This document shows, piece by piece, positions 1 through 64,000 of a DNA stretch of 64,000 bases. The stretch comes from a virus. The notes beneath the pieces are model-generated. The model was not told where the DNA came from and searched no databases. It saw nothing but the letters and a program-made list of their open reading frames with translations. How positions within the stretch are numbered: the stretch's first letter is position 1; each line of letters starts with the position of its first letter. The stretch lies in IMG/VR virus record IMGVR_UViG_3300031251_000001, positions 124,001 through 188,000 of that record; one strand, 5' to 3'. A program made the position numbers and the translations under genes.

Positions 1-1010
1 GGTTTGTCGGTCGGCTGACCACGAAAGTGTTTGCTGCCGGCGTTGTCTACCCGGACGACGTAGGGGTCAACGACGCAGTGTTCCTGCTTAGAGACCACCG
101 TCGTCAGTGGATCATTGATGTCGTTGGTATAGTCGCCATTTCCACCCGTTTGTCCGAGTCGTACGATGAACGGGGTTGGATTGTCGATGACGTACTTAAA
201 GACACCCCGAGCCACTCGGTCAAGGGTCTTCTCCTTGTGCTTAATCTTGCGATCGAAGATAGATGGGCATGGAATGGACCAATCGATGCACTCGGCAGCC
301 GTGCGGTAAGGCAGGAGACCTGGACCGTGTGTTTTGTCGGGCCAAACGATCGCTTGGCCGTCACGTCGCATGATGATAAACAGGCGACGCCGATTGGTGG
401 GTGCACCGTAATCAGCGGCGTTGAGGATGCGATACTCGATGACATACCCGATGTTCTCCAGTCTTTTCTTCCAACGGTTAAAGGTTTGCCCCATCTTCTT
501 TGGGTTCGGGAACCAGCCCCAGACCATCTTGGTGATTTTCTTCCCGCTCTTGGTCTTCACCTTGGCCTTGACCTTCTTCCGAGTGAGCGGCCCCCAGCCG
601 AGGAACTCACGCACGTTCTCCATGAAGATCATGTCGGGCTTAACCTTCTCGGCCCACTCCGGGATGCACCAGGCCAGGCCACGGATCTTCTTTGAGACGG
701 GCTTGCCGCCCTTGGCGCGGGAGAAGTGACGGCAATCGGGCGAGAACCAGGCCAGGCGTACCGGCTTGCCGTGCGTGACGGCCACCGGATCCAGCGAGCC
801 CAGGTCCTCGCAGTAGTGCAACGTCTCCGGATGGTTGGCGGCGTGCATCCACAGCGCTGAGACATCATGGTTGATGGCGATATCAGGCGGACGCCCGATA
901 CCGGCCTCAATCCCCGTGGACGCCCCACCGCCGCCGGCGAAGTTATCGATGACCAGGTAGTCCCGGTCTTTCAGGTGCTTCGCTGACTTGCGGGTGGGGC
1001 GACGAGACAA
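1..1010 (-). CDS. C5-cytosine DNA methyltransferase, C-terminal end cut by window edge
   Basis: Transfers a methyl group from SAM to cytosine C5 in DNA. The minus frame stays open to the window edge. It shows motif I (DNFAGGGGASTGIE), the catalytic motif IV Cys (WFSPDCRHFSRA), motif VI (MENV) and a motif VIII-like APTNRRRLFII, all in the usual order. There is no in-frame ATG; TTG at 1010, shortly after the stop of the preceding gene, is the best start guess, but upstream in-frame initiation is possible. It is the last gene seen of a run with a SAM methyltransferase and dTMP kinase. It could protect phage DNA from host restriction or modify host DNA. The family assignment is firm; the target sequence cannot be read. 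Confidence 0.9.
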   Translation of the reverse strand, partial: MSRRPTRKSAKHLKDRDYLVIDNFAGGGGASTGIEAGIGRPPDIAINHDVSALWMHAANHPETLHYCEDLGSLDPVAVTHGKPVRLAWFSPDCRHFSRAKGGKPVSKKIRGLAWCIPEWAEKVKPDMIFMENVREFLGWGPLTRKKVKAKVKTKSGKKITKMVWGWFPNPKKMGQTFNRWKKRLENIGYVIEYRILNAADYGAPTNRRRLFIIMRRDGQAIVWPDKTHGPGLLPYRTAAECIDWSIPCPSIFDRKIKHKEKTLDRVARGVFKYVIDNPTPFIVRLGQTGGNGDYTNDINDPLTTVVSKQEHCVVDPYVVRVDNAGSKHFRGQPTDK

Positions 1011-1023
1011 GGCGTAGCTGAAA

Positions 1024-1503
1024 TCAAGAGGGCTTGCGGGCGGCGAGGTAGTCCTCTTCCGTTGGGTTGTTGTGGGTGACTTGGATGCTGGTGGCGTGCG
1101 TGCCGGGGAGGATGACTTGCGCGACGTTGGCATAGAGGAACTCAGATCCTTGTTCGGGGTTGATGATCCAGTCATCGAGCTTGCCGGTGAAGCCGCACAA
1201 GCGGCACAGTTGTTGAAGAGACTTGGGGTCAATCATGTGGCCGAAGGGCTTGTCGGTCAGCCAGGCCTTGAGGAAGCGAACGTACTGGCCGGTCTTGACC
1301 TGCTGCACGATCAAGGAGATCGCCAGACCGCCAATGTTCATGCGGAACTGGGGACGCATCGGGATGGGCGGTGCTCCCTCGACGGCCTTGAGCTCGATGA
1401 ACTTCGGCAGGGAGATCTTCTCCTTGTGCTGCCGATCGGCGAACTCGATCAAACGAATCCGATCCTCTTCGAGGAGGACCGGACGATGGGTCGTGTCACT
1501 CAT
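1024..1503 (-). CDS. hypothetical protein, 159 aa
   Basis: Unrecognised soluble protein. The ATG at 1503 follows the upstream stop by two bases (TAATCATG), the tight coupling used throughout this region; the longer ORF start would overlap the methyltransferase needlessly. There is a CRLCGF segment in the C-terminal half but no complete zinc motif and no signal peptide. It sits between two methyltransferase genes, which does not by itself give a function. Confidence 0.75.
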   Translation of the reverse strand: MSDTTHRPVLLEEDRIRLIEFADRQHKEKISLPKFIELKAVEGAPPIPMRPQFRMNIGGLAISLIVQQVKTGQYVRFLKAWLTDKPFGHMIDPKSLQQLCRLCGFTGKLDDWIINPEQGSEFLYANVAQVILPGTHATSIQVTHNNPTEEDYLAARKPS

Positions 1504-1505
1504 GA

Positions 1506-2090
1506 TTACCAGGACTTCCTTTGGTAGACGGACAGGCCATTGTTGTTGGTAGCTTGGTGGATCAGATCCCACTCACCCCGCACCGCTGGGTCAGTGAATC
1601 CCAGGTGGATACCGGAAAGCAGGCCCGTCTCACCAGGTGTTTCACCGTTAAGGCCGAACGTGGTCGTGTCATGGAACACGATGTACTTGTTGACCTTGTT
1701 GGCGTGGGTGATGATCTCACGTTCGACAACCGGACCGTCGTGCTTGGTGTCAATGAAGAGCATGTCGCATCGTTGCAGATAAGGCAACTCTTTGGTGGTG
1801 TCAGCGATGGTACAGCCAGGTACGAAATCAGGATGGCAATGCTTCACCAAATTACCAATCACCATTGCACAGGCAGAATTGATGTCGTAACCGACGTACT
1901 TAGCCGGCAACCCCAGTTGTTTTCTGGCGTTTTGACCGGCCACCAGGGCAACAGTTGAGACGCCAGCTCTGATACCGAACTCCGCGACCCCTTCACAGCT
2001 GAAGGAGAGGGCATAGAGGAGAGGGAGGTGCTCGTTGATGTCAGATGGCTCGGAGCACTTCACAGCGAAAAGGACAGAGATGGGTATCAT
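1506..2090 (-). CDS. class I SAM-dependent methyltransferase-like protein
   Basis: 194 aa. The segment AEFGIRAGVSTVAL matches the glycine-rich SAM-binding motif I of small O-methyltransferases of the Methyltransf_24/CmcI type. VGYDINSA fits the acidic end of strand 2, and LFIDTKHDG followed by IVFHDTTTFG resembles the metal/substrate loop of that group. Such enzymes usually methylate small molecules or sugars. The start ATG overlaps the stop of the kinase gene as ATGA, indicating translational coupling. A second enzyme of this general type lies at 48.4-49.1 kb. The fold is fairly sure; the substrate is unknown. Confidence 0.72.
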   Translation of the reverse strand: MIPISVLFAVKCSEPSDINEHLPLLYALSFSCEGVAEFGIRAGVSTVALVAGQNARKQLGLPAKYVGYDINSACAMVIGNLVKHCHPDFVPGCTIADTTKELPYLQRCDMLFIDTKHDGPVVEREIITHANKVNKYIVFHDTTTFGLNGETPGETGLLSGIHLGFTDPAVRGEWDLIHQATNNNGLSVYQRKSW

Positions 2091-2806
2091 AGCTCGCCGT
2101 TCTCCAGTTTGGTTTGTTGGGCTTCAACATAGTTGTCATGGTCTTCTTCGCGGTCAGCAAGATGCCGATCCACGATCGAGCAGATGGAGGCATGAACAGC
2201 CTGCATCGGCATATTGGCGTCGACGCGGGCCACGTCACCGTACATGGCGAAAGCCGAACTAATCGACGCTTCGTAACCGGCCCGCACACGCTTGCGGAAG
2301 TCGGCACCAGCGTCGTCGAAGTGGTTACCTTCTCCCTTACTACGTGTCATCAGTCTCGACTTGATCGTCTCCTCGCTGACGTCCAGATAGATCGTCAGCG
2401 TCGGGTAGAGCCCGTAGCAGGCGACATCAATAGCCTTGCGAACACGCAGGTGATCGATGCCACGTCCCATCTGCTGGTAGGCGAGCGTGGAGTGGATGAA
2501 GCGGTCCGAGATAACAACGGTCTTGGGGTTCTTCTTGATCTCGCTGCGGATATGATCCACCAGGGAAGCACGAGCAGCGGCAAAGAGCAGGAGCTCGGTG
2601 GCCGGCGACATGTGTTCCTTGTTGTCCGGATGGAAGAGGATCTCGCGAACCTTCTTGGCCACGGTCGTCGTACCAGGATCGGCGACGGTGATCACATGCT
2701 TCTTGTCTGTCAGAACCAGATGCTTCTCCAGAGCGGCGACCTGGGTAGACTTGCCCGCCGCGTCGAGACCTTCGAGCGCGATAAATGCTGCAGGATAAAA
2801 TAACAC
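2087..2806 (-). CDS. tmk: dTMP (thymidylate) kinase
   Basis: Phosphorylates dTMP to dTDP for DNA synthesis. The P-loop FIALEGLDAAGKST lies near residue 10, the DR motif is VISDRFIHSTLAYQ, and TIYLDVSEE leads into the lid region with R and K residues. At 239 aa it is somewhat longer than typical bacterial enzymes (about 210). I chose the GTG at 2806 because GGAG lies five bases ahead and the longer ORF would run into the preceding gene. It probably works with the dCTP deaminase at 26 kb to raise the dTTP pool during infection. Confidence 0.9.
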   Translation of the reverse strand: MLFYPAAFIALEGLDAAGKSTQVAALEKHLVLTDKKHVITVADPGTTTVAKKVREILFHPDNKEHMSPATELLLFAAARASLVDHIRSEIKKNPKTVVISDRFIHSTLAYQQMGRGIDHLRVRKAIDVACYGLYPTLTIYLDVSEETIKSRLMTRSKGEGNHFDDAGADFRKRVRAGYEASISSAFAMYGDVARVDANMPMQAVHASICSIVDRHLADREEDHDNYVEAQQTKLENGEL

Positions 2807-2816
2807 GATAGCTCCA

Positions 2817-3179
2817 TTAGTCAGGACGTTTGAGAGAGTAGAGGATACCGTCCGCCAGGTCGACGGCACGTTCATCATCCGAGGCATAGAGACGGCGAAG
2901 AAGAGTGGGCAAGCTCTTCTCGCTGATAGTGCAGTGCAGCTTCCCCAGCACCCATTCGTACTTGTCCCCCAGATCAGGACAGAAGCACGCTTCCAGGTGC
3001 GAGTCGATGCCCTGGTTCACGGCGGTGGTGACAGTGAGGGCGTCGGGACGGTTGAGCTGCATGGTGAAGGGTTCACCCTTCATGAGCTCACGGATAGTGG
3101 TGTAAGACACCTCCGACATATCCGAGGTCACGAGGACGACTGGCTCATCCGTCTTAGCTTTCTTTCGTTTCGTTGCCAT
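2817..3179 (-). CDS. hypothetical protein, 120 aa
   Basis: Unrecognised. It begins with a lysine-rich stretch (MATKRKKAKTDEP) and carries a CFCPD segment in the middle. Its start overlaps the end of the HNH nuclease gene by 26 bases and it is followed ten bases later by dTMP kinase, so it is probably in the same transcript. Confidence 0.7.
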   Translation of the reverse strand: MATKRKKAKTDEPVVLVTSDMSEVSYTTIRELMKGEPFTMQLNRPDALTVTTAVNQGIDSHLEACFCPDLGDKYEWVLGKLHCTISEKSLPTLLRRLYASDDERAVDLADGILYSLKRPD

Positions 3180-3681
3180 AGGCGGATCTCCTTTTAGCTA
3201 GAAGTAACTCAGCGTGGTGTTCTAGTATGTGCTCAGCTCTGGTCTGGAGTTCCAGGTTTCGCACACCGTCGCTAAGCGTGTTGCGATTTTTATGGTGGAC
3301 AACAAATCCCTTGGGTATGGGACCGTTCTTTTTCTTCCAGTTAACCACCGCTCTAAGTTCCCATTTATTTGGTTCGGCGACCTTGATCCATGCTCTGGGT
3401 CTGAAGTGATCGTTCTTACGCCGTCTGATCTTCACCGTCCCAATGGCTGCCTTGTTGACTGGAACGCTGCCTTTCTTGAATTGACTGTAAGGTGATAGGT
3501 GAATGCCTTTTTTATCACGGTTCCATGGTTTATGTTTAACCGGAAAACCGCCAGGCGGCATCCTCCCTTTTCTCCACTTCCAGCAACACTGAACGCAACA
3601 GAAGAGGCCACCTGGTACAGCTATGCGCTTACATCCTTTTCTCTTGCATTTTTTAATTGGCCTCGTTCTTGGCGGAGCCAT
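3154..3681 (-). CDS. HNH homing-type endonuclease with N-terminal Cys cluster
   Basis: 175 aa. The N-terminus has a Cys cluster (CKRKGCKR, then LFCCVQCC), probably a zinc finger, and it is rich in Lys and Arg. The C-terminal half has the HNH_3-type core KGFVVHHKNRNTLSDGVRNLEL followed by a second His/Asn stretch, as in phage homing endonucleases. It overlaps the methyltransferase upstream by 61 bases and the next gene by 26, which is typical of a small mobile gene wedged between others. Its local AT content looks higher than its neighbours, consistent with separate origin. Confidence 0.85.
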   Translation of the reverse strand: MAPPRTRPIKKCKRKGCKRIAVPGGLFCCVQCCWKWRKGRMPPGGFPVKHKPWNRDKKGIHLSPYSQFKKGSVPVNKAAIGTVKIRRRKNDHFRPRAWIKVAEPNKWELRAVVNWKKKNGPIPKGFVVHHKNRNTLSDGVRNLELQTRAEHILEHHAELLLAKRRSAYGNETKES

Positions 3682-4712
3682 ATTTGTCCCTCCTTTACGT
3701 ATCCAGGATTAAGCTCTATGCCGATAGCGTGACAATTTGATCGCAATGCGGCGACCAGAGTAGTACAACTTCCCGCAAACGTGTCCAGTACCGTGGGACG
3801 ATCGATCGCGGTCGTCTTGCAGCTGCACGACTTTGTCCAGCCCGCAGTGTCGTAACACAATACCAGTTGACCATCGATCTGTCTCTTGTTTTTCTCGATG
3901 ATGCGGGTGTACTGGGTTCCGCAGCGCCCGCAACAGCCGTGCTGAGACACGGCGGCAGACAAGATCTTCATCGGCAAGTTAAGCGTAAAGCGGGCGTGGT
4001 GTGTCGTCTTGGGTGGTAGGGCCTTGGGTGATTTGTTGATCGGCACTGTCCACACTGTCCGCAGGCGCCGGCAACTCGTCGCCATGTTCATCGACTCGTG
4101 CAGGCGGGCATTGCCGCGTACCAGCATCTCGCGGTGATCCAGGGCCTTGGGGTTGGACTTCCGCAGCCGGCACTTGAGAGTCGAGGCTTCCGCTGAGCCG
4201 ATAGCATCGTAGAAGTAGTCATCGGTCTTGGTGAGCATGAACAACGTCTGGTGAGCCGTCGTCGGTCGGGCCACGTTACCGGAGGCGACGGCCGTGGGGT
4301 TGTAGACGATGATCTCGGAGCGAATGGTCCAGCCCTGCTTCAGGGCACCCAGGGCGATCCGCCACGGCATCCCCAGGAGGGATTGTCGCGGGAGACCAGT
4401 GATGCGGTTCCCCTGCTGTTGAGTGATGTCCTTGGAGAACTTGGTGTCATCGGTATACGTATCGCCGATGCACAACCATAAGGTGCCATCCGGACGTAAC
4501 ACTCGCCAACAGTCTCCTAGGAACCGCATCATGGCTCCCACATGGGATTCCAAACAATCTTCTTGCCCTATCTCCTTGCTGGCGTGCTTGCCGTGACTGT
4601 AACGGCGGAGCCCCCAGTAGGGCGGCGACGTGATCAAAACGTGAATCGAATTGCTCTTGATCTTCTGGAGTTGATCAAAGACGTTACCCACGAGGAGTTG
4701 GTGAGTCAGCAT
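3621..4712 (-). CDS. N4/N6-type DNA methyltransferase
   Basis: 363 aa, beta class layout: the catalytic motif IV TSPPYWGLRR is near residue 30 and SAM motif I DTFAGSCTTL is near the C-terminus, followed by AIGIELNPGYV. SPPY favours N4-cytosine or N6-adenine methylation. CGRCGTQY in the middle may bind zinc. The ATG at 4712 is preceded by GAGGG at good spacing; the longer ORF would begin inside the terminator hairpin just upstream. The role is phage DNA modification; recognition sequence unknown. Confidence 0.9.
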   Translation of the reverse strand: MLTHQLLVGNVFDQLQKIKSNSIHVLITSPPYWGLRRYSHGKHASKEIGQEDCLESHVGAMMRFLGDCWRVLRPDGTLWLCIGDTYTDDTKFSKDITQQQGNRITGLPRQSLLGMPWRIALGALKQGWTIRSEIIVYNPTAVASGNVARPTTAHQTLFMLTKTDDYFYDAIGSAEASTLKCRLRKSNPKALDHREMLVRGNARLHESMNMATSCRRLRTVWTVPINKSPKALPPKTTHHARFTLNLPMKILSAAVSQHGCCGRCGTQYTRIIEKNKRQIDGQLVLCYDTAGWTKSCSCKTTAIDRPTVLDTFAGSCTTLVAALRSNCHAIGIELNPGYVKEGQIWLRQERGQLKNAREKDVSA

Positions 4713-4726
4713 CAATTCCCTCAATG

Positions 4727-4754
4727 AAAAAACCCATGTCATGTGACATGGGTT
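4727..4754 (-). terminator. intrinsic terminator ahead of the methyltransferase gene
   Basis: On the minus strand an 11-bp perfect inverted repeat (AACCCATGTCA and its complement) around a two-base centre is followed by TTTT. It follows the gene ending at 4778 and lies only about 15 bases before the next start codon, so there is no space for a separate promoter. Confidence 0.75.
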
Positions 4755-4777
4755 GTGGTGTATGAGTTGCTACCAGG

Positions 4778-5035
4778 TCAGTCTATAGGCCTGTGCCAGT
4801 AGACCGCCCAGATCGCTCGGGACGGAACCGCGACGCGTTGAACCGTCAACACGCCTCGGCGAATCAGTGTGCTGACATGCTCGGCGAAGCGTCGTCGCTT
4901 CGTGTTCGCCGCCAGTTCTTCAAGAGACTTGGTCAACCGTACGGCCCCTCCTGGACCGAGACGAACCATCTCTTTGCCAATCGCCAGCGATACGTTGTAC
5001 CGGCTGCGGTTGGTCAAAAGGTACTCGATGTGCAA
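4778..5035 (-). CDS. hypothetical protein, 85 aa
   Basis: Unrecognised. The start is a TTG at 5035, two bases after the stop of the preceding gene, with AGGG upstream. The protein has a basic middle (TKRRRFAEHV) and an aromatic C-terminus. It is the last gene before a terminator. Confidence 0.55.
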   Translation of the reverse strand: MHIEYLLTNRSRYNVSLAIGKEMVRLGPGGAVRLTKSLEELAANTKRRRFAEHVSTLIRRGVLTVQRVAVPSRAIWAVYWHRPID

Positions 5036-5036
5036 T

Positions 5037-6110
5037 TTAGTGATATCCCTGACCTGTCATGGTAGGTCGATTAGCATAGCGGTCCCAGGTGGCTTGCATC
5101 CACTTGGCCGGAGCCGATTGAGTAGGATGACGCATCCAGTCCGGTGACATGTCAACAGCGATGCGTCCGTCGCTGTTGAGGAGCCCACGGCTCCGCAGTC
5201 CTCCAGTGATGCGATCCACGATACCGGGTCCAGCTTGGGCGACCTGGTTATGGAGGAAGTCGTTGCCCTGTTCTTTGGCCCAGTCAGCCAGCTCGGGCAG
5301 TCGTTGGTTGAGGTGGTCGTCGATCTGACCGCGGATGTTTTGTCCAACGGTGTCAGCGGCGGAGTTCAAGCCTTTCGTGGCCAGGTCGCCGGCAACACCG
5401 TAGGCTCCGGCGGCGAGGGGGACAGCGCCAGCGGCCATACCCAGGTTGTGGGCCATGCGTTGACCGCCGGGAGCCGGCTTGGCACCCAGGGCGTTGGTCA
5501 TCGGGGTGGCGACCTTGTTACCCAGCGGCGAGTAGCCCTGATTCGACTTGCCTGCCAGGCGACGGGCACCCTGGTATATCTTGTCGCCGACCGCCGCAAA
5601 AGGTCGTTGAGCTCCGGTCATAAACTCATTAGCGGCTTGGGGGACGGCCCTGGAGACCTGACGGACGGCATTCGGGGCGATCCGGCGGGCTGCACCCAGG
5701 CCCAGACCACCCGCAGCTGCCATGCCCGACAGATTGGTGTCGTAACCCGCTGCACGGGCCGCTGTGTCGGCCACCTCGCCCGCAGAACCCCCGATCAGGG
5801 CATTTCTGACCATCGGGGCCGCTACGTGGGCAGCGGCGTTACCACGCATCCTGGTGCCCGACAGGCCGTACATGCCGCCCAGAGCTGCTCCGCCTGCCAT
5901 TCCGGCAACAGAGCCACCTTCTGTGCCGGTAGCACGGGCACCCTGATCTGACCCCAGGAAGCCACCAGCCACGGCCCCAGCCGCCCGATCGAGCGTTCCG
6001 GGACGAGTGACCGCTTTACCGATGGCCCGCCCTGCGGTGCCTCCCATCATGCGACCGAGGAAGGTGCCGAAGCCGGCTTGTTTACGAAGGCGTTGTAGTA
6101 TTGTGGTCAT
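5037..6110 (-). CDS. Gly/Ala-rich protein, possibly an internal virion protein
   Basis: 357 aa. Repeated runs of Gly and Ala (AAGGLGLGAARR, AVAGGFLGSD, GMAAGAVPLAAGAYG) give several weakly hydrophobic GxxxG-type helices, with a few charged residues and a more polar C-terminal third. Such composition is common in phage internal or ejected proteins that insert into membranes, but there is no recognisable domain. It precedes the structural-looking genes at 6.6-10 kb only by an HNH gene. Function is inferred from composition alone. Confidence 0.7.
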   Translation of the reverse strand: MTTILQRLRKQAGFGTFLGRMMGGTAGRAIGKAVTRPGTLDRAAGAVAGGFLGSDQGARATGTEGGSVAGMAGGAALGGMYGLSGTRMRGNAAAHVAAPMVRNALIGGSAGEVADTAARAAGYDTNLSGMAAAGGLGLGAARRIAPNAVRQVSRAVPQAANEFMTGAQRPFAAVGDKIYQGARRLAGKSNQGYSPLGNKVATPMTNALGAKPAPGGQRMAHNLGMAAGAVPLAAGAYGVAGDLATKGLNSAADTVGQNIRGQIDDHLNQRLPELADWAKEQGNDFLHNQVAQAGPGIVDRITGGLRSRGLLNSDGRIAVDMSPDWMRHPTQSAPAKWMQATWDRYANRPTMTGQGYH

Positions 6111-6134
6111 GGCCTAATTGTACCTCGTCGCAGA

Positions 6135-6461
6135 TCAGAACGGTACCTGAGCTAGTTCCTTCTTGCGTCGTTCGCGAGCTGCCTTACGTCTGGCCTGCAG
6201 CTGGTAGTATTTCTCGTCTTCGTGGCCCTTGGAGCCGTTACAGACCTTGCAGAGAAGCTGGACGTTCTTCTTGGCGTGCTGGCGATAGTAAAAGGTGATT
6301 CGTTGATCCGATGACATCTTCCGGTGGTGTTTATTACCTCGCGGCTTGATCACATCGATTTCGATCTTCTCCGTCGTCCCACACCGCTTGCACTTACTAC
6401 CCAGGATCGCGACCAGCTCCGCCCGTCTCACCTGCGCCCGTCTGCGGTCCTGCTTCGACAT
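6135..6461 (-). CDS. small HNH endonuclease-like protein
   Basis: 108 aa. CKRCG near residue 26 and LCKVCNGSKGHED near residue 75 form the paired CxxC and the final N/H part of a compact HNH-ββα-metal nuclease. KPRGNKHHRK provides His residues in between. It is very basic. ATG at 6461 chosen over the GTG two codons upstream. It is probably a stand-alone homing endonuclease or an HNH nuclease with a packaging role. Confidence 0.72.
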   Translation of the reverse strand: MSKQDRRRAQVRRAELVAILGSKCKRCGTTEKIEIDVIKPRGNKHHRKMSSDQRITFYYRQHAKKNVQLLCKVCNGSKGHEDEKYYQLQARRKAARERRKKELAQVPF

Positions 6462-6570
6462 TCGCACCCCATTCTGGTAAACCCAACACCGAAAGTGACT
6501 TCGTGTCAGAAACAGATTGCGACGCCACCGGCTCCAAGCCGGCAGCTTCTACCATCAAGTCGAACGTCAT
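6397..6570 (-). CDS. possible small ORF, 57 aa
   Basis: A 57-codon frame starting at the ATG at 6570, with GGAGA upstream, runs into the HNH gene start and ends at 6397. It fills the 127-base gap between the HNH gene and the Gly-rich gene. The peptide (MTFDLMVEAAGLEPVASQ...) has no recognised features and resembles spurious translations often annotated near tRNAs, although I find no tRNA here. Confidence 0.3.
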   Translation of the reverse strand: MTFDLMVEAAGLEPVASQSVSDTKSLSVLGLPEWGANVEAGPQTGAGETGGAGRDPG

Positions 6571-6588
6571 GACCGGTCTCCGCTCTGG

Positions 6589-7374
6589 TTAGGGAGGACT
6601 TAGGAAAGTGATGATGATCTTGGGAGGTCCGCCTTGTCCACCGACTGCACCATTGACCGCCGCAGCACCGCCACCGCCGTTGCCCCAGTTAATCCCGTCG
6701 CCGCCGTTACCGCCGTTGGCTGCTGGATTACCTCGCACGCCACCGCTGTCGCTGACTCCATCTGCCGAATCGGTGGCTCCGCCGCCGCCTCGACCACCAA
6801 AACTGGTGAGGCTGACAAACGATCCGGATGCTCCCGTGAACCCAGAATCCGCGTTGGCGAAACCGCCGCCGGAACCAAGTGTTCCTGGTGTTCCCTGCGT
6901 CCCGGCAACTGCCGTTACTGGGTCAAAAGGATCGTTAGGATCGGGGAACGTCGTATCAGTTCCCATTTCGCAGACCACATCGTAATCGGTGTCTTGTGTC
7001 AGCACTAAGGTACGCATAGCGTAACCGCCGCCGCCGCCACCGCCGCCTGGGACACCAGGGAAGTTAACACCATCATAGTCGCCACCCGGCGCACCTGGTC
7101 CCCATAGTTCAATGGTGGCAAATCCATCCTGCGGACTGGTCCATGTTCCCGTCTCGCTAATCGTTGCAGGACGCGAAGTATCAAGCACGGGTGCAATATC
7201 ACCGTCGCCACCTGCTGTGGTGGTCGTGGATGAAGTAGAGGTAGTTGTTGTGGTGGTTGTCGTCGTGGTGGTTGTCGTCGTGGTGGTTGTCGTTGTGGTC
7301 GTGGTGGTCGTAGAACCACTGATCGTCGTAGACACACGATGCCGCCCCATGCCCATTCCCATTCGCGGAGACAT
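6589..7374 (-). CDS. Gly-rich adhesin/tail-fibre-like protein with poly-Thr linker
   Basis: 261 aa. A short basic head is followed by about 27 nearly consecutive Thr residues encoded by a GTG/GTC/GTT repeat, then a domain starting TWTSPQDGFATIELWG, which is typical of Gly-rich C-terminal domains of phage tail proteins. It ends in long GGGGG tracts and PPKIIITFLSPP, typical of trimeric glycine-rich receptor-binding tips. The start overlaps the upstream stop (TAATG). It is likely a surface-exposed adhesin; host receptor unknown. Confidence 0.7.
   Translation of the reverse strand: MSPRMGMGMGRHRVSTTISGSTTTTTTTTTTTTTTTTTTTTTTTTSTSSTTTTAGGDGDIAPVLDTSRPATISETGTWTSPQDGFATIELWGPGAPGGDYDGVNFPGVPGGGGGGGGYAMRTLVLTQDTDYDVVCEMGTDTTFPDPNDPFDPVTAVAGTQGTPGTLGSGGGFANADSGFTGASGSFVSLTSFGGRGGGGATDSADGVSDSGGVRGNPAANGGNGGDGINWGNGGGGAAAVNGAVGGQGGPPKIIITFLSPP
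7228..7311. repeat. short tandem repeat encoding the poly-Thr tract
   Basis: About 84 bases of repeats built on GTGGTGGTTGTCGTC and related triplets (plus strand) give the Thr run of the Gly-rich protein. Triplet units keep the frame, so copy-number changes would lengthen or shorten the linker without breaking the gene. Confidence 0.85.
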
Positions 7375-7640
7375 TACTCAGCTCCGAAAAGGACGTTAGA
7401 AGTGGTGACGATTGTGACGGCGGTGAAGTAACCGTCCAGATAACCCCAGGGGCCGATGGGGATAGCCACTGGTGTATCGTTACCGACCATCTTGACCGTA
7501 GCGGTCACTGAGGAGCCGCTGGCGTTATAAAGTTGTCGACAAAGAAAAGGAAGTGGGTCAGGAGCAGCAACAATGGCATGCCAGGCGCTGGGAATTGTAA
7601 TATCCCCGAGTGTACCCTTTTTGAAGTTTCCGGCTTTCAT
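7374..7640 (-). CDS. small virion-like protein, 88 aa
   Basis: Short beta-rich sequence (SSVTATVKMVGNDTPVAIPIGPWGYLDGYF) of the kind seen in small phage decoration or tail accessory proteins, without Cys clusters or signal peptide. It is coupled to the Gly-rich protein through a TAATG overlap and follows a terminator. The virion role is inferred from context and composition. Confidence 0.6.
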   Translation of the reverse strand: MKAGNFKKGTLGDITIPSAWHAIVAAPDPLPFLCRQLYNASGSSVTATVKMVGNDTPVAIPIGPWGYLDGYFTAVTIVTTSNVLFGAE

Positions 7641-7669
7641 GCTGAGTCCCTTCCAAGCGAGATGACAAG

Positions 7670-7696
7670 AGGGGCCAGCACTGAGTGCTGACCCCT
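7670..7696 (-). terminator. terminator-like hairpin
   Basis: On the minus strand AGGGGTCAGCAC TCA GTGCTGGCCCCT forms a 12-bp stem with a three-base loop, followed by CTTGTC. It sits 20 bases after the stop of the exported Cys-rich gene. The U-tract is weak. Confidence 0.65.
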
Positions 7697-7716
7697 TTCA
7701 TTATTGCCGTAAGAGA

Positions 7717-8277
7717 CTAGCCACCGCAACAACTACCGCCCTTGCACTTACCGCCACCGCCGCCGTGGAGAATGCGACTGATGAAGCCACCACCGCCGCC
7801 GCGTCGTGATTCGCGATAATCACCTTGCGTCTGCATGGCTGCTTGCGAGCAACTTCCGTTGGTACAAGTACCACTGGTTGTTGGAGCATTGGTAGTAATC
7901 GTGGGGTTGGACATCGTCACCGTTTTCGTTGCCGGTGCTACGCTACACGTTCCATTGGCACACGTCCCCGTGGAGCATGTTCCGTTGGCACAGGTACCTC
8001 CTGCTGTGGTAGCGGTAGAGCAAGAACCGTTGGCACAAGTGCCGCCGGATCGATTGCGGTGACTGATCGCGATAGCGTCGCCTTTGAGGTCTTCTGCGTT
8101 GATCGAGTAGGCTTCTTTGAGATTGTCCTTGGCTTCACACTTGCATGTGTCCTTGCACAGTCCCATCACCTGACAGTATTCATCGCAGGGGCAATTCTTC
8201 TTGTCTTCGGCCCTGACTTCACTGGCAACAAAGAGACTGAGTACCAGTCCCAACATCATTCCTAGCATGAGCTTCAT
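7717..8277 (-). CDS. exported Cys-rich repeat protein
   Basis: 186 aa. A signal peptide (MKLMLGMMLGLVLSLFVASEVRA) is followed by an N-terminal Cys cluster (CPCDEYCQVMGLCKDTCKC), then at least four copies of a T-C-A/T-N-G-S/T-C-S unit separated by Thr/Ala-rich linkers, and a Gly/Cys tail (GGGKCKGGSCCGG). Paired Cys in short repeats suggest disulphide or metal binding outside the cytoplasm. A related repeat design occurs in the protein at 22236-22808. The leader AACGAAACCCCTCACGGAGG resembles that of the gene at 9936. No family is recognised. Confidence 0.75.
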   Translation of the reverse strand: MKLMLGMMLGLVLSLFVASEVRAEDKKNCPCDEYCQVMGLCKDTCKCEAKDNLKEAYSINAEDLKGDAIAISHRNRSGGTCANGSCSTATTAGGTCANGTCSTGTCANGTCSVAPATKTVTMSNPTITTNAPTTSGTCTNGSCSQAAMQTQGDYRESRRGGGGGFISRILHGGGGGKCKGGSCCGG

Positions 8278-8307
8278 GGCTCTTCCTCCGTGAGGGGTTT
8301 CGTTTCT
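8278..8307 (-). promoter_or_regulatory. shared leader/RBS block, copy 1
   Basis: The minus strand reads AACGAAACCCCTCACGGAGG and then GAGCC before the ATG at 8277. The leader at 9937-9967 has AACGAAGCCATCACGGAGG and GAGCC before its ATG. The shared block includes a strong GGAGG and an upstream AACGAA, which suggests common translational or transcriptional control of these two genes. Confidence 0.4.
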
Positions 8308-8338
8308 TACCTTCTGGTCAGTTCTTCTCCATCATACC

Positions 8339-8848
8339 TTAGAGGGTGACGGGCTGACCAGGAGTAACAGCCGGATTAGCGGGCGTTACGGGGGTGGTTG
8401 GTGTAGTGGGCTTGACCACGGTCAGCAGCTGCTGAATGACCGTGATGACTTCCTGGATGGTGGGCAGGAGCTGCAGGATCGACACCAGGAGACCTGGGAA
8501 GTCGAAGCCCTGGACACCAGCTGCTGTCGCGGCCTTCTGAAGTTCGGCTTCCACGAAAGCACGATCATGCTCAGCAGGCAGGAACCCGAAGACGGGTGCT
8601 CCATTGGCGTGCATGCCGGGGATGTCCATAAAGCGGATCGGCTGACCAGAGACAGCGGGTGACTGTGCTGTCAGGGTCGCCTGGAGCTTGTCGATCGCGT
8701 TCCCGATGATGCCGGGGAACACCTTGTCGTCCCATTCCAGCGGGGTGACCCAGGCGGTGGTAAAGACGCCGACCGTGCCCAATGTGCTGCTCTTCAGCGT
8801 GGGCCAATCGATCTTCTCCACATGGAACTCGCCAACGAGACTCAACAT
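8339..8848 (-). CDS. hypothetical protein, 169 aa, with Pro/Thr-rich tail
   Basis: A folded N-terminal part (FHVEKIDWPTLKSSTLGTVG) is followed by an Ile/Leu-rich helix and a C-terminal TTPTTPVTPANPAVTPG linker. No signal peptide. The Pro/Thr tail resembles that of the exported protein at 9989-10942, so both may be exposed or virion-linked. Function unknown. Confidence 0.65.
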   Translation of the reverse strand: MLSLVGEFHVEKIDWPTLKSSTLGTVGVFTTAWVTPLEWDDKVFPGIIGNAIDKLQATLTAQSPAVSGQPIRFMDIPGMHANGAPVFGFLPAEHDRAFVEAELQKAATAAGVQGFDFPGLLVSILQLLPTIQEVITVIQQLLTVVKPTTPTTPVTPANPAVTPGQPVTL

Positions 8849-8886
8849 GACCTATCCTCCCTAATGACTACCTTCCTCATCGCGGG

Positions 8887-9936
8887 TTACACACCCACGA
8901 ACCAATCCATCGTACGGATGCGACCATCAACTGAGTAGACGGAGCACACCTCGCCGGTACGGCACTGATAATCGAACTCCTTCTTCGGAATCCAGTAGGA
9001 CCCGGAAGGGGAATCATCAGCGGACATACCGTGAACGGGAATACACAGACCCGAGCTGGTCTGCTGGAACCAGTTGTTACAGATGTTGAAGATTTCACCC
9101 AAGTCGGGGTGACGCCAGTAACCGGATGACGATTCCTGGTGGCCCCAGGTATCGTAGCGACGAGGGCAGAAGAGCACGCGGGGAGTACCCGAGTAGTCCA
9201 TCTGCATCTTGCCGCCCCAATCACCGGCCCACGTGATGTGACGACCACGACGCAACTCGACGATAGCTTCATCAGCTGAGCGGATGCGGGTGTACTTGAG
9301 CTTGGACTTGGCGGCATCGGCCAACCACTCAGGCTTATGGTTGCGAGCAGCAGAGAACTGCAGCTCCACCTGCTTGGAGTAGACGATGACCTGGTCCTTG
9401 TACTGCGACCCGTCGACGTCGAGGATGGTGGGCTTGGGGAGGCCGGGGAGAGCAGTATCGGCCAGGCCGATCTCCGCCATCTCCATGGCCATCTGGGCAC
9501 CGCTGGAGCCCTCACCGGGGCTGTTGTCGCCCAGTGCAGCACGCGACTGCCCGTACGCCAGCAACGTGAAAGGCATGAAGATGCTCTCAGGGCGAGAGCA
9601 CATCAGCTTCTCGATGGCGATCTGGCCGCTGGAGGCGTTCTGGGCACCAGAGTTGACGCACGAGCCAGTCAGCTGATAGCTGCGTGGCTGCAGGCGGCCA
9701 CCGTTGGCTTGGCGCTCATAACGCCACAACTTCACCTCGTCACCCTGGATCTCCTGGATATCCTCACTGGGATCGAACTCCTGGATGTGGGGTGACATCA
9801 TGAACTTGGCGACAGCCTCTTCCTCAGCCTTCGATCGATCACCGATCGGGTTGTAGCCGAAGTTGATGTAGCTATCCATACCGGTGTAGCGTCGCTTGCC
9901 ACCGATCATTTCCAGTATGTCGTTGGGAATCGTCAT
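8887..9936 (-). CDS. possible papain-fold (C1-like) cysteine peptidase or structural protein, 349 aa
   Basis: The region TGSCVNSGAQNASSGQ near residue 100 places a Cys before a helix as in papain-like enzymes. GEGSSGAQMAMEMAEIGL about 50 residues later fits the second helix of that fold, and GSYWIPKKEF near the C-terminus resembles the YWIxKN region; a His in VHGMSAD or WGHQ could complete a dyad. This is motif-level evidence only. ATG at 9936 is preceded by GGAGG within a leader shared with the gene at 8277. Alternative: a virion protein without catalysis. Confidence 0.5.
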   Translation of the reverse strand: MTIPNDILEMIGGKRRYTGMDSYINFGYNPIGDRSKAEEEAVAKFMMSPHIQEFDPSEDIQEIQGDEVKLWRYERQANGGRLQPRSYQLTGSCVNSGAQNASSGQIAIEKLMCSRPESIFMPFTLLAYGQSRAALGDNSPGEGSSGAQMAMEMAEIGLADTALPGLPKPTILDVDGSQYKDQVIVYSKQVELQFSAARNHKPEWLADAAKSKLKYTRIRSADEAIVELRRGRHITWAGDWGGKMQMDYSGTPRVLFCPRRYDTWGHQESSSGYWRHPDLGEIFNICNNWFQQTSSGLCIPVHGMSADDSPSGSYWIPKKEFDYQCRTGEVCSVYSVDGRIRTMDWFVGV

Positions 9937-9967
9937 GGCTCTCAGTCCTCCGTGATGGCTTCGTTTA
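9937..9967 (-). promoter_or_regulatory. shared leader/RBS block, copy 2
   Basis: AACGAAGCCATCACGGAGG followed by ACTGAGAGCC and ATG; matches the leader of the gene at 8277 in AACGAA, TCACGGAGGA and GAGCCATG. The two genes are not homologous, so the shared leader is not simple gene duplication. Confidence 0.4.
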
Positions 9968-9988
9968 ACCTGAACGACCTTGTTCGGG

Positions 9989-10942
9989 TTACTTGACGGC
10001 AGCTGCGGCGGCTTTGAGAGCCGTGTAGATCTGTAGATAGGTGGCGGAGAGGGCTTTCCGCTTGTCATCGGTCAGTGTGACATCAGGATCGGTACCCACC
10101 GCGGTGGCGATCATGCTGGCCAGCTCGGTACGGGTGTTCTTGAGGAACGGAGGCGGCGGCACGCTCTTCTCCAGCCACAAGCCCTTGTGCTTCTGGAAGA
10201 GAGCAGCCGGCGTCTTGATCGCCACTGCCGGATCGTTGAGCGAGAGATTCGTAGACATGGCCTTATAGGTCTCGACCCAGTCGGCTGCCTTGGCCCAGTT
10301 AGCAGCATCATCCTTCTTGTCATCGGTCAGGGTAGCAGTGAACTTGCCGGTGAGCGTGGTGTCAGCTGGAGGCCCCACAGGGGTGACAGGAGTAACGGGG
10401 TTGTCAGGCTTGGGGATCACAGGATCGGGGATGGCACTCTTGACGAGCACCGCCATGCGATTGGTTCGCACCGGCGGTGTCTTAACGTCGTCGGCATTTC
10501 GCCAGGCACTGACCGCGATCGTTCCCGGATTGTTGGCGTAGATCACCGCCCACCAATGCGGACGGGCCGGAAGCGTGTGCCACTTCGTTTCCGTCTCACC
10601 TACCATCACGCCGCGAATACGAGCCGTCTGACCCGGAGCAAACAGCTCCACTGTCAGGACGACATCGTTGGAGCTGTCCCAGTTGGCGATCGGCCAAGGG
10701 TCAGTCTCGTTCTTGGGTGTTGGCGGGTAGATGTAATAAAACTCCCCCACGTTCATGGTCATCGACTTGTCGGAAAGACGGTCGAGGACATCCTTGTTCT
10801 TTTTGATATCCGATTCGGCCTTCTTGATGGCGGTCATCGCCTGTTCAGTGTCGGCCTTCATGGACGTGCCGCCCATGATGATCTGTGCCGAGGCAGTCTG
10901 CGGCAGGATCAGCAAAAGCAACAAGGTGATCTTCTTGAGCAC
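9989..10942 (-). CDS. exported protein with helical N-terminus and Pro-rich linker
   Basis: 317 aa. The signal peptide MLKKITLLLLLILPQTASA is followed by a charged coiled-coil-like helix (TAIKKAESDIKKNKDVLDR), a beta-rich middle with GETETKWHTLPARPHWWAVIY, a PVTPVTPVGPP linker, and a Lys/Ala-rich helical C-terminus. It was not matched to a family. An exported protein in the midst of virion-like genes may act on the host envelope. Confidence 0.7.
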   Translation of the reverse strand: MLKKITLLLLLILPQTASAQIIMGGTSMKADTEQAMTAIKKAESDIKKNKDVLDRLSDKSMTMNVGEFYYIYPPTPKNETDPWPIANWDSSNDVVLTVELFAPGQTARIRGVMVGETETKWHTLPARPHWWAVIYANNPGTIAVSAWRNADDVKTPPVRTNRMAVLVKSAIPDPVIPKPDNPVTPVTPVGPPADTTLTGKFTATLTDDKKDDAANWAKAADWVETYKAMSTNLSLNDPAVAIKTPAALFQKHKGLWLEKSVPPPPFLKNTRTELASMIATAVGTDPDVTLTDDKRKALSATYLQIYTALKAAAAAVK

Positions 10943-11018
10943 GTGAGAGTCCTTTCTTCAACGTGGGGGTGCGATAGGTAGGGTGATCTTAGTCGATCAG
11001 GGTGGCACTTGGCAATAT

Positions 11019-11303
11019 CTAACGGCCGGGGACGCGCTTGAACACCTGACGCTCGGTCGCCTGCCCCTGTCTGACGATCTCATCCTGGAGGTAGTCATAC
11101 AGGTTGATGATACCATCAGCGACGTTCGGCGGGCTGGGAGCGTTATTCAGCGAAGCGGTCATCGCCTGGGCTTGTTTGAGCAGCCAGGCCTTCTGCTTGT
11201 GAAGATCGCCGAGGCCCAGGGACAGGGTCACTTCGATCGTGACGCTTTGGTTGCGGGGCTTCAAAATACGTATTTTGGAATCAGACTTGGCTCGTTTGGC
11301 CAT
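11019..11303 (-). CDS. hypothetical protein, 94 aa, with operator-like palindrome inside the coding sequence
   Basis: Unrecognised small basic protein. The ATG at 11303 has AAGGA at good spacing and overlaps the upstream gene by 23 bases. The 16-bp palindrome common to eight loci lies inside codons 9-14 and is translated as SKIRIL. In the other seven loci the palindrome is non-coding. Confidence 0.65.
   Translation of the reverse strand: MAKRAKSDSKIRILKPRNQSVTIEVTLSLGLGDLHKQKAWLLKQAQAMTASLNNAPSPPNVADGIINLYDYLQDEIVRQGQATERQVFKRVPGR
11262..11277. promoter_or_regulatory. 16-bp palindrome CAAAATACGTATTTTG, site 1
   Basis: Exact copy, 3 bases after the stop of the gene ending at 11281 and inside the first codons of the next gene. 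The minus-strand flank TCTGATTC is identical to that of site 6. Confidence 0.85.
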
Positions 11304-11790
11304 GGGTAATGTCCTTATACCGCCTGGCAGCCTCCCGGCCGTTCAGGTGGAGTGGGTAAGAGTCGAGATTGTCGAAGCCGTGGTAGAGACCGACGACCCG
11401 CCAGGCTTGTGCCCGTTCAAGAGGGTCATCGGAGCAGAAGGAGGCGATGAGGTCTTCCTCCCGGTTCCCATCGGTGATGCTGTCCAGGTTGGACAGGTAG
11501 GTGGTGTCCTGGGGCCGTTCCGCTCGCCTGGACTCCCGCGTGGCGAACCAGGCGGACTTGTCGGGATGGAACTTGTTGTCGCTCAGGACGTTGTTGATGT
11601 ACGTACACGGTTCCAGGTTAAACCGGTACACGGTGTAGCGTGATCGGCCGCGAGCGTCTTCGTCAACTTCCAGGTACTCGGCCTGGGGCGGATAGACGCC
11701 GGTCTCATCGACGAAGATGAAGTAGCCGCCGTGGTCAAGCGGGTTGGCGTCGCCCAGGTTGGCGACGAACTTCCACTTGGGTTGAGACAT
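11281..11790 (-). CDS. hypothetical protein, 169 aa
   Basis: Unrecognised soluble protein. The start ATG (11790) lies inside the end of the upstream gene (56-base overlap). Beta-strand rich N-terminal half (YFIFVDETGVYPPQAEYLEV) and a more helical C-terminus. No membrane or metal motifs. Confidence 0.7.
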   Translation of the reverse strand: MSQPKWKFVANLGDANPLDHGGYFIFVDETGVYPPQAEYLEVDEDARGRSRYTVYRFNLEPCTYINNVLSDNKFHPDKSAWFATRESRRAERPQDTTYLSNLDSITDGNREEDLIASFCSDDPLERAQAWRVVGLYHGFDNLDSYPLHLNGREAARRYKDITHGQTSQV

Positions 11791-11974
11791 GTTTGACCTT
11801 CTTCTTGAGACCGTGGATGGTCACAAAGAGAACGAACTCGTCACGTGTCGTGATGACGTGGTAGTCACGACGCAGGGTGTTCTCATTCTCCTGTGTCCAC
11901 TCCATGTAGCCCAGACGACGTGTGTGGTGACCGGGCGGCTTCACGTCCACTTTGATCCACTGGGGGTTGTTCAT
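11735..11974 (-). CDS. hypothetical protein, 79 aa
   Basis: ATG at 11974 chosen; the frame is also open upstream to an ATG at 12124, which would add 50 Arg/Ser-rich residues without a ribosome binding site. The 159 bases from 11975 to 12133 therefore either hold that extension or are non-coding; I see no other gene, promoter or hairpin there. The basic C-terminus (KKKVKHVSTQVEVRRQPGRR) overlaps the next gene. Confidence 0.5.
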   Translation of the reverse strand: MNNPQWIKVDVKPPGHHTRRLGYMEWTQENENTLRRDYHVITTRDEFVLFVTIHGLKKKVKHVSTQVEVRRQPGRRQPA

Positions 11975-12133
11975 GGTGTGCTTTCTAATAATGCCACTTG
12001 GCGCCGTTTGGCGAGCAGGAAGTGGCGAACTTGCTCTCGAATATGCCCAAGACTGATCAAGGATGTCCGCGAGGCGTCTCAGCACTCGGACGGCACTTGG
12101 GAGCCCTGCACGACAGCGCTGCATGGATAAGAC

Positions 12134-12412
12134 CTACTCGGGATCTACCTTCGCTTTCGGCTCGTCCTTTTCGGTGGTGCGTAGTTGTTCCACCAGTTCT
12201 TCATTCATTTTCTGCAGCTGGGCATTGTGCTTCTTGGTGTTGATGAGCTCGCTGGCGAGAGCTAGGACCAGGTTGTCGCCGGTCAGGTCTCGCCACTCTT
12301 CACCATGTCGCTGCGCCCGGAACTTGCGGTGAGCTGACGGCATGATGACGCGGTACTTACCGTCCGCGATGTCAATCATGTCATCGGTGCAGACGAGTTT
12401 CTTCTCGGCCAC
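12134..12412 (-). CDS. hypothetical protein, 92 aa
   Basis: GTG start at 12412 preceded by GGAGG; the longer ORF would overlap the neighbour. The C-terminal half (INTKKHNAQLQKMNEELVEQL) looks like a coiled coil. No recognised domain. Confidence 0.65.
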   Translation of the reverse strand: MAEKKLVCTDDMIDIADGKYRVIMPSAHRKFRAQRHGEEWRDLTGDNLVLALASELINTKKHNAQLQKMNEELVEQLRTTEKDEPKAKVDPE

Positions 12413-12422
12413 GCTTCCTCCT

Positions 12423-12632
12423 TCAGGCAATACGCTTGCCGTGCTCATCGACTTTGGGATCGATGCTGAAGTCACCCACGGTGTTACCGTTGGTGTCGAT
12501 CAGCTTCTTGTTTTCGAGCTTTTCGCCGGCCAGGATGGCGGCAGAAACACTCTTGACGATCTTGTCGACTTCCTTCTTGGGGTTACCAACGTAGGCGTCG
12601 TTTTCGGTGCTGAAGTAGATTACTACTTTCAT
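12423..12632 (-). CDS. hypothetical protein, 69 aa
   Basis: Small acidic/Lys-rich protein beginning MKVVIYFSTENDAYVG. Start overlaps the stop of the upstream gene as ATGA, so the two are translationally coupled. Confidence 0.65.
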   Translation of the reverse strand: MKVVIYFSTENDAYVGNPKKEVDKIVKSVSAAILAGEKLENKKLIDTNGNTVGDFSIDPKVDEHGKRIA

Positions 12633-13162
12633 AATGGCCCTTCTGGGGGTTTAGCGTTCTTGAGCTCGTTGGCACACTTGATCATGTGATTGGCCATTTT
12701 GATGGCACTCTCAGGCGACAACGAGAGCCAGTCCATAGAGATAGGAAATTGCAACATCACCCTGCCCTTCTCTGGCACAGCGAAAATCGAGACGGTGTGT
12801 TCACCAGCCTCACTACGCATGGCAGGGTTGTTCTTCTTAGCCAATTCCAGGTCGTTCTGCTGGTAGATCAGTTTGACCACGTGGTCGAATGCCTTGTAGT
12901 CGGCCTTGCTGAGCTGGAGGGTGCCGTCGTCCAGGTTCTTGGCGTCATGCACCTCCAGCTTGAGATCCACCACGGGAGATTGCGTGCTGTCATACGTGCC
13001 CCAGGAGATCATGCCGTCGATGATGGCGTGATTGTTGGGATCCTGGAGCTGGCGACGCAAGGCGATACGCGCAGCTGGCAGGCTGGGTCCTTTGATGGAC
13101 ACCAGCCCGACCGCGTAGTCACCGTTACGGAGCTTCTTCTTAACGAAGACAGGGAAGAACAT
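12629..13162 (-). CDS. hypothetical protein, 177 aa
   Basis: Unrecognised soluble protein starting MFFPVFVKKKLRNGDYAVG, with AGGAG before the ATG. Mixed alpha/beta composition, no Cys pairs. It is in a tight run of genes from 12.1 to 14.7 kb. Confidence 0.7.
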   Translation of the reverse strand: MFFPVFVKKKLRNGDYAVGLVSIKGPSLPAARIALRRQLQDPNNHAIIDGMISWGTYDSTQSPVVDLKLEVHDAKNLDDGTLQLSKADYKAFDHVVKLIYQQNDLELAKKNNPAMRSEAGEHTVSIFAVPEKGRVMLQFPISMDWLSLSPESAIKMANHMIKCANELKNAKPPEGPL

Positions 13163-13164
13163 GG

Positions 13165-13653
13165 CTACTCCTCATTGGCGATACGATTGAGCAGGTCAAG
13201 TAAAGCCTGCTCGACCGCGACTCGTATCTCCAGTTTAACGTCCTCGGTCTGTGGTTCAGGCTGGACCAAGGGCGAACTGGTGATGTGAAGGACGTAACCC
13301 TGCCCCAGCTTCTGGTAGCTGTAGTCGAGACGCGGGACGCCGAGGGGCTTGGGTTCCTTGCGCTCGGGCCGATTGAGGATCTTCATTTCCTCTTTGGTGA
13401 CGCAGCGATGGATCTGCAGCGTCTTCTGTGCCCAGCCAAGCCAGCGGTTGAACTTATCACGGCGTCCCGCCATGAGGAAGTCGTCCATCTGGTCGCACAT
13501 GTAGAGGACGTGTTGGAGGTCGTCAGCGATCCGGGTGGCGTCCTCGTGCTGGTGCGGCACGTCAGGCGCGCCGGCGCAGCGCGACAGCAGATTCGACTTG
13601 GCCACTCGTCGCATGACGTCGACGATCTTGTGGCCGTGCTTATTGGAGATCAA
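13165..13653 (-). CDS. hypothetical protein, 162 aa
   Basis: TTG start at 13653 overlapping the stop of the amidotransferase-like gene, with GGAGG ten bases upstream. Helical protein with several Cys and His (RCAGAPDVPHQHED, LYMCDQMDDF). No recognised family. Confidence 0.6.
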   Translation of the reverse strand: MISNKHGHKIVDVMRRVAKSNLLSRCAGAPDVPHQHEDATRIADDLQHVLYMCDQMDDFLMAGRRDKFNRWLGWAQKTLQIHRCVTKEEMKILNRPERKEPKPLGVPRLDYSYQKLGQGYVLHITSSPLVQPEPQTEDVKLEIRVAVEQALLDLLNRIANEE

Positions 13654-14396
13654 TACTGGCTTACCTCCGACATGAAGCGTTCGTCAGCGGCGTGAATGAA
13701 CGCTTTGAACAGGTTGATGTCCAGGGCCGAGCTGGTCTCAGAGTGAGGGTGCCACTGGACGCCAATGCAGAACCAGAGGGGATCGACAGGCTCGATCGCC
13801 TCGATCACGCTGTCCAGAGCCATCGCACAGACCTTGAACCCCGGTCCCGTCTTGTGGACGGCCTGCGAGTGATAACTATTGACCCGGATCTCGCCCGGCT
13901 GGTCGTAGATCTTATCGAGCTGGGTCTTGGGGAGGATGTTGATCGCGTGACGGTGCGGGCCGCCAGTGATGTCCTTGTGCGGCAACGCCTTGGGCATATC
14001 TTCAGCGATGTAGGCGTAGTTGGTGCCGCCCGTCACCAGGTTGAGTTCCAGCATCCCGTTGGCAATCGCCAGGATCGGGAGCTTCTTGCTGACCGCGTAC
14101 TGGGCCAGGGCAAAATCAAAATCCTCCTTGATCTTGTTCATTTCCCTGCCGGAGGGATGTGTCAATTGCTTGGTTCGCCTCTGACTGATGCAGTCGGGCG
14201 AGCCGGCCAGGATGATGCCATTCAGGCGATCAAGGAGGCCGTAGTCCATGTACTCGAGCGCAACAGGAGCCAGGAGAATCGGGCTTCCTTCGGCCTGGTT
14301 GACGCAATCGATATAGCCGGCATGCAGACGGGTTTGAGCCCCAGCGATCTTCCCCGCCGGCATATAGTCCAGGTTAATTCCAATCAGTGGTCGCAC
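13650..14396 (-). CDS. peptidase C26/glutamine amidotransferase-like protein lacking the catalytic Cys
   Basis: 248 aa. The fold signature of gamma-glutamyl-GABA hydrolases is clear: IGINLDY at the N-terminus, LNGIILAGSPDC (family LLLTGGxD), LPILAIANGMLELNLVTGG (family LGICRGMQLLNVxxGG), VNSYHSQAV and IGVQWHP. The nucleophile position (about residue 112) is Ala instead of Cys and the following Arg is Asn, so hydrolysis by the normal route is not expected. The His of GVQWHP remains, but the usual following Glu is displaced. GTG at 14396 taken as start just after the upstream stop; TTG at 14417 is the alternative. It may act as a binding protein. Confidence 0.8.
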   Translation of the reverse strand: MRPLIGINLDYMPAGKIAGAQTRLHAGYIDCVNQAEGSPILLAPVALEYMDYGLLDRLNGIILAGSPDCISQRRTKQLTHPSGREMNKIKEDFDFALAQYAVSKKLPILAIANGMLELNLVTGGTNYAYIAEDMPKALPHKDITGGPHRHAINILPKTQLDKIYDQPGEIRVNSYHSQAVHKTGPGFKVCAMALDSVIEAIEPVDPLWFCIGVQWHPHSETSSALDINLFKAFIHAADERFMSEVSQY

Positions 14397-14397
14397 G

Positions 14398-14700
14398 TTA
14401 CCAGCCTTTCTCTTCAACGTGTTTCGTCAGGATGTCATAGAGCTCTTTGTTATAGGGGTTGCTCCAGCGGTCTGGGCCAACGTCGAAGACAACCACCTTG
14501 TCGCGGCACCCGTTCGGTACCGCACTAATGAAATGAGGCTGCAGGAGGACAATGTGATCTGCCCACATGGCGTTCCAGTGGATAGCGTCGGGGCTGGTGT
14601 GAGCACCGGCCGCGATCGCCTGGTAACCCTTGGCGTGCAAGACACGAGTCAAGCACACCGAGCGACTGTGACCATACTGGCAGACGCAGAGGAACCTCAT
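14398..14700 (-). CDS. small CX5R phosphatase-like protein (LMW-PTP-like)
   Basis: 100 aa. CQYGHSRS at residues 7-14 is the CX5R(S) phosphate-binding loop of low-molecular-weight tyrosine phosphatase/arsenate reductase folds, directly after a first strand (MRFLCV). FDVGPDRW near residue 80 may supply the general acid Asp. Short versions are known in phages as predicted phosphatases. It lies between a HTH protein and the inactive amidotransferase homologue. Substrate unknown. Confidence 0.7.
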   Translation of the reverse strand: MRFLCVCQYGHSRSVCLTRVLHAKGYQAIAAGAHTSPDAIHWNAMWADHIVLLQPHFISAVPNGCRDKVVVFDVGPDRWSNPYNKELYDILTKHVEEKGW

Positions 14701-15125
14701 GCCGCCACCGTGTTCCTTCCTTTGACTGTGGACCCGAGCAGGATGGCGACCTTACCCCAGTTGCAATCGTTGATGGCATCTTGCAGGGTATCGCGGAAGT
14801 GGGCAAGGACCTCCAGCTGATCTTCACCGCGAGCCAGGATTCTCAGCTCGTGACCGTCGAAGGAGATTGCAAAGGGGAGAGGCGTCAACGGGGCCATGAC
14901 CGGCGGTTCCATCCCTAATTCCTTACGGATAGAGATAAATATGTCGGGCATGCGCTGCTCGACGAACTCCAGAAAGTCCTTTTTGTCGACACGGCGATCA
15001 CCTGGTTTGCCATCCACGGTGGGGAGCCGTGTTCCCTTGAGCAAGCCACCATCGATCCACTTGCTCGTGGTTCGCGGGGCCACACCGCACATTTTCGAGA
15101 TGTCACCAGTCGTTAACTGATCCAT
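14697..15125 (-). CDS. DNA-binding protein with MerR/excisionase-type HTH
   Basis: 142 aa. The N-terminal 55 residues (LTTGDISKMCGVAPRTTSKW, then a GLLKGTRLP wing, GDRRVDKKDFLEFV) form a winged helix typical of excisionase or MerR-like DNA-binding domains. The C-terminal part (about 80 aa) is unrecognised. It is a candidate transcription regulator, and the clearest HTH protein in this window, so a possible reader of the repeated 16-bp palindrome; that link is speculation. Confidence 0.75.
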   Translation of the reverse strand: MDQLTTGDISKMCGVAPRTTSKWIDGGLLKGTRLPTVDGKPGDRRVDKKDFLEFVEQRMPDIFISIRKELGMEPPVMAPLTPLPFAISFDGHELRILARGEDQLEVLAHFRDTLQDAINDCNWGKVAILLGSTVKGRNTVAA

Positions 15126-15136
15126 GGAATAATCCC

Positions 15137-15532
15137 TTATTGCAGGTTGACGCCGTACTTCAGCGGCTTGGCTCGATCAACAAGATGGTTGATGAATCCT
15201 TCCGCCTCCTCGACTGACCGAGGTTGTGGGTCGCAGTTTACCAAGACGGCACTCCAGTTGTCAGTACCAGCTTCACAGCAGAAGGCGTAAAACCTGACTT
15301 TGTGCTCTAGGGTACGGTTGGAGTGTTCCAGGTCGGAAGAGACGATCACGCAGCCCCGATGCACGTCCAGCGTTTCATTCTGACCGTGCGTTTTAACGGA
15401 GCCATCACTGTTATTAAAGAACAAAGGCACGCGTTCACGTGCCTGGTCCAGATCCATGTCCGTGTCAATCAGCGAGGTCGACCCGTCAGAGCGGACGACC
15501 TCAGTGATGTGATCACTGTCACGCAGGTTCAT
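15137..15532 (-). CDS. hypothetical protein, 131 aa
   Basis: Start ATG at 15532 overlaps the upstream stop as ATGA. Acidic protein with a central beta-rich part (LEHKVRFYAFCCEAG). No recognised domain. Confidence 0.68.
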   Translation of the reverse strand: MNLRDSDHITEVVRSDGSTSLIDTDMDLDQARERVPLFFNNSDGSVKTHGQNETLDVHRGCVIVSSDLEHSNRTLEHKVRFYAFCCEAGTDNWSAVLVNCDPQPRSVEEAEGFINHLVDRAKPLKYGVNLQ

Positions 15533-16011
15533 GCTGCTTCTTTCGCGAAGTAGTTCTTGAGCAGCATCTCGACGTAGGCCTTCACCCACCTGCCGGCGGT
15601 CGTACGGTAGTTGAAGTCGTACTTCTTGAAGGCCGTCGTCCGGATCCACTCGCGGAGGTCCTTGCCGAACTCCTGCGACCGGGCGTACCAGTCACAGACC
15701 ATCTCGGCGACGGCGATCTCCGGCATGTGTTCGATGCCGCCCCAGAACTCGGGGTGATGATCATTGGTGGAAACGTGCTGCTGAATGGCAGCACGCAGCT
15801 TGTCGGTATTGACGTCATCGCCTACGTGGAGATATTCCCACTCCACGCCGAAGAACTTGGAAGTATCGTGACTGAAGCCGCGGGCGATGAGTAACCGCCC
15901 GAACTCGACACGACCCTGGGCGACTAAGCGTTTGCCCAGCAGGGAGCAACCGCCTCTGACCAGGTGAATATGCCGGGTCAGATTTTCCAAGTGTTCATCG
16001 AAGGACAACAT
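15529..16011 (-). CDS. DUF5662-like His/Asp-rich protein
   Basis: 160 aa. The arrangement SHDTSKF, then QHVSTNDHHPEFWGG and a Glu/Asp-rich helix resembles DUF5662 proteins of phages and Firmicutes, which look like small metal-dependent HD-type hydrolases (HD... and HHPE motifs). The reaction is unknown. It overlaps its neighbours at both ends. Confidence 0.65.
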   Translation of the reverse strand: MLSFDEHLENLTRHIHLVRGGCSLLGKRLVAQGRVEFGRLLIARGFSHDTSKFFGVEWEYLHVGDDVNTDKLRAAIQQHVSTNDHHPEFWGGIEHMPEIAVAEMVCDWYARSQEFGKDLREWIRTTAFKKYDFNYRTTAGRWVKAYVEMLLKNYFAKEAA

Positions 16012-16357
16012 CAGGCCTCCTTATGTTAAGGGATCTCAGCTCAGCGATGACTTGCCGGAACGCTTCCTGGCCGGTTTGCTGGCGACCGATGGCGATGCAG
16101 CGAAGTCCCGTCTTGTTCTGAGTGAATCGCTTCGAGGACTCCTTGTCAGCGAAGCGGCAATAGACGCGAAGTACGCAGTCCGTTGTATAGAGTTTGTGCA
16201 TCGAGAGGGTCATCGGCCCGTAGGCCGTGTTCAACTCGATATTGACATCCCCCAGGTAGATGGATTCATGGTCCAGATGTGATCGGTGGTCGCCAATCAT
16301 CGTGTAGATGTGACTGACCAGCATCTTGCGGCACCGTCTGATCTGGGGCTTTCTCAT
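15995..16357 (-). CDS. hypothetical protein, 120 aa
   Basis: Basic N-terminus (MRKPQIRRCRK), then a beta-rich domain. The start overlaps the preceding stop as ATGA. No recognised family. Confidence 0.65.
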   Translation of the reverse strand: MRKPQIRRCRKMLVSHIYTMIGDHRSHLDHESIYLGDVNIELNTAYGPMTLSMHKLYTTDCVLRVYCRFADKESSKRFTQNKTGLRCIAIGRQQTGQEAFRQVIAELRSLNIRRPDVVLR

Positions 16358-16623
16358 TTGGGATTATTCTCCACGTAGTCGATAAGTTGGTCCGCCAGCT
16401 TAGCAATGGGGATGCAGAACTGGCGGGAGTTGACATTAGCGATGATACCGTGGTTGGTGATGTGGACGACGATCTTGTATCCGCGATGCACGGCCTGGGC
16501 CGCGTGCGCGACGAAGTAGAGGTTGACAGGCTGGTGTTCCAGGAGCTCCACCCTGATCGGCGGGCGCTTCACGGCGTTCACACTCCTGCCTTCCTCAACC
16601 GTGCGTTTCTTGGGTGCGGTCAT
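16354..16623 (-). CDS. hypothetical protein, 89 aa
   Basis: Basic N-terminus and a compact beta/alpha C-terminal part (YKIVVHITNHGIIANVNSRQ). The ATG at 16623 has AAAGGA at good spacing. Unrecognised. Confidence 0.65.
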   Translation of the reverse strand: MTAPKKRTVEEGRSVNAVKRPPIRVELLEHQPVNLYFVAHAAQAVHRGYKIVVHITNHGIIANVNSRQFCIPIAKLADQLIDYVENNPK

Positions 16624-16631
16624 GGGTTCCT

Positions 16632-17033
16632 TTAATCGTGTTGACGGATGAGACGGCCCACGTCGCGGCCGAGGTTGTAGACCCTTTCATCGGGACCACC
16701 GTGGTTACCGGCGAAGATCCCCGATTGAGAGAACGGACACTCAGGGTCATCGACTCCGCTGGTGAAGTAACATACCGTGTCGGTCGGGCACTCAAACAAA
16801 TAGGCCAGGTAGACAACAATGGCCTTGTAGATGTAGTCAGCAGCTGCCAGCCGTTCGCTGGAGAGGGTGCTCTGACTATTAACCACGCAGCGCTGGATGG
16901 CTGGTTTATCGAGCAGGAGTGCAGTAGCAGGGCAGCAATAACCGTCACCGATGAAAATGCCCCAGGAGAGTTTGAGACCGGCTTTGTCGGCAGCGGCCTT
17001 GGCTTGGTCGTAAAGTTCTTGTGCGGTGATCAT
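16632..17033 (-). CDS. hypothetical Cys-rich protein, 133 aa
   Basis: ATG at 17033 with AAGGA upstream; a much longer ORF reading was rejected because it overlaps the next gene. Eight or so Cys (GYCCPAT, FECPTDTVCYF, DDPECPF) in a mainly helical protein. No signal peptide, so metal binding is more likely than disulphides. Unrecognised. Confidence 0.65.
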   Translation of the reverse strand: MITAQELYDQAKAAADKAGLKLSWGIFIGDGYCCPATALLLDKPAIQRCVVNSQSTLSSERLAAADYIYKAIVVYLAYLFECPTDTVCYFTSGVDDPECPFSQSGIFAGNHGGPDERVYNLGRDVGRLIRQHD

Positions 17034-17040
17034 GGCATCC

Positions 17041-17394
17041 TTAAACGAAGATGTACTCAATGGCACTCCAGCACATGAAGTAGCAGGGTTTACCTCGGTA
17101 CCGGGATTTATGGTAAGAGACGTGGTAGTCGTCTTTGAGGTGCAAGCCCTTCTCTGGTCCGATACTGTAGCCCATGCCTTTGATGACATCCTGGGCGTCG
17201 CAGTGCTTGAGGAAGGTAGCACGGCTGATATCGCGAGCTTCGTCACACATCTTCTGGATCGACGGGCCGTGTCCATTGACGCAGTTGGTCAGGAAGTGGA
17301 ACTTACCCCGCTTTACGGGTAGTCTTCTTCCGAGTTGAAGTGGAGGGCTTGGTGGGCTCCGGAGCAGCCACGACGAAGGTAATGGTGACCTCAT
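17041..17394 (-). CDS. hypothetical protein, about 117 aa, start uncertain
   Basis: The conserved-looking part begins GKFHFLTNCVNGHG, close to the stop of the upstream gene at 17303, but no ATG, GTG or TTG lies there in frame. The ATG at 17394 overlaps the upstream gene by 92 bases and is given as a placeholder. The C-terminal part has several His and Cys (HVSYHKSRYRGKPCYFMC). Confidence 0.5.
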   Translation of the reverse strand: MRSPLPSSWLLRSPPSPPLQLGRRLPVKRGKFHFLTNCVNGHGPSIQKMCDEARDISRATFLKHCDAQDVIKGMGYSIGPEKGLHLKDDYHVSYHKSRYRGKPCYFMCWSAIEYIFV

Positions 17395-17725
17395 CGTCGT
17401 CGTTGTCGGTGTTGACAGAGTGAACTCGTTCATAACACAGGTCCAAAGGGTACAAGTCGTGAATCATGGCTTCGAGGTCCATGTCGTCGACATTCTGGAG
17501 GGAGTTGCAGATGTGATCGATGACCGCTTGACGATCGAAGGTTTCAGTCCGGAGAGGAGAATCGACCAACAACCGTCTGAGTTTGCCGGCGTTCTCCTCG
17601 TTGACGGAGATGTCGTAGCGGTCCTTGCCAAGTGGCAAGAACTCAAACCAGCAACCGTCGGCCGCGATCTTCTCCATGATGCGGATGGCCTTGCGGACAC
17701 CGTTGACCTGAATATGGAAAGTCAT
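17303..17725 (-). CDS. hypothetical protein, 140 aa
   Basis: Start ATG overlaps the upstream stop as ATGA. Acidic C-terminal region (VNTDNDDDEVTITF) followed by a basic tail (TSTRKKTTRKAG) that could contact nucleic acid. No recognised family. Confidence 0.65.
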   Translation of the reverse strand: MTFHIQVNGVRKAIRIMEKIAADGCWFEFLPLGKDRYDISVNEENAGKLRRLLVDSPLRTETFDRQAVIDHICNSLQNVDDMDLEAMIHDLYPLDLCYERVHSVNTDNDDDEVTITFVVAAPEPTKPSTSTRKKTTRKAG

Positions 17726-17946
17726 TTGGGTTTCTCCAGGTGGACGATGCAGATCCCCAGGGCGTCCACGACTTTGGGGACGCTCTTGGGGTTGTCGTGA
17801 ATCATGCACATGCGTTTGGGGTTGCTGGGGTGGGAGGAGTACGAGCGGGCACAATCGGCACAGCTGGGTTGATCAATGAGACTTGGAGACTGCACGCGAT
17901 ACGTGCGGTCGCGCTTTGGCTGCAGCTTTGGCTTGGACAGCGGCAT
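17722..17946 (-). CDS. hypothetical small protein, 74 aa
   Basis: Starts inside the end of the endonuclease VII gene (74-base overlap). It has CADCARSYSSH and CMIHD, which could form a small zinc-binding site. Translationally coupled to the next gene. Confidence 0.5.
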   Translation of the reverse strand: MPLSKPKLQPKRDRTYRVQSPSLIDQPSCADCARSYSSHPSNPKRMCMIHDNPKSVPKVVDALGICIVHLEKPK

Positions 17947-18409
17947 AGAGCTCCTTGTGTTTCATCAGGTACCGGATTGCTGCACGAAGAACAGAGATGT
18001 TGTCCTTCAGGAGTCCCAGCCCTCGATTACACGAGTCGCATAGCACGCCTCTTACTTTTCCAGTGACGTGATCGTGGTCGACTGGAAATGTTTTGTGCGC
18101 ACCATAGTGGCCATCCTGTACACGATCTTTAGTTCGGCAGATCGCGCACTTGCCACCTTGAGAGACGAGAATGTTATCGTAGTCATCCAATGTAATTCCA
18201 TATTTCTTAGCGAATCGCAGTTTACGCGCATACCTTCTCTCTCGCTCGCGATACCCAGGTTCGTTCTGTCGTCTCCAACGTGAGCGAGCTATACCACCTT
18301 CTGAGTGGCACTTCTTGCACCAAGATTGACCCGATGTTTTGCTGTACCTCGGAAAGAACTCGTCGGGGTGTTTAGACAGTTTGCACTTAGTGCAGGTTAT
18401 CTTTTTCAT
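17873..18409 (-). CDS. recombination endonuclease VII-type HNH nuclease
   Basis: 178 aa. An N-terminal double zinc knuckle (CTKCKLSKHPDEFF, WCKKCH) is followed by a basic linker and the endonuclease VII domain: YGITLDDYDNILVSQGGKCA, CRTKD, PVDHDHVTGKVRGVLC and CNRGLGLLKDN. This is the T4 gp49-like resolvase fold, commonly with a zinc-knuckle front in phages. It may resolve branched DNA or act as a free-standing homing enzyme. The start at 18409 lies directly next to an inverted repeat overlapping a candidate promoter. Confidence 0.9.
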   Translation of the reverse strand: MKKITCTKCKLSKHPDEFFPRYSKTSGQSWCKKCHSEGGIARSRWRRQNEPGYRERERRYARKLRFAKKYGITLDDYDNILVSQGGKCAICRTKDRVQDGHYGAHKTFPVDHDHVTGKVRGVLCDSCNRGLGLLKDNISVLRAAIRYLMKHKELYAAVQAKAAAKARPHVSRAVSKSH

Positions 18410-18438
18410 ACTGACAGTTTACAATAAAACCTGTCAGT
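18410..18438. promoter_or_regulatory. inverted repeat, candidate operator
   Basis: ACTGACAG at 18410-18417 and CTGTCAGT at 18431-18438 are perfect 8-bp inverted repeats separated by 13 bases. They bracket the -10 element of the candidate promoter for endonuclease VII and end at its start codon. Confidence 0.5.
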
Positions 18439-18449
18439 GTGAATACCAA
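18421..18449 (-). promoter_or_regulatory. candidate sigma70-type promoter for the endonuclease VII gene
   Basis: On the minus strand TTGGTA, a 17-base spacer, and TATTGT. Each hexamer matches the consensus at four positions. Lies 12 bases before the start codon, inside the 132-base divergent gap. Confidence 0.4.
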
Positions 18450-18478
18450 CAGCCAGGGGTAGCGAGGTGCGGGCCATG

Positions 18479-18524
18479 TTGCTATACTCCCTCTGTTGAC
18501 AACCCGTTGTGGGTCGTCGGTTAT
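18479..18524 (+). promoter_or_regulatory. candidate promoter region of the plus-strand moron
   Basis: An extended -10 element, TGCTATACT (18479-18487 plus following C), is followed by TTGACA at 18496-18501 with GGTTAT 17 bases later. Either could drive the plus-strand gene at 18542. The TTGACA spacer contains a partly inverted AACCC/GGGT pair. Confidence 0.5.
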
Positions 18525-18541
18525 GTTGTGAAAGGATTCAG

Positions 18542-18946
18542 ATGTTCAACGCTACGAATACCAAAGCCCAGGCGATTGCCCAGACGCTGGATAAGAGTGT
18601 GCAGGGGTTCCTGCCCATCCTGATCATCGTGCAGATCATCGCTGCGGTACTGCCCGAGCTGATCAAGTGCTTCATCCCCAAGGACCCCGCCCAGGCCAAG
18701 GATTACGTCAACAAGCGTTATACCGCTGCCAACCATGGTGATCAGTATGGTGGCTACAACCCGGTCACAGTCAAGCGGGTCATGAAGCTGGTACGTAGCC
18801 AAGCCGCGACTCACGGGCACCACGACATGAGTGATCCCGCTGCTCGCGATGCCGCGATCAAGATGCTGGAAGACATCCGCACCAGCGACCCCCAGAGCAT
18901 GCAGGACGTCATGACAGAGACATACCAGTCACTGAAGCGCAACTAG
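18542..18946 (+). CDS. plus-strand accessory (moron) protein with one membrane segment
   Basis: 134 aa on the strand opposite to almost all neighbours. A hydrophobic helix (GFLPILIIVQIIAAVLPELI) near residue 20 is followed by a soluble, helical C-terminus (KRVMKLVRSQAATHGHHDMS). AAAGGA precedes the ATG. It has its own promoter and a strong intrinsic terminator, the arrangement of phage morons, often expressed from prophages or early to change the host. Function unknown. Confidence 0.75.
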   Translation: MFNATNTKAQAIAQTLDKSVQGFLPILIIVQIIAAVLPELIKCFIPKDPAQAKDYVNKRYTAANHGDQYGGYNPVTVKRVMKLVRSQAATHGHHDMSDPAARDAAIKMLEDIRTSDPQSMQDVMTETYQSLKRN

Positions 18947-19445
18947 CCGGCGTGACGGGTGCAACAGGCAACAGGGTCATTGGTCCATCGACCAGTGACC
19001 CTGTTAGTTTTTGTATCACCTGCAGCATGGGTTTCTGGGGCTGCTGACGATGCAGCTCTTTGAGACGTGTTTGCGTGCGACCCATGTTGTAGGCAATAGT
19101 CCTGATCTGACGTCGCGAGGTCATCCCGCCCCGAATCTCCTTCATTGCCGTCGCCAGGATACAGCCATAGGTGTGGCGGTGGGAGTGGAAGTAGAACAGG
19201 CTGAGTGACGGTGGTAGCCACCACTCACCGATCGTGGCCCCAGCCAGACCACCGACGTTCTTGTCTTTGGAGAGATAGGCAATCACCCGGTCGGTATAAG
19301 CGATGATGACTGCCTTTTCCGGGAGATCCATCGTTGCCTCGACGTACTTGGCGAAGAGGCTCAGGCAAGTGCTACGCATGTCGAACGCCACATCACAATT
19401 ATCTTCAGCAAACATGATCAGATCGTTGATGTTGAGCGTTATCAA
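18909..19445 (-). CDS. hypothetical protein, 178 aa, ending in convergent overlap
   Basis: TTG at 19445 with GGGGG upstream, nine bases after palindrome site 2; the longer ORF would translate the palindrome. Mixed alpha/beta protein (VIIAYTDRVIAYLSKD, then WWLPPSLSLFYFHSHRH). The last ~35 codons read backwards through the terminator and the end of the plus-strand moron, so the C-terminus may be a by-product of moron insertion. Unrecognised family. Confidence 0.65.
   Translation of the reverse strand: MITLNINDLIMFAEDNCDVAFDMRSTCLSLFAKYVEATMDLPEKAVIIAYTDRVIAYLSKDKNVGGLAGATIGEWWLPPSLSLFYFHSHRHTYGCILATAMKEIRGGMTSRRQIRTIAYNMGRTQTRLKELHRQQPQKPMLQVIQKLTGSLVDGPMTLLPVAPVTPASCASVTGMSLS
18970..19012 (+). 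terminator. strong intrinsic terminator of the moron
   Basis: Plus strand: a 16-bp perfect stem (AACAGGGTCATTGGTC and its complement) with a CATC loop, followed by AGTTTTTG. Lies 24 bases after the stop of the plus-strand gene. Confidence 0.88.
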
Positions 19446-19454
19446 TTCGACCCC

Positions 19455-19470
19455 CAAAATACGTATTTTG
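19455..19470. promoter_or_regulatory. 16-bp palindrome CAAAATACGTATTTTG, site 2
   Basis: Exact copy, 3 bases after the stop at 19474 and 9 bases before the TTG start at 19445; the ribosome binding site GGGGG abuts it. Confidence 0.85.
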
Positions 19471-19473
19471 CGG

Positions 19474-19959
19474 TTAGGCCGCTTCTTCCCGCCTGACGCG
19501 GATGTTGACATCCTCCATCCAGGTGACCAGGTTCGCCACCAGCTTCTCGTCAGCGGGTGTCTTAGTGTCTTCGACGTTATCGATGCTGCGGGCAATGGCC
19601 CTGACCTGCTCGATCGTGACGGTCGTCTTGCGGTAGACCGACTTGGGCTTCTTCTCGCCCCGTGGCTTCCGCTCCTTAGCGACCTTAGCTGGCTTCTCGG
19701 GCTTAACGATCAGCTCCTTGACGCCGCCCATCTGGCCGAGCGTGTGGATACAGTTGCCACAGGCCGCACGGCGGAACTTGGTGTCCTTGAAGTCGTAGAC
19801 GATGGTGCCAGTAGAGTCGAGACGACCGTGGCAGAGACCGTCGTCGCCGTTGACCTCCAGAATGATGCCGTTAGGCGCGGTGAGATCGTGTTTGCATTCT
19901 GGGCAGGTAGCGAGCGGTTTGTCAGCGAAGAGATAACGAACAGGCAGTTGTGCGGCCAT
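19474..19959 (-). CDS. zinc-ribbon protein, 161 aa
   Basis: CPECKHDLTA near residue 20 and CGNCIH near residue 75 make a split four-Cys site. A Lys-rich stretch (KPEKPAKVAKERKPRGEKKP) and a helical C-terminus with RAIARSIDN follow. It may bind nucleic acid. ATG at 19959 with AAGG and GGGGAG upstream; the longer ORF was rejected. Confidence 0.7.
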   Translation of the reverse strand: MAAQLPVRYLFADKPLATCPECKHDLTAPNGIILEVNGDDGLCHGRLDSTGTIVYDFKDTKFRRAACGNCIHTLGQMGGVKELIVKPEKPAKVAKERKPRGEKKPKSVYRKTTVTIEQVRAIARSIDNVEDTKTPADEKLVANLVTWMEDVNIRVRREEAA

Positions 19960-19991
19960 CCTTGGCTCCCCTGTGGTGTGATCCACAGACT

Positions 19992-20318
19992 TTACTGAAC
20001 CTGGCATGGCTGTGCAAGGCGACCTTGGTAGGCCAGAGTCATCAGCCGGCTGCACAGGCCCATCTGGCGGAGCAGGGAAGGCATGGGCTGCTTGTGGTTG
20101 ATGTTGAAGGTGAACTTACCGGTCTCCGAGTCGAAGATCACGAGTTTGGGGATGCTGTCGGGCAGCGGGCGACCACGGTAAGGTGCGAAATCGACGGCAT
20201 GCCAGACGGTGCCGTGGAGACAAGGATCCGGCTCGACAGGAGTCAACCCGATCGACTTGCAGTCTTGGTGGAAATCGAAGTAGGTGATGAAATGGTGTTC
20301 CAGCATCATGCGCTCCAT
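19992..20318 (-). CDS. hypothetical protein, 108 aa
   Basis: ATG at 20318 (or GTG at 20327). The start lies right behind the U-tract of a terminator hairpin and has no clear ribosome binding site. Several His and aromatic residues (MLEHHFITYFDFHQD) in the N-terminal part. Unrecognised. Confidence 0.6.
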   Translation of the reverse strand: MERMMLEHHFITYFDFHQDCKSIGLTPVEPDPCLHGTVWHAVDFAPYRGRPLPDSIPKLVIFDSETGKFTFNINHKQPMPSLLRQMGLCSRLMTLAYQGRLAQPCQVQ

Positions 20319-20321
20319 GAA

Positions 20322-20358
20322 AGACACAAGCCCAGGATGACGGGGGTCATCCTGGGCT
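20322..20358 (-). terminator. intrinsic terminator overlapping the next start region
   Basis: Minus strand: AGCCCAGGATGAC CCCC GTCATCCTGGGCT, a 13-bp perfect stem, followed by TGTGTCTTTC. It follows the gene ending at 20390 and its tail touches the next start codon. Confidence 0.8.
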
Positions 20359-20389
20359 CGCAGGTAGGGGAGACGGTCCGATAAAGTAG

Positions 20390-20830
20390 TTAATGCACTT
20401 GCGACATTTTTTCAAGTTCTTTGATAGTGACCATGCCGAGTGAACCATCGGGTTTACGGTATTGTACCACAGGCTCGCCGTTCCTGGCTGATAGTGCCAG
20501 ATCGAAGCCTTGCGGTTGGCCACCTGTCAGTGTTTTGTTGCGGTGAATGCCGACTACCGGGCCTTCATTCTTGGTCACGTACATGGAGACCATGCCCTGA
20601 GTCTTATTGTCGGTGATCCAGACGCCCGTGCAGTCGCCCTGCGACGTGATGACGATACCGCCTACCTTGATCTGCTTGGCCTCGATCGTGTCAGCGACGA
20701 GGCAGGCAGCTCTTACTCGTTCTTCCTGGCTGGCGGTGGCCGTAATATGGGCCATGATCAGGCCGATGAATAAAGTAGAGAGCAAAATAACGATCAACTG
20801 GCCTCGCGGGCTGTTTTTGGAAAAAGGCAT
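20390..20830 (-). CDS. membrane-anchored protein, 146 aa
   Basis: A single hydrophobic segment (LIVILLSTLFIGLIMAHITA) near residue 12 is followed by a soluble domain with two Cys (AACLVAD, GDCTGVW) and beta-strands. Probably anchored in the inner membrane with the domain outside. It has its own good promoter and a terminator and so may be independently expressed. Unrecognised. Confidence 0.7.
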   Translation of the reverse strand: MPFSKNSPRGQLIVILLSTLFIGLIMAHITATASQEERVRAACLVADTIEAKQIKVGGIVITSQGDCTGVWITDNKTQGMVSMYVTKNEGPVVGIHRNKTLTGGQPQGFDLALSARNGEPVVQYRKPDGSLGMVTIKELEKMSQVH

Positions 20831-20877
20831 GTCGACCTCCTTGTTAGGTTAAGTTCTCTCATCTTCATCTAATACAG

Positions 20878-20906
20878 ATTGTAACGCGATCGCCTGATCG
20901 TGTCAC
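20878..20906 (-). promoter_or_regulatory. sigma70-type promoter
   Basis: Minus strand: GTGACA (5 of 6 consensus), exactly 17 bases, TACAAT (5 of 6). Lies in the 90-base gap upstream of the membrane protein at 20830; transcription would start about 40 bases ahead of its ATG. One of the best promoter matches seen in the window. Confidence 0.65.
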
Positions 20907-20920
20907 CAAGGTGAGCCTTG

Positions 20921-21430
20921 TCAAGGCTTGGGCGGATTGGCGAACACGGCGGTGCTGTAGTAGTCCCCGTCATCGCCTTTGGTGGTGGCAATTCCGACGA
21001 ACTTATAGTCGCCGAGCATGTTCCTGTTGTGCCCTGGACTGGCTGCCCAGGCTGCTACCGTCTTCTCCGGTTTGGTCATTTGAGCGATGTTTTCCGCTAC
21101 TGCTGACCACGCAAACCCAGCTGCCTCGACTCGCTGCTCGGGCCGGGAACCATCGGTGCCGATGTGATCCAGGCGAGCGTGTTTAGCACAGTCATCAGAC
21201 TGCCGCTGGGCTGCTTTGTCCAATTGTGAGTTCTCGATCAGAGCTGCCCACCCGTTCGCCTGGCGATACGCATTGATCTCCTTCAGCAGAGTAGGCGGCT
21301 CGGAGACAGCGCTGTTCACCATGGGCATCGGTGAGAATGATAAAAGATCCTGGGTTGGCCGAACGGTCGGCAGGCTGGACAAGGATACCAGCGTCAGACA
21401 GATCAGATAGAGCTCTTTCATCAACAACAT
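20921..21430 (-). CDS. exported CAP (SCP/PR1) domain protein
   Basis: 169 aa. Signal peptide-like N-terminus (MLLMKELYLICLTLVSLSSL), then a CAP domain: EINAYRQANGWAALI, LDKAAQRQSDDCAKH, HIGTDGSRPEQRVEAAGF, VAENIAQM and WAASPGHNRNMLGDY. The His and Glu of the cleft are present. ATG at 21430 has GGAGG eight bases upstream. The first 236 bases are shared, in another frame, with the SEC-C gene. CAP proteins are secreted lipid-binding or hydrolase-like proteins; in a phage this suggests action in the periplasm. A second CAP protein lies at 41525. Confidence 0.85.
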   Translation of the reverse strand: MLLMKELYLICLTLVSLSSLPTVRPTQDLLSFSPMPMVNSAVSEPPTLLKEINAYRQANGWAALIENSQLDKAAQRQSDDCAKHARLDHIGTDGSRPEQRVEAAGFAWSAVAENIAQMTKPEKTVAAWAASPGHNRNMLGDYKFVGIATTKGDDGDYYSTAVFANPPKP

Positions 21431-21683
21431 GGGTTTCCTCCTTGACGGGTTCAATGGGCTTGTTCAGATGGCAGTTCTTGAACTTCTTCCCGCTGCCACA
21501 CAAACAAGGATCATTGCGACCGATCCGTGGTCGCTTCTCTTTCAGGATCGCCTGGTACTCTTGGCGAGCCAGGTGTTCCTTACGCTCCTGGGGAGTCAAC
21601 GGGCGACGCTGCTTGCGTGACCTGCCGCCTGAGAGGGCGAGCAGAGAGATGGCGGCAGCGACCCCGTTATCGAGTCCAAACAT
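21195..21683 (-). CDS. SEC-C zinc motif protein with overlapping C-terminal tail
   Basis: 162 aa. The SEC-C motif GRNDPCLCGSGKKFKNCH at about residues 55-72 binds zinc as at the SecA C-terminus and in many small accessory proteins. The N-terminus is basic. SEC-C is normally near the C-terminus; here another 90 residues follow, nearly all encoded within the CAP gene in a different frame. The motif part is secure; the tail may be a genuine dual-coded region or a read-through product. Confidence 0.75.
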   Translation of the reverse strand: MFGLDNGVAAAISLLALSGGRSRKQRRPLTPQERKEHLARQEYQAILKEKRPRIGRNDPCLCGSGKKFKNCHLNKPIEPVKEETHVVDERALSDLSDAGILVQPADRSANPGSFIILTDAHGEQRCLRAAYSAEGDQCVSPGERVGSSDRELTIGQSSPAAV

Positions 21684-21686
21684 AGT

Positions 21687-22160
21687 CTACTCCACTACGT
21701 ATTGCATGTGATAGGCGTCTTCCTTGGTGTCCTCGTAGTATTCAGGGATGACCTCGGTCGCGAGGAACTTCAGACGCTGGAAGAAAAGCTGGGCCGTGAG
21801 GTTCGTTTCACGCACGTGCAGCTCGCATTTGTTTCGCTTGTTGGGGGTCAGTCGTGAGGTGAGGCAGCCGATGAGAGCTCGACCGTAGCCGCGAAGCCGA
21901 TAGCGTGGGTGGACGGTCAGGCAGTGCAGCCAGAAGGATTTGCCGCGTCGCTCGTAAAAGAGAGAACCGACCACCTTCTTACCCTGAAGCTCCAGCACCA
22001 GGGCGGCACAGGATTCATTCTCCAGGAAACCAGCCATGACCTCTTCGGACCAGGGATCTGGATAGACCATCTGTTCCAACTTGGCGACGACTGGCCTATC
22101 TTGCGGGATCATCTCACGGATGATCGGCTTGAGCTTTTCACGAGCCACGGTGATCTCCAT
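21687..22160 (-). CDS. GNAT-family N-acetyltransferase
   Basis: 157 aa. The acetyl-CoA binding motif LTVHPRYRLRGYGRALIGCL (R/Q-x-x-G-x-G/A) lies in the middle, preceded by strands typical of RimI-like enzymes (VVGSLFYERRGKSFWLH) and followed by LHVRETNLTAQLFFQRLKF. Acetylates an unknown amine, possibly a protein N-terminus. ATG at 22160 chosen over the TTG at 22178. Confidence 0.85.
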   Translation of the reverse strand: MEITVAREKLKPIIREMIPQDRPVVAKLEQMVYPDPWSEEVMAGFLENESCAALVLELQGKKVVGSLFYERRGKSFWLHCLTVHPRYRLRGYGRALIGCLTSRLTPNKRNKCELHVRETNLTAQLFFQRLKFLATEVIPEYYEDTKEDAYHMQYVVE

Positions 22161-22179
22161 ACCACCAGGTTCAGACAAA

Positions 22180-22201
22180 CGGCCACGATCACTCGTGGCC
22201 G
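22180..22201 (-). terminator. intrinsic terminator
   Basis: Minus strand: CGGCCACGA GTGA TCGTGGCCG, a 9-bp perfect stem, followed by TTTGTC. It lies after the Cys-repeat gene and 20 bases ahead of the acetyltransferase start. Confidence 0.75.
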
Positions 22202-22235
22202 CTCCAGTCTAACGCATCTGCGTCTGGTGAACTAC

Positions 22236-22808
22236 TTAATCAGAGGGCCGACGTTGCGTCAATGCCAGTGCCCGAAGCAGTGAAGACCGCCTGACCGCCG
22301 GTTCTGTTGTCGTTACGGTGGTCACAGTGACATCAGGTTTACTCTCGGTATTGGAAGCCGCCGGCGTCACAGCCTTCTTAGGGACTGGTGCTTGCTGCTT
22401 CTTAATCTCAGGAGCGGGCATCGTTTGCTTCTGTACGCTGGGTGCCGGAGCGGGAGCTGCGGTCGACCCGGAACATGAAGATCCTGTGCAGGACGATCCA
22501 CTGCAACCTGTGCCGCGATGTGCGAAGAGCTTCGAGATGCAGCTGGTGTGAGCTGCCTTGGCGTGGCCCGTGCAGCTGGATCCAGTGCAGGCTGCGCTAG
22601 TGACGGTGGTGGTCACGGTCTTCGTGATCGTGGCACCTGTGCAAGAACTACCCGTGCAATGACTGGCGTGAACACGACGAGCGTGCCCGGTGCAAGCAGA
22701 ACCGGTACAAGCGGAGCCTGTGCAGCCGGCGGCCTGGACCGTGGCTGGCTTGGCGGCAGGAGCGTCCGAGACGCCTGCCAAAAGACCGACTAACAAAATC
22801 GAATACAT
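22236..22808 (-). CDS. exported Cys-repeat protein (C-T-G-S-S/A-C-T-G units)
   Basis: 190 aa. Hydrophobic leader (MYSILLVGLLAGVSDAPA), then about eight copies of a CTGSSCTG/CTGSACTG unit, singly or in pairs, interrupted by His-rich linkers (GHARRVHASH, GHAKAAHTS), then a Pro/Ala/Lys-rich stretch (APAPAPSVQKQTMPAPEIKK) and a Thr/Val-rich region. The CxxxxC spacing suggests disulphide or metal binding on the cell surface. Same design as the exported protein at 7717 (CANGTCS units). No known family. Confidence 0.72.
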   Translation of the reverse strand: MYSILLVGLLAGVSDAPAAKPATVQAAGCTGSACTGSACTGHARRVHASHCTGSSCTGATITKTVTTTVTSAACTGSSCTGHAKAAHTSCISKLFAHRGTGCSGSSCTGSSCSGSTAAPAPAPSVQKQTMPAPEIKKQQAPVPKKAVTPAASNTESKPDVTVTTVTTTEPAVRRSSLLRALALTQRRPSD

Positions 22809-22874
22809 GCTGACCTCCTCTGGGCGAAAACACGATCAACCTAGACCGCATCACTAACCCTATTGTTCCTAGAT

Positions 22875-22903
22875 AGTATCGTCCGCCTGGTAGCACGAAT
22901 CAA
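22875..22903 (-). promoter_or_regulatory. candidate sigma70-type promoter for the Cys-repeat protein
   Basis: Minus strand: TTGATT, 17 bases, GATACT (4 of 6 each). A hairpin (CTGGTAGC ... GCTACCAG) overlaps the -35. It lies downstream of the RNA element at 23024-23090 and about 65 bases before the ATG at 22808. Confidence 0.4.
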
Positions 22904-23023
22904 GGCTACCAGACTTCTCCTGTCACCCGCACCTTGTCTTTGCTTTCTCCGCACGGGACAAGACAGCCATCCCGCTTTGGCGCGAGCCCGCTCGTACGAC
23001 AGACATACTTGAGCCCGCTCGTT

Positions 23024-23090
23024 CGTTGTGCTGCCGAGTGCCCACCAGGAGCACCCTAAGCTGCTGTAGGCGTTGCGGTCGCCCCGAAGC
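23024..23090 (-). ncRNA. repeated 67-nt structured RNA element, copy D
   Basis: Copy D of a family of four. Stem 1 GGGCG/CGCCU with a 7-nt loop, stem 2 GCAGC/GCAGC (one A-A mismatch), stem 3 GUGCUC/GGGCAC around a CUGGU loop, then GCACAACG. Stem 1 has a C-G pair replaced by G-C relative to copies A-C on both sides, a compensatory change. This copy is 88 bases after the upstream stop. It lies in a 370-base gap (22809-23178) that also holds hairpins at 23103-23133 and at 22886-22911 and no gene. Confidence 0.7.
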
Positions 23091-23178
23091 AATTGCGAGG
23101 TCGGGTGTTGAAAGGACCCTTCCGTGCACACCCTTAGAAAGCATGACGAGAATAGGTACTAACCGACCCCGCTCTCAC

Positions 23179-24303
23179 TTATCTACTGACCCGTCCTGAT
23201 TTCAGGATGTTCGGGTCAAGGCTGGTGGAAGCACTCGACAGCTCCGGCACCCTCGCGAAAGGATTCCAGCTGATGATGCCGTCATCACCGCGAAGCATGC
23301 CGTACCAGGGCCTGGGGTTCTGAATGTCGTAAGCGTGCCGCTGGGTGTCCCGGTGGCAATCCACACAAGAAGCCTTCGAGGCGGAGAAGAAGGCCCCATT
23401 GTACCTGGGTGGCACGATCGAGTCCCGTTCGGTCGTTGTCGCCATACCGCACTCTATGCCGTCCTGGACCAGCCAGGGCTCTCCCAGGGCAGGACGGAAG
23501 GGCATGGTCTTGAGTGTCTGCTTGGAGACCTCCTTCTCGATCTTAGGCATCTCCACGACTAACGCAGTGCGTGGCTTAAAGAGTCGAGGGTGAAGTGACG
23601 GGAAGATCATCTTGAGCGGGGAGGACGAGGGCTTACGATACTCGCCCAGCACATAGGTGAGCTCCGTCTCGTTGCGAACGGGTCGATAGACGTTGACGGC
23701 CCAGTGCTCAGCACCTGTTTCGTTGTCGGATTTGGTGCGAGTACGGATCTCGAAAGGGAGCTGGTCGCCGTCCGTGAACTTCTGGTAGAGGATCTCCACC
23801 AGGGTCGTTCCCTGGGGGAAGTCCCAGCTGACGGCGTCAGCGTACCGCTTCGATTCAGGCCGTCGCTCGGGACCGACGCTAATCTTGATGTTTCCAGTCT
23901 GAGGTAAAAGAAGGGCCTTCACGCTGGGGTAACCAGGTGGCAGTCCCGCTGTCCGAACCCACGGTTCTTCGTTGTTCGGTGTCCCGGCTGATTCGACTTG
24001 TTTCTCCATCGAGATATTACGGCCGGTGTAAACGAGGACCACGTGATCGGTGTTGTAGCGACTGGCGTAGACAGGATTGGATTGCGTAATGGTGCCTTCC
24101 TGGAACACCGTCGGCAGCGTGGTTTCGTCGTAGAACATCAAGTCGGGTGAGTTGAGGATCTTCTGCAGCTTCTCGTCATCGGTCTTGGGTAAGGTGCTGC
24201 GAACCTTGGCTTCTTGTTCCTTGGACATGTACCGCCACGGTGGCTCAGCCACGGCGGCGGGGACCAGGAACAGACACAGAGCTAAAGTGATGAGACGCAT
24301 CAT
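23179..24303 (-). CDS. exported protein with a c-type heme-binding motif
   Basis: 374 aa. Signal peptide (MMRLITLALCLFLVPAAVA), a long unrecognised beta-rich region, then CVDCHRDTQRHA at residues 313-324. CxxCH is the covalent heme c attachment site, and the preceding context (GAFFSASKASC) fits cytochrome c-like domains of bacterial exported proteins. A Met ligand could be M335 (WYGML). AGGAG precedes the ATG; palindrome site 3 lies 25 bases upstream. Phage-encoded heme c proteins are unusual. If maturation occurs it would be by the host Ccm system in the periplasm. Confidence 0.75.
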   Translation of the reverse strand: MMRLITLALCLFLVPAAVAEPPWRYMSKEQEAKVRSTLPKTDDEKLQKILNSPDLMFYDETTLPTVFQEGTITQSNPVYASRYNTDHVVLVYTGRNISMEKQVESAGTPNNEEPWVRTAGLPPGYPSVKALLLPQTGNIKISVGPERRPESKRYADAVSWDFPQGTTLVEILYQKFTDGDQLPFEIRTRTKSDNETGAEHWAVNVYRPVRNETELTYVLGEYRKPSSSPLKMIFPSLHPRLFKPRTALVVEMPKIEKEVSKQTLKTMPFRPALGEPWLVQDGIECGMATTTERDSIVPPRYNGAFFSASKASCVDCHRDTQRHAYDIQNPRPWYGMLRGDDGIISWNPFARVPELSSASTSLDPNILKSGRVSR

Positions 24304-24328
24304 GCGCTCCTAATAGTGAGGGGTAGGG

Positions 24329-24344
24329 CAAAATACGTATTTTG
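24329..24344. promoter_or_regulatory. 16-bp palindrome CAAAATACGTATTTTG, site 3
   Basis: Exact copy, 4 bases after the stop at 24349 and 25 bases before the ATG at 24303. The match extends one more base on each side (G...C). Confidence 0.88.
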
Positions 24345-24348
24345 CCGT

Positions 24349-24696
24349 CTAACAATGGAAGTCAGCCGCCTTGGCGTCCTTCAGGATGGACTTGCGAACG
24401 ATGTCATAGCGGGCCAGCAGCCAGCGTGCCTGGATGCGACGGCCTTCCTTGACGGTATCGTTGCAGTCGTCCCATTCGGTGAACTTGGTGGGCATCTTGC
24501 CTACTGATGTGGCCACGGTGTTGCCTTTCTCGACAGCTTCACGACCTGCCTCATGCAGATCGCGAGCCAGGGCCTCGACCGGGTCGTGTTTATCGACCGC
24601 AGTCTTGCACTTGTTGCCGCCGCAGCAGGGCTTGGGGTCAAGGATGTCCTTGACCGGGGTGGTGGCGGGAACACAGACTCGAACATCTTGCGACAT
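24349..24696 (-). CDS. hypothetical protein, 115 aa
   Basis: PKPCCGGNKCKTAVD near residue 22 and a single Cys at the end. Mostly helical (ALARDLHEAGREAVEKGN). ATG preceded by AAGGAAGGAT. Unrecognised. Confidence 0.68.
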   Translation of the reverse strand: MSQDVRVCVPATTPVKDILDPKPCCGGNKCKTAVDKHDPVEALARDLHEAGREAVEKGNTVATSVGKMPTKFTEWDDCNDTVKEGRRIQARWLLARYDIVRKSILKDAKAADFHC

Positions 24697-24723
24697 GGGA
24701 TCCTTCCTTTGCGCAAAGTAGAG

Positions 24724-25284
24724 TTACGACAAAACAGGTATCAAGCGGGAGAGTGTTCGCGCGAACGCTTCAATGCCTCCCTCCTTATCCAGTGTATCCA
24801 GAGGATACCACTGATTTGGTCCACCCTCGTCATCCTTTATGCTTTTACGGGTGCGATAACGAATGCCCAGGGTGAGGGCCTGCTCAGCATTGAAGTTGAC
24901 CTCAAACCAGGCAGTCCGGAACGTACCGTCGCCGCTGACAGCCGGGCCACCGGGATTGAAATCGATGCGGAACGTACCGGGGGCCAGACGCATGCTGGTA
25001 CAGACCAGAGAGAGCGTTGCCAGGCAAGCCTGCTTCCAGTTCTCCTTGGCCTGGGGCGACTGGTTCCAGCGTTCAGCGTACTTCTTCAGGCTGCCGGCGG
25101 AAGAGGAAATGCGGTGTTTGGCACTGACGACCTTCGGCGGCTTAGCTCCACCAAAGTAAGCCAGCAACTCCTTGAGGTCTTTGATCAGTTCAGCGTGGAT
25201 ATCGGGAGCCTCAGCAGTGAGGGCGTCCAGGCGGTACTGAAGCGAAGCGGTGATGACCTCGCGATTGTGTTTAGTCAGATACAT
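24724..25284 (-). CDS. hypothetical protein, 186 aa
   Basis: Helical N-terminal half (LIKDLKELLAYFGG) and a beta-rich C-terminal half (AWFEVNFNAEQALTLGIRYR). No motifs recognised. Precedes the zinc protein at 24349 in the same transcript. Confidence 0.7.
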   Translation of the reverse strand: MYLTKHNREVITASLQYRLDALTAEAPDIHAELIKDLKELLAYFGGAKPPKVVSAKHRISSSAGSLKKYAERWNQSPQAKENWKQACLATLSLVCTSMRLAPGTFRIDFNPGGPAVSGDGTFRTAWFEVNFNAEQALTLGIRYRTRKSIKDDEGGPNQWYPLDTLDKEGGIEAFARTLSRLIPVLS

Positions 25285-25290
25285 GACACC

Positions 25291-25452
25291 TCACGGTGAG
25301 ACAGGCGGCTGGGCGGGCGCCGTCTGAGTAGAAACGGGAAGGCGGCTGTGGATGGTGGATTGAACCCCCAACTTAAACAGCCACATTCCCATGACGCCAA
25401 TGATAAAAATCAAGGCAACAATCAGTTGACGATTCGGGGTATCCGCCGGCAT
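25291..25452 (-). CDS. small membrane protein, 53 aa
   Basis: ATG at 25452 with GGAGG seven bases upstream. One membrane segment (LIVALIFIIGVMGMWLFKLG) and a Pro-rich tail ending QPPVSP. Ends just before the next gene. Confidence 0.6.
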   Translation of the reverse strand: MPADTPNRQLIVALIFIIGVMGMWLFKLGVQSTIHSRLPVSTQTAPAQPPVSP

Positions 25453-25513
25453 TGAGAAGCCTCCGTTAGGATGTTACCGTTGTACCAATGCTTCCCACGC
25501 CGATCAATACAGA

Positions 25514-25912
25514 TCATTCTTCAGGGTCTTGCTCAGCAGCGAGTTCCTGCAGACAAGGTTCGATGACCAGTTTGACATCGACAGGCAGCTCACGATAGGT
25601 GAGCGACTTCTCGGCCAGGTGAACAGCGGCATGACGGGCCAGGCGATCACGGAAGAAGTCATCCAGCCAATCAGAGAAGTCGTGATCGAAGTGCGTGGTG
25701 TTGAGGTAGCCCTGAGCCAGTTCCAGCCACCAGCACAAGTGGCCATTGAAATAGTCAATATCGTGGCAGTGCTCGGCCAGCACCGTGTCCAACTTGTCGG
25801 CTCGGTTGAGGTGGTCCTTCACGGCGTTACAGAAGGTCACCGCTACGAGCAGCTGATCATTAACCGGGAATCTCTCGATGTACTCCCGCTTGTTCTGCTC
25901 TTTTCCAGGCAT
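25514..25912 (-). CDS. hypothetical acidic protein, 132 aa
   Basis: Helical, with His/Asp-rich patches (EHCHDIDYFNGH, THFDHDFSDWLDDFF). No metal-binding family recognised. Its start overlaps the end of the preceding small gene by 53 bases. Confidence 0.68.
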   Translation of the reverse strand: MPGKEQNKREYIERFPVNDQLLVAVTFCNAVKDHLNRADKLDTVLAEHCHDIDYFNGHLCWWLELAQGYLNTTHFDHDFSDWLDDFFRDRLARHAAVHLAEKSLTYRELPVDVKLVIEPCLQELAAEQDPEE

Positions 25913-26057
25913 CGGGTAAAAACCCTCCTTTAGTAAGCCACCCGTCCAAGGAGAGCAAGAGCAGCACCAATCGATTGGTGTCAGCCAGATCGAGTGGTGC
26001 TTCTTCGTTCCGCTTGGTGAGGCGACGGATCTCGGCGAGTGTTGCGTTGGGGTCCAT
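25860..26057 (-). CDS. hypothetical small protein, 65 aa
   Basis: ATG at 26057, two bases after the dCTP deaminase stop. Helical (ATLAEIRRLTKRNEEAPLDL). The longer ORF lies inside the deaminase gene and was rejected. Confidence 0.6.
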   Translation of the reverse strand: MDPNATLAEIRRLTKRNEEAPLDLADTNRLVLLLLSLDGWLTKGGFLPDAWKRAEQAGVHREIPG

Positions 26058-26059
26058 GG

Positions 26060-26644
26060 CTATCTCACGAAAGGGAGAACGATGCCAGCTTGGTTTTGAT
26101 ACTTGCCGCGTCGATCGGCGTAGCTGGTCGTGCAAGTCATACCGTGAGCGTGATCCGATTGCGTAAGTAATCTTGCACAGTCGGCTCGCAGGAAGATGAT
26201 TTGAGCGATCCCTTCGTGGGCGTAGATCTTCGCTGGCAGCGGCGTGGTGTTGCTGATCTCGATGGTGATCTTGCCTTCCCACTCCGGCTCGAGCGGGGTG
26301 ACATTGACGATCAGGCCGCAGCGAGCATAGGTACTCTTGCCGACACAGATCGCCAGGATGTCGCGAGGAATCTTGAACACCTCGAACGTCTCCCCCAGCA
26401 CGAAGCTGTTGGGCGGGATGACGCAGGTGTCACCCTCCATGCTCACGAACGACTTGGGGCTGAAGTTCTTCGGATCTACGATCTCGCCGTGGACGTTGGT
26501 GAAGACCTTGAACTTGTTACCCAACCTGGCGTCGTAGCCATAGCTGGTTACACCGTACGAGATGACACCTTTTGACATCTGCTCTTTGATGAACGGTGTA
26601 ATGCTGATCTCTTTCTCAATTTGCCAATCTGCTAAGACGCCGAT
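26060..26644 (-). CDS. dcd: dCTP deaminase, probable ATC start codon
   Basis: Deaminates dCTP to dUTP, feeding dTTP synthesis. Motifs: [29 protein letters not shown] (Ser/Arg/Ala of the active site), [14 protein letters not shown] (catalytic Glu) and [10 protein letters not shown]. Reading only from ATG at 26578 would drop the conserved N-terminal region. The frame extends to an ATC at 26644, giving [17 protein letters not shown], which fits the N-terminus of this family, with GGAGG six bases upstream. Total 194 aa, as in E. coli Dcd (193). A bifunctional deaminase/dUTPase cannot be excluded. Confidence 0.9.
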
Positions 26645-26680
26645 GGGGCACCTCCTTGGTGTTAAATTGTGGTACTCAAA

Positions 26681-26800
26681 CTACGGACCGTGAAAATCGT
26701 TCTGGGTCATGCTATGAAACCAGGAAGCCAGCCAGATGCTGAACAGGTAAAAAGCAATCCCAATCACGGTGAAAAGAATATCCAGTTTGCGTGAGATCAT
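26681..26800 (-). CDS. small membrane protein, 39 aa
   Basis: ATG at 26800 with GAGGG upstream. The sequence MISRKLDILFTVIGIAFYLF is a single membrane segment with an Arg/Lys at its front, followed by an aromatic stretch. Short but well placed between two genes. Confidence 0.5.
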   Translation of the reverse strand: MISRKLDILFTVIGIAFYLFSIWLASWFHSMTQNDFHGP

Positions 26801-26811
26801 AAAGCCCTCTG

Positions 26812-27132
26812 TTAGACATTGATTCCGCAGCCCACGTCCTTCCGGCAGACAGCACACTTCTTCACGTGCTTGCGGACACACTTCTTACAGAACGATCCGC
26901 AGTAGGTGGACTGCACGTCCTTGGTGCTGCTGCACTCTGAACAGGTCGGCTCCTCTTTCACGATATAGCACAGTGCTCCACACGCGGGGCACTCCCCCGC
27001 CGGTACCTCGCCGCCGACATCAACCCGTTGTGACAAGTCCTGGATGTCTTTGAGCTTGGCACCGGTATGGATCTTGCCGCAGTTGTCGCACTGGTACTTC
27101 TTGCCTGGTTCGACATCTTTTGGTGTTGTCAT
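26812..27132 (-). CDS. multi-zinc-ribbon protein, 106 aa
   Basis: Cys pairs: CDNCGK, CPACGALC, CSECSS, CGSFCKKC, CAVCRKDVGC. These give about two to three zinc ribbons, of which the last (KKCVRKHVKKCAVC) resembles RING-like or zinc-knuckle spacing. Function unknown; no nucleic acid partner can be read. Confidence 0.72.
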   Translation of the reverse strand: MTTPKDVEPGKKYQCDNCGKIHTGAKLKDIQDLSQRVDVGGEVPAGECPACGALCYIVKEEPTCSECSSTKDVQSTYCGSFCKKCVRKHVKKCAVCRKDVGCGINV

Positions 27133-27140
27133 GATGCTCC

Positions 27141-27626
27141 CTAGATGTAGTGGTTACCACGCAGGTGGTCACAGAGTTTCTCGACCACAGCGTCATACCA
27201 CTCCTCGCGGGTGTCGTAGTCGGCTTCGTCGGTGTTGAGACCGCTGAGGTCATCGCCATAGCGGTAGTAGAGGTGCTTGGCCTCCAGGATCTCCTGACGG
27301 GCGTCGACTGATCGCACGTGCTGGTAGACCACTGAATCTGCATCCGTGGTTCCCTCGTACTCCTGGAAGAGCCTGTCCTGCTGCTCAGGGTCAAGGTCAT
27401 GGCCCTGTTCAGTGAGGAAGAGCGTGGTGTAGAGGTAGTTGAGTTCGTACGAGGGAGTGACCTCAGCGCAGTTCACGTGGCGGTTGTAGTCATAGACATA
27501 CACCGCCACGACCTTCTCGATGAAGGGCTTATCCACGCTGGGGAAACTGTAGTATTCGGTTTGATCCAGCCCGATCACGCGGAAGTCGGGACGGACTTCG
27601 ACCGTTGGTCGCGTCGCGTCGTTCAT
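27141..27626 (-). CDS. hypothetical acidic protein, 161 aa
   Basis: Rich in Tyr, Asp and Glu (YYRYGDDLSGLNTDEADYD). ATG at 27626 has GGAGAG upstream although this start lies 98 bases inside the preceding gene. Unrecognised. Confidence 0.65.
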   Translation of the reverse strand: MNDATRPTVEVRPDFRVIGLDQTEYYSFPSVDKPFIEKVVAVYVYDYNRHVNCAEVTPSYELNYLYTTLFLTEQGHDLDPEQQDRLFQEYEGTTDADSVVYQHVRSVDARQEILEAKHLYYRYGDDLSGLNTDEADYDTREEWYDAVVEKLCDHLRGNHYI

Positions 27627-28017
27627 AGCCTCTCTCCGTGATGATGTGAGTTTTCGAGATGTGAGCGTAGTAAGAAGGCCAGTCGACGAAGATGCCGACG
27701 CTGGCCAGCTTGTCTGCCGGCATCATGAGCATGTCGCCGGTGTTGGTGTGATAGCCAGGGAAGATGTGCTCTCGGTGCAGCTCGCCGACTTGTTCCCATT
27801 CGGCCCGCTCACCGCGGATGCGGGTGATGCGGATCACCTGGAAGATGTGCGATTTGGCCGTGCTGGGTGTCGGGTCGTGGTTCATGCTGACGTTGTCAAC
27901 AAAGAGGATCTGGCCGACGACCAGGTCAGGCTTCGTTGGTGTAGGAGGCAGCGTCAATACGCTGCCCGTAGGCCTCCTCGAACTTTTCTCGTTGGTTGAT
28001 ATCGAAAAGTTTTTCAT
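27529..28017 (-). CDS. hypothetical protein, up to 162 aa, start uncertain
   Basis: The region LVVGQILFVDNVS looks like real coding sequence but lacks a start; ATG at 28017 overlaps the upstream gene by 92 bases, while ATG at 27885 would lose it. Beta-rich middle (SHIFQVIRITRIRGERAEWE). The Arg-rich end overlaps the next gene. Confidence 0.55.
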   Translation of the reverse strand: MKNFSISTNEKSSRRPTGSVLTLPPTPTKPDLVVGQILFVDNVSMNHDPTPSTAKSHIFQVIRITRIRGERAEWEQVGELHREHIFPGYHTNTGDMLMMPADKLASVGIFVDWPSYYAHISKTHIITERGYERRDATNGRSPSRLPRDRAGSNRILQFPQRG

Positions 28018-28345
28018 CGAAGTCCCAGTCCTCGCAAGGGGCGGAGAAGGTGTCAACGCTCAGGTTGTGTATGTCCGCTTTCCGTAGCAGCTCTCTAAAA
28101 TCGTGACCGACCTGCATCCCGCATTCGGCTAAGTTGCCGAGGTCGCCGAGGTTGAATTGCTCATTGGATTCCATGTAGCAATCGTAGCCCTCTTCCGTGA
28201 GAAACCACTCGTTGAAGATCTCGATCAGCGTAACCTTGAGAACGTCACCTGCGGTGATCTTATCGGAATCCCAAGTGACGGTAGCGTACGCCATGTCACC
28301 AGCTTCCGAGTTCTTGCTGGTGACGTTGATGGTGTGTCGTTTCAT
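27926..28345 (-). CDS. hypothetical acidic protein, 139 aa
   Basis: Glu/Asp-rich with a few Cys (YDCYMESNEQFNLGD). Start overlaps the upstream stop as ATGA. No recognised family. Confidence 0.68.
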   Translation of the reverse strand: MKRHTINVTSKNSEAGDMAYATVTWDSDKITAGDVLKVTLIEIFNEWFLTEEGYDCYMESNEQFNLGDLGNLAECGMQVGHDFRELLRKADIHNLSVDTFSAPCEDWDFDEKLFDINQREKFEEAYGQRIDAASYTNEA

Positions 28346-28791
28346 GGTTTAGCCTTTTGCTGGAGATAGCCACATTTACAGTGGCCATTGAACAGATCGA
28401 TGCTAGGGCAAGTACACGTCGTCTTGGGTAGCGACTTGATTGTGATGCCCGGCAACGGTATTGGCTGCAGTGGGGTAGGTGTCAGATTGATAGACACGTT
28501 GAGTTGCGGTGCGGCGGGCGGGTTGGCCGGTGGTGCTTTTGTTGAGTTGGGGTTCTTCTTCACCAGGGTGCAATTCTTGACTGGTGCACAGCGAGAAATC
28601 ACAACCGTTTTAGCTCCGCCCCCGAATGTGGATTGGCTGGTCGAAGCGTCGTACCAGATGACATCATCGCAGCTGATACTTCCTTGGTTGAGAAATCCCT
28701 TAAAATCCTTAGTCATCCCGGTGACGATGATCGAGTGACCGACCGCAGGAGTAGCTACCTCATCACCAATCTCGACATCTTCTAAAAGCAT
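28342..28791 (-). CDS. hypothetical protein, 149 aa, with Pro linker and Cys tail
   Basis: ATG at 28791 preceded by AAGGAG right after a terminator hairpin. An N-terminal beta-domain (LLEDVEIGDEVATPAVG), a Pro/Asn-rich linker and a C-terminal Cys cluster (TCTCPSIDLFNGHCKC) that could bind metal. Unrecognised. Confidence 0.65.
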   Translation of the reverse strand: MLLEDVEIGDEVATPAVGHSIIVTGMTKDFKGFLNQGSISCDDVIWYDASTSQSTFGGGAKTVVISRCAPVKNCTLVKKNPNSTKAPPANPPAAPQLNVSINLTPTPLQPIPLPGITIKSLPKTTCTCPSIDLFNGHCKCGYLQQKAKP

Positions 28792-28803
28792 TTCAGTCTC
28801 CTT

Positions 28804-28837
28804 AAACGAAAGCAGGGAGTGGTATATCCACTCCCTG
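28804..28837 (-). terminator. intrinsic terminator with TTTCGTTT tail
   Basis: Minus strand: CAGGGAGTGG ATATA CCACTCCCTG, 10-bp stem, then CTTTCGTTT and AAGGAG of the next gene. One of four hairpins with a TTTCGTTT tail placed directly before a ribosome binding site. Confidence 0.8.
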
Positions 28838-28858
28838 GGCAAGACACAAGAGTCGATG

Positions 28859-29170
28859 CTAGGCCATCAAGCTGGGCAAAATCTTCAGAGTGCGAATGAG
28901 GCCACGTCGCATGACTGCTCCACCGCCGTCCCGGATCTCCAGTTGGATCTTGTAGTCTCCCGGAGTCGGGAAGGGGTTGTAGATGGTGAGGAAGTCAGCG
29001 GAACTGACCGAACCGGACACCTGGAGGCCATTGATCACCACGATATCGACGTTAACGTCCGGTGACACAACGACCAGCTTGGCTGAGTAACCAGGCGTCA
29101 CCCAGTCCAGCTTGATCCTGACGAAGCGGATTCGACGACCACGTTCACCAGCGTAAATCGGTTGTGCCAT
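28859..29170 (-). CDS. small virion-like protein, 103 aa
   Basis: Beta-sandwich-like sequence (PDVNVDIVVINGLQVSGSVS, PTPGDYKIQLEIRDGGG). It ends the run of fibre/virion-like genes 28.9-32.6 kb. Role inferred from position and composition. Confidence 0.6.
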   Translation of the reverse strand: MAQPIYAGERGRRIRFVRIKLDWVTPGYSAKLVVVSPDVNVDIVVINGLQVSGSVSSADFLTIYNPFPTPGDYKIQLEIRDGGGAVMRRGLIRTLKILPSLMA

Positions 29171-29180
29171 CGCTCACTCC

Positions 29181-30374
29181 TTACTCGTCCACCAGGGTGT
29201 AAAGCTCATCCATGCCGGCGTCGAGTATGGTGATCTCTTTGTCTTGATCGCTACCCATCCCGGCGTCCATTTCGTACATCTCGTCCATGTAATAATTACT
29301 GATGTAGTACCCCCATTCGATGGGTTCTTCTATCTCCACTGTATCATCGTCCACCCGCACGGTGACCCAGTTAACACTGGTGCCGGCAAGCTGAACGTGC
29401 GAAGTACCCAAGAAGAGCACCTTCGTGTGCAGGAGCCCGATGGCCTCTCCCTGCAGCTGTACCGCGCCGACGGCTGCTACCAGGTGACGATGGAACAGAA
29501 GGCTAGCCGGCTGTCCAGCAGCCAAAGTTGATGACACGCCGGCATAGAGTTGCCGTTGAAACAGTAACGTCGCCGCGTGTCCTGTGGCCGATACCGAGGA
29601 CGCACTCAGTGAGAAGACGCGTACCTTACCCAGCCACACTGGTAGGCCAGCAGCGATGACCTGAGAAGCACCCATGTGCAACTGGCGCGAGATGCGCATC
29701 CCCAGCGTGCCGCCGTGCAGCACAACGGAAGAGGCACCCAAACGTAGGACCTTGAGATCGACAAAGGCGAGGTCCTCACCTGCCAGAACCGTATTCTCTC
29801 CAGCCAGGTGGAAATAGCGGGTGTAGGGCATGCGCAGCCCTTGCCCCTGAGCTGTCAGCGACGAGACACCACAATGCAGCACGCGACTATGGAAGAGGTT
29901 AGCACCCTGCCCGGTGAGTGACACAGCGCCAATACCGGCGTACAGTCGACGGCGATGGAAGAGGCCGGCACTGACGCCACTGACGGTCGCTTGACCGGTG
30001 GCCACCTTCAGTAATCGATTGTGCTTGAGGAATGCTCCTATGCCGGCCAGCGTAGTGGCGGAGACCCCCAGGGTGAGGCGTCGGTCATGGAAGAGTGAGA
30101 CAGACTGGCCTGTCAGGCTGACGCTGCCAGCGGCCATCTGTAGCCGCCTGGTCAACGTGAGCGTGGTGCCGAGGCCTGCGAGCGTGACTGCGCCGGTACC
30201 GGCTAGGATCTTACGTGTGACGCTGGCGGTGACACCCTGTCCAGCGAGCTGGACGGCTCCTGTTCCGGCATAGAGATGTGACTGTTTGAGCAGATTCACG
30301 CCGTTGCCGGCAGTGACCACGCTGCCGCCTTGCAGCGGCGTGGTCTCACCAGCTAAAGCTAAAAGAAGGCCCAT
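29181..30374 (-). CDS. tandem-repeat fibre protein, ~22-residue repeats
   Basis: 397 aa. About thirteen degenerate repeats of 22-23 residues with the core GAVSLTGQGANLFHSRVLHC, i.e. small-residue strand, turn at G-Q, hydrophobic strand and a basic R-x-L. Such repeats are known in phage and bacterial surface proteins and probably stack as a beta-solenoid. An acidic, Tyr/Met-rich C-terminal segment (NYYMDEMYEMDAG) follows. ATG at 30374 with GGAG. Candidate tail fibre. Confidence 0.72.
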   Translation of the reverse strand: MGLLLALAGETTPLQGGSVVTAGNGVNLLKQSHLYAGTGAVQLAGQGVTASVTRKILAGTGAVTLAGLGTTLTLTRRLQMAAGSVSLTGQSVSLFHDRRLTLGVSATTLAGIGAFLKHNRLLKVATGQATVSGVSAGLFHRRRLYAGIGAVSLTGQGANLFHSRVLHCGVSSLTAQGQGLRMPYTRYFHLAGENTVLAGEDLAFVDLKVLRLGASSVVLHGGTLGMRISRQLHMGASQVIAAGLPVWLGKVRVFSLSASSVSATGHAATLLFQRQLYAGVSSTLAAGQPASLLFHRHLVAAVGAVQLQGEAIGLLHTKVLFLGTSHVQLAGTSVNWVTVRVDDDTVEIEEPIEWGYYISNYYMDEMYEMDAGMGSDQDKEITILDAGMDELYTLVDE

Positions 30375-30384
30375 GCCGGCTCCT

Positions 30385-31884
30385 TTACATGAAGAAGCCG
30401 CGAACCGCCACTGAACCTTGGATGACCTGTGAGGCAGTAGCGGTGCCAACCGGCATACGCAGGATGACCGCGAAGTTCTTACCGGCGAAGGTGGGTATGG
30501 GGGTCTCGAAGGAGACGTTGATGTCAGGAGCATTGGCACCGATAGCGGCACCGACAGGAAGCTGGTGCGTGCCGAATGCAGTACGCAGGTGAGCACCCGT
30601 CGACAAATTGGCCGAGGCACCGTTATGGCCCAGGCCCCAGAACAGAAGGCTGGGTGTGGTGGCCACGATGGCACCGGTATTCCAGCAGGTGGCATAAACG
30701 CCGGTACACATGAAGGTGTAGGGCGAGGGCACGGTGAAGCCAAAGAGCACGTAATCGGTGGCGGCACCGGCAACCGCAGCGAAGGAGTAGAGACCGTCCT
30801 TGGTGGTGTAACCGGCGACGGTGTTGGACAGGGTCGCATTGGCGGGAGCGGCGGAATTGGCGAAGGTCGACGTCTGGGTGTAAGCGGTCGGGCTCATGTG
30901 CCCACCCTGACCCAGGAGCGGCATGTGGTAGGCCAACGGCATGTTGATGGCCCAGTCCTTGCAGCTGACGACCACGTCACCGATGACTGTCTGCTGTGCT
31001 GTCAGGGTTGCTGAGGCATTGCAGTTGCGGAAGAAGACCGGGATGTGGGTGACGGCGTTGAACTTGGCGGCAGTGTAAGGTACACGATAAGTAGCGTAGG
31101 CAATGATTGCCCCGGTGGTGGCATCCTGAATCTGGAAGTCAGCCCGGTCGTCGCTCATGATGATGTCAAAGACATAGAAGCGACCGTTCACCAGCAAGTT
31201 GCCGGCGGCACCTGAGCTGTTATCCGCTGGACCATTGAGAGTAAGAGCGATTTCTGTTTCACCGACTGAATTGAAATTAACGACGGCGACCACTGTCTGA
31301 TTGCTCTTCTCGCGGAAGTAAGCACCGTTGGGAATGGCACCCGTGCTGATGGCCGTCGCCGGGATACCAAAGCCAAAGTCGGTCTGACCGTTGGCGTAAC
31401 TGGTGATCTGCAGACGAGCACGGAAATGCAGTGGCCCGAAAGCGATCTTGGAAAACATCTGCTGACTGACGATCATGGCACCCGTGGCGGTGGTCAGCGT
31501 CGAGTTGGCGTTCAGCGTGATGCCGGTAGCAGCCTGCGTGACAGTCTGCGTTGTAACCGTGTTGGTCCAGATCTGGGAGTTCTGGGTAGCGCCTTCGATG
31601 TTGTCACGGAAGACGATGTTCTCCAGGGCCTGCCTGGAATTACCCAGGCGATCGACGCGGAGCGAAGCCAACCATGACTCGTCGGCATAACCGCCGATGG
31701 GAATCGCGATCGGCCCGCTGGCTCCGACCGGGGAGCGACTGACACGGGGAATAGGCCGACCCAGGTGGTCTACCAGGATGGAGTCGAGCAGGCCGTACGT
31801 GCTGCTCTGCTGGAAGTCAGCCCCGGCGTTGTTGGGGCGTCCTGCCATCTGCAGATTACCGGCACCGACTTGTACTCCGAACAT
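30385..31884 (-). CDS. large virion/fibre-like protein, 499 aa
   Basis: Starts MFGVQVGAGNLQMAGRPNNA, a frame without signal peptide, and is made of Thr/Ala/Gly/Asn-rich beta-sequence throughout (TVTQAATGITLNANSTLTT, LTAQQTVIGDVVVS), including a jelly-roll-like section with IAFGPLHFRARLQITS and DFQIQDATTGAIIAYATYRV. This is typical of phage tail-fibre or head-fibre shafts. AGGAG precedes the ATG. Confidence 0.68.
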   Translation of the reverse strand: MFGVQVGAGNLQMAGRPNNAGADFQQSSTYGLLDSILVDHLGRPIPRVSRSPVGASGPIAIPIGGYADESWLASLRVDRLGNSRQALENIVFRDNIEGATQNSQIWTNTVTTQTVTQAATGITLNANSTLTTATGAMIVSQQMFSKIAFGPLHFRARLQITSYANGQTDFGFGIPATAISTGAIPNGAYFREKSNQTVVAVVNFNSVGETEIALTLNGPADNSSGAAGNLLVNGRFYVFDIIMSDDRADFQIQDATTGAIIAYATYRVPYTAAKFNAVTHIPVFFRNCNASATLTAQQTVIGDVVVSCKDWAINMPLAYHMPLLGQGGHMSPTAYTQTSTFANSAAPANATLSNTVAGYTTKDGLYSFAAVAGAATDYVLFGFTVPSPYTFMCTGVYATCWNTGAIVATTPSLLFWGLGHNGASANLSTGAHLRTAFGTHQLPVGAAIGANAPDINVSFETPIPTFAGKNFAVILRMPVGTATASQVIQGSVAVRGFFM

Positions 31885-31893
31885 GCGTGACTC

Positions 31894-32184
31894 CTATGCC
31901 CAGGCCCAGGCGACGTTCCACACTCCCGTCAGAGGAATCGTCGAAATTGCTTGAATGGTGAAGCCGTTGTTGGCGATCACCGAGGATCGGGGTACCCAGA
32001 CGGTCAGGGCACCTTCCGATTTGAGGACAGCATGCCCGTCCTCGGTATTGTTGCTTGTTGCCTTGGGGGCGATCCAGCAGTCCACACGGCTGTCAGCCGC
32101 GATGTTCTGACCGGTGATGGCCAGGCTCGCGGCCTGCGTGGGGGATGACCCAAAATCGATAAGTGCTTCACCGCTGGCGGCCAT
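31894..32184 (-). CDS. small virion protein of a widespread phage type, 96 aa
   Basis: Begins MAASGEALIDFGSSPTQAAS and ends TIPLTGVWNVAWAWA. The ALIDFG start, TGQ-centred middle, SRVDCWI and the final TGxxxVxWxW are typical of a small structural protein found beside tail genes in many phages. Exact role unknown. Confidence 0.68.
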   Translation of the reverse strand: MAASGEALIDFGSSPTQAASLAITGQNIAADSRVDCWIAPKATSNNTEDGHAVLKSEGALTVWVPRSSVIANNGFTIQAISTIPLTGVWNVAWAWA

Positions 32185-32192
32185 AAGGTCCC

Positions 32193-32630
32193 TTAGCTGG
32201 CGGTGACAGTGAGAACGCCATTGGTATCGTCAAAATCGAGGGAGAGGTTTTCCCCGTCGTTGAGGGTCTGTGACGATCCATAATCCCAGAAGCCGCACAA
32301 GATCTTGTTGGTCGAGGTGTCGTCGTAGAGGACAGCGTACCGAAACGGTCCGATAGCTCCGCCCGACGCGGTCAGCAGGTAATCGGCCAGCTTGGTGGTC
32401 CAGACGTTGGACGCCAGAGCTGCAGCCGAAATGGTCATCGCCGGCCCACCAGCGGAGTAACCAAACCCGGCCGAGATGTCGGTGAGATCCGATTTCTGGG
32501 TATGCGTAGCAGGGTTGGGTGCTGAGTTCGTCAGCATTACCTTGAAGGTATCAGCGCTCAGATCGAGCTGCTTGGTTGCCAGAGCCTGGGCGTAGTAGTT
32601 GAACTTCTGGAACGACTTGGGGGTGGGCAT
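32193..32630 (-). CDS. phage virion-associated protein, 145 aa
   Basis: LDLSADTFKVMLTNSAPNPA, LTDISAGFGYSAGGP, and FRYAVLYDDTSTNKILCGFW followed by LDFDDTNGVLTV form the pattern of a common phage structural protein located near tail fibres. No enzyme motif. Immediately precedes the small virion gene at 31894. Confidence 0.72.
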   Translation of the reverse strand: MPTPKSFQKFNYYAQALATKQLDLSADTFKVMLTNSAPNPATHTQKSDLTDISAGFGYSAGGPAMTISAAALASNVWTTKLADYLLTASGGAIGPFRYAVLYDDTSTNKILCGFWDYGSSQTLNDGENLSLDFDDTNGVLTVTAS

Positions 32631-32647
32631 GCTGGCTTCCTGCCGTA

Positions 32648-32836
32648 TTAGGTGGTCTTGTCAGCAGGGACAAACTCACCCGCGTACACAGCCTGGTGAC
32701 CAGACCTGATGTAGCGGCTTCCTGGATGATCCTTATCCAGGATTGCACCTTCGGGGGACACGATGATGTCAGCGGTATCCGCAGGCCATTCGACCTGAAG
32801 ACCGCCATGTGTTCCACCTGACAGCACAATAGTCAT
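32648..32836 (-). CDS. hypothetical small protein, 62 aa
   Basis: ATG at 32836 with GGAGG. Short mixed sequence (HGGLQVEWPADTADIIVSPE) ending in EFVPADKTT. First gene of the virion-like run; a terminator hairpin lies just upstream. Confidence 0.6.
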   Translation of the reverse strand: MTIVLSGGTHGGLQVEWPADTADIIVSPEGAILDKDHPGSRYIRSGHQAVYAGEFVPADKTT

Positions 32837-32860
32837 AACCTGCCTCCAGTTCTGATAGTA

Positions 32861-32893
32861 ACACAAACGGCAGGCTAGTTGTCTAGCCTGCCG
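32861..32893 (-). terminator. intrinsic terminator
   Basis: Minus strand: CGGCAGGCTAG ACAA CTAGCCTGCCG, an 11-bp perfect stem, followed by TTTGTGTT. Separates the gene ending at 32914 from the virion-like block. Confidence 0.82.
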
Positions 32894-32913
32894 CACTTAC
32901 CTGACCCTGCTCT

Positions 32914-33150
32914 TTATTTTGTGACGATCTGCTTATCGCCATCGAGCTTCTTTTTGATGGCGTCGGTGAGACTGGCCACCTTGCCGTTGGCCCACAACGC
33001 GATCGACTTGAGGGTGCTCTCAGCATCTTCCAGGGACATGCCGACAATGTGATTCTCGGTCGAGGTGACCACAGAATCAACGGCCCGATGCGATAACTCT
33101 TTGTTGGCTTCCGACACGTTCGCGAGCGGAGCCTTGTGCGATGGTTCCAT
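32914..33150 (-). CDS. hypothetical protein, 78 aa
   Basis: Helical, Ser/Lys-rich (SIALWANGKVASLTDAIKKK). GGAGG precedes the ATG. Unrecognised. Confidence 0.65.
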   Translation of the reverse strand: MEPSHKAPLANVSEANKELSHRAVDSVVTSTENHIVGMSLEDAESTLKSIALWANGKVASLTDAIKKKLDGDKQIVTK

Positions 33151-33189
33151 TACTGGGACCTCCTTGGTTAGGTGATGGCGATTGTAGCG

Positions 33190-33519
33190 TTAGACGAGAG
33201 CGGAGTCGAGATGCTTGTCACGGTAACCGGCTGGGTCTTTGACGAACGCCATGGCCCAGTGATAAGTAAAGTTCACCAGCCAATCGCGGCCGGCGAACCT
33301 CGTAGTCTCGAACTTGATCCGCATCTCAGGTTGATTGGCGTGGACCCATCTGGCCCGCTTGTCACAGTGGGCCTGGAACCAACGGATGTCACGCATGCAG
33401 AGCGTAGCTTGGTCATTTGGCCCGAGCGCTTTTCTGACGCGAGCCAGGGCGCCGACGGCGATCACCTTGGGGAGGAGATTGGTCTTTTCCCGGAACTCCC
33501 GACTTGGTGTTGGTTTCAT
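33190..33519 (-). CDS. hypothetical protein, 109 aa
   Basis: Basic, with several Trp and Arg (WFQAHCDKRARWVHANQ). GGAGG precedes the ATG. No family recognised. Confidence 0.65.
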   Translation of the reverse strand: MKPTPSREFREKTNLLPKVIAVGALARVRKALGPNDQATLCMRDIRWFQAHCDKRARWVHANQPEMRIKFETTRFAGRDWLVNFTYHWAMAFVKDPAGYRDKHLDSALV

Positions 33520-33545
33520 GAAGTTCCTCCAGTTCGTACAATGGC

Positions 33546-33579
33546 GAAAGCCAAGGCGGTTCTAGTCGCCCTGGCTTTC
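33546..33579 (-). terminator. terminator-like hairpin beside the plus-strand HNH gene
   Basis: Minus strand: GAAAGCCAGGGCG ACTAGAAC CGCCTTGGCTTTC, 13 bp with one G-U pair, which supports the minus orientation. Would stop transcripts that cross the HNH gene in antisense. Confidence 0.55.
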
Positions 33580-33608
33580 TAACTCAGCACCCTTTAGGAG
33601 AGGATGCC

Positions 33609-34139
33609 ATGTCTGCTAGACGTTATCCGTCTGCTCGTTATCTTCGTCAATGCTTCAAATACAAAAATGGAAAACTCTTCTGGCGGGAACGTCCGTTAGC
33701 CCACTTCACTAAGCAGAATCTGCACCGAAGATGGAACAGTAGATACGCTGGTAAAGAAGCCGGATCCTTGAGCACGATAGGCAGATACGTGATCGGCTTA
33801 GACGGTCGACGCTACTATCGTTACCGTTTGGTATGGGCTTTGTTTCGAGATGAATGGCCACCTAGACTTGATCACAAAAACAGAAACTCTTACAGCGACA
33901 GTCTCAGCAATTTAAGAGTAGCCACCCACAAGCAAAACCTTTGCAACCGAGGAAAAAGTAAAAACAACACCTCCGGATACAAAGGCGTCTGCTGGGACAA
34001 AGAAAACGATAAGTGGATAGCTCAGATCAGAAGCGACGGTCGAAACTTCAATCTGGGAAGATTCTCCACGATCACTGCTGCGCGCGATGCCTACGTGAAA
34101 GCAGCAAAACACATGCACGGTAAGTTTGCGTGTGTCTAG
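33609..34139 (+). CDS. HNH endonuclease with C-terminal AP2 domain
   Basis: 176 aa on the plus strand, opposite its neighbours. An N-terminal NUMOD-like/HNH core (FKYKNGKLFWRERP, RLVWALFRDEWPPRLDHKNR, RVATHKQNLCNRGK) is followed by an AP2-type DNA-binding domain (NNTSGYKGVCWDKENDKWIA, GRFSTITAARDAYVKAA). This is a classical phage homing endonuclease. AT-rich relative to its surroundings and inverted, so probably recently inserted. Confidence 0.93.
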   Translation: MSARRYPSARYLRQCFKYKNGKLFWRERPLAHFTKQNLHRRWNSRYAGKEAGSLSTIGRYVIGLDGRRYYRYRLVWALFRDEWPPRLDHKNRNSYSDSLSNLRVATHKQNLCNRGKSKNNTSGYKGVCWDKENDKWIAQIRSDGRNFNLGRFSTITAARDAYVKAAKHMHGKFACV

Positions 34140-34144
34140 GTCGG

Positions 34145-34459
34145 CTACAGACTATAAAAGGCCATCCATCGCCTGGTGACGTCGGATGGTCGATCGCGGT
34201 GCATCTCCTGGACGTAGGTGGCACCGTGGGTGGTCAGCGGGTTCTCGAAGAACTTGCCGACCCACCAGGGCTTCTTGGTCTCACTCCAGTTCTCGCGGTC
34301 CTTGCAGCTGTCACCGCAACCGCAGTGGCTGGGACTATCAGATTCCTGGTCAGAGTAGGGGCCGGCTGGAGCGATCAGTTTGTTACGTTTGGCCATGGCG
34401 TTTGCACACTTGGTGCAGTAGACATCACCGTCGATGATCCACGTGTCCGGACTGTTCAT
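34145..34459 (-). CDS. hypothetical Cys-rich protein, 104 aa
   Basis: CTKCA near residue 15 and CGCGDSC near residue 47 could form a zinc site. A Trp/Lys-rich middle (WSETKKPWWVGKFFENP). Palindrome site 4 lies 13 bases before the ATG, which has GGAGG. Unrecognised. Confidence 0.65.
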   Translation of the reverse strand: MNSPDTWIIDGDVYCTKCANAMAKRNKLIAPAGPYSDQESDSPSHCGCGDSCKDRENWSETKKPWWVGKFFENPLTTHGATYVQEMHRDRPSDVTRRWMAFYSL

Positions 34460-34472
34460 GTTGCCTCCAACC

Positions 34473-34488
34473 CAAAATACGTATTTTG
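34473..34488. promoter_or_regulatory. 16-bp palindrome CAAAATACGTATTTTG, site 4
   Basis: Exact copy, 2 bases after the stop at 34491 and 13 bases before the ATG at 34459. The match extends to CCAAAATACGTATTTTGG. Confidence 0.88.
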
Positions 34489-34490
34489 GA

Positions 34491-35012
34491 TTACTTGGTT
34501 TTCTTGGGACGGCCCCGCTTGGGTGACTCGACGAGCGACTTACGGACACCGTTGAGATAATTGGTGTTGAGTAGCTCATAGAGATCATGAGCAAGGCGGT
34601 CACTGGCAGCCACGCAGATCTTCTGCAGGACACGACCGCCGTCATAGACGACTTCACCGGTCAGGGTGAGTTTATTGTCATTACCGTCGATCTTGAAGTC
34701 GTGCAGGTCGGCAAGACCGGGATTGAGCTGGTTCTCTTTCTCTGCGGCGAGAAGTACCACTCTGGATGCCGTGGCACAGCCGTCATGCCGAAAAGATTCG
34801 ACGATGATCGCGGCAGCGTGCTCCTGCAGAGAGTTGAAATTGAAGTAGCGGTTCTTCTCTCGCTGTACCTTCCACTGAGCGATCAGCTCGACAGCCACTT
34901 CATCGACCACCGCAGAGATCAGATCAATCTTGTCGATGACCTCGGAGAATGTGGGAGCATTGGCCACCAACATACCGAGGCGAGCCGCGAGAGCAGAATG
35001 GGTAACTCGCAT
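34491..35012 (-). CDS. hypothetical protein, 173 aa, with AT-hook-like tail
   Basis: Helical protein with a beta-part in the middle (HDFKIDGNDNKLTLTGEV), ending in KRGRPKKTK, which matches the AT-hook core (R-G-R-P) for minor-groove DNA binding. ATG at 35012. Palindrome site 4 follows its stop. Unrecognised otherwise. Confidence 0.68.
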   Translation of the reverse strand: MRVTHSALAARLGMLVANAPTFSEVIDKIDLISAVVDEVAVELIAQWKVQREKNRYFNFNSLQEHAAAIIVESFRHDGCATASRVVLLAAEKENQLNPGLADLHDFKIDGNDNKLTLTGEVVYDGGRVLQKICVAASDRLAHDLYELLNTNYLNGVRKSLVESPKRGRPKKTK

Positions 35013-35020
35013 AGTAGTCC

Positions 35021-36220
35021 TTATTCGTGAGCCAGGCGGAAGGCCTTGGCTTGGGGCATCTTGGGAACACCCTTGCGGGTGAGGCAGAAGTATTTCACGG
35101 TCAGCATCTGACCGATCCACTTCTTGCCTTCCTTGAGGTAGCGACGCTTGTCTTCGTTGTCACCAGGTGCAGTGACCGTGAAAGTTTTCTTTGGGTCGCC
35201 GGGCATCATGCACATGAAGATCGCTTTATCAGCAAAGGTCGACTTACCGGGGCTGACGCCGATAACCTCGAACTCCTTCTCGATCCAGACCTTGCACTTG
35301 TAGAGACCTTTCGATCTCTTGCTGGGATGGTAAGGCAGATCGAGACGGAGCATACAGCCTTCCTGGTGGTCGGCGATACACTCGTCACGGAACTTGATCA
35401 GATCCTCGTGACTATTACACACGAAGGTCGGCGTGAACTTGATGGCTTCATTCGGGAACAGGTCCGTCAATCGGGCCAACTCGCTGAGACGCTTCTCAAG
35501 CGGCAGTTGCGGCAGACTGGGCGTATACAAGTCGTAGACGTGGTAGACCATTTTGGCCTGGAGGTCGGCCCGTTCCTGATTCTTGGCCTCGCCGCGAATG
35601 GTGCCCGAGAGTTCCTCGAAATCGGCATCGGGATCGAACAGCTCACCATCGACGAGGATGAGCTCCTCAAACCGCACGTTGCTCGACTTGCGGTAGGGCT
35701 GGAGGGCCTCGACGATGTGTGGCATGGTAGGAATAGGTTTACTACCGCGACTGAACAGCTTCACGCCATCCTTGGTGATGTGAGCCACACAGCGGTGACC
35801 GTCCCACTTGGGCTGCGTCCACTTCTTACCGGGAGTGGCAAAGATCACCTCGGGTTTGAAGTCCTCATAGGTCTCAGCCAGCATGGGTTGCAGATCACGC
35901 TTCTCGGCGGACTCCTTCCCGGTAGCGTCCTGGCTGTAGCCCTTGCTGTCGAGCTTCTTCTGCCACTTGGACTGGGCCTCCGCCAGGGCCTGCTCGACTG
36001 CCGTCGTAGCGTTGGCCTTGCCCAGGTTCTTGCCTTCCTTGATGACGTTGCGCTCTTCACGCATCTTCCCGCCCTCACGCCCATACCGGGTCGTGATGAC
36101 GCCGTAGTCACCCTCCTGGGTGACCGTCAGGGTCCAGATTACCGGGTCCCCCACCGAGGCCGCTTTGGTCAGCGGGGGCAGCTGGTGTGGGAGCTTGATC
36201 TTGGGAGCCGTCGTCGCCAT
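35021..36220 (-). CDS. ATP-dependent DNA ligase with N-terminal WGR-like domain
   Basis: 399 aa. Residues 25-95 (VIWTLTVTQEGDYGVITTRY, GREGG... then a Lys-rich helix) resemble a WGR domain. The ligase core has KWDG with the adenylated Lys near 138, LVDGELFD (motif III), EGCMLRL (motif IV) and GLYKCKVWIEKE (motif V), then an OB-fold with VIGVSPGKSTF. It seals nicks in phage DNA. WGR fusion to ligase is seen in phages and bacteria. Overlaps the upstream gene by 113 bases. Confidence 0.93.
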   Translation of the reverse strand: MATTAPKIKLPHQLPPLTKAASVGDPVIWTLTVTQEGDYGVITTRYGREGGKMREERNVIKEGKNLGKANATTAVEQALAEAQSKWQKKLDSKGYSQDATGKESAEKRDLQPMLAETYEDFKPEVIFATPGKKWTQPKWDGHRCVAHITKDGVKLFSRGSKPIPTMPHIVEALQPYRKSSNVRFEELILVDGELFDPDADFEELSGTIRGEAKNQERADLQAKMVYHVYDLYTPSLPQLPLEKRLSELARLTDLFPNEAIKFTPTFVCNSHEDLIKFRDECIADHQEGCMLRLDLPYHPSKRSKGLYKCKVWIEKEFEVIGVSPGKSTFADKAIFMCMMPGDPKKTFTVTAPGDNEDKRRYLKEGKKWIGQMLTVKYFCLTRKGVPKMPQAKAFRLAHE

Positions 36221-36500
36221 GTGCCATGCCTCTGAAATCGAACAACTGGCCCAGGATAGGATGACTCATCATCATGGGGGCCAGCTTGCCCTTACGTGGT
36301 TTAACGTCCTGGAACCGGAGCTCGGCCAGGCGTGAGAGTTCGTTGACGACACTCAGGATGAGCGTCGACATCATGTCGGGATCACTCGCAATGGAGGGAT
36401 CAATGGTTAAGTCGAGAAGGCTGAACGGGGCGACCGCCGCCTTACCACTGACAAGCCCGGTGGGGTGTTTGTATTCCACCGGGCCGATGACGGACGACAT
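36108..36500 (-). CDS. hypothetical protein, 130 aa
   Basis: ATG at 36500, near the stop of the upstream gene. Hydrophobic-helical middle and a Gly/Pro/Asp-rich disordered C-terminus (TPAAPADQSGLGGGPG) encoded within the ligase gene start. Unrecognised. Confidence 0.65.
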   Translation of the reverse strand: MSSVIGPVEYKHPTGLVSGKAAVAPFSLLDLTIDPSIASDPDMMSTLILSVVNELSRLAELRFQDVKPRKGKLAPMMMSHPILGQLFDFRGMAHGDDGSQDQAPTPAAPADQSGLGGGPGNLDPDGHPGG

Positions 36501-36505
36501 AGGGT

Positions 36506-37087
36506 CTACTTTCCTTCGAGCGCTGCCGCCAGCTTGGCCAGCTCGGCGGGAACGTCCTCGAACTTTTCGGGGGCGGGGCAGAGAGCGAAACACTTAATGT
36601 TCTCGACGGAATAGAGACGGAAGTTGACATCGGCCAGTTCACCCGTCTTCTTCTTGCTGCTGAGGATGAGCTCGGCCTCGGCGGTAGGGATCTCGGTTCC
36701 CTCGCTGTCGTAGTAGGTGGCCTTCTCCGGCCCCTTCATCTGATCGAGGCAGATGTAGAGCTTTTCGGGTGTCTTGATGTTCTGGTGGATGGGGGTAGGG
36801 CCACCGTCTGAAGCATTCTTGACCATCTGGTGGTAAGGAGCCCGCGCAGGCTTGAGGGGTGCTACCGTGTCGGCCGCGATGGCAGCGTTGACCTTTTCTT
36901 TAGCCTCACGCTCGCGGGCGATCGACTTATCGAAGATGAGCTGACCCACGACGACGGATCGCTTGAACACCTCAGCAGCGGTAACCGTATCCTCGGGCTT
37001 GAGGACGACCATGGCGATCAGAGTTGGCTTGTTGGGCAGGTTGGTGCAGATGGCAGCAATTGGTTGATTCTCGACGAACAGATCCAT
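36506..37087 (-). CDS. hypothetical protein, 193 aa
   Basis: ATG at 37087. A beta-rich N-terminus (NKPTLIAMVVLKPEDTV), a charged helix and a C-terminal part with VENIKCFALCPAPEKF. No recognised domain. Position next to the ligase hints at DNA metabolism but nothing in the sequence proves it. Confidence 0.68.
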   Translation of the reverse strand: MDLFVENQPIAAICTNLPNKPTLIAMVVLKPEDTVTAAEVFKRSVVVGQLIFDKSIAREREAKEKVNAAIAADTVAPLKPARAPYHQMVKNASDGGPTPIHQNIKTPEKLYICLDQMKGPEKATYYDSEGTEIPTAEAELILSSKKKTGELADVNFRLYSVENIKCFALCPAPEKFEDVPAELAKLAAALEGK

Positions 37088-37150
37088 AATCAATTCCTAG
37101 ATAAAGAAGAGGGAAGCCAGGCCGCTTTCGCGGCCCGCTCCGCCTTCGGG

Positions 37151-37363
37151 TTAGATGATGCCCAGGAGCTTCAGCCCCTGGACGATATAGGGTAGGGCCA
37201 GAGTGAGAGCAGCCGTGGTCAGGAAATAACCACAGCAGTAGCCGGCTGTGTAGATCAGCAGGCGACGCCATTTGGCTTTGATCAGAGCAGCTTGTTGTTC
37301 CTTGCGGACAACGCTGACTTCGTGCAGGATGCGGGTAACATTCAGAGTGAACTCAGCAGACAT
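37151..37363 (-). CDS. small membrane protein, 70 aa
   Basis: A charged N-terminal helix (VVRKEQQAALIKAKWRR) and a hydrophobic stretch (YCCGYFLTTAALTLALPYIV). One or two membrane passes. Unrecognised. Confidence 0.6.
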   Translation of the reverse strand: MSAEFTLNVTRILHEVSVVRKEQQAALIKAKWRRLLIYTAGYCCGYFLTTAALTLALPYIVQGLKLLGII

Positions 37364-37432
37364 GGTCAACCCCTTGTAGGTAAGTGTGCGTTAGGTGCCG
37401 TTCATCAGTTATGACGCATAACGCCTCCCAGT

Positions 37433-37804
37433 TTAGTTGGGGTTTTCGTCCTCCACCCGTTCCGATTCTCTGGCTCCCTCCAGGGTGAAGGCTCGTACGT
37501 TCTCGGCGTTGATGTCCATCGCCAAGCGGATCCAGAGGCTACCCTCATAGAACTCAAAGTAGGCAGGGGAGCCGTAACCCTCAACCGCGGTCTTCTCACC
37601 GTAACCGTTGAAATAGAGTTCCAGGAATTGATCGTTGTTGAGAACGGCCTTACCGGTCACGTGCCCATCACAGTCGGGCGAGTGGTCGATGAGCTTGAAG
37701 AAGAAGGTCCGCTTCAGCCGGCGGAACTCGCGATCGCGGACGTAGATGTCCACGATGATGGCAATCAGGATGGCAAAGAGCAGGATGCCGATAACAATGA
37801 CCAT
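37433..37804 (-). CDS. membrane-anchored protein, 123 aa
   Basis: N-terminal membrane segment (MVIVIGILLFAILIAIIVDI), then a soluble domain with a few aromatic strands (LELYFNGYGEKTAVEGYG). Unrecognised. Confidence 0.65.
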   Translation of the reverse strand: MVIVIGILLFAILIAIIVDIYVRDREFRRLKRTFFFKLIDHSPDCDGHVTGKAVLNNDQFLELYFNGYGEKTAVEGYGSPAYFEFYEGSLWIRLAMDINAENVRAFTLEGARESERVEDENPN

Positions 37805-37811
37805 GTGGGCC

Positions 37812-38282
37812 TCATGGAGTTAAGTGAAGTTTCAGAACAGGGGTACCAGGGATGCAGTAACCGGTGTCGGGGTCTTCGGTGATGTGCGAGACCACGGCCA
37901 GCGGCGTCTTGTCTTCGTACTCCTGGTTGTAGAGCTCCTGGGACATCCCAGGATGCCACTCGGCGATTTGGTAGTGCATCTCGCGCATCTTCTGGGCGAG
38001 CTGCATGGCGTTGACGACGGCACAGGTGTTGGTAGCGATGAAACCGCTGTGCAGCATCTTGTGCCAGTTCTGCTTGTTACGAACCTGGAAGTAGATGAAG
38101 TAGCGGGTGTGTGGCTTCCACACCCCGACGAGGGGCTCGTAGACCCAGCGGGTTTCCCCTTCCAGGTGGATCGCCTTCTTGCGGTCCCATTCGATCTTGC
38201 CGCCGTAGAACTCCACCCGAACCGGGCACTCCAGGGCGTGTTCCAGGGGAGGAACGATCCGCTGACAATTACATTGAGACAT
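37812..38282 (-). CDS. hypothetical protein, 156 aa
   Basis: Starts MSQCNCQRIVPPLEHALECP, a small Cys cluster, then aromatic beta-strands (TRYFIYFQVRNKQNWHKM). Its start overlaps the end of the preceding gene. Unrecognised. Confidence 0.68.
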   Translation of the reverse strand: MSQCNCQRIVPPLEHALECPVRVEFYGGKIEWDRKKAIHLEGETRWVYEPLVGVWKPHTRYFIYFQVRNKQNWHKMLHSGFIATNTCAVVNAMQLAQKMREMHYQIAEWHPGMSQELYNQEYEDKTPLAVVSHITEDPDTGYCIPGTPVLKLHLTP

Positions 38283-38847
38283 GGTGTCCTTCGGTTCGTA
38301 GTTGATTGACGATTTCGATCAGCTCTCGATTGGTGACCTCGGCTTCCGGATCCACCTCGACTCTCTGCCTGAGCGTGAGGATGAAGTCCGCCATCATCTC
38401 CAGCTCCCAACGATGGCTGTACTGGGGACCGAGCTTCTTGAGCCTTTGGATCGCCCGCAAGTAAAGCAGGATGGACATGCGCGGCGTAACACCCTTGCGT
38501 CGACTGAGCAGGTACTCACGGGTCGAAGCCATGATCTCGCGGACCTTCTCGACTGGCACCGTAGTCACCAGTTCCAGTCGAACAGGGTGGACGATCCAGC
38601 GTTCGCCGGTGATGATGGCGTCCCAGGTGCCCTTGGGTTTGACAGCCCGGCACGGCTGGGCGGTACGGTAGCAGTAGGTGTGGTGCCAGAAGAACCTGGC
38701 GGCGAAGCAGGCAGCGACGGATGGGCCGACGCACAGGCGGGGCGTGGTCGGCTCGATGTGGCCTTTGTTGGGTGGCGTGAGCAGCTTCGAGGTGAACGAT
38801 GGTCCGTGGTTCACCTCGGTGCAGTGCCACCAGTGTCTGGGTTTCAT
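38269..38847 (-). CDS. hypothetical protein, 192 aa
   Basis: Several His, Cys and Trp in the N-terminal half (MKPRHWWHCTEVNHGP, RFFWHHTYCYR) and a long helical C-terminal half (SILLYLRAIQRLKKLG). ATGA overlap with the upstream gene. Unrecognised. Confidence 0.68.
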   Translation of the reverse strand: MKPRHWWHCTEVNHGPSFTSKLLTPPNKGHIEPTTPRLCVGPSVAACFAARFFWHHTYCYRTAQPCRAVKPKGTWDAIITGERWIVHPVRLELVTTVPVEKVREIMASTREYLLSRRKGVTPRMSILLYLRAIQRLKKLGPQYSHRWELEMMADFILTLRQRVEVDPEAEVTNRELIEIVNQLRTEGHHVSM

Positions 38848-39179
38848 GGCTTGCCCATCTGATCCATCACGGTTTCGACTGTCTCACGCAAGGCGGAGAT
38901 GATGAAGCTGGCGTTACCGTGAGCAAACAGCTTCCGCTTGTGGGCGGCACGAGCGAAGGCCAGGAGAGTGGCCTCGAAGATGTCCAGGCCGGCGTTGAAC
39001 TGATCGACCTCCGCCTGGTTTTGCCGATGCTCATGAAGAGCGATCGGGTCAGCTGTCGTCCGCTGGAAGTTGGTCTGGATCTCCCCCGTGCTGTCCTCAT
39101 TCAGGTTGAAGATCACCTTGTGCGTGCCCGTCTCCAGCACGATTGTCCTGATCAGTTGCTTCAGTTGTTCCGTCTTCAT
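38844..39179 (-). CDS. hypothetical protein, 111 aa
   Basis: Helical protein; ATG at 39179 overlaps the next gene by 83 bases. Contains ALHEHRQNQAEVDQFNAGL. Unrecognised. Confidence 0.65.
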   Translation of the reverse strand: MKTEQLKQLIRTIVLETGTHKVIFNLNEDSTGEIQTNFQRTTADPIALHEHRQNQAEVDQFNAGLDIFEATLLAFARAAHKRKLFAHGNASFIISALRETVETVMDQMGKP

Positions 39180-39366
39180 CGGTGTCCTCGCAGGTACGGT
39201 AGTCCAGGGCGGTGATATTTTCCAGGCCACACTCGCCACACTCAGAATCGCAAGCCGACTCGTAGATCTCCTGCCACTCGTACCCACAGCGTGGGCAGCA
39301 GTAGTCGATCTCGTAGAGCGGCTCGCGACTGGCCTGGCGTGCCCGCATGACGCTAAGCTCCGCCAT
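39097..39366 (-). CDS. zinc-ribbon protein with acidic tail, 89 aa
   Basis: CCPRCGYEWQE near residue 22 and CDSECGECG near residue 37 form a rubredoxin-like or zinc-ribbon site; the rest is acidic. ATG at 39366 inside the end of the upstream gene. Confidence 0.68.
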   Translation of the reverse strand: MAELSVMRARQASREPLYEIDYCCPRCGYEWQEIYESACDSECGECGLENITALDYRTCEDTDEDGTTEATDQDNRAGDGHAQGDLQPE

Positions 39367-39637
39367 CTTCTTCCTCCTCCTCTTCTTCCTCTTCTTCCTC
39401 GATAGGTTCGTAATGATCGGGCTCATTGAGTGTCTCGACGGAGATGGTCTCGACCCACTGATCGTTCTCGGTCTCCTCCTTCTCGTCATAGGAGACCTCG
39501 CCGGCCCGGCACAGCCGTTCCGCTTCTTCAGCGGTCTCGGCCTGAACCGTGTAAGACGTCTTGTAACCGAAGAGCTCGTAAGCCTCGACGATGAACGTCT
39601 TCTTATTGTCGGGCTTCACCTTCACTTTGCTTGGCAT
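39353..39637 (-). CDS. acidic protein ending in poly-Glu, 94 aa
   Basis: The N-terminus is Lys-rich (MPSKVKVKPDNKK), the middle beta-rich (AYELFGYKTSYTVQAETAEE), and the end has EEEEEEEEEEED from a GAA/GAG repeat. Acidic tails are common in proteins contacting nucleic-acid-binding partners. ATG at 39637. Confidence 0.62.
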   Translation of the reverse strand: MPSKVKVKPDNKKTFIVEAYELFGYKTSYTVQAETAEEAERLCRAGEVSYDEKEETENDQWVETISVETLNEPDHYEPIEEEEEEEEEEEDGGA

Positions 39638-40001
39638 GGTTGTTCTCCGGTAGTTTCTTTGGCTCGCGATTAGCGAGGATGGTTTCAAGGACTTCGAGAC
39701 GTTGTTTGACAAGGACTAGCTCGGCGAGCAACAGCTTGATCGTTGCGGCTGATAATTCCTTATGCTCAAAAAGAGTTACCGGGTCTTTAAGCAGATTCTC
39801 CAGGTGCTCGTTGGGAAGGATGGCAGCATAGTCAGGATCAGCTTTGAGCTTCTCTGCCGCCTCCTGTGCACCCTGGAGGATACTAGTGGCCAGCTGATCA
39901 GCGGTAGATGGCCGCTTATAAGGAGTGAACCCAGCATTGATCTGATCGATATGACTTGAGTGTTCCTTGTACAGATCAAGAAAGCGTTGCAGCGTCATCA
40001 T
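39603..40001 (-). CDS. hypothetical protein, 132 aa
   Basis: Largely helical (LLLAELVLVKQRLEVLETIL near the end, coiled-coil-like). Starts right behind a terminator hairpin. Unrecognised. Confidence 0.65.
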   Translation of the reverse strand: MMTLQRFLDLYKEHSSHIDQINAGFTPYKRPSTADQLATSILQGAQEAAEKLKADPDYAAILPNEHLENLLKDPVTLFEHKELSAATIKLLLAELVLVKQRLEVLETILANREPKKLPENNHAKQSEGEARQ

Positions 40002-40009
40002 GGCTCCAA

Positions 40010-40039
40010 AACGAAAACACCCCTCCACGAGGAGGGGTG
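40010..40039 (-). terminator. intrinsic terminator with TTTTCGTTTT tail
   Basis: Minus strand: CACCCCTCC TCGT GGAGGGGTG, 9-bp stem with a stable TCGT loop, then TTTTCGTTTT and GGAG of the next gene. Confidence 0.85.
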
Positions 40040-40061
40040 AGGGACTCGGGGTGAGGGTAGA

Positions 40062-40244
40062 TTACTTGGCAGTCGTGGTGGCCGCAACGGTGGGTTTGCC
40101 GTGCACCGGGTCACCGACCGCCATCTTCTTGATCGCGATCACGCCGACCACGACCATCAGACAGATGAGACCGCCACCCACGAAGAACTTGTTCATTGAG
40201 CTCTTCGTCGCCGGATCCATCGGGATACTGTTATCCTGCTGCAT
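40062..40244 (-). CDS. small membrane protein, 60 aa
   Basis: ATG at 40244 with GGAGAG. A polar front, one membrane helix (FFVGGGLICLMVVVGVIAI) and a basic short tail. Unrecognised. Confidence 0.6.
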   Translation of the reverse strand: MQQDNSIPMDPATKSSMNKFFVGGGLICLMVVVGVIAIKKMAVGDPVHGKPTVAATTTAK

Positions 40245-40283
40245 GTCACTCTCCACTGGGTTAGATAACTCCAGTGTAGCACT

Positions 40284-41162
40284 TCAGTCGAGCAAGTTGA
40301 CCTGAGTCAGCATGGTACGCAGGACTTCTTCACTGAGGTCACCAAACCCGGTCATGCGACTTAATGCTCGCAGGCCAGCCGCCCTGGCCAGCAGCGTCTC
40401 AGCGTGTTTCTCGCAGCCCTCAGCTGCAGAAATGATCAACTGGCCCAACGGAATCCGTTTGGCTTCGGCCGGGAGGGAAGCGTTCATCTTCTCCTGGGCG
40501 TTCGCCTGCAGCTTACTGATCTCCTCGGCTTCCTCAGCCATTGACTGTTGCTGCTCTTCCCAGGTCATCGGCGTCGACGGCTCGCTCAGCACGACAGGTC
40601 GCGTACCACACCAGTCGACTTCCTTGCTGCTGCCGTCGGTTTCAGGACGAGGGTTGTTGCCGTAGATGTGTGCCAGCACTGGAGTGAGTTGGCAGTCACT
40701 GGCAATGTCGACAATATACCAGTGCTTGTCGGCCAGATCAAACTCCGTGAACTTGCCTTGAGTGATGGGCCGATTGGTAGTCCAACGAACCATCTGTACA
40801 GCGAGTGGTCGATGGATGTCGATCCTGTGGTAGGGCAGGTACTGAAGAGCCTTGTTCAGCATCTCGCGGGTGAGGATGATCTCCAACTCAGCTTTGGTGG
40901 GATCAGGTGCAATCTCGTGCAACGAATACTTGGCCTTGGGGCAGTATTCGCAGTGCTCTGGAACATCAGTCACGTAGATCGACTTCTTGAGGAACTCAAA
41001 CCGAGGCGGTGTGGCAGAGATATCGATTTCTCTACCGATCCACAGCATGTTGTAAAGCACCCTGGCTATGGGAGGACACACCATGACGGCGGGGCCAGAA
41101 AAACTATTGATGATGAGCTTGGCTTCTCTGGTCGTGATGGATGGTAGATCAGTGCCTGGCAT
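40284..41162 (-). CDS. hypothetical protein, 292 aa
   Basis: ATG at 41162 with AAGGA; the longer ORF would start inside the terminator. Mixed alpha/beta N-terminal half with HCEYCPKAKYSLHE, and a C-terminal helical half (EEQQQSMAEEAEEISKLQAN). No recognised domain. Both a terminator hairpin and palindrome site 5 precede it. Confidence 0.68.
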   Translation of the reverse strand: MPGTDLPSITTREAKLIINSFSGPAVMVCPPIARVLYNMLWIGREIDISATPPRFEFLKKSIYVTDVPEHCEYCPKAKYSLHEIAPDPTKAELEIILTREMLNKALQYLPYHRIDIHRPLAVQMVRWTTNRPITQGKFTEFDLADKHWYIVDIASDCQLTPVLAHIYGNNPRPETDGSSKEVDWCGTRPVVLSEPSTPMTWEEQQQSMAEEAEEISKLQANAQEKMNASLPAEAKRIPLGQLIISAAEGCEKHAETLLARAAGLRALSRMTGFGDLSEEVLRTMLTQVNLLD

Positions 41163-41183
41163 GTTGGATTCCTTGAAAGAGGG

Positions 41184-41219
41184 GAAAACGAAAGACCCCA
41201 CGATGCAGGCCGTGGGGTC
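41184..41219 (-). terminator. intrinsic terminator joined to palindrome site 5
   Basis: Minus strand: GACCCCACG GCCTGCAT CGTGGGGTC, 9-bp stem, then TTTCGTTTT. The first base of the stem is also the last base of palindrome site 5, so the palindrome lies directly upstream of the terminator. Confidence 0.85.
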
Positions 41220-41234
41220 AAAATACGTATTTTG
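41219..41234. promoter_or_regulatory. 16-bp palindrome CAAAATACGTATTTTG, site 5
   Basis: Exact copy, 11 bases after the stop at 41246 and 56 bases before the ATG at 41162; fused to a terminator. Confidence 0.88.
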
Positions 41235-41245
41235 GATTCAGCGTG

Positions 41246-41521
41246 TCACTTAGGCTTGCCTGTTTGCGTACGAAAGAGGAAGCCGTCGTCCATTGAGACA
41301 GCGTCCGGGTATTCGTAGTCAAGGTTGGGCCAGTAGGTGACCGCCCAGCAGCGAAGCGACTTGTCACGGTAGATGCAATACTGCGGGAAGTCCTCATCGG
41401 CCATCTGGATAGAAAAGCCGATGTGGTCCGGACTGTCCTTGAACCATGTCAGGCGAAGCTGCGGTCGGGACAGCAAGAAGAGCAGCAAGGCAAAGACCAA
41501 GGCTTGGCGGATGATGATCAT
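41246..41521 (-). CDS. membrane-anchored protein, 91 aa
   Basis: Hydrophobic N-terminus (IIIRQALVFALLLFLLSRP), then a soluble domain with several Tyr and Asp (YWPNLDYEYPDAVSMDDG). It could be a signal peptide or an anchor. Follows the CAP protein by three bases. Confidence 0.62.
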   Translation of the reverse strand: MIIIRQALVFALLLFLLSRPQLRLTWFKDSPDHIGFSIQMADEDFPQYCIYRDKSLRCWAVTYWPNLDYEYPDAVSMDDGFLFRTQTGKPK

Positions 41522-41524
41522 TGG

Positions 41525-42013
41525 TTACCTGCAGAACAGGTGCATGTACCGGCGACCGTCCGATCCCATCACCCACGCAGCTCCGCAGTAGGTGTAGTTA
41601 TCGTACGTGCAGCACGCACCCCAACCCCAATCTGGTGTCCAGGCAGCACAACCACCGGTGGTGGCGTGAGCATCAGGAGGGAGATAAGCGAAGTCACCAT
41701 GCTGACCGCCACAATGTCCAGCGTTGTGGGACTGTGCCCGTACTCGAGCGCACGCCAAGGCACCCTGGGCGAGAAGCGGATCGTTGATATATGGCTTCAG
41801 CCCACGCTGTGCTCGGGTGGCGTTCACCTCGGCCAGGGCATCGGCACATTCGGCTGCTGATCCGTTGTAGGGAACCGGGGCTGACGGGATACCGCCACCA
41901 CTGCTTCCACCACTGACTGGCTGCCAACCACCGGAGTTACGGACACGACGACCGCTGGCGTCCAGGCCACCAACCAGCACCAACGCGACCAACAGACTTA
42001 AAGCGATTCTCAT
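41525..42013 (-). CDS. exported CAP domain protein, second copy
   Basis: 162 aa. Signal peptide (MRIALSLLVALVLVGGLDA), a Gly/Ser-rich linker, then ALAEVNATRAQRGLKPYIND, LLAQGALACARVRAQSHNAGH (with Cys and His of the cleft), a GHCGGQHGDF segment and C-terminal Cys pairs (GWGACCTYDNYTYC), giving several disulphides. Similar in fold but not closely in sequence to the protein at 20921. ATG at 42013 with GGAG. Secreted or periplasmic. Confidence 0.82.
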   Translation of the reverse strand: MRIALSLLVALVLVGGLDASGRRVRNSGGWQPVSGGSSGGGIPSAPVPYNGSAAECADALAEVNATRAQRGLKPYINDPLLAQGALACARVRAQSHNAGHCGGQHGDFAYLPPDAHATTGGCAAWTPDWGWGACCTYDNYTYCGAAWVMGSDGRRYMHLFCR

Positions 42014-42060
42014 CACTGACTCCAACAGGACACGGGACGGGTTTTAAGCGAGGCGGGATG

Positions 42061-43386
42061 TTACTTGCCCTGATCTACGGCGTCAACCGAGATCGGGCTG
42101 TCCGGGGCCAAGGCGGCAGCCGCTTGGCCATCCGCGATGCCTTTCTTTCTGACGTTATCGACCATGTGGGCGAAAGGGCTGCTACTTTCAGCTCTGGGCT
42201 TAATCTTAGCTTCATCAGCCCATTTTGACATTTCAGCCGCGAACGTACTTTTCATGCCCCACCCTGCATCAAACATCCGCATATCTTCCATCATCCGACA
42301 GAAGCTCCGACGCGAGTCGTAGGCAATGGCTTCCGGCATTTTGAGAAGAGACTTGCACTGGCAGCACTGATAGATCTCACAGAGGAACATCGTCGGTACG
42401 GCGACCAGGGTCTCGATCTTCTCGCACTTACTGCAGGCGTAAGTGAAGAGCAACGTATAGGCTGGATGCGACTTCAGCTTTGACAGCTGGTAGGCAATGC
42501 TGATCGGCTTATGAAGCTCCCAGTCGAGCAGCTGAGCCAGCTTGCCATTCACCAGGAACTTCGCCCTGGGATCGAGCGATCCTTTTGTCATGGCAGCGTG
42601 CGCGGCTTCCCAGTCACGGTAGCCACTGTTGCCGTACCCAGCGTAACGTGCAGCGTCCTCTGCCCGATGAAAGACTTCCATGTTGGGTTTATGCTCTTTC
42701 TTGATCGCTGCCTCGGCGACACTTTCTGTACCTTGCATTGCCCACGACCAGGTACCGAACGGGTCATGGAACTTGTACCTGGGGGATTCCAACTTCCGTG
42801 TCGCGAGACCATGAGCGACTGGATGGTAGCTCTTGAGCCTCTTCATCGCGTCGATACGTTCCGACACGCTGAGACAAAGAACGAGGTTGGTGATGGCGTC
42901 AACCCACCTATCGAACTCTGCGGGGTTGGAAGGGACAGCACCAAAGTAAGCGGCATCCGGGTCGACCGCTTTGAAGAACTCTGATTCACGGATCTTCGAT
43001 CGGATGAGCTCCGTCTTGCCACACTGCCTGGCCTGGTGACGGATTGTTTGCTCGATGCACTTGTTAGCAGCGAACGGTACCGAGGGAGGTTCGAGGAACT
43101 CTTTCTCTATCTTCTTCGCGAGTTTGTCGCTTGCTTCGTCAATGACAGCACGCAACTCCTGAGAGTCCTTGATCTCTTCGTCGACGATCACCACGTCGGC
43201 TTTGAGCCCGCTCTCCGGCATCTTAATAGGCCAGAAGGCAATCTTCTTTGGCCTATCGAACATGATCATCGTCTGCACGCCAACGATCTTGTCGGGTGCG
43301 CTGGGCATGATGTCATCGTTGCTGGCGAGGATGACTGGCTCAGGCATATCATCCGCCTGGCTGATGATTGGGTCGTTGTTCGACAT
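42061..43386 (-). CDS. hypothetical large protein with zinc-ribbon region, 441 aa
   Basis: N-terminal half acidic and helical (DVVIVDEEIKDSQELRAVID), a region with Cys (TIRHQARQCGKTELIRSK), then near residue 315 CSKCEKIETLVAVP followed by CQCKSLLKMP, a zinc-ribbon-like pair of Cys doublets. The C-terminus has Met/Phe-rich helices. No recognised family; a large conserved phage function is possible. Confidence 0.65.
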   Translation of the reverse strand: MSNNDPIISQADDMPEPVILASNDDIMPSAPDKIVGVQTMIMFDRPKKIAFWPIKMPESGLKADVVIVDEEIKDSQELRAVIDEASDKLAKKIEKEFLEPPSVPFAANKCIEQTIRHQARQCGKTELIRSKIRESEFFKAVDPDAAYFGAVPSNPAEFDRWVDAITNLVLCLSVSERIDAMKRLKSYHPVAHGLATRKLESPRYKFHDPFGTWSWAMQGTESVAEAAIKKEHKPNMEVFHRAEDAARYAGYGNSGYRDWEAAHAAMTKGSLDPRAKFLVNGKLAQLLDWELHKPISIAYQLSKLKSHPAYTLLFTYACSKCEKIETLVAVPTMFLCEIYQCCQCKSLLKMPEAIAYDSRRSFCRMMEDMRMFDAGWGMKSTFAAEMSKWADEAKIKPRAESSSPFAHMVDNVRKKGIADGQAAAALAPDSPISVDAVDQGK

Positions 43387-43933
43387 CGTCTTCCTTTCTT
43401 ACGCCGGCAACACAGCCGTGCGTGTCTTTGGTATAAAGCGCGGCCATGAAGCCAGAACCATCCACTGCGGCCATCGGGCCTTCAAAGCCCGATGCGATGC
43501 TGTATGTATTAGTCACGTGTCTTGCCTTCAGGCATCGACCCACGCTGAGATCGACAGGATCCCATGCGTCAGTGCCCGCTTGAGCGTTGCCGGCAGTCTC
43601 GGCGTACTCTTTCACCGGTGACTGGTCCCAGAACTTGCACTCAACACAGTGAACGATATCGAGTGGTGGCAACCGACCTGTGCGACCAGGTAGCCTGCCC
43701 TGAGTAATCTGCGTCTGCCAGCCCAACGACTGTAACTTACTATGGACAAACGTCAGGATGTCGACGTTCGTGACCTCGATGGCCTTCTTCCACTCGTTGG
43801 CCACGTCCAGCATATCGCGGGTGAGCTGCCGATCGGAGTCAGCACGCTGGGCCTTGATGTGATAGTTGGGCGTACGATCCTGGATTTGTTCCAGCTTACT
43901 ACCCAGGAAGAACTCTACGTGCTGAATAGTCAT
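43349..43933 (-). CDS. hypothetical protein with Cys patch, 194 aa
   Basis: ATG at 43933. Contains VHCVECKFWDQSP in the middle and GRCLKARHV later, which could form a metal site. The end overlaps the start of the 441-aa gene. Unrecognised. Confidence 0.65.
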   Translation of the reverse strand: MTIQHVEFFLGSKLEQIQDRTPNYHIKAQRADSDRQLTRDMLDVANEWKKAIEVTNVDILTFVHSKLQSLGWQTQITQGRLPGRTGRLPPLDIVHCVECKFWDQSPVKEYAETAGNAQAGTDAWDPVDLSVGRCLKARHVTNTYSIASGFEGPMAAVDGSGFMAALYTKDTHGCVAGVRKEDDVEQRPNHQPGG

Positions 43934-43968
43934 GCGTCTCTCCTGGGCTGAGGATAGCACCCCAGAAT

Positions 43969-43995
43969 GAAAAAGGCCACCCCGAAGGATGGCTT
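43969..43995 (-). terminator. intrinsic terminator
   Basis: Minus strand: GCCATCC TTCG GGGTGGC with C at its end, then CTTTTTC. A seven-bp stem with a TTCG loop and T-tract, six bases after the stop at 44002. Confidence 0.7.
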
Positions 43996-44001
43996 GGTGA
44001 G

Positions 44002-46224
44002 TTAGGGTGTCGCCCCTGGCGGGTTACTCCACCAGTCGGGACGCAGGACGTTTTGCCTGCCCGTCATTGAATTGAAGATGATGTTCTTACCAGGCAGCTT
44101 CACCGACTGGCCCGGCACCGTAATCACCTGGGCCGGCACGGTCACTGTCACCGGCGTGGTGGGGAGGGTTGAAGACCCGGCCGGGATAGCAGTAGCGGTC
44201 GGCACGTTCACCACGATCGACTGAGCCGGGATCGTCACCTTGGTGTCGAGCACCGGGGCGTTATAGGTGGAGACGACCAGCTTGTAACCGGGAAAGGGCT
44301 GGTTCCAGAACGACGGGTCCATCGGCCAGTGGTACAAGGTAAGCCACTGCGTCTTGGACTGGGCCAGGGTCGGCTCATAGAGAGCGACCTGTTCCGAGAG
44401 CGGTGTATCATCGAAGCGAAGATCGACACAGTTATACTGCGGACTGACGACCAGGATATTGCCAGCCGGCTGACCCTGGGTGTTAGTGCCGTGGAACTGC
44501 ATCTTGTGCGTCAGCTGCGATTCCATGATGCGGGCCAAGTTGGGAGCAGTGCCCCAGCAATTGAGCTTACCCTTGTAGAGTGCAACCTGCACCCGACTGT
44601 CCGAGGAAGCGTCAACGAAGTGCTTGAAGCCTTGATCACACCAGATCCCGGTGACGTCGATGTTCATGTCGCTGATCGTCCGGAAGATCACCCCGGAGAC
44701 CGAGTCGACGTAGAAGCCATTGGACCAAGTCACGATGTTGCCGGTGTTGACGTAGACCGCTGAGCTGCGACGATCATTGGTGGCTGAGCCGAATGCCCAG
44801 CAGCGGTCGAACTGGATGTCAGCGGTCTGGTTACCTTCGAGCCAGATGCCGATGTCACCAAAGAAAGAGCAGTTGGTGTAGCGCTGCTCGGAAGCGGTGT
44901 GTCCGCCCGAGGAGGTGGAACACTTATCCCAGATCACCATACCAGCGGTACGGCCGACCGGAGTAGCCACACACGAGAAGCTGCAGTTGTTGAACTGGTT
45001 ACTGAAGCCCTGCCCGCCGCTGAAGTCCGAGTAGGCTAGGCCGGCACTGGCGCCGTGGACACCCTGGACCTGGACACCCTCCCACAGTGACGCCTGGTTC
45101 TGCACCACGATCATCGGCCAGTAGGTCTCGCCGGACAGGCTCATCTGTTGAACGAGATACCAGTGACCGTTGTCGGCGGCGGCGATGCGACGACCACTCT
45201 TGCTGTTGCCGCCGCCGTACTCATCGATCACCGGGCAGTAGCAATAGTAAGTAGAACCTGCCGGGACGATGATGCTGCCGTTAGCGTTCATGAGCTGCAT
45301 CTGCAGATCATTCAACCGACTCGAAGGAGTAGCCACAGGATTCGGTTGAACCACCGTTGAAGCCAGGTGACTGAGCATCGGTTGTTCATCGTGCCACTGG
45401 AAGAGCCAATCATCAGCGATCTTCGGATCGCCAAGACAGTGCGGGGCCGGCACGCGTTGCCACGGATCAGTGGGTTGAAACCTAACATAGACGTGGTATC
45501 CGAGAGTTCCTTGGGGGTGTTGTTCGGCCATACCAAGCAAGACGCGCATGACATCAACGGGCGTGCCGAAGTTAGGAGCAGTAAGACTGGTCGGCGGTGA
45601 TAAAGCCGTCTCACCCGACTCAGTAACACGACACCAGCATACATCGAAATTGGCACAGGGGAAGGCGTCAGGGGAGACCACAGGAGGTGGAGCAACAGCA
45701 GTATTGCGACCACCAAACCGGAGACCCTTCACGTCCAGCGACCAGAGAACGATGAGAGGTTGAATGGTTGCCGAGTCACCGGAGTACGGCGAGATCGACA
45801 CCACTGGCTGATGGTTGGTCGAATAATAATGCTCACTACCATTGGTGAAGTCGAGCGTCTCGGTGACGTTGATGCACTTCACCTTCCAGAGCAAACCACA
45901 ATCATCGGTGGTGGTAGGCTGGTTGGAGCTGTCGACCCAGAACCTGCCGCCGAGCTTGGTGGTGACAGTGGCCGGCTGCGAGAACGTCCCGACTTTGCGG
46001 GAACGATCTACGATGGCATTGCTGATCTCGTAGGTGCCGGCGGGTTGACCCGATGCGGGGTTATTCCAGCCGGCGTAGCTGGAATAACTTTGGATGAAGA
46101 GAGCGTTGGTGGGAGCCGTCACCGGCGACCAGGTAAACCCTGGGGTGACGGGGAGAACAATGGGGTCCTGACTGGGAGCCAGGAAACACAATAACCCCAG
46201 CAGCAGAATACCGGACGTGCGCAT
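44002..46224 (-). CDS. exported beta-helix-like protein, 740 aa
   Basis: Signal peptide (MRTSGILLLGLLCFLAPS), then a long beta-rich region with segments typical of right-handed parallel beta-helices (FNNCSFSCVATPV, RYTNCSFFGDIGIWLEGNQT, ADIQFDRCWAFGSATNDRRS, GNIVTWSNGFYVDSVSGVIF), that is, N and C at turns between short strands. The C-terminal 100 residues are Val/Thr-rich (ITVPGQSVKLPGKNIIF). Resembles pectate-lyase-like or tailspike-like proteins, but a Sec signal peptide argues against assembly into the virion from the cytoplasm. GGAGG precedes the ATG. Confidence 0.72.
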   Translation of the reverse strand: MRTSGILLLGLLCFLAPSQDPIVLPVTPGFTWSPVTAPTNALFIQSYSSYAGWNNPASGQPAGTYEISNAIVDRSRKVGTFSQPATVTTKLGGRFWVDSSNQPTTTDDCGLLWKVKCINVTETLDFTNGSEHYYSTNHQPVVSISPYSGDSATIQPLIVLWSLDVKGLRFGGRNTAVAPPPVVSPDAFPCANFDVCWCRVTESGETALSPPTSLTAPNFGTPVDVMRVLLGMAEQHPQGTLGYHVYVRFQPTDPWQRVPAPHCLGDPKIADDWLFQWHDEQPMLSHLASTVVQPNPVATPSSRLNDLQMQLMNANGSIIVPAGSTYYCYCPVIDEYGGGNSKSGRRIAAADNGHWYLVQQMSLSGETYWPMIVVQNQASLWEGVQVQGVHGASAGLAYSDFSGGQGFSNQFNNCSFSCVATPVGRTAGMVIWDKCSTSSGGHTASEQRYTNCSFFGDIGIWLEGNQTADIQFDRCWAFGSATNDRRSSAVYVNTGNIVTWSNGFYVDSVSGVIFRTISDMNIDVTGIWCDQGFKHFVDASSDSRVQVALYKGKLNCWGTAPNLARIMESQLTHKMQFHGTNTQGQPAGNILVVSPQYNCVDLRFDDTPLSEQVALYEPTLAQSKTQWLTLYHWPMDPSFWNQPFPGYKLVVSTYNAPVLDTKVTIPAQSIVVNVPTATAIPAGSSTLPTTPVTVTVPAQVITVPGQSVKLPGKNIIFNSMTGRQNVLRPDWWSNPPGATP

Positions 46225-46272
46225 AAACAGACCTCCATGTTTTGGGAACACAGAGGTCATTCTAGCATGGGA

Positions 46273-47328
46273 TTAGGTAGTGGGGTTGGAGTCGAGATAC
46301 TTGAGCCAGATCCTCACCCCTTCAGCACAATACTCTTCCAGGGCTTCGCGGCCCTCGATGCCGGCGTTGAAATCATTGAGGACGTAGCAGCCTTTGCGGG
46401 CCGCTTCCTCAGCGTCGTCAATCGGGCACTGCCACGACTTCGGAGCCCAATCGATGCAATCGCCCACGACACAGGGGACCTGGGCCGCGGCGGCATCAGC
46501 CGTGGTGATGTTGAAGGTTTCGGTGGCGCTGAGCTGGATACAGAGATCCATCTCCTGCACCGTCTTGCGGAATGAGCCCCAGCGCTCCCAGGGGTTCTCG
46601 ACCAGGGCGGCATACTTGGAGCCACGGAACATGTTCCGCAGGCTGTGCAGCACTGCCTTGCCGTGTTCCTCGCGGTTGACTGAGACATAGAAGTTCACAT
46701 GACAGCCCAGGTTGCGGGCGATGAGCATCGCTGCAGCTGCGGCTGTCGTGTGGTTCTTCAGGAGTCGCAGAGCACCGAAGGAGGCGATGTCGATGCAGTC
46801 CCGATGATTAGGATGCTTGAACTTCTTGTGGGTGGCCCGGCAAGCGTCATAGAGATTGGGCAGGTACTTGCAGTGGCCGTCGTAGGCTGTCTGCAAGAAG
46901 TCATTGGCCCGCCGGCTGTTGGCGGACATCGTGAAGTTGAGTTCGTGATCCTGCATCTCCATGCCTTCGCGAATCAGGTTGATCGCTCCGGGTTCGACTT
47001 GGAGGAAGCCGATCTGCGAGTGGCAACGGACGACGAAGTGAACGTCCGGGTAGGCACGCACGATCATTTCCAGATCGTGCGTCTTGACCCAGGGTGCTTC
47101 GATGATGCAGTGCGTGCAGCCGGGGTTCTGAGCCAGTACGACGTTGATGTCCTGGTGCTTACGGACGCCATGAGCTGAAGCCTTGACGCCATTCTTACGC
47201 AGCACCTTAACGGAGTGAAGGCTGTTGACCCCCAGACCGATGTGGCAGTAGTTCGGCCCGATGGCCATGAAATTGCGGTAGATGAAAATGACGTCGGCTC
47301 GTCGGTGGTGCGGACGATGGTAGTGCAT
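46273..47328 (-). CDS. GT4-like glycosyltransferase
   Basis: 351 aa. An N-terminal domain with the GPNYCHIGLGVNSLHSVKVL start typical of a GT-B fold, then FGALRLLKNHTTAAAAAMLI and, near residue 280, MDLCIQLSATETFNITTADA, AAAQVPCVV, which is the EX7E-type nucleotide-sugar site region (E-T-F-N then A-D-A). It transfers a sugar to an unknown acceptor, perhaps a phage nucleic acid or surface glycan. Next to a TylF-type O-methyltransferase at 48.4 kb. Confidence 0.8.
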   Translation of the reverse strand: MHYHRPHHRRADVIFIYRNFMAIGPNYCHIGLGVNSLHSVKVLRKNGVKASAHGVRKHQDINVVLAQNPGCTHCIIEAPWVKTHDLEMIVRAYPDVHFVVRCHSQIGFLQVEPGAINLIREGMEMQDHELNFTMSANSRRANDFLQTAYDGHCKYLPNLYDACRATHKKFKHPNHRDCIDIASFGALRLLKNHTTAAAAAMLIARNLGCHVNFYVSVNREEHGKAVLHSLRNMFRGSKYAALVENPWERWGSFRKTVQEMDLCIQLSATETFNITTADAAAAQVPCVVGDCIDWAPKSWQCPIDDAEEAARKGCYVLNDFNAGIEGREALEEYCAEGVRIWLKYLDSNPTT

Positions 47329-47358
47329 GACCCATCCTTGGGACTACGAGTGAGGCGG

Positions 47359-47640
47359 TTAGATGCTCTGTAGCATAGCGTCGGTCTCAGGTGTCGTACA
47401 GAGCAAGTGACGTGAAGGTTGGATGACAAGCTGCGTCACCGCTCGGGTGTGCTCCACCTGTAATTCTGGGCCGATCTGGGCATCCCGCCACTCATCGCCG
47501 ATTCTCACAACTGGCACTAGATAAATGAAACGATCATTAGCCTTGCGACAGCGGTAGGCGACGAGGCCCACCGCGTGGCTTTGATCATGGCCGAGCAGCA
47601 CGATTTCATTCTGCCGCAAACGGCAGGCGATAGAGTTCAC
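47359..47640 (-). CDS. hypothetical protein, 93 aa
   Basis: GTG at 47640 overlapping the upstream stop. Arg-rich with a beta-hairpin (NDRFIYLVPVVRIGDEWRDA). Unrecognised. Confidence 0.6.
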   Translation of the reverse strand: MNSIACRLRQNEIVLLGHDQSHAVGLVAYRCRKANDRFIYLVPVVRIGDEWRDAQIGPELQVEHTRAVTQLVIQPSRHLLCTTPETDAMLQSI

Positions 47641-47858
47641 GCTTTAAGTACCTCCATGACGACAACATCCCCTTTGCGGAGATACCCACGGTCAGGTAGG
47701 CCCTTGAGGTGCAGAATGCCGTTCAGCATGTAAGTGCGGTTGATCACCGATTCAACGGACATCTCCCGGAGCGACGGAGAGAACATGAACGACCGCATCA
47801 AGAAGGTATGCCGCTCCTGGTTATAGTCGAGGATCTCGGCCGAGATGTAGTAGCTCAT
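47637..47858 (-). CDS. hypothetical protein, 73 aa
   Basis: ATG at 47858 overlapping the upstream stop as ATGA. Beta/alpha (YISAEILDYNQERHTFLM), ends with KGDVVVMEVLKA. Unrecognised. Confidence 0.65.
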   Translation of the reverse strand: MSYYISAEILDYNQERHTFLMRSFMFSPSLREMSVESVINRTYMLNGILHLKGLPDRGYLRKGDVVVMEVLKA

Positions 47859-48148
47859 GAGTTCCACTGGTCTCCGTTTTCGGCCGCTGCCTTCAGCAAG
47901 CGGTCAACCGCATCGGGATAATCCTCGCAATGCTGGCTGAAACCGACACCGTTCTCGCAGGTAGAATAGTGCCAGCGCTTGTCACCCTCATAGGAGATGG
48001 CCCGGTACTCCTTGACGCTAATGTTAACTTGAGCCTTGGTGAACTCTATCTGAACGAGTCTGGTTTTCATGGCGATCAAGCACGCTCTTCTGTCTGCCTC
48101 GACCACTCTGACTTCCAGACCACCAACATCAATCGTCAGCGTTCGCAT
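47855..48148 (-). CDS. hypothetical protein, 97 aa
   Basis: Beta-rich N-terminal half (MRTLTIDVGGLEVRVVEA) and a C-terminal part with ENGVGFSQHCEDYPDAVD. Palindrome site 6 is 16 bases upstream of the ATG, which has AGGAG. Unrecognised. Confidence 0.68.
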   Translation of the reverse strand: MRTLTIDVGGLEVRVVEADRRACLIAMKTRLVQIEFTKAQVNISVKEYRAISYEGDKRWHYSTCENGVGFSQHCEDYPDAVDRLLKAAAENGDQWNS

Positions 48149-48164
48149 GTGTTCTCCTGGTGTG

Positions 48165-48180
48165 CAAAATACGTATTTTG
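48165..48180. promoter_or_regulatory. 16-bp palindrome CAAAATACGTATTTTG, site 6
   Basis: Exact copy, 3 bases after the stop at 48184 and 16 bases before the ATG at 48148. The flank TCTGATTC is identical to that of site 1 although the genes differ. Confidence 0.88.
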
Positions 48181-48183
48181 GAA

Positions 48184-48399
48184 TCAGACAGCGACAGGCT
48201 TGGCGTCAACGAGCTTGCCGTCGATCCAGGCGTAGTTGACAGGGTCAGCACTCTCAGTGACGCGACGATCAGTGACCAGCACCCAACGGCACTCCAGGTC
48301 CTTGCCGTAGGCCTCAGCCTCCTCACGAGTGGCTAACCGCACAGCGTTGCTGTTCCACTCTTTACTGCGATCAGCGATGACTTCGACTTTGAAACTCAT
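48184..48399 (-). CDS. hypothetical protein, 71 aa
   Basis: Compact beta-alpha-beta sequence (MSFKVEVIADRSKEWNSNAV, ATREEAEAYGKDLECRWV, DRRVTESADPVNY). This pattern is common in small phage proteins of unknown function. Confidence 0.7.
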   Translation of the reverse strand: MSFKVEVIADRSKEWNSNAVRLATREEAEAYGKDLECRWVLVTDRRVTESADPVNYAWIDGKLVDAKPVAV

Positions 48400-48408
48400 G
48401 GGTGTTCC

Positions 48409-49137
48409 TTAAACTTGCCACCAGATACCGGTCCAGTCGATCTGGTGGATGGGGTTGCGGATGTTGCGGACCTCACGGAAGTTATCAACGGCTTGTCGGC
48501 AACCCGGCACGCAGCCGTAGTCATCGACGATCACGTAGCCGCCGGGGCTGACCTTCTCGTAGAGGGCCTTGAGGCACTGCCAGGTCGACTCGTAGAGATC
48601 ACCATCGAGACGAAGCACGGCCAGCTTCTCGATCGGACCTGGTAGCGTGTCCTTAAACCAGCCTGGCAGGAACTTGACGTTAGGATGCAGGAGGCCATAA
48701 CGGTTGAAGTTGGACATGACCTCTTCCCGCGAGACGGCCAGGAACTGCAGACTATGGTGGTTGTCGTTGAGATCGGCAGGGTAGAGCTCAGGGTTAGGCT
48801 TAGGGCAGCCCTGGAATGAGTCGACGACCCAGACATTGCGGACAGGCTGATACGGATGATCGCCGCTGTCCATTCGCTCCTCGACAACCGCTGCCATCAT
48901 GATGGCACAGCCGCCTTTCCAGACGCCGCATTCAGCAAAATCACCAGGAATGCTGCGAGCGTAGACATCCTGGCACAGACGAGTCAGGCTGCAAAGCCGT
49001 TCCGTGCCGACCATGGTCTCGGCATCCATCGGCCAGTCCCTACCGTGCCTGCGGTCCTGTAGCTTCCTGGGGTCGGTCAGGAACAACTCCCGCGTCAACA
49101 CTTTCTGCAGGAGATTCAAATAGCGGTTGTTGACCAT
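48409..49137 (-). CDS. TylF/macrocin-type O-methyltransferase
   Basis: 242 aa, the usual size. Motifs of the TylF family: GDFAECGVWKGGCAIMMAAV (SAM motif I), VWVVDSFQGCPKP, VKFLPGWFKDTLPG, LAVLRLDGDLYEST, and YVIVDDYGCVPGCRQAVDNF. Members methylate sugar hydroxyls in glycans or antibiotics. It starts the transcript section that continues to the glycosyltransferase at 46.3 kb, so both may decorate one glycan. Confidence 0.9.
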   Translation of the reverse strand: MVNNRYLNLLQKVLTRELFLTDPRKLQDRRHGRDWPMDAETMVGTERLCSLTRLCQDVYARSIPGDFAECGVWKGGCAIMMAAVVEERMDSGDHPYQPVRNVWVVDSFQGCPKPNPELYPADLNDNHHSLQFLAVSREEVMSNFNRYGLLHPNVKFLPGWFKDTLPGPIEKLAVLRLDGDLYESTWQCLKALYEKVSPGGYVIVDDYGCVPGCRQAVDNFREVRNIRNPIHQIDWTGIWWQV

Positions 49138-49138
49138 A

Positions 49139-49558
49139 TCACTCTCCAGCGTAGTGGCTATCGTTGCGTTTCACGACTTCCTGGGCCGCATCGAACAACT
49201 TGCCCTTGATGGACTCGAAGTAGCGACAGGCTGCCATGACCAAGTCGATGTTGTCGGCGGAGAAGTCAGTCATCTTGTCGTGGGCCTGCAGCGGTCCCCA
49301 GGTCAGGTTCTTCTCGTAGAGCGACATCGACCAACCCTTGTTGGTGTAGTCATAGCGGGCGGTGATACTGCGCTTGCATGCCCCGGTGCCATCACGGTCG
49401 ATGAAGCGGACGATGCGTGATTGCACCGTCTCTTCAAAGACCATTTCCGGCCCAGGTTCGACAATTGCAGCAGGTGCGTGACCACACCTGCCACAGGTGG
49501 TGCGCTTGGTGTTGGGTGAGCCGCACGACGGGCACTTCCACTTGTAGGCTGCTGTCAC
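49139..49558 (-). CDS. zinc-ribbon protein, 139 aa
   Basis: CPSCGSPNTKRTTCGRCGHA at the N-terminus is a four-Cys zinc ribbon; the rest is alpha/beta. GTG at 49558 overlaps the upstream stop as GTGA. Role unknown. Confidence 0.7.
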   Translation of the reverse strand: MTAAYKWKCPSCGSPNTKRTTCGRCGHAPAAIVEPGPEMVFEETVQSRIVRFIDRDGTGACKRSITARYDYTNKGWSMSLYEKNLTWGPLQAHDKMTDFSADNIDLVMAACRYFESIKGKLFDAAQEVVKRNDSHYAGE

Positions 49559-50196
49559 AGGGTCTCCTTGTTAAGCTCAGTCACCAGCAACTGGACGAGA
49601 TCGTTACGATCGGTGACTGCTTTGTAGGCCTCGTCAAGGCGTGCGTTAGCGGTGGCCAGCTCCTGGCCGGCGTCAGCGAGCTCCTGGTTCCAGAACTCCT
49701 CAGCGGTCACGGGCTGCCAATCGTTGGGATCGGTCTTCAGGGCTTGATCGATACCCTGGCAATCCCAGGCGATAGCCACGTTGATCTCGTTGAGCAGGCG
49801 ACCACGGAAGTTCCGGAACGCCTCGCTGTCGATTGCGGGCTTCCAGTTGTTAATCTTGTCGATCATGCCGTCGTAGCGGGCTCGCAGCTCCTTCTTGTAT
49901 TGAAGCCGCTTCTCTGGTTCTTTCCGCCACTCCAAGAGCTTCTTATTGTGGGCCTCCGCTGCCGCTTCCTTGTCAGCCTGGGTCATGGTCGAGATCTTCG
50001 TGAACTTGGCCTTAGCCAACTCCACGTTGACCCCGTAGTGCCCCGGCTCCCAACCGGTGAACTCGCCGGCGATCACACCGCGAGGGACAGCCAGGTCGGT
50101 GCGAAGCATGTTCTCGCTCTTAGCGACCCTGACCGCGAACTCCTTGAGGGTGAGTTCTCGACCTGCCATAAGTTCATTAGTGAGACCGTTAGCCAT
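49555..50196 (-). CDS. hypothetical helical protein, 213 aa
   Basis: Long Lys/Glu/Ala-rich helices (MTQADKEAAAEAHNKKLLEW, LATANARLDEAYKAVTDRND) typical of coiled coils. Contains GEFTGWEPGHYGVNVELAKA. Unrecognised. Confidence 0.68.
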   Translation of the reverse strand: MANGLTNELMAGRELTLKEFAVRVAKSENMLRTDLAVPRGVIAGEFTGWEPGHYGVNVELAKAKFTKISTMTQADKEAAAEAHNKKLLEWRKEPEKRLQYKKELRARYDGMIDKINNWKPAIDSEAFRNFRGRLLNEINVAIAWDCQGIDQALKTDPNDWQPVTAEEFWNQELADAGQELATANARLDEAYKAVTDRNDLVQLLVTELNKETL

Positions 50197-50413
50197 GTGA
50201 GTCTTTCGTTAATTGCCAGTCTGCGATCAGCAGCCAGGCGGGCCAGATGAGCAAGATAAGCAACGGGAGGATGGTGAACACCATCCACCAGGGGTAACAC
50301 ATGTGGTGACGACTGAGCTTGTGTCGTTTCTCCATCGTCATGATGGCGACGGAATAGACGACAACGTAAGAACCGAGGTGCAAGTACCACCACCAAAAGT
50401 CATGATCGCTCAT
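50189..50413 (-). CDS. small membrane protein, 74 aa
   Basis: Two membrane segments (YLHLGSYVVVYSVAIMT and MVFTILPLLILLIWPAWLLI), with a short His-rich loop between them (RHKLSRHHMCYP). Unrecognised. Confidence 0.68.
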   Translation of the reverse strand: MSDHDFWWWYLHLGSYVVVYSVAIMTMEKRHKLSRHHMCYPWWMVFTILPLLILLIWPAWLLIADWQLTKDSHG

Positions 50414-50643
50414 GCTTGATTTCCTCTCAGAAACGCCTGGGCGATCTGCACGGCCGCTTGGTGCGTATAGCCATCCGGGTTGTCGTCAGGCTGAGGCTGC
50501 AGTTCTTTGTTGACATAACAGAACACCTGCCACTGAGCGTGACAGGTATCATAGCGGAGGATCTCCACCTTCTTGTCGCCCAGCTTGGCAACCGTCCCGT
50601 GCATGTAGCCACGGGACGTCGGTTTGAACTCGGCCGCGATCAT
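50410..50643 (-). CDS. hypothetical protein, 77 aa
   Basis: Alpha/beta small protein (MHGTVAKLGDKKVEILRYDT). The ATG overlaps nothing upstream; it is coupled to the membrane protein downstream by ATGA. Unrecognised. Confidence 0.68.
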   Translation of the reverse strand: MIAAEFKPTSRGYMHGTVAKLGDKKVEILRYDTCHAQWQVFCYVNKELQPQPDDNPDGYTHQAAVQIAQAFLRGNQA

Positions 50644-50645
50644 GG

Positions 50646-51836
50646 TTACTTCCCTTTGTTGAGGATGACCATCACCGTCTTAATCGTCGTCCCCGACTCT
50701 TTGAACGCCGCGACAGGGAGTTCCTTAATCTTGCCGTTCTTCTTGATCAGTTCGACCAGCTCGTTGTGCAGCGCTGTGCCACGGAACTGAACAGAGCCAG
50801 AGGCGATCGACACCAGCCTGCCGCCCGGTTTAAGCATCTTCCAGGCGTGCAGGATGTGCTTGATGTCCTGCATCTTAGTGAACGGCGGATTCATGACGAT
50901 ACGGTCGTACTGGGTGACCAGCGAGGGACTGTTGAAGGTGAGGAAGTCTTGCTGCCAGACCGCGTAACTCTTCTCCACCAGGGCGTCGGCATCGTGCTTA
51001 TCCAGCTCCACACAATGCACATCGCAACCCAGGTCTTTCAGCCTCTTGGCGATGCGACCATCGCCGGCTGACGGTTCCAGGCACAAGTGATACTTGCGTA
51101 CCTGGGCCTCCTTCATCATCAAGTCGACGATCTCGGGCGGTGTGTAGAACGATTGCTTGGTCTGCTGGATATTGATCGCCTTGCCGGTCTTAATCCCTTC
51201 CCGGAGCAAGTCGATGGCTTGGCGGTTGGGGAAGACGTGGGTGCCGAGGTTGGACTTCCATTTACCGTCATAACCCAGCAGGACCTTCTTGAAAGCAGCG
51301 TAGACCTTGGGGGCGAGTTGACCTTCCGGAAGCGTGACGGTCAGAGCGTCATCGTCGATAGTGCAATTGTTCAAGATCTCTTTGATCTCGTCGGGAATCG
51401 TGCCGCGTGCTGCTATGGCCATTGCTTCCTTTCTCTTTTGTTCTTTGACCTTGTCTATTGCTTCTGGAAGATACTCCTCCAACCGACAGCCCTCGTTGTG
51501 CTTGGTGCGGTAGTGCCGAAGGATGTCTATCCAGTAGAGGTAAGACTTGTAATAACGAGTCTTGGTGTCGAGCAGTTTCTGCAACCTCGACTTCATGTAC
51601 ATCTCGGTGTTGTCGTCACCATATCGCTTGGCGGCAAACGTCGGACCCCGGTAGTCGCTGTAGATGTGTGAACGCAGCCTGACTGCGGCTTCCTTCTCGA
51701 ACAGCTCCAACGTCCCGCGTACGTGCTGCAGGACGTTAGCCAGGCTGTGTGGGTTGTTGTCGATATAAAGCAACAACATATCAGTGTCGTGGCTCGGTCG
51801 CCACTCAGTGTTAATATCCAGTAGCTCAGGAAGCAT
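50646..51836 (-). CDS. N6-adenine DNA methyltransferase with DUF4942-like N-terminus
   Basis: 396 aa. The N-terminal half contains YYKSYLYWIDILRHYRTKHN and LGYDGKWKSNLGTHVFPNRQ, as in phage DUF4942-type methyltransferases. The SAM site is CLEPSAGDGRIAKRLKD and VHCVELDKHDADAL, and the catalytic motif is RIVMNPPFTKM (NPPF, typical of N6-adenine enzymes). LKPGGRLVSIA follows. ATG at 51836 has AGGAG. It probably modifies phage DNA. It is the third DNA methyltransferase here and unlike the other two. Confidence 0.9.
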   Translation of the reverse strand: MLPELLDINTEWRPSHDTDMLLLYIDNNPHSLANVLQHVRGTLELFEKEAAVRLRSHIYSDYRGPTFAAKRYGDDNTEMYMKSRLQKLLDTKTRYYKSYLYWIDILRHYRTKHNEGCRLEEYLPEAIDKVKEQKRKEAMAIAARGTIPDEIKEILNNCTIDDDALTVTLPEGQLAPKVYAAFKKVLLGYDGKWKSNLGTHVFPNRQAIDLLREGIKTGKAINIQQTKQSFYTPPEIVDLMMKEAQVRKYHLCLEPSAGDGRIAKRLKDLGCDVHCVELDKHDADALVEKSYAVWQQDFLTFNSPSLVTQYDRIVMNPPFTKMQDIKHILHAWKMLKPGGRLVSIASGSVQFRGTALHNELVELIKKNGKIKELPVAAFKESGTTIKTVMVILNKGK

Positions 51837-51843
51837 GTGTCTC

Positions 51844-52101
51844 CTATCGGCGGTTGCTGTTGCGGCCGCTATAGCCGTTGGTTGGTACGGGGTGACCCTC
51901 CAGTGCACGAATCCTCGCTCTGCAATGAGTGATACTCCACATGAACTTATCCATGCGACGGCGGGCGCTGGCGGTGTAAATCTGAAACGTGCCGGGAGGG
52001 TTACGGTTCTTGGGGTCGTCCTCAATCTTCTTGACCTTGATCAGCAGCTGTCGCATCTCCTCACGCAACTGCGGTATGGTCTCTTCCGTGTCGGCGCTCA
52101 T
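51844..52101 (-). CDS. hypothetical basic protein, 85 aa
   Basis: Helical N-terminus (IPQLREEMRQLLIKVKKIED), then an Arg-rich C-terminus ending NGYSGRNSNRR, so nucleic-acid binding is possible. ATG at 52101 is coupled (ATGA) to the upstream gene. Confidence 0.65.
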   Translation of the reverse strand: MSADTEETIPQLREEMRQLLIKVKKIEDDPKNRNPPGTFQIYTASARRRMDKFMWSITHCRARIRALEGHPVPTNGYSGRNSNRR

Positions 52102-52442
52102 AGCTCGTCCTCGGTTAACACACCCTGGAACATGAAGTAGATAACGCCCTTGCAGGTAGTCGAAGCAATGAACGTGGCGTCGGCTGGCAGGCAATCTGTC
52201 TCACCCGCCACGATGATGATCTTGAATCGCTTCTCGTTCAGGGCTTCCTTGGTGGGTTGAGCGTAGCGCCAGAAGAGAGTAGGGACATAACGATAGTGCT
52301 TGGTGCCACTGTCGTAGTATTTCTCCTTTCGCATCGTGAACCCCAGCAGCTGAGAGTCAGGAGGAATGCGAATGAAGCTCGTAGTGACCCATTGCCGTTC
52401 GATGGAGTGCAGCTCCGCAGAGCCGATTCGATGCGTGTCCAT
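52098..52442 (-). CDS. hypothetical protein, 114 aa
   Basis: Beta-rich (RFKIIIVAGETDCLPADATF). ATG at 52442 one codon after the upstream stop. Unrecognised. Confidence 0.65.
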   Translation of the reverse strand: MDTHRIGSAELHSIERQWVTTSFIRIPPDSQLLGFTMRKEKYYDSGTKHYRYVPTLFWRYAQPTKEALNEKRFKIIIVAGETDCLPADATFIASTTCKGVIYFMFQGVLTEDEL

Positions 52443-52444
52443 GG

Positions 52445-52867
52445 TCACTTGCCTTTCCGTTTCTTTTTGTTCTCGCTGAGGATGTCGTTCAACATGCACA
52501 CCAGATCCATGTTGTCGGGGAATCGCTGAGTCATCTTGGTGTACTCGACGATTCGCCCACCCATCGTCGTCTCGATGAAGTCGTAATAGTAGGCCCCGTC
52601 CGTGACGTCAGGCTCCACGAACTTGTTGGTACGCATCCAGTTGTCGATCACCAGGGCCATGTCATGGATTTTCTCCACGATGTCGGCGTGCGACTGATTC
52701 CGGTAGACCTCGTTCCATACCTTCAATCGAGACAGAGGGTGAATAACACCCTCGGTCAGATAGTAGGTAGTGAGAGCGACGTCGCGCAGCTTGTTGGCGT
52801 CGTACAGCCGAGGTATGCCGTTTGGGTGCGTAGGTGGGCGGGAGGGGACGTTTGAGTTTGCGGACAT
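52445..52867 (-). CDS. hypothetical helical protein, 140 aa, overlapped by upstream gene
   Basis: ATG at 52867. Its first 206 bases are shared, in another frame, with the end of the upstream gene. Basic C-terminus (SENKKKRKGK). No recognised domain. Confidence 0.6.
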   Translation of the reverse strand: MSANSNVPSRPPTHPNGIPRLYDANKLRDVALTTYYLTEGVIHPLSRLKVWNEVYRNQSHADIVEKIHDMALVIDNWMRTNKFVEPDVTDGAYYYDFIETTMGGRIVEYTKMTQRFPDNMDLVCMLNDILSENKKKRKGK

Positions 52868-53507
52868 ATTTGGGCTTCTCTCGGTTACAGAGGATGGAAA
52901 TGGCGAGCTTGAGAGTATGGTACTCCTCACGATCAATGTAGAGCGTGAGCAGGTGTTGATTGCCGAAACCGATGTCATGCGTGCGTTCGTGCTTGATGAC
53001 TCGCACCAGCTTGAGACCGGGTTCCTTGTTAAGCACATCCATCGTGTCGTCCAGGAACTTGTCGGGTACGGTGAGTCTCACCTCGACCAGGCCCTCACGC
53101 TGCAGGCCTATCAGGATGTTTGGTTGGCGTGCCTTGATCAGGCCGAGACGAAACTTGAACTGCTGAAAGGCAGCGCCGGCTGTATTGGCCTGATGGGCGG
53201 CCTCCATGTGCATGTTCCACTTGCCGCTGTGCGGATTGACGTCTGGAAGTTGAGCAGTGACAGCCCGCTCGGGTTCCTCGAACTTGAAGAACACTGTGTA
53301 GATAGTGTCTTCGGAGAACCACAAGCCACCTGAGACATTGACCAGGCCGCAGTCGGAATACAGGGTGACCTGGAACCGATCGAGCCAGGGTTCCTTCGTG
53401 TTGTTGCCGTCCAACGCCACCATGCCCAGCGTGAGCAGGTGCTCGTAGACCAGCTTGTCGAAGCGTTTGATGCGTTCTTGAATCTCTTTGGGGACGCGAC
53501 GTGCCAT
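52662..53507 (-). CDS. hypothetical protein, 281 aa, with overlapping C-terminal tail
   Basis: The N-terminal 215 residues look folded (VTLYSDCGLVNVSGGLWFSE, EVRLTVPDKFLDDTMDVLNK). The last 68 residues (KRHTSAVRRQQAARRRSHYL...) lie in another frame inside the next gene and are basic; they may be genuine or result from loss of an earlier stop. Unrecognised. Confidence 0.6.
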   Translation of the reverse strand: MARRVPKEIQERIKRFDKLVYEHLLTLGMVALDGNNTKEPWLDRFQVTLYSDCGLVNVSGGLWFSEDTIYTVFFKFEEPERAVTAQLPDVNPHSGKWNMHMEAAHQANTAGAAFQQFKFRLGLIKARQPNILIGLQREGLVEVRLTVPDKFLDDTMDVLNKEPGLKLVRVIKHERTHDIGFGNQHLLTLYIDREEYHTLKLAISILCNREKPKYVRKLKRPLPPTYAPKRHTSAVRRQQAARRRSHYLLSDRGCYSPSVSIEGMERGLPESVARRHRGENP

Positions 53508-53510
53508 GAG

Positions 53511-53705
53511 TTATCCAATCTGAAGTTGACCACGCTTGTTGGTGGTGATGCCTTTGGAGCAAGGGAAAGAGCGACGACCATCTGGCCATGTCACAGATAC
53601 ACGTACTCCGTTACAACCCTCCAGGCTGCAAGGACGTATATTTCCAGAACACACGCCCTTCTGCTTGCCGTCGCGATCCAAGATGATGGTGCCTTTCTTG
53701 AACAT
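53511..53705 (-). CDS. small Cys-rich protein, 64 aa
   Basis: Beta-rich with four Cys (GVCSGNIRPCSLEGCNGV, RRSFPCSKGI). ATG at 53705 with GGAG after a terminator hairpin. It may bind one zinc. Unrecognised. Confidence 0.65.
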   Translation of the reverse strand: MFKKGTIILDRDGKQKGVCSGNIRPCSLEGCNGVRVSVTWPDGRRSFPCSKGITTNKRGQLQIG

Positions 53706-53720
53706 AGTGTCTCCTGATTA

Positions 53721-53752
53721 AACGAAAACACCCAGGCGGGATGCCTGGGTGT
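53721..53752 (-). terminator. intrinsic terminator with TTTTCGTTT tail
   Basis: Minus strand: ACACCCAGGC ATCCC GCCTGGGTGT, 10-bp perfect stem, then TTTCGTTTA and the next gene's ribosome binding site. Confidence 0.85.
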
Positions 53753-53778
53753 CGTGGTATTTCTCAGCTGTCTGTCCG

Positions 53779-54015
53779 TTATGGGAAAATCGGGCTGGTC
53801 AAGACGATCCAAAGCCGCAGTAATACATCCCAAGCTACGGTTCCTCCGCCTGGTGGCATGGTAGGAGGAGGTGTGGGATCGCCCGGAAAGGCAGGATCCC
53901 AGACCATCACCACATAACCATCGCTGTTGACATAATATACCCAGTCGGCTTTGACTGTCTGCGTTGTGCAGAGCAGCACCAAGCAGGCCACCAGGGCCAA
54001 AACAGATCGCTTCAT
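53779..54015 (-). CDS. small exported protein, 78 aa
   Basis: Signal peptide (MKRSVLALVACLVLLCTTQTVKA), then a short aromatic and Pro-rich mature part (WDPAFPGDPTPPPTMPPGGG). Served by an exact extended -10 promoter at 54080. Function unknown. Confidence 0.68.
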   Translation of the reverse strand: MKRSVLALVACLVLLCTTQTVKADWVYYVNSDGYVVMVWDPAFPGDPTPPPTMPPGGGTVAWDVLLRLWIVLTSPIFP

Positions 54016-54079
54016 TGCGGACTCCTAACGCACGTCCATCGTAGGCGTCATGCCGGTGACTGGCGTGCGATATAGTCCA

Positions 54080-54088
54080 ATTATAACA
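54080..54088 (-). promoter_or_regulatory. extended -10 promoter (TGTTATAAT)
   Basis: Minus strand TGTTATAAT is a perfect TGnTATAAT extended -10 element; no strong -35 is needed. Transcription would start near 54072, about 57 bases before the ATG at 54015. Confidence 0.6.
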
Positions 54089-54101
54089 CGACTGGAAGGA
54101 G

Positions 54102-54153
54102 GCCCGACGTGGTAGAGGCTTGGCTAGTACTCCTCGACTCACCCACGTCAGGC
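54102..54153 (-). ncRNA. long structured hairpin, terminator- or RNA-like
   Basis: GCCTGACGTGG pairs with CCACGTCGGGC (11 bp, one U-G on the minus strand) around a 30-base loop that contains a further GAGG/CCTC stem. It begins eight bases after the stop of the gene ending at 54161 and sits just upstream of the promoter at 54080. There is no U-tract, so an ordinary terminator is unlikely. Confidence 0.5.
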
Positions 54154-54160
54154 CATGGAT

Positions 54161-54319
54161 CTATTTAGCGGTGGCATCCGCCAGGGCTTGGAGGACTTGA
54201 TTGACGAAGTCAGGGGAGCTGGTATTGAAGTCGAGAGCCAAGAGCTGACAGCGTGGATCACGCAGCAGCGAGGCCAGGGCAACGAGGTCAGACAGGTCTA
54301 TAGTGACGTTGGCTTTCAT
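54161..54319 (-). CDS. hypothetical small protein, 52 aa
   Basis: ATG at 54319 overlaps the upstream stop (ATGA). Short helical sequence (IDLSDLVALASLLRDPRCQL). The ORF is short but coupled. Confidence 0.55.
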   Translation of the reverse strand: MKANVTIDLSDLVALASLLRDPRCQLLALDFNTSSPDFVNQVLQALADATAK

Positions 54320-54639
54320 GGGATAACAACGTCCTCGGGGCAACTGCCGGCACCGCAGCTATCCTCACCACTTGCCGGGTTGGGAACCACGGCGGCGTGA
54401 ACGTAAGGCTCGGAGAACGACTGCGTCTCCAGAGCCTTGGTGAGCATGTCACGAATGGCTACAAGACCCTCACGGGTGGTAGCCAAGCGGAACCTGTGCT
54501 GAAGGTTGCCGAAAGAGCTGGTCTCGATCTCTAGCGTTGGGCCGTAGGCATCGAAGACGCGAATGGTGGCACCACTATTACCCACGTGCAGGTAGATCTC
54601 GGTGGCGGGCGTTTCGACTTTTTTACTGTCTTGGGACAT
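54316..54639 (-). CDS. hypothetical protein, 107 aa
   Basis: Beta-rich N-terminus (TEIYLHVGNSGATIRVFDAY), helical middle and a C-terminal CGAGSCPEDV motif. Follows the tRNA gene by 13 bases. Unrecognised. Confidence 0.68.
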   Translation of the reverse strand: MSQDSKKVETPATEIYLHVGNSGATIRVFDAYGPTLEIETSSFGNLQHRFRLATTREGLVAIRDMLTKALETQSFSEPYVHAAVVPNPASGEDSCGAGSCPEDVVIP

Positions 54640-54652
54640 GGTGACCTCTAAG

Positions 54653-54724
54653 AGCCGGGGGCAAGATTTGAACTTACGACCTCGTGGTTATGAGCCACGC
54701 GAGCTACCACTGCTCCACCCCGGT
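54653..54724 (-). tRNA. tRNA with CAT anticodon (Met or Ile2)
   Basis: 72 bases fold as a cloverleaf: D-arm GAGC/GCTC, anticodon stem CGTGG/CCACG with loop CTCATAA (anticodon CAT), five-base variable loop, T-arm GTAAG/CTTGC with TTCAAAT loop, and acceptor stem of six pairs plus an A1-C72 mismatch. CCA is not encoded. A CAT anticodon means elongator or initiator Met, or Ile2 if the C is modified. The mismatch at 1-72 recalls initiator tRNA, but the anticodon stem does not have the three consecutive G-C pairs, so an elongator or Ile2 is likelier. It is the only tRNA found; 54725-54816 (92 bases) upstream of it holds nothing else recognisable. Confidence 0.9.
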
Positions 54725-54816
54725 ATGGCGGGAAGACGCCAGACAGACGGGTACCAGACCGACCTGCCTAACGCCCTCCCATGTCTGCATGTTGTACATG
54801 ACCCACCGTGCCGTGT

Positions 54817-55347
54817 CTAGTTCACCTTGGCCCTCGTTCCAAATAGCCAGTCACACCCCAGGAAGATGATGTTGTAGTTGGTGCCCGGCTGCACGTGATG
54901 CAGCTCATGGTGATCGTGCAGGGCCTTCCAGAATGGCAGGTAGGGTACCCACCAGTGGGAACCGGGGATGTGCATCTCACTGTGGATGTAACCCCAGAGG
55001 GCGTGGTGGACGTACACCAACACGAAGAAGGCGATGGATCCGGCAGGGCTCACTAACCACATCAACCCGCAGACGAGGATCATGGGGATCCACTGCAAGT
55101 CGAGGGTCAGGTTGAAGAGGTTGCACGGGAGCTTGTCATCGTGATGGAAGTCCTCACGGAAGCACTGACCGTGGTGGAAGTGCCGGTGGGCTTCCAGGGT
55201 GTAGTTGAGCGTGGGGAACCAGCGATACATGAACGCTGGAAAGGATTTGCGGTGCATGAGGTAGCGGTGAATCGTCCACTCGAACACGCTCATGAACGGG
55301 TAGAACAGAGCCAGGACGGCGATCAAGACTGCGATGTTGGTCGTCAT
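54817..55347 (-). CDS. membrane fatty-acid hydroxylase/sterol desaturase family protein
   Basis: 176 aa. The His motifs of the superfamily are present: TIHRYLMHRKSF, EAHRHFHHGQ, YVHHALWGYIHSEMH and HDHHELHHVQPGTNY, with about four membrane segments (IAVLIAVLALFYPFMSVF at the N-terminus). Uses a di-iron centre and O2 to hydroxylate or desaturate lipid chains or sterols. Phage copies are unusual. It may modify host membrane lipids during infection. Confidence 0.88.
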   Translation of the reverse strand: MTTNIAVLIAVLALFYPFMSVFEWTIHRYLMHRKSFPAFMYRWFPTLNYTLEAHRHFHHGQCFREDFHHDDKLPCNLFNLTLDLQWIPMILVCGLMWLVSPAGSIAFFVLVYVHHALWGYIHSEMHIPGSHWWVPYLPFWKALHDHHELHHVQPGTNYNIIFLGCDWLFGTRAKVN

Positions 55348-55364
55348 GTCCTGATTGTAACATG

Positions 55365-55703
55365 CTAGGGTGTGCGACCGATAATCACGACGTAGAGGCG
55401 ACCAGGCGAGTTCTCGTGGACCACCTGGACCTTATCCCCGACGTGCAGGTTGGTGTAGAACTCATCACCGACGCCGACAGCCAGCCAGACATAGCCCAGA
55501 TCGTCTTCGACCTCCAGGTTGTACTCAGTTGGGCCACTGGGATCCTCGCTATCACCTGTGGTGCGGATGAGGGGTTGCTGACTGATGCTCAGCACGGTGC
55601 AGGGGTAACCAGGCATCGGCTGGGGCTGAGGCTGGTTTTCGTTGATGGCGATGATGGCGGCACAGAGGACCAGGAGTACAGAGTAGAACGAGAGACGACG
55701 CAT
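55365..55703 (-). CDS. exported or membrane-anchored protein, 112 aa
   Basis: Signal-like N-terminus (MRRLSFYSVLLVLCAAIIAI), a Gln/Pro linker, then a beta-barrel-like domain (YVWLAVGVGDEFYTNLHVGD) resembling small OB or SH3-like folds. Starts after a terminator hairpin and precedes the hydroxylase gene. Unrecognised. Confidence 0.65.
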   Translation of the reverse strand: MRRLSFYSVLLVLCAAIIAINENQPQPQPMPGYPCTVLSISQQPLIRTTGDSEDPSGPTEYNLEVEDDLGYVWLAVGVGDEFYTNLHVGDKVQVVHENSPGRLYVVIIGRTP

Positions 55704-55718
55704 GGTGTACCTCAAGTG

Positions 55719-55743
55719 AAAAACCCAGGCGGTAGGCCTGGGT
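55719..55743 (-). terminator. intrinsic terminator
   Basis: Minus strand: ACCCAGGC CTACC GCCTGGGT, 8-bp stem, then TTTTTCAC. Six bases after the stop at 55750 and 16 bases before the next start. Confidence 0.82.
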
Positions 55744-55749
55744 ATTGGT

Positions 55750-56433
55750 TTAGAGATCGTCCTGCTGAGGGTCAGCATCGTTGACGTGGCGGATGAAGCC
55801 ACGATGCAGCCAACCGTGAAAGCCGGGACGAGACGGAGCAATGAAGATAGAGGGTTTGACGGTAACTCGTGGCACGGTGCCCTTGCGTGACCAGGCCGGG
55901 TTGCTGCCTGAGCTGATCGATGGCCCGTCGATAAACCAGTCTGAAATGTCGGGGCCTTCGCCACTGGGGTCAGACGGGCAGCGAACATAGAGACAGATGC
56001 CATCAGCACCCGTGAACTTATCCTTCTTACCGTCCGAGCCGCGCCACCAGGAAGCATCCCACATGGCTCCTGCTGGTGCTCTGACCGGCCCACCAGGCAG
56101 CTCGCTCAGGTGCAAGTGATACTCACCGCCCTTATCGTCCTGGTAGATCACCTCCCAGAACAGCTCACGATCCTTCTTCTCGAACGCCAAACCACAGCTG
56201 CACTGAGCCGGCCAGCGTGTGTCTTCGGCAAAGGGCGTCATGTCGCCATGCCCGCCCAGGATGCCGCGTGCCTTATCCTCGGCACTGATGACACCATCCT
56301 CGACTCGATTCAAAGCAGAGTGATAACTGTAGTCACCGCCCATCGAAGGACACGGCCCGCTACGGCTGCACCGCAGCCACTGATAGCTGCGGTCACTCGG
56401 TTTGATGAAGAAGCAAAGGATAGGTTTCATCAT
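55750..56433 (-). CDS. hypothetical protein, 227 aa
   Basis: Starts MMKPILCFFIKPSDRSYQWL, with several Cys (WLRCSRSGPCPSMGG, QCSCGLAFEKKD) and Trp-rich segments (GAMWDASWWRGSDGKKDKF). A similar kind of protein is seen in phages and alpha-proteobacteria but has no assigned function. Coupled to the upstream gene by ATGA. Confidence 0.68.
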   Translation of the reverse strand: MMKPILCFFIKPSDRSYQWLRCSRSGPCPSMGGDYSYHSALNRVEDGVISAEDKARGILGGHGDMTPFAEDTRWPAQCSCGLAFEKKDRELFWEVIYQDDKGGEYHLHLSELPGGPVRAPAGAMWDASWWRGSDGKKDKFTGADGICLYVRCPSDPSGEGPDISDWFIDGPSISSGSNPAWSRKGTVPRVTVKPSIFIAPSRPGFHGWLHRGFIRHVNDADPQQDDL

Positions 56434-56666
56434 GGGTGATTCACCTTCAGGTTGTTGAACCAGGTCACGATGAGGACGAGCAGCCCCCACACGCCGATGA
56501 CAAACAAGGTGATCCAGAGTGGACTCATGACCCAGAGCCAAGACCAGTCGATGGCCTTGAACAGCTTGAGAGCGATGAACACCAGCTGTACGATGCCGAT
56601 GATGATGGCAATGACCATGATCACGAGCGATTCAAAGATTGCTTCACCGAAGGAGTTGAAGTCCAT
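56430..56666 (-). CDS. small membrane protein, 78 aa
   Basis: Two hydrophobic helices (SLVIMVIAIIIGIVQLVFIA and LWITLFVIGVWGLLVLIV). ATG at 56666 is in GGAGGATGGAATG directly behind palindrome site 7; a longer ORF would translate the palindrome. Unrecognised. Confidence 0.68.
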   Translation of the reverse strand: MDFNSFGEAIFESLVIMVIAIIIGIVQLVFIALKLFKAIDWSWLWVMSPLWITLFVIGVWGLLVLIVTWFNNLKVNHP

Positions 56667-56675
56667 TCCATCCTC

Positions 56676-56691
56676 CAAAATACGTATTTTG
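56676..56691. promoter_or_regulatory. 16-bp palindrome CAAAATACGTATTTTG, site 7
   Basis: Exact copy, 4 bases after the stop at 56696 and 9 bases before the ATG at 56666; its last G starts the ribosome binding site GGAGG. Confidence 0.88.
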
Positions 56692-56695
56692 AAAC

Positions 56696-56890
56696 CTACT
56701 TGGCCATCACCAGCAGCATGAACGGCCAGGAGACCATCCACAGAGTGAACCAGTAGGGCAACGTGAACCCAGGAGCACCTTTAGCGACCAGGATGATCAA
56801 GGCCAGGACGAATCCGATAGTCAGATAGCCCAGCACGATGCCGGCCAGCAACCTGCCGGCGCCTTTACAGATCTTCCAAAGTGTTCGCAT
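56696..56890 (-). CDS. small membrane protein, 64 aa
   Basis: Two hydrophobic segments (LLAGIVLGYLTIGFVLALI and YWFTLWMVSWPFMLLVMA). Unrecognised. Confidence 0.65.
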   Translation of the reverse strand: MRTLWKICKGAGRLLAGIVLGYLTIGFVLALIILVAKGAPGFTLPYWFTLWMVSWPFMLLVMAK

Positions 56891-56908
56891 GCGGTACTCC
56901 GGAGTTCC

Positions 56909-57115
56909 TTACTCCAGTGTACCCTGTCGGCGTCTCCGCACACTGCGGAGCGAACCCCGTGGCGGGAAGTACCCGATGTCCTTGACTTGACCGTTATGGA
57001 ACACCACGCGGATGTTCTCAGGGCTGATGTGAGTGATGATCCCTTCGCGGCCGAGGAGTGACTTACCGCCGGCCAGGGTCTCACCAGTGACTTTAACTTT
57101 GGTTTGAGGTCGCAT
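56909..57115 (-). CDS. hypothetical basic protein, 68 aa
   Basis: KOW/SH3-like beta sequence (KVKVTGETLAGGKSLLGREG, NGQVKDIGYFPPRGSLR) with an Arg-rich tail. Possibly nucleic acid or ribosome associated; no family match. Confidence 0.6.
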   Translation of the reverse strand: MRPQTKVKVTGETLAGGKSLLGREGIITHISPENIRVVFHNGQVKDIGYFPPRGSLRSVRRRRQGTLE

Positions 57116-57365
57116 CGTGCTCTCGCTGTTTGTCCAATACTGTTGAGATATCGAGCAGGTACAGGCCGAACCAGATGGGCAGGCACACCGCCACTGCTAT
57201 CGACAGGACAACAATAACACCTGCGAGAACGGACATCAACCATTTACCGGCTGCTGACCAGGCAACGAGCCCAGCAGGGCTGCACAGCCAGAAGATCAAG
57301 ATGGCGACCGGGGCGATGATGAAGCCGTAAGCGGTTGCCCGCGTAAGGTGAACGAGGAAGCGCAT
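57093..57365 (-). CDS. small membrane protein, 90 aa
   Basis: Two hydrophobic segments (GFIIAPVAILIFWLCSPAGL and LMSVLAGVIVVLSIAVAVCL). ATG at 57365 overlaps the stop of the zinc protein upstream (TGATG). Unrecognised. Confidence 0.65.
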   Translation of the reverse strand: MRFLVHLTRATAYGFIIAPVAILIFWLCSPAGLVAWSAAGKWLMSVLAGVIVVLSIAVAVCLPIWFGLYLLDISTVLDKQREHDATSNQS

Positions 57366-57568
57366 CACGAGGCCATCCTTTCCCGGAGAGCAGCCTCCTT
57401 GGAGCGAGGCCGCGGCCAACCATGACGGTAGAAATAATTGCAACACTTCCGGCAGTAGTAGCCCTGATGCTTACCTTTGTCATTGACGACAACCAGGACC
57501 CTGCTGTAGGGAGTCTCGCAGTCCTTATTTTGACACTTTTGCTTTGGTACTCGGCGGTGACGAGGCAT
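57365..57568 (-). CDS. small zinc-finger-like protein, 67 aa
   Basis: KQKCQNKDCETPYSRV and YYCRKCCNYFYRHGW give a Cx4C and CxxCC pair; the remainder is very basic. ATG at 57568 with GGAG in the end of the PAP2 gene (44-base overlap). Possible DNA- or RNA-binding zinc ribbon. Confidence 0.62.
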   Translation of the reverse strand: MPRHRRVPKQKCQNKDCETPYSRVLVVVNDKGKHQGYYCRKCCNYFYRHGWPRPRSKEAALRERMAS

Positions 57569-58232
57569 TGACATCTCCAATGACGAGCCAGTTGATGGAC
57601 AGGGCGGAGCAGAAGAAGCCCAGGAGCCAACCACCGATGCAGTCGGTCGGGTAGTGGACGCCGAGCATGACGCGACTGGTGCAGACCAAGGCGATACCAA
57701 AGAAGGTAAGGCTGACGATGGTCCTGAACACGGCGTAGTTGATGTCGTACTCACTCCGACCTCGGGCCTTGAGCACCCTGTCGGCACGGATGTAGGCGAC
57801 ACGCAGAACGGTCCACCAGAAGGCAACAGCAGCGGAAGCATGGCTACTGGGGAAGGAGTAACCGCCCTCCTCGGTCAGGTGTGAGACGATGCTAGGTCGA
57901 TCGCGTTGAACGATGAGCTTCCAGGCCAAGTCGAAGATGAACGCCAGTGCGACAGCGATGAAGGCAGGTCTGGGGTCAGGCCGATCGTTGCTATTGGTGG
58001 GATCGACTGCGCAATAGAGCATGTAGATCAGCATGGCAAAACAGACCGTGGCGGCCGAGGCCCAGGAGGTGATATCCCGAGCCACGCTGGCCAGCGTGCT
58101 GTTGGTAATAGGGTGCAGCCAGGTGAGGATGGCGTCATCGAATCCCTGCGTCCAGCCACTCTTGACAGCGATGGCCAAGAAACCGAAGAGGAAGGCAAGT
58201 ACCCAGAGCTGCGTCGTGTGTTTGTTGTTCAT
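57525..58232 (-). CDS. PAP2-family membrane phosphatase
   Basis: 235 aa with about five to six membrane segments. The three catalytic motifs are complete: KLIVQRDRP (KX6RP, residues 105-113), SFPSSH (PSGH-type, about 126-131) and SRVMLGVHYPTD (SRX5HX3D, near 190). Dephosphorylates lipid or isoprenoid phosphates such as phosphatidate or undecaprenyl pyrophosphate. One of the RNA elements lies in its 5' region. In a phage it may alter envelope lipid or cell-wall carrier pools. Confidence 0.92.
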   Translation of the reverse strand: MNNKHTTQLWVLAFLFGFLAIAVKSGWTQGFDDAILTWLHPITNSTLASVARDITSWASAATVCFAMLIYMLYCAVDPTNSNDRPDPRPAFIAVALAFIFDLAWKLIVQRDRPSIVSHLTEEGGYSFPSSHASAAVAFWWTVLRVAYIRADRVLKARGRSEYDINYAVFRTIVSLTFFGIALVCTSRVMLGVHYPTDCIGGWLLGFFCSALSINWLVIGDVNASSPPSTKAKVSK

Positions 58233-58313
58233 GTTTGTCCTTGGGATGATCCCGTTTGACTTGGCCAGGAGTAACCCCGGCCGTCGACCACATACCAGTA
58301 CCCGGTCGTGGTG

Positions 58314-58380
58314 CGTTGTGCCGCCGAGTACCCACCAGGAGCACCCTAAGCAGCGGTAGGCCTACCGGTGGCCCCGTGAA
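58314..58380 (-). ncRNA. repeated 67-nt structured RNA element, copy A
   Basis: Starts 4 bases after the stop at 58385. Stem 1 GGGCC/GGCCU (7-nt loop), stem 2 GCUGC/GCGGC with a UUAGG bulge on the 5' side, stem 3 GUGCUC/GGGUAC with the invariant CUGGU loop, then GCACAACG. Several pairs are G-U only in minus-strand orientation. The 152-base gap (58233-58384) has no ORF; downstream of the core GACC/GGTC can pair and the PAP2 gene follows. Confidence 0.75.
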
Positions 58381-58384
58381 CTGA

Positions 58385-58639
58385 CTACTTGCTCTGGATG
58401 TTACAGCGGGCATCCCAGAACAGCAAGATGACGATGGTGACGACCAGGCCAATGATGCCGGCCGTGCCCCAGTAATAGTCGAAGCTGGAGTCAAACCAGA
58501 TCGCTGTCATGCAGAGCATGCAGGCTAGCATGGAGAGCGTGAACGCTGCGTATTTGGCTGGTGGATCTGAAGGAATTGGCTTGTTAAAAGCATCGCCCAG
58601 CAACCTGCGTAGCTGGGCGTCCTTGTCGAAGTGAGGCAT
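58385..58639 (-). CDS. small membrane protein, 84 aa
   Basis: ATG at 58639 with GGAG (an ATG at 58654 that overlaps the upstream stop is the alternative). Two hydrophobic segments (AAFTLSMLACMLCMTAIWF and GTAGIIGLVVTIVILLFW). Unrecognised. Confidence 0.62.
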   Translation of the reverse strand: MPHFDKDAQLRRLLGDAFNKPIPSDPPAKYAAFTLSMLACMLCMTAIWFDSSFDYYWGTAGIIGLVVTIVILLFWDARCNIQSK

Positions 58640-58650
58640 CGATAGCTCCG

Positions 58651-59103
58651 TCATGCGGTATTATTTTCGGGTGCGAGCCCCAGCGGAACGAAAGAGTGAT
58701 CGTCAGGCGGCGGTGCAGCAACAGGGGCTGGTGCCGGCGGCTTGACGGGGGCTGCGGGTTGATTACTGAGTTTGAGTGGTGGGGTAGTCGATTGGCCTGA
58801 TCGTCGGCTACCCAGGATGCCGATGCCGACAGCTCCACCCATCGCTGCGGCCGGGCCAAAGAGCTTGAGCCCCCGCGAGAGAAGACCAGCCGTCTTGCCC
58901 AGTCCCATGCCGGTGTTGAGCAAGGCCCTGCGAAGCTGCCAGCCGGTGTAGAGTTGCTCCACGACGTCGGTGGCTTCCTTCTTCTCTTCGCCTACCTTGT
59001 CGGGCAGGGTGATGTCCTTGGGTGTGTGTTCCTGCCATCGCTTAGCCATCTCGGGCTTCTGAGAATACATCCATCTGCGCTGGGCCTTCGACTTAAACGG
59101 CAT
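58651..59103 (-). CDS. phage protein with FKSKAQRRWMY motif, 150 aa
   Basis: The N-terminus MPFKSKAQRRWMYSQKPEMA followed by KRWQEHTP is a motif found at the front of many small phage proteins of unknown role. A hydrophobic Gly/Ala helix (LFGPAAAMGGAVGIGILGS) and a Pro/Ala-rich tail follow. Its 5' region holds RNA copy B. Confidence 0.72.
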   Translation of the reverse strand: MPFKSKAQRRWMYSQKPEMAKRWQEHTPKDITLPDKVGEEKKEATDVVEQLYTGWQLRRALLNTGMGLGKTAGLLSRGLKLFGPAAAMGGAVGIGILGSRRSGQSTTPPLKLSNQPAAPVKPPAPAPVAAPPPDDHSFVPLGLAPENNTA

Positions 59104-59225
59104 GACATATCTCCATTTGACCCGGTACGCTTATCCTAACCCCGGCTCGTGTTGCTTAGCCATATCTAGGTCCCCCGGTGCGGCAATTCCTTCCTTCCGG
59201 ATCCAATGCAAGCCCGGCGGCGATG

Positions 59226-59292
59226 CGTTGTGCCGGCGAGCGTCCACCAGGGACGCCCTAACCAGCTGTGGGCCTACCGGTGGCCCCGTGAC
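59226..59292 (-). ncRNA. repeated 67-nt structured RNA element, copy B
   Basis: Starts 6 bases after the stop at 59299. Stem 1 GGGCC/GGCCC, stem 2 GCUGG/CCGGC, stem 3 GCGUCC/GGACGC, all well paired, loops ACCGGUA and CUGGU. The last pair of stem 2 is G-C here and C-G in copies A and D, and stem 3 differs in sequence but stays paired. It lies in a 195-base gap (59104-59298) with no ORF. Confidence 0.75.
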
Positions 59293-59298
59293 TTCAGT

Positions 59299-59784
59299 CT
59301 AACAAACGGGCGGCTGCCCATGCGGTGCTGAATGAAGAATCATGTCCTCCAGTCGGAGGTTGACGTCGTCGAGGTAGACCGGGCTAAAGCGGATGCGAGC
59401 TTCCTCTTTGGTGCCGTAGCTCGACTGGACAGGCGGGTGCTGAGAGAGTTGCTGCTCCTGAACTCGCACCCAAGGCAAACCTCGCAGCTCATCGGGGAGC
59501 TTCTCGTAGTAAAGCCGGGAAGACCACTTCACCGGCGTCAACCACACTAGCTTGCCGTTCTCCTTCGACTCAAAGGTGGCGCCCTCGTAGACCATAAAGG
59601 TGCCACTTCGGAAGGCCATGATGGCGGTCACCGGTCCCACGCCACATCTGATCTCGGTGGCCAACCGCATGGTGGCCACCGTACGACGGTGCGGGTTAAG
59701 CGAGATCGCCTTGGTCCTGGTCGGAAGGAACAGGCCCGTGATCATTGCTACCAGGCTCCCCAGCAGGCTTCGGCGGTTCGACAT
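59299..59784 (-). CDS. exported protein with Tat-like signal, 161 aa
   Basis: N-terminus MSNRRSLLGSLVAMITGLFL has twin Arg followed by a hydrophobic core, similar to a Tat signal (RRxFL), then beta-rich sequence (GTFMVYEGATFESKENGKLV). The remainder is unrecognised. The first 89 bases overlap the upstream gene. Confidence 0.65.
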   Translation of the reverse strand: MSNRRSLLGSLVAMITGLFLPTRTKAISLNPHRRTVATMRLATEIRCGVGPVTAIMAFRSGTFMVYEGATFESKENGKLVWLTPVKWSSRLYYEKLPDELRGLPWVRVQEQQLSQHPPVQSSYGTKEEARIRFSPVYLDDVNLRLEDMILHSAPHGQPPVC

Positions 59785-60499
59785 GAGTTGCTCTCTTTTC
59801 CAAGTCAGCCAGCACGGGAGTGGCGACAGGGTTATGGGTCTTGTTCAATCTTAACTTAGACAAGGCAGCGCTGAGGTTGGAGGTGCCCTTCTCCTGGAGG
59901 CGACGAGCCATCACCTCTTCGCTGCCGGCATTGGGGGTGACGGTGGTTTTCTCCTGGCGAATGACTTTCACCCGTGCTCGACTCTGATCATTATCGGCTT
60001 CTTTCAGGATCTCGCCAAACGCTTCATGCGTTGCTTGCTCCTCAAAGACACTCTGTTCCTTGGCGTCCTTACGACGCTGCACACTGACAGGTCCATTCAG
60101 GGTGTAGTCGAGAAGCTCGTGACTGTGGCATCCCTGGGTGTACTCCCCTTTAGGGAGTGGGTGATCTTTACCTGTGATCTTCAGGGTGCGGAACTGGTTC
60201 TCCATCCGCGTCATCGCTGCCCTGACGTGCTCCTTAAACTCGGCAAAGGTGCCGACAAAGGCGTTGATGTGCACATCCGTCTCATTGGTCACGATGGCCA
60301 CCGGTTCCTCGCCGGCAGGCACTGCAGGAAGATCAGCGACCGGTGTGATAGACGGCACCTTCACGGTAGGCAGATAAAGCGGAATGCCGGGACCGTCACC
60401 CACCCCGCAGGTAATCCCGAAGTAGAAGATGTGCTTGATTGGACCCTTGGGTGGCTTCACCTCGCTGAATATCTCTGGATGCTCGAAGTGATTGCTCAT
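59696..60499 (-). CDS. hypothetical protein, 267 aa
   Basis: An N-terminal part with FYFGITCGVGDGPGIPLYLP, a middle helical part and a Lys/Glu/Pro-rich C-terminus (KPAGEPGSNDHGPVPSDQDQ) that looks disordered. Unrecognised; no signal peptide. Confidence 0.68.
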   Translation of the reverse strand: MSNHFEHPEIFSEVKPPKGPIKHIFYFGITCGVGDGPGIPLYLPTVKVPSITPVADLPAVPAGEEPVAIVTNETDVHINAFVGTFAEFKEHVRAAMTRMENQFRTLKITGKDHPLPKGEYTQGCHSHELLDYTLNGPVSVQRRKDAKEQSVFEEQATHEAFGEILKEADNDQSRARVKVIRQEKTTVTPNAGSEEVMARRLQEKGTSNLSAALSKLRLNKTHNPVATPVLADLEKRATHVEPPKPAGEPGSNDHGPVPSDQDQGDLA

Positions 60500-60513
60500 A
60501 CTTACTCCCCTGG

Positions 60514-60993
60514 TTACTGGTATCTCTCGGCCCGCTCCCGACTCATCACGTAAAGCGACTCGCTCTGCTCGGTGGCACTGACTACCACCGTAAAGCTGCA
60601 GTCCTTGACGAAGCCCGAGCTGTTGAGCAGCCCTGGCCCTTTTGTATCCACTGCGTCATGGTCTGTATAGTCGATTATCTCGACGCCGTTACAGACCATG
60701 TGCGGAGAGCAGGGGGCAGCTGAGCCGTGGTGATTCCAGGTGCTGGCGTTCTGGAAGCGGATCAGGGTGCGGTTATGATCCGACAGCACCAGCATTTCTT
60801 TAGCTACGATGCTGTACGACTGACGATTGGGCAGGTTGAGCCAGGCGCGTGGGTTCGACATCGTGAGAGCGATGTTGAGATAGTTATGCCTCTTGCCGTC
60901 CTTGCTCACGTTAGCCTTGAAGGCCCCGATGATGACCAAGAAGATCGCTACGAAGCACATGGCGAAGAACCAGAGGATGCTGACAGCGTCCAT
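60514..60993 (-). CDS. membrane-anchored protein, 159 aa
   Basis: ATG at 60993 with GGGG. N-terminal helix (AVSILWFFAMCFVAIFLVII) and a C-terminal soluble part with C and V/S-rich strands (DCSFTVVVSATEQSESLYVM). Unrecognised. Confidence 0.65.
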   Translation of the reverse strand: MDAVSILWFFAMCFVAIFLVIIGAFKANVSKDGKRHNYLNIALTMSNPRAWLNLPNRQSYSIVAKEMLVLSDHNRTLIRFQNASTWNHHGSAAPCSPHMVCNGVEIIDYTDHDAVDTKGPGLLNSSGFVKDCSFTVVVSATEQSESLYVMSRERAERYQ

Positions 60994-60995
60994 GC

Positions 60996-61760
60996 TTACC
61001 CCTTGAGATGGAAGACCTTGATCAACTCCTGTCGCAGTTCTGGGTTGGCCTCCAGCACCTGGAGAGTAGTCTCCTGATCGGCAACAAGCAACTCCAACAA
61101 GGTGGTAGCCCACTTGACGACATACTCCTGCTTTGACATCAGCAGGTTGTCGAACTCGGTCGCACAGATGCCACACTGGCTGCGGTGGTCGCAGGTGGCC
61201 TTTCCACCCCCGACGAACTTGAGACCGACGTCGGAGGGGGCCGGAGTTGACCAACTGACCGGTTGCTTAAACTGTTCAACCACCTGAACCGCCTCATTCT
61301 TGCGAGCACGACAAGGCGACTTCATCTCCGCCGGGACAATGAAATCACCACAGCGCTTGCACCTGACGCACTGACCCTGGCCTGGCGGGTGCGACACAGT
61401 ACACCGCTCCATGCCCGGTTCGTGCGGTAAATTGAAAGGATGTGGTTCGCTGACGCCGAGTTCAGATTTGATTTCTTTACACTCCCATGTTTTCTTGTTC
61501 GAGTTGTAGTTGTACCAGTGCTCATGCACCGATGCCGGCTCGTCGAAGGTGAAGAGGAGCGACACCTCTTTGGGATCCTCGATGTCGAGGTGGAAAGTAG
61601 CGGAATGAGCATGGATGCCGTGGGAGACGGCAGCGTCCACGTTAATAAATGATGACGTGGAGGAATGGTCCGTAACCCTAGACAGGGTACGCACGGTGAC
61701 TCGTACCTTCTTGGTGTCGGGCCAGATCGGAAAATGGAAGAAGTAACGGCTGAGTGGCAT
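60996..61760 (-). CDS. hypothetical Cys-rich protein, 254 aa
   Basis: ATG at 61760 with GGAG. Two Cys pairs (CVRCKRCGD and CDHRSQCGICATE) suggest a zinc site; a beta-rich N-terminal domain (VRVTVRTLSRVTDHSSTSSF) precedes, a helical C-terminus follows. Unrecognised. Confidence 0.66.
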   Translation of the reverse strand: MPLSRYFFHFPIWPDTKKVRVTVRTLSRVTDHSSTSSFINVDAAVSHGIHAHSATFHLDIEDPKEVSLLFTFDEPASVHEHWYNYNSNKKTWECKEIKSELGVSEPHPFNLPHEPGMERCTVSHPPGQGQCVRCKRCGDFIVPAEMKSPCRARKNEAVQVVEQFKQPVSWSTPAPSDVGLKFVGGGKATCDHRSQCGICATEFDNLLMSKQEYVVKWATTLLELLVADQETTLQVLEANPELRQELIKVFHLKG

Positions 61761-61779
61761 GGTGGCTCCTGTGGAGGTG

Positions 61780-62118
61780 TTACTTATGATCTTTGACCAG
61801 CTGTTCACACTGCTGGGCATAGGTCTTGCCAATGAACTGCTGCTGGCGTAGAAATCCGAGCTTGGCTCTCGATGTCATCTTCTCCCAGAGCCGGGCTATC
61901 ATGGGCCTGATCTTATCCAGGCCGACGCCAGATCGGAAGCGGAAACGACCCTCGGACAGGTCCCCCGTCTCCTCCATGACTCCACCAAGCTCTTCGGGCA
62001 GCTGATCACCACCGTCACAATCGATGTCAGAGTACATATTGACGATGCGTTCAGCGGTGAACTTGCTAGGTACGTTATTAACCCCTTGTGAGGGGTAAGG
62101 CGAGGCGTAGATAGGCAT
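61780..62118 (-). CDS. hypothetical protein, 112 aa
   Basis: ATG at 62118; palindrome site 8 is 14 bases upstream and GGAG lies before the ATG. Helical C-terminus (FLRQQQFIGKTYAQQCEQLV). Unrecognised. Confidence 0.65.
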   Translation of the reverse strand: MPIYASPYPSQGVNNVPSKFTAERIVNMYSDIDCDGGDQLPEELGGVMEETGDLSEGRFRFRSGVGLDKIRPMIARLWEKMTSRAKLGFLRQQQFIGKTYAQQCEQLVKDHK

Positions 62119-62132
62119 GCTTGCTCCTGGTT

Positions 62133-62148
62133 CAAAATACGTATTTTG
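62133..62148. promoter_or_regulatory. 16-bp palindrome CAAAATACGTATTTTG, site 8
   Basis: Exact copy, 14 bases before the ATG at 62118. Unlike the other sites it does not directly follow a stop codon; a 231-base gap containing RNA copy C precedes it. Confidence 0.88.
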
Positions 62149-62308
62149 GGTTCGTGTCTCCGCCCCTGCTTCGTGCTGGTGGACTCCACCTGCTGTGACA
62201 AGCCCGACTTGACTCCCTGCTACGAGGTAGCCAGATCGGCTCACCTGTTGCGAGCATTGGCATCTCCGCCCCTGCCCGTGCGGGAAGAGCATCAACACCC
62301 TGCTCGCT

Positions 62309-62375
62309 CGTTGTGCCAGCGACCCGCCACCAGGGCGAACCTAACCAGCTGTAGGCCTAGCAGAGGCCCCGTGAA
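62309..62375 (-). ncRNA. repeated 67-nt structured RNA element, copy C
   Basis: Starts 4 bases after the stop at 62380. Stem 1 GGGCC/GGCCU with loop UCUGCUA, stem 2 GCUGG/CUGGC (wobble pairs), stem 3 UUCGCC/GGCGGG around CUGGU. The stem 3 U-G pairs exist only in the minus orientation. Downstream (62149-62308), GCAGGGGCGGAGA occurs twice and GGTGGAGTCCACC can pair; no ORF there. Confidence 0.72.
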
Positions 62376-62379
62376 TCGA

Positions 62380-62856
62380 TCAATGACTCGGTGTACGATG
62401 CTTCAGCTCAGCCCAGACGTTAGCCGGGGTCCAGTGGCTCTGTTCCCCTGTCTGATCGAGCGTAGCAATCAACTCGTCCAAGTCGTACCAGGCCCAGCCG
62501 TCGCACTTGTCCGGCTCCTTGTTGACCGGCTCTCCGCCGATGTACTCGGCATACACCCAGTAGGTGATGTGGTTGACTCGCGGTCGATGATCGCTGACGC
62601 CCAGGATAGCAGGACAAAACTCAATGTCCAGATCAGTGCAGACCTGGAGGCCTGTCTCTTCGAGGACCTCACGGTGAACAGCATCCATGATGGTCTCACC
62701 ATTCTCGACATGCCCACCCGGCAGAGCGATGCAGCCTGGTCCGCGTTTGCACGTCATGGAGCGACGGCCGGCCAGGAACTTGCCCTCTTTGTGAATCAAG
62801 ATGCCCACCCCGGAAGTGGGTGGGCGACCAAGCAGAACGGTCTTCTCGTCGGTCAT
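62380..62856 (-). CDS. Nudix hydrolase
   Basis: 158 aa. The Nudix box is complete: G-HVENG-E-TIMDAVH-REVLEETGL (GX5EX7REUXEEXGU), preceded by KEGKFLAGRRSM and PGCIALPGG. It hydrolyses nucleoside diphosphates linked to a group X, perhaps dNTP clean-up or RNA-cap-like substrates. ATG at 62856. The RNA element copy C follows its stop directly. Confidence 0.9.
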   Translation of the reverse strand: MTDEKTVLLGRPPTSGVGILIHKEGKFLAGRRSMTCKRGPGCIALPGGHVENGETIMDAVHREVLEETGLQVCTDLDIEFCPAILGVSDHRPRVNHITYWVYAEYIGGEPVNKEPDKCDGWAWYDLDELIATLDQTGEQSHWTPANVWAELKHRTPSH

Positions 62857-63170
62857 TTTGGCTCCGGTCGGTGTAGCAGCGTGCCTTTCGGCAGCTTGGC
62901 TTTGGCGTACCACCAGCAGTTAGCGCAGGTGTTGCTGGCACGCTGAGGTTCTTTGGTAATGGGTTCGTCGATTCGCTTGGCCCCGCAGTAGGCTTTGGTG
63001 GTGTTGCCAGCGGGGAGCACATGGTAGAGGTGAGTGCGGAAGAAGCTGATGTCGGGGTTGTCGTATTCGACGGTGAAGCGACTGCGACGCTTGCACCGGC
63101 TGCATCGCCGGGGCTCACCACGAGGGCGGTTCATCGTGGCACCGCAGCTCTGACACTTCCATCGGGTCAT
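62853..63170 (-). CDS. zinc-ribbon protein, 105 aa
   Basis: N-terminal ribbon CQSCGATM ... CSRCKRRSR, with a second CANCWWY site near the C-terminus. Very basic. Overlaps the Nudix gene by four bases. Possibly nucleic-acid binding. Confidence 0.68.
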   Translation of the reverse strand: MTRWKCQSCGATMNRPRGEPRRCSRCKRRSRFTVEYDNPDISFFRTHLYHVLPAGNTTKAYCGAKRIDEPITKEPQRASNTCANCWWYAKAKLPKGTLLHRPEPK

Positions 63171-63610
63171 GCTACCGCCCTCAAGTGTTTCTCGATTTGA
63201 GGCTGGAACACCTTGAAGTCGGTGTACTTGCCATCTGCGGTGAGTTGGCTGGCGGTCTCCCAGGCAGCCACCATGTCCACCTCACCGATGGTCGGGTATC
63301 GTGGCAGGCGATCACGGCCATGCCACGGCGTCCACGAACCAGAGAGCCGATGATGAACGATCTCCGGGATCGTGTAGATGAACAAGGCGGCGGGGTTACC
63401 AGTGCATTCGAGTTGATGGTTGAATGCACCCGGTGCACCGCGATCTCGACCGCAAGCAGGATAGTAACCCTGCCAGAAGCCCTTGATCAGCAAGTAGAAC
63501 GGCAGGTCACCCTTGGGTACGTCCAGCTGGGCGATGCGGAACTTCCTGGCTCGTATCTGCTTGTCGATCTCGGCACGCAGGCTTTCTGACGCCTGATAGA
63601 GCTGAAGCAT
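63167..63610 (-). CDS. hypothetical protein, 147 aa
   Basis: ATG at 63610 (or two codons earlier). Aromatic- and Pro-containing alpha/beta protein (FYLLIKGFWQGYYPACGRDR). Unrecognised. Confidence 0.65.
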   Translation of the reverse strand: MLQLYQASESLRAEIDKQIRARKFRIAQLDVPKGDLPFYLLIKGFWQGYYPACGRDRGAPGAFNHQLECTGNPAALFIYTIPEIVHHRLSGSWTPWHGRDRLPRYPTIGEVDMVAAWETASQLTADGKYTDFKVFQPQIEKHLRAVA

Positions 63611-63619
63611 GACCACTCC

Positions 63620-64000
63620 TTAGTCGCAGTTATTGTAAGTCAGCACGGCATCCCGATTCTTCCCGTTGACCTTCACATTGAGTTTGATCCAGGCCTCAGA
63701 ATGATAGCCATCAGTGACCTTGATAGGCAGCTTATTGCGATCGAACACCTCTTGCATCGCTTCTTTGTCCAGTCGCGTGTCACACAGGCAAGGAGTCAAA
63801 GTATCCTGGTCGCGGGAGGAAAGGAAGTCCAGGCTGAAGGCGTAACCCTTCATGTACTCCTGGCTGCAGCTGATGCCGTTGGTCTGGTTGTGGTGCTCTG
63901 GGCCGTCGTCGTCTTCAATGATCACCGTAGGTCCCTTGGCGAAGTTGACCTTCCAGCTGGGTGTGGCACTGAAGTCGATGGGTGAGTCGTCTTTGACCTG
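63620..64000 (-). CDS. hypothetical protein, N-terminal part beyond the window
   Basis: The frame is open to the right edge (... IDFSATPSWKVNFAKGP), and the in-window GTG at 63925 is probably not the true start. Contains EDDDGPEHHNQTNG and SCSQEYMKGYAFSL. Unrecognised. Confidence 0.6.
   Translation of the reverse strand, partial: QVKDDSPIDFSATPSWKVNFAKGPTVIIEDDDGPEHHNQTNGISCSQEYMKGYAFSLDFLSSRDQDTLTPCLCDTRLDKEAMQEVFDRNKLPIKVTDGYHSEAWIKLNVKVNGKNRDAVLTYNNCD

What the first reader, a model, noticed from the sequence alone, without database searches (positions are those of the whole stretch)
22809..62375. Undescribed 67-nt structured RNA family, four copies with compensatory changes
Copies at 23024, 58314, 59226 and 62309 share CACGGGGC, UACAGCUG-type stem, UUAGG, the CUGGU loop and GCACAACG. 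Three stems fold in all copies: stem 1 varies GGGCC/GGCCU, GGGCC/GGCCC and GGGCG/CGCCU; stem 2 swaps its last pair between C-G and G-C; stem 3 is different in every copy yet pairs (GUGCUC/GGGUAC, GCGUCC/GGACGC, UUCGCC/GGCGGG, GUGCUC/GGGCAC). Several pairs are G-U only if read on the minus strand, which fixes the strand. All lie in the only long gene-free gaps, three of them 4-6 bases after a stop codon. I do not recognise it as a known riboswitch or ribozyme.
Basis: partly seen in the sequence, partly recalled or inferred. Interest (0 to 1): 0.92.

Follow-up and report, generated by a model that had tools for sequence, protein, structure and literature searches.

The report
Ten-copy folded RNA of a phage
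A very large, uncultivated bacterial virus carries ten diverged copies of one small folded RNA between its genes; base changes that keep the pairs together show that the fold is real, it matches no catalogued RNA family, and what it does is not yet known.

Summary
The four copies are real, all on the minus strand, 66 nt long and gap-free. The window is part of a 214,229-base virus record. A covariance model finds six more copies there, again all on the minus strand. One of these (61.6 bits, E 3e-14) was not used to build the model.

Over ten copies 98.2% of pair cells are standard pairs; 10 of 22 pairs show double compensatory changes. Two pairs are individually significant against a tree-aware null. 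The shape is a short hairpin, a 3-nt linker and a bulged 14-bp hairpin with an invariant CUGGU loop. A loop-loop contact is possible but unproven.

No Rfam 15 family matches. I found no copy in 28 related phage records, IMG/VR, cultured phages or GTDB representative genomes, at the sensitivity of those searches.

Ordinary readings tested and not supported: intrinsic terminator, coding or readthrough signal, integron-type attC site, TnpB-type guide RNA, known ribozyme, tRNA. Most likely it is a cis-acting signal at gene borders in polycistronic phage messages, read by a protein. The mechanism is inferred, not shown.

The parts
23023..23088 (-). RNA copy 1 (record 147023-147088)
   Evidence: R1 85.5 bits, E 1.1e-20 (in the training set). 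90 nt after the stop of gene 23179-24303; next gene start 214 nt downstream
58313..58378 (-). RNA copy 2 (record 182313-182378)
   Evidence: R1 86.5 bits. 6 nt after the stop of gene 58385-58654; 80 nt before a PAP2-family gene 57525-58232
59225..59290 (-). RNA copy 3 (record 183225-183290); its minimum-energy fold equals the consensus structure, 19 of 19 pairs
   Evidence: R1 90.1 bits; fold. 8 nt after the stop of ORF 59299-59784; 121 nt before gene 58651-59103
62308..62373 (-). RNA copy 4 (record 186308-186373)
   Evidence: R1 83.3 bits. 6 nt after the stop of a NUDIX gene 62380-62913; about 192 nt before a likely start at 62115
59270..59286 (-). Hairpin A of copy 3 (alignment columns 5-21): 5 bp and a 7-nt loop with conserved CYR
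   Evidence: 100% of cells paired in ten copies; C-G/G-C compensatory swap at columns 9-17
59232..59266 (-). Hairpin B of copy 3 (alignment columns 25-59): lower stem, 2-nt NA bulge, upper stem, invariant CUGGU loop
   Evidence: 97.1% of cells paired; 9 of 14 pairs with changes on both sides
59226..59231 (-). 3' tail ACAACG of copy 3 (columns 60-65), unpaired; first five bases invariant in all ten copies

Best explanation
A phage-specific cis-acting RNA element at cistron borders. It is transcribed within the long minus-strand polycistronic messages of this jumbo phage, folds into two hairpins, and is recognised as a folded RNA by a protein (phage factor, host RNA-binding protein or nuclease, or a transcription complex) through its invariant unpaired letters: the CUGGU loop, the linker, the bulge and the ACAAC tail. 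By binding there it most likely separates the expression of the gene before it from that of the gene after it, through processing or end-stabilisation of the message (about 0.3 of this reading's 0.5) or through protein-assisted action on transcription (about 0.2). Shown: RNA-level structural constraint, strand, copy number, placement, lack of coding. Inferred: transcription, protein recognition, effect on expression.
For: Ten diverged copies keep one fold, with 32 double-change cells against 9 in shuffles; two pairs individually significant against a tree-aware null. All ten lie on the strand that carries 264 of 279 called genes, and all lie between genes. In six the RNA starts 5-10 nt after a co-directional stop codon, and in one it overlaps the stop. 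All ten are followed by a co-directional start 26-214 nt downstream, although the median gene gap is 14.5 nt. Neighbouring genes share no function (PAP2, NUDIX, ThyX-like Thy1, HNH, unknowns), which speaks for a general signal rather than a gene-specific sensor. 27 of 66 positions are invariant, many of them unpaired. No U-run follows, so it is not an intrinsic terminator; ordinary terminators exist elsewhere in the record.
Against: No transcript data. Two copies fit a border signal between two co-directional genes poorly: record 5097-5162 starts about 4 nt after a strong intrinsic terminator, and 208841-208906 follows a divergent plus-strand kumamolisin-like gene. No RNase III gene is found in the record. 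No protein partner was identified.
Confidence: 0.5

Rival explanations
1. A nascent-RNA antiterminator that works like HK022 put RNA: the two hairpins stay bound to the transcribing polymerase and make it ignore pauses and terminators, without a dedicated protein.
For: put RNAs are about 70 nt and made of two stem-loops, the second with a bulged middle, and act without a dedicated protein (PMC9378689). The element here is 66 nt with two hairpins, the second bulged. Seven of ten copies lie in a 46-kb stretch (record 168-214 kb) where no intrinsic terminator was found.
Against: HK022 has two put sites, near early promoters; here there are ten between genes. put RNA binds the beta' zinc-binding domain, whose cysteines are missing from the phage's own fused polymerase, so it would have to act on the host enzyme. 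The lack of terminators in that stretch is not significant (11 in all; inference). No sequence comparison with put was made.
Confidence: 0.17
2. A new small self-cleaving ribozyme that cuts the polycistronic message.
For: Many invariant unpaired letters and a possible loop-loop contact; phages do carry ribozymes, for example theta ribozymes next to tRNAs (PMC10879173).
Against: No match to any ribozyme family of Rfam. Both ends lie outside the stems and no cleavage-site geometry is visible; not testable here.
Confidence: 0.11
3. A trans-acting family: ten small RNAs, or decoys, that titrate or occupy a host RNA-binding protein.
For: Many copies of a conserved core with unrelated flanks, next to unrelated genes; two copies lie where cotranscription with a preceding gene is doubtful.
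Against: Six copies start 5-10 nt after a stop codon, leaving no room for an ordinary promoter outside the coding sequence; no terminator follows the copies.
Confidence: 0.13
4. A ligand-sensing riboswitch in ten leaders.
For: Invariant unpaired letters with compensatory stems; a co-directional start follows each copy.
Against: Downstream genes share no pathway; spacing to the start varies from 26 to 214 nt; no expression platform is visible.
Confidence: 0.05
5. A folded single-strand DNA recombination site, such as an integron attC, following each gene.
For: Like attC sites it tends to sit just behind stop codons and varies in stem sequence while keeping pairs.
Against: No tyrosine recombinase in the record (all 14 control genomes positive); copies are many genes apart, not in cassette arrays; G-U pairs are widespread and often the commonest pair.
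Confidence: 0.02

Closest known systems
HK022 put RNA (PMC9378689)
   Same: About the same length; two adjacent hairpins, the second bulged; in phage non-coding RNA; more than one copy per genome.
   Different: put: two copies near early promoters, acting on the beta' zinc domain of host polymerase. Here: ten copies at gene borders, and the phage's own polymerase lacks those cysteines. No sequence relation tested.
Intercistronic RNase III processing sites of T7-like phages (own knowledge)
   Same: About ten irregular hairpins between genes of long phage messages, in transcription direction.
   Different: T7 sites are single irregular hairpins cut by host RNase III; here a two-hairpin element with many invariant loop letters. 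No RNase III gene in the record; cleavage untested.
Theta ribozymes of gut phages (PMC10879173)
   Same: Small structured phage RNAs placed between genes.
   Different: HDV-like, usually beside tRNAs; no Rfam match here and only one tRNA found in the window, 3.6 kb from the nearest copy.
Integron attC sites (own knowledge)
   Same: Imperfect hairpins just behind stop codons; structure kept while sequence varies.
   Different: No integrase, no cassette array, wobble pairs throughout.

Membership tests
Any Rfam 15 family | Score at or above the family's gathering threshold | tested here: not met
   Window and most of the record: only a tRNA-Met at 54653-54724; permissive scans around copies give only chance matches
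tRNA or tRNA-like | Detected by ARAGORN or the Rfam tRNA model | tested here: not met
   Only tRNA-Met at 54652-54724
HK022 put RNA | Two adjacent stem-loops in about 70 nt | tested here: met
   66 nt, two hairpins
HK022 put RNA | Acts on the beta' zinc-binding domain of RNA polymerase | tested here: inconclusive
   The phage polymerase cannot serve: its only four cysteines lie at 916-1029, none near the start of the beta' part. The host polymerase could not be tested
HK022 put RNA | Antitermination activity | not testable with these tools
   Needs transcription assay
Intrinsic terminator | GC-rich hairpin followed by a run of U | tested here: not met
   No U-run after any copy; none called as terminator
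Stop-codon readthrough or bacterial SECIS signal | Open reading frame continuing after the stop; UGA for SECIS | tested here: not met
   Frame closes after 9-12 codons in four of seven; stops are TGA, TAG and TAA
Integron attC site | Tyrosine recombinase in the same genome | tested here: not met
   PF00589 absent from the record; the record may be incomplete
TnpB/Cas12f guide RNA | Effector gene in the same genome | tested here: not met
   PF07282 absent; the 25 nt after the copies match elsewhere in the record only about as often as chance
RNase III processing site | Cleavage by RNase III | not testable with these tools
   No RNase III in the phage; host enzyme could act
Self-cleaving ribozyme | Cleavage activity | not testable with these tools
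   No known ribozyme family matches

The most novel reading that the evidence does not exclude
A previously undescribed class of phage RNA device, present ten times in one jumbo phage with its own fused beta-beta' RNA polymerase, that uses a two-hairpin fold (perhaps closed by a loop-loop contact) to control transcription or self-processing at gene borders without a dedicated protein: a new RNA antiterminator class or a new ribozyme class.
Probability: 0.22. Interest if true: 0.85.

Novelty: new variant of a known kind. Interest (0 to 1): 0.6.

Why it matters
A small RNA kept at ten places in one viral genome by compensatory change is probably important to that virus. The phage belongs to a lineage with an unusual single-chain multisubunit RNA polymerase whose transcription control is, as far as I found, unstudied. 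The element is short and can be tested directly in vitro, so it could show how such phages separate or control genes in long messages. It also gives a clear seed for a new Rfam family.

Tried and rejected
Sequence pattern scans of viral contigs, from strict to loose, followed by model R1: only chance matches, best 18.3 bits. Strict pattern in GTDB representative genomes: none. Looser pattern: 40 chance places, best R1 21.4 bits in loci chosen for the pattern. R1 in 28 phage records related by RNA polymerase (29-39% identity, best segment): none. R1 in 294 genomes of the phylum of a planctomycete MAG, chosen on a weak hunch about the host: none. Cultured phages by blastn: chance only; an 18-base match in Arthrobacter phages was checked with R1 and is negative. 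Readthrough or frameshift signal: no consistent open frame. Guide-RNA reading with variable 3' parts: no effector, no clear targets in the record. Third hairpin downstream: 4 of 10 copies have z below -2 (mean -1.37) against 12-16% of control gaps; suggestive, no common register. Kissing loop (loop A CYR with CUGGU): all ten compatible, but changes only on one side, so unproven.

Full report
What was checked. I read the four places and aligned them on the minus strand. They align without gaps over 66 positions. The exact core pattern occurs in the window only at these places, and up to two mismatches gives 8 matches where shuffles give 1.3.

The record. The window is positions 124001-188000 of a 214,229-base virus record from IMG/VR. 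The record encodes a DNA polymerase, an ATP-dependent ligase, SbcC-like and helicase proteins and a 1,674-residue fused beta-beta' RNA polymerase, whose nearest cultured relatives are Salmonella phage Arash and Vibrio phages D181, D148 and D69 at about 30% identity. It is therefore a tailed-phage-like jumbo phage; its host is not known.

More copies. A pattern search of the record gave further copies. A covariance model R1 from nine copies found ten places, all on the minus strand: record 5097, 122620, 147023, 182313, 183225, 186308, 202759, 207871, 208841 and 213826. The copy at 5097 was not used to build the model and scores 61.6 bits, E 3.5e-14. The next match scores 15.6 bits, so there is a clear gap between members and noise.

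The structure. Hairpin A has five pairs and a seven-base loop. A three-base linker (ACM) leads to hairpin B, which has a lower stem, a two-base NA bulge, an upper stem and the invariant loop CUGGU. An unpaired ACAAC tail, invariant in all ten, follows. RNAalifold finds this structure by itself. In ten copies 98.2% of cells are paired; slid versions reach at most 50%. Ten of 22 pairs show double changes, with 32 such cells against 9.2 in shuffles. Because shuffles ignore kinship, I also simulated 60 alignments along a FastTree tree with the observed number of changes per column. Two structural pairs (38-48 and 9-17) reach E below 0.05, and five of the six best of all column pairs are structural. 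Folding energies of single copies are not unusual, and copy 62308 alone prefers another fold; the case rests on covariation. Read as plus-strand RNA only 74.1% of cells pair, so the minus strand carries the RNA.

Placement. A simple codon-model gene call gives 279 genes, 264 on the minus strand, with a median gap of 14.5 nt. All ten copies lie between genes. Six start 5-10 nt after a co-directional stop codon and one overlaps the stop. The copy at 147023 lies 90 nt after a stop. The copy at 5097 starts about 4 nt after a strong intrinsic terminator. The copy at 208841 lies behind a divergent kumamolisin-like gene. A co-directional start follows each copy at 26-214 nt. The neighbours share no function. 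The copies are concentrated: seven lie between 182 and 214 kb and none between 5.2 and 122 kb.

What it is not. It does not match any Rfam family at gathering scores, and permissive scans around the copies tested give only chance matches. It is not an intrinsic terminator, as no U-run follows. It is not coding or a readthrough signal. No tyrosine recombinase, TnpB/Cas12f-type zinc domain or RNase III was found in the record; each of these searches was positive in control genomes. The record may be incomplete, so absence is not final.

Distribution. I found no other member in 28 records of phages with related RNA polymerase, by patterns in IMG/VR, by pattern in GTDB representatives, by R1 in 294 genomes of the phylum of one planctomycete MAG, or by blastn in cultured phages.

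Mechanism. The folded RNA is under selection at ten gene borders with unrelated neighbours, which favours a general cis-acting signal read by a protein over a gene-specific sensor. Two routes are open. One is processing or end-stabilisation of the message, like RNase III sites of T7-type phages. The other is action on transcription, for which the nearest parallel is HK022 put RNA, which is also about 70 nt with two stem-loops (PMC9378689). The phage's own polymerase lacks the zinc-domain cysteines that put uses, so a put-like role would need the host enzyme or another contact. A new ribozyme and a decoy RNA remain possible. None of these steps is shown.

Verdict. Function is inferred only.

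Noticed in passing
window 11264, 19457, 24331, 34475, 41221, 48167, 56678, 62135 (first base of AAATACGTATTT); 22 places in the whole record: A perfect 16-bp palindrome CAAAATACGTATTTTG occurs 22 times exactly in the 214-kb record, mean spacing 10.0 kb (sd 5.0), with only one place at 1-2 mismatches. It often sits between a stop codon and the next gene's ribosome site, sometimes inside genes. It looks like a stringent protein-binding DNA site (centromere- or operator-like). No ParB_N domain found, and absent from two related phages searched.
   Followed up: partly
record 102635-107659 (L014:2635-7659, minus): Single-chain fused beta-beta' RNA polymerase of 1,674 residues, 29-39% identical (best segment) to those of about 30 IMG/VR phage records; the beta' zinc-binding cysteines are missing.
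   Followed up: partly
record 208971-210554 plus strand (L017:9971-11554): Kumamolisin-like (sedolisin) protease gene, one of few plus-strand genes, with a pro-domain; unusual in a phage.
   Followed up: no
record 5166-5240, minus strand: A perfect hairpin GGGCGATGACATATTGTCATCGCCC followed by a strong intrinsic terminator, directly before the RNA copy at 5097.
   Followed up: no
55 nt after the RNA copies at record 182313, 186308, 202759 and 213826: Stable hairpins without U-runs follow these copies (z -2.1 to -4.2), more often than in control gaps, with no common sequence.
   Followed up: partly
window 54652-54724: A single tRNA-Met (CAT), the only known RNA found in the window.
   Followed up: no

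Follow-up and report, generated by a model that had tools for sequence, protein, structure and literature searches.

Putative exported heme c proteins of an uncatalogued phage gene family

Most known phage genes for heme c proteins, SoxD among them, are pieces captured from host pathways that can be recognised as such. Phage-encoded SoxD was described as a heme c auxiliary metabolic gene carrying the cytochrome c CxxCH motif (Kieft et al. 2021, PMC8190135). The gene analysed here, P0001, and its relatives are similar to SoxD in that a phage gene specifies a protein with CxxCH. SoxD can be recognised as a subunit of a host enzyme and has the motifs CxxCHG and CMxxC, whereas the P0001 family has no known host counterpart, gives no match to a cytochrome c domain and carries the block WYGxxRGxDGI. 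Phage-borne heme c proteins as such were already known, and what would be new, as read from the sequences, is this family of exported ones.

Three further systems were compared. Class I cytochromes c (PF00034 and relatives) share CxxCH and an export signal with P0001, but were rejected following inspection of Pfam matches (none), of the alignment (no conserved distal Met column) and of the position of CxxCH, which lies near the C-terminus of a protein predicted to be beta-rich. In cytochromes of the P460 and c'-beta type, a beta-rich domain is followed by a C-terminal CxxCH. This layout resembles that of P0001 and was taken as a lead only. The Pfam P460 model gave no match in 24 members at E ≤ 10, and P460 was rejected; no P460 structure was present among the 50 Foldseek matches listed, a fold comparison limited by low confidence near CxxCH. 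Finally, the planctomycete cytochrome C domain PSCyt1 (PF07635) was considered because a DUF1559 protein is encoded on two contigs with the heme-c-like gene; it was dropped, no match being obtained in the record at E ≤ 10 and none in family members.

Gene P0001 and the record that carries it

The window, the whole stretch of 64,000 bases that was analysed, covers positions 124001-188000 of a virus record with a length of 214,229 bases. The following features of the gene and its upstream region were annotated.

23179-24303, minus strand: gene P0001, predicted exported heme-c-like protein of 374 residues (ORF call, dicodon coding score, homology over its length)
24307-24311, minus strand: ribosome-binding site AGGAG (sequence)
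24247-24303, minus strand: predicted Sec signal peptide, residues 1-19, cleaved between AVA and EPP (sequence reading, hydrophobic peak)
23353-23367, minus strand: CVDCH, putative heme c attachment motif, residues 313-317 (C313, C316 and H317 in 24/24 rows of the alignment)
24329-24344, no strand assigned: 16-bp palindrome CAAAATACGTATTTTG, 25 bp upstream of the P0001 start codon

The start codon of P0001 is ATG with AGGAG ahead of it, and its dicodon coding score, obtained with a model trained on its own record, is high (212). The minus strand holds 263 of the 273 called genes of the record, P0001 among them.

The record represents a tailed phage of jumbo size, whose large terminase subunit matched PHROG 675 (6.6e-39) and distantly resembled the counterpart of Salmonella phage Arash (30% identity); close terminase relatives were not found in viral contigs. 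The beta and beta-prime domains of its RNA polymerase share a single 1674-aa frame (L122:2635-7659; record 102635-107659, minus strand) with matches to Rpb2 domain 6 (1.2e-48) and Rpb1 domain 2 (9.8e-24). This frame is broken at approximately residues 931-1124 by an apparent intein, with a splice-junction-like GGYGGC...SNSKRV and a weak Intein_splicing match below cut-off. Relatives of the polymerase were located on viral contigs of 22-211 kb. The heme-c-like gene was absent from 7/7 of these relatives, whose records may be incomplete, so that it seems to be accessory in this lineage.

Other genes of the record were annotated as well. At record positions 17572-20883 (L117/L118), a family A DNA polymerase has a long N-terminal extension that, by sequence reading, resembles a uracil-DNA glycosylase domain. 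A phage-borne Peptidase_C26/glutamine amidotransferase (3.8e-41) is found at window positions 13650-14396. The gene adjoining P0001 (window 22236-22808) encodes a repeat protein with a hydrophobic start and many C-T-G-S-[SA]-C units, for which no Pfam family was found.

The N-terminus of P0001, MMRLITLALCLFLVPAAVA followed by EPP, was read by eye as a typical Sec signal peptide with an AxA-type site. Hydrophobicity reached a peak of 3.1 at residue 4 versus a maximum of 1.0 elsewhere, and the leader contains no lipobox. CVDCH is the sole CxxCH among the 273 called proteins of the record; by composition, about 0.34 would be expected over the whole proteome and about 0.002 per protein of this length. 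Taken alone, a single CxxCH per proteome is suggestive, not conclusive. The motif is clearly above chance because both cysteines and the histidine are kept in all 24 aligned members. The sequence thus confirmed a 374-residue protein with a signal peptide and a single CVDCH, as described in the earlier note, and places it on the minus strand.

The same note had P0001 directly controlled by the palindrome, which was not supported: the exact 16-mer occurs 22 times in the 214-kb record, some copies lying in genes or away from starts, and one more copy has one mismatch. Eight copies are located in the window (11262-11277, 19455-19470, 24329-24344, 34473-34488, 41219-41234, 48165-48180, 56676-56691 and 62133-62148). 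For 14 of the 22 copies, a minus-strand ATG follows within 25 bp downstream, distances being read from printed sequences; the others lie far from starts or inside genes, where they can read K-I-R-I-L. The 16-mer was absent from the 15 other phage records searched, and its 14-bp core on its own occurs so often in viral contigs that it carries no information there. CAAAATACGTATTTTG is a genome-wide element and may be an operator, part of a promoter or a partition-type site; control of the P0001 gene by it is a possibility.

Relatives, conservation and predicted structure

Searches with P0001 in Pfam, NCBIfam, PHROGs and 50,697 phage records returned no match, and scanning viral and bacterial collections for close relatives was equally negative. 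A match to PDB 4h4j (E 0.011) was attributed to chance, its alignment leaving out the CxxCH part. Similarly, nitrite reductase matches obtained with the profile (E ~0.1) were rejected, only the generic surroundings of CxxCH being covered.

Relatives were obtained from IMG/VR using a degenerate DNA pattern for W-Y-G-x-x-R-G-x-D-G-I and subsequently a profile. The pattern matched 21 viral stretches, 19 of which carried SCxxCH approximately 20 residues upstream, and the relatives found in this way were mostly long open frames of 323-607 residues. The profile search yielded 25 loci with tblastn E-values against P0001 between 3e-39 and 2e-6; in a pairwise comparison, P0001 and L151 matched with an E-value of 5e-43. 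No Pfam or PHROG family covers these relatives either. They come from about two dozen other uncultured phages and, together with P0001, probably represent a real, uncatalogued family of phage redox proteins.

The family alignment comprised 24 rows. Its only invariant Cys or His columns are C313, C316 and H317 (24/24); P114, G120 and E170 are the other invariant positions. Nearly invariant are W115, W160, P163, R187, W201 and the block R331-x-WYG-xx-RG-x-DGI-x-S. Every member whose alignment reaches the N-terminus has a hydrophobic leader there. For five close pairs from different contigs, dN/dS values were 0.07, 0.12, 0.10, 0.16 and 0.13, which represents strong purifying selection. The following features of P0001 were derived from the alignment and from structure prediction.

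23275-23307, minus strand: WYGMLRGDDGI signature, residues 333-343, second conserved block (near-invariant W333, Y334, G335, R338, G339, D341, G342 and I343)
23263-23265, minus strand: Asn347, candidate second-heme-ligand column (His in 22/24 members, Asp in L154)
23683-23925, minus strand: predicted beta-rich core, residues 127-207 (AlphaFold2, 24-row alignment)

The column of Asn347 corresponds to the His of S-[FW]-H-P-[FI], with P0001 and L154 as the two exceptions. This His is the sole near-universal candidate for a second heme ligand, a possible role; if it were the ligand, the iron site of P0001 would be open.

Between the leader and the heme-c-like part, two of the 24 members contain an N-terminal thioredoxin domain (PF00085; L173, 2.3e-9, and L175, 2.5e-13), which P0001 does not have. 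L173 and L175 are not grouped in the tree, and a single origin of the fusion is possible. Such fusions would point to a connection with thiol/redox chemistry in the periplasm. For L171, a gene ~560 bp upstream also gave a thioredoxin-like match, a weak one that stayed below cut-off (E 0.009).

Taken together, the signal peptide, the triad kept throughout the alignment, the purifying selection and the two thioredoxin fusions give good support to the earlier reading of an exported protein with a heme c attachment site, and P0001 quite likely carries covalent heme c on CVDCH. Several observations were counted against an exported heme c redox protein: a universal second heme ligand is missing from the 24-row alignment, cytochrome c Pfam models gave no meaningful E-value in any member, the predicted structure lacks a convincing match, and the thioredoxin fusions are rare (2/24).

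Alternatively, CxxCH could be a thiol redox or metal site. P0001 would then be zinc-stabilised or act as an exported disulfide reductase or oxidase, in keeping with the thioredoxin fusions of L173 and L175. Neither a cytochrome domain nor a matching fold was found, and P0001 itself lacks the candidate second heme ligand, both of which fit such a site. A thiol-redox CxxC, however, needs no His directly after it, whereas this His is present in 24/24 members, and a second universal Cys or His pair for zinc is absent. Moreover, an exported protein with CxxCH is a classical substrate of cytochrome c maturation. We consider a thiol or metal site unlikely.

Using AlphaFold2 on the 24-row alignment, a model with a pTM of 0.73 and a mean pLDDT of 70 was obtained; prediction from the P0001 sequence alone gave a pLDDT of 31. 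In the alignment-based model, residues 307-332, which include CVDCH, had a pLDDT below 50, a confidence at which the placement of CVDCH relative to a heme pocket is not readable. Foldseek searches gave no convincing match in the PDB (best E 0.19 among the 50 matches listed) or among viral models (best E 0.11). The predicted fold thus appears to match nothing solved, with low confidence in the CxxCH region. Of the earlier description as cytochrome c-like, CxxCH and the export signal stand, while the missing cytochrome c Pfam match, the beta-rich predicted core, the lack of a solved fold match and Asn in place of the candidate second ligand call for caution.

Genomic neighbourhood and hosts

Genes of the family sit in genuine phage genomes. 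In L153, the heme-c-like gene is flanked by a terminase of the GpA type and a portal of the lambda type, and an S49 peptidase follows. On the 274,625-base contig of L160, a major head protein (PHROG 138, 1.6e-80) is encoded ~6 kb upstream, and the neighbours in L163 include ribonucleotide reductase and a Dda-like helicase. As the phage backbones differ, the heme-c-like gene has probably moved between phages. P0001 is highly unlikely to be a chance ORF or to belong to a host whose contigs were misassigned, this explanation being largely refuted by the phage hallmark genes that flank several copies; the coding score, the purifying selection and the lack of any match in the 195, 399 and 297 genomes sampled from three bacterial phyla also speak against it.

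The copies of L153 and L160 among virion genes would fit a heme protein built into the particle and active during entry. The Sec leader, however, directs the protein out of the cytoplasm, the site of virion assembly; the position of the gene also differs from phage to phage, and other copies have no virion genes beside them. A role in the virion is therefore very unlikely.

Near P0001, a gene for an exported protein with a CAP domain was annotated.

20921-21421, minus strand: exported CAP-domain (SCP/PR1) protein, near the P0001 gene (Pfam CAP, 2.8e-17)

In L181, a tree neighbour of P0001, a CAP gene (Pfam CAP, 1.1e-15) directly adjoins the heme-c-like gene, and the CAP proteins of the window phage and L181 share 33% identity (E 2e-18). 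CAP genes were found in 3/16 family records versus 0/12 unrelated viral records. Both phages also encode a fatty-acid-hydroxylase-like membrane protein (window 54817-55347 and L181:5410-5871; 25% identity, E 4e-11), the Pfam match being obtained for the L181 copy only.

The main rival to a periplasmic redox function is a heme c protein with an envelope role: an exported moron-type protein that alters the envelope or shields the infected cell, for instance from superinfection or oxidative attack. It is favoured by the exported CAP and fatty-acid-hydroxylase-like proteins shared by the window phage and L181, by the CAP counts given above, and by copies in or near virion modules (between terminase and portal in L153, after the head protein in L160). 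Many members nevertheless have no such neighbours, and the counts are too small for significance. The two readings overlap, because an exported heme protein could serve either purpose; the envelope role by itself we regard as rather unlikely.

Further genes were annotated in these phages. PAP2-family phosphatases are encoded by two phages with the heme-c-like gene (window 57525-58232 and L178:13488-14054), and a sulfatase (PF00884, 6.8e-24) is encoded at L162:13577-14866, ~2.5 kb from the heme-c-like gene.

The cytochrome c assembly gene PF01578 was found in 0/16 family phage records and, with the same search, in three bacterial genomes, which is consistent with heme attachment relying on host machinery. 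With respect to the hosts, a full-length DUF1559 protein is encoded ~1.1 kb from the heme-c-like gene on the contigs of L170 and L180; DUF1559 is a planctomycete hallmark and was found in none of 12 unrelated viral records and 14 control genomes. The DUF1559 protein at L170:12136-13086 has a prepilin-type N-terminus. Planctomycetota would thus be the most likely hosts. Host-genome sampling covered three other bacterial phyla: no family member was detected in 195 sampled genomes from the phylum of a Lentisphaeria genome, in 399 from that of Gemmobacter or in 297 from that of a Flavobacteriaceae genome. Two planctomycete plasmids likewise contained no family member.

Proposed function and its meaning

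The reading that we prefer, and consider reasonably probable, is that of an exported, host-matured mono-heme c protein of an uncatalogued phage family with a periplasmic redox function during infection. P0001 would be exported by the host Sec pathway, following which the host cytochrome c maturation machinery would attach heme to both cysteines of CVDCH, with H317 as the putative proximal heme ligand. The beta-rich part before CVDCH and the WYGxxRGxDGI block after it would make up the rest of the protein and would probably form the heme pocket. In the periplasm of the infected cell, P0001 may then serve as a redox protein with one heme that transfers electrons or, alternatively, reacts with a small molecule. 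The suggestion in the earlier note of an auxiliary metabolic or envelope redox gene is accordingly a possible one.

A broader version, which we regard as possible yet doubtful, holds that the fold is unseen in solved structures and that the family is a class of exported mono-heme c proteins of unrelated large phages, taking over or protecting host periplasmic redox, in places as a thioredoxin-heme fusion.

The alignment of the family provides a ready profile for finding hosts. If the preferred reading is true, some phages would invest in periplasmic redox chemistry of their own, dependent on cytochrome c maturation by the host.
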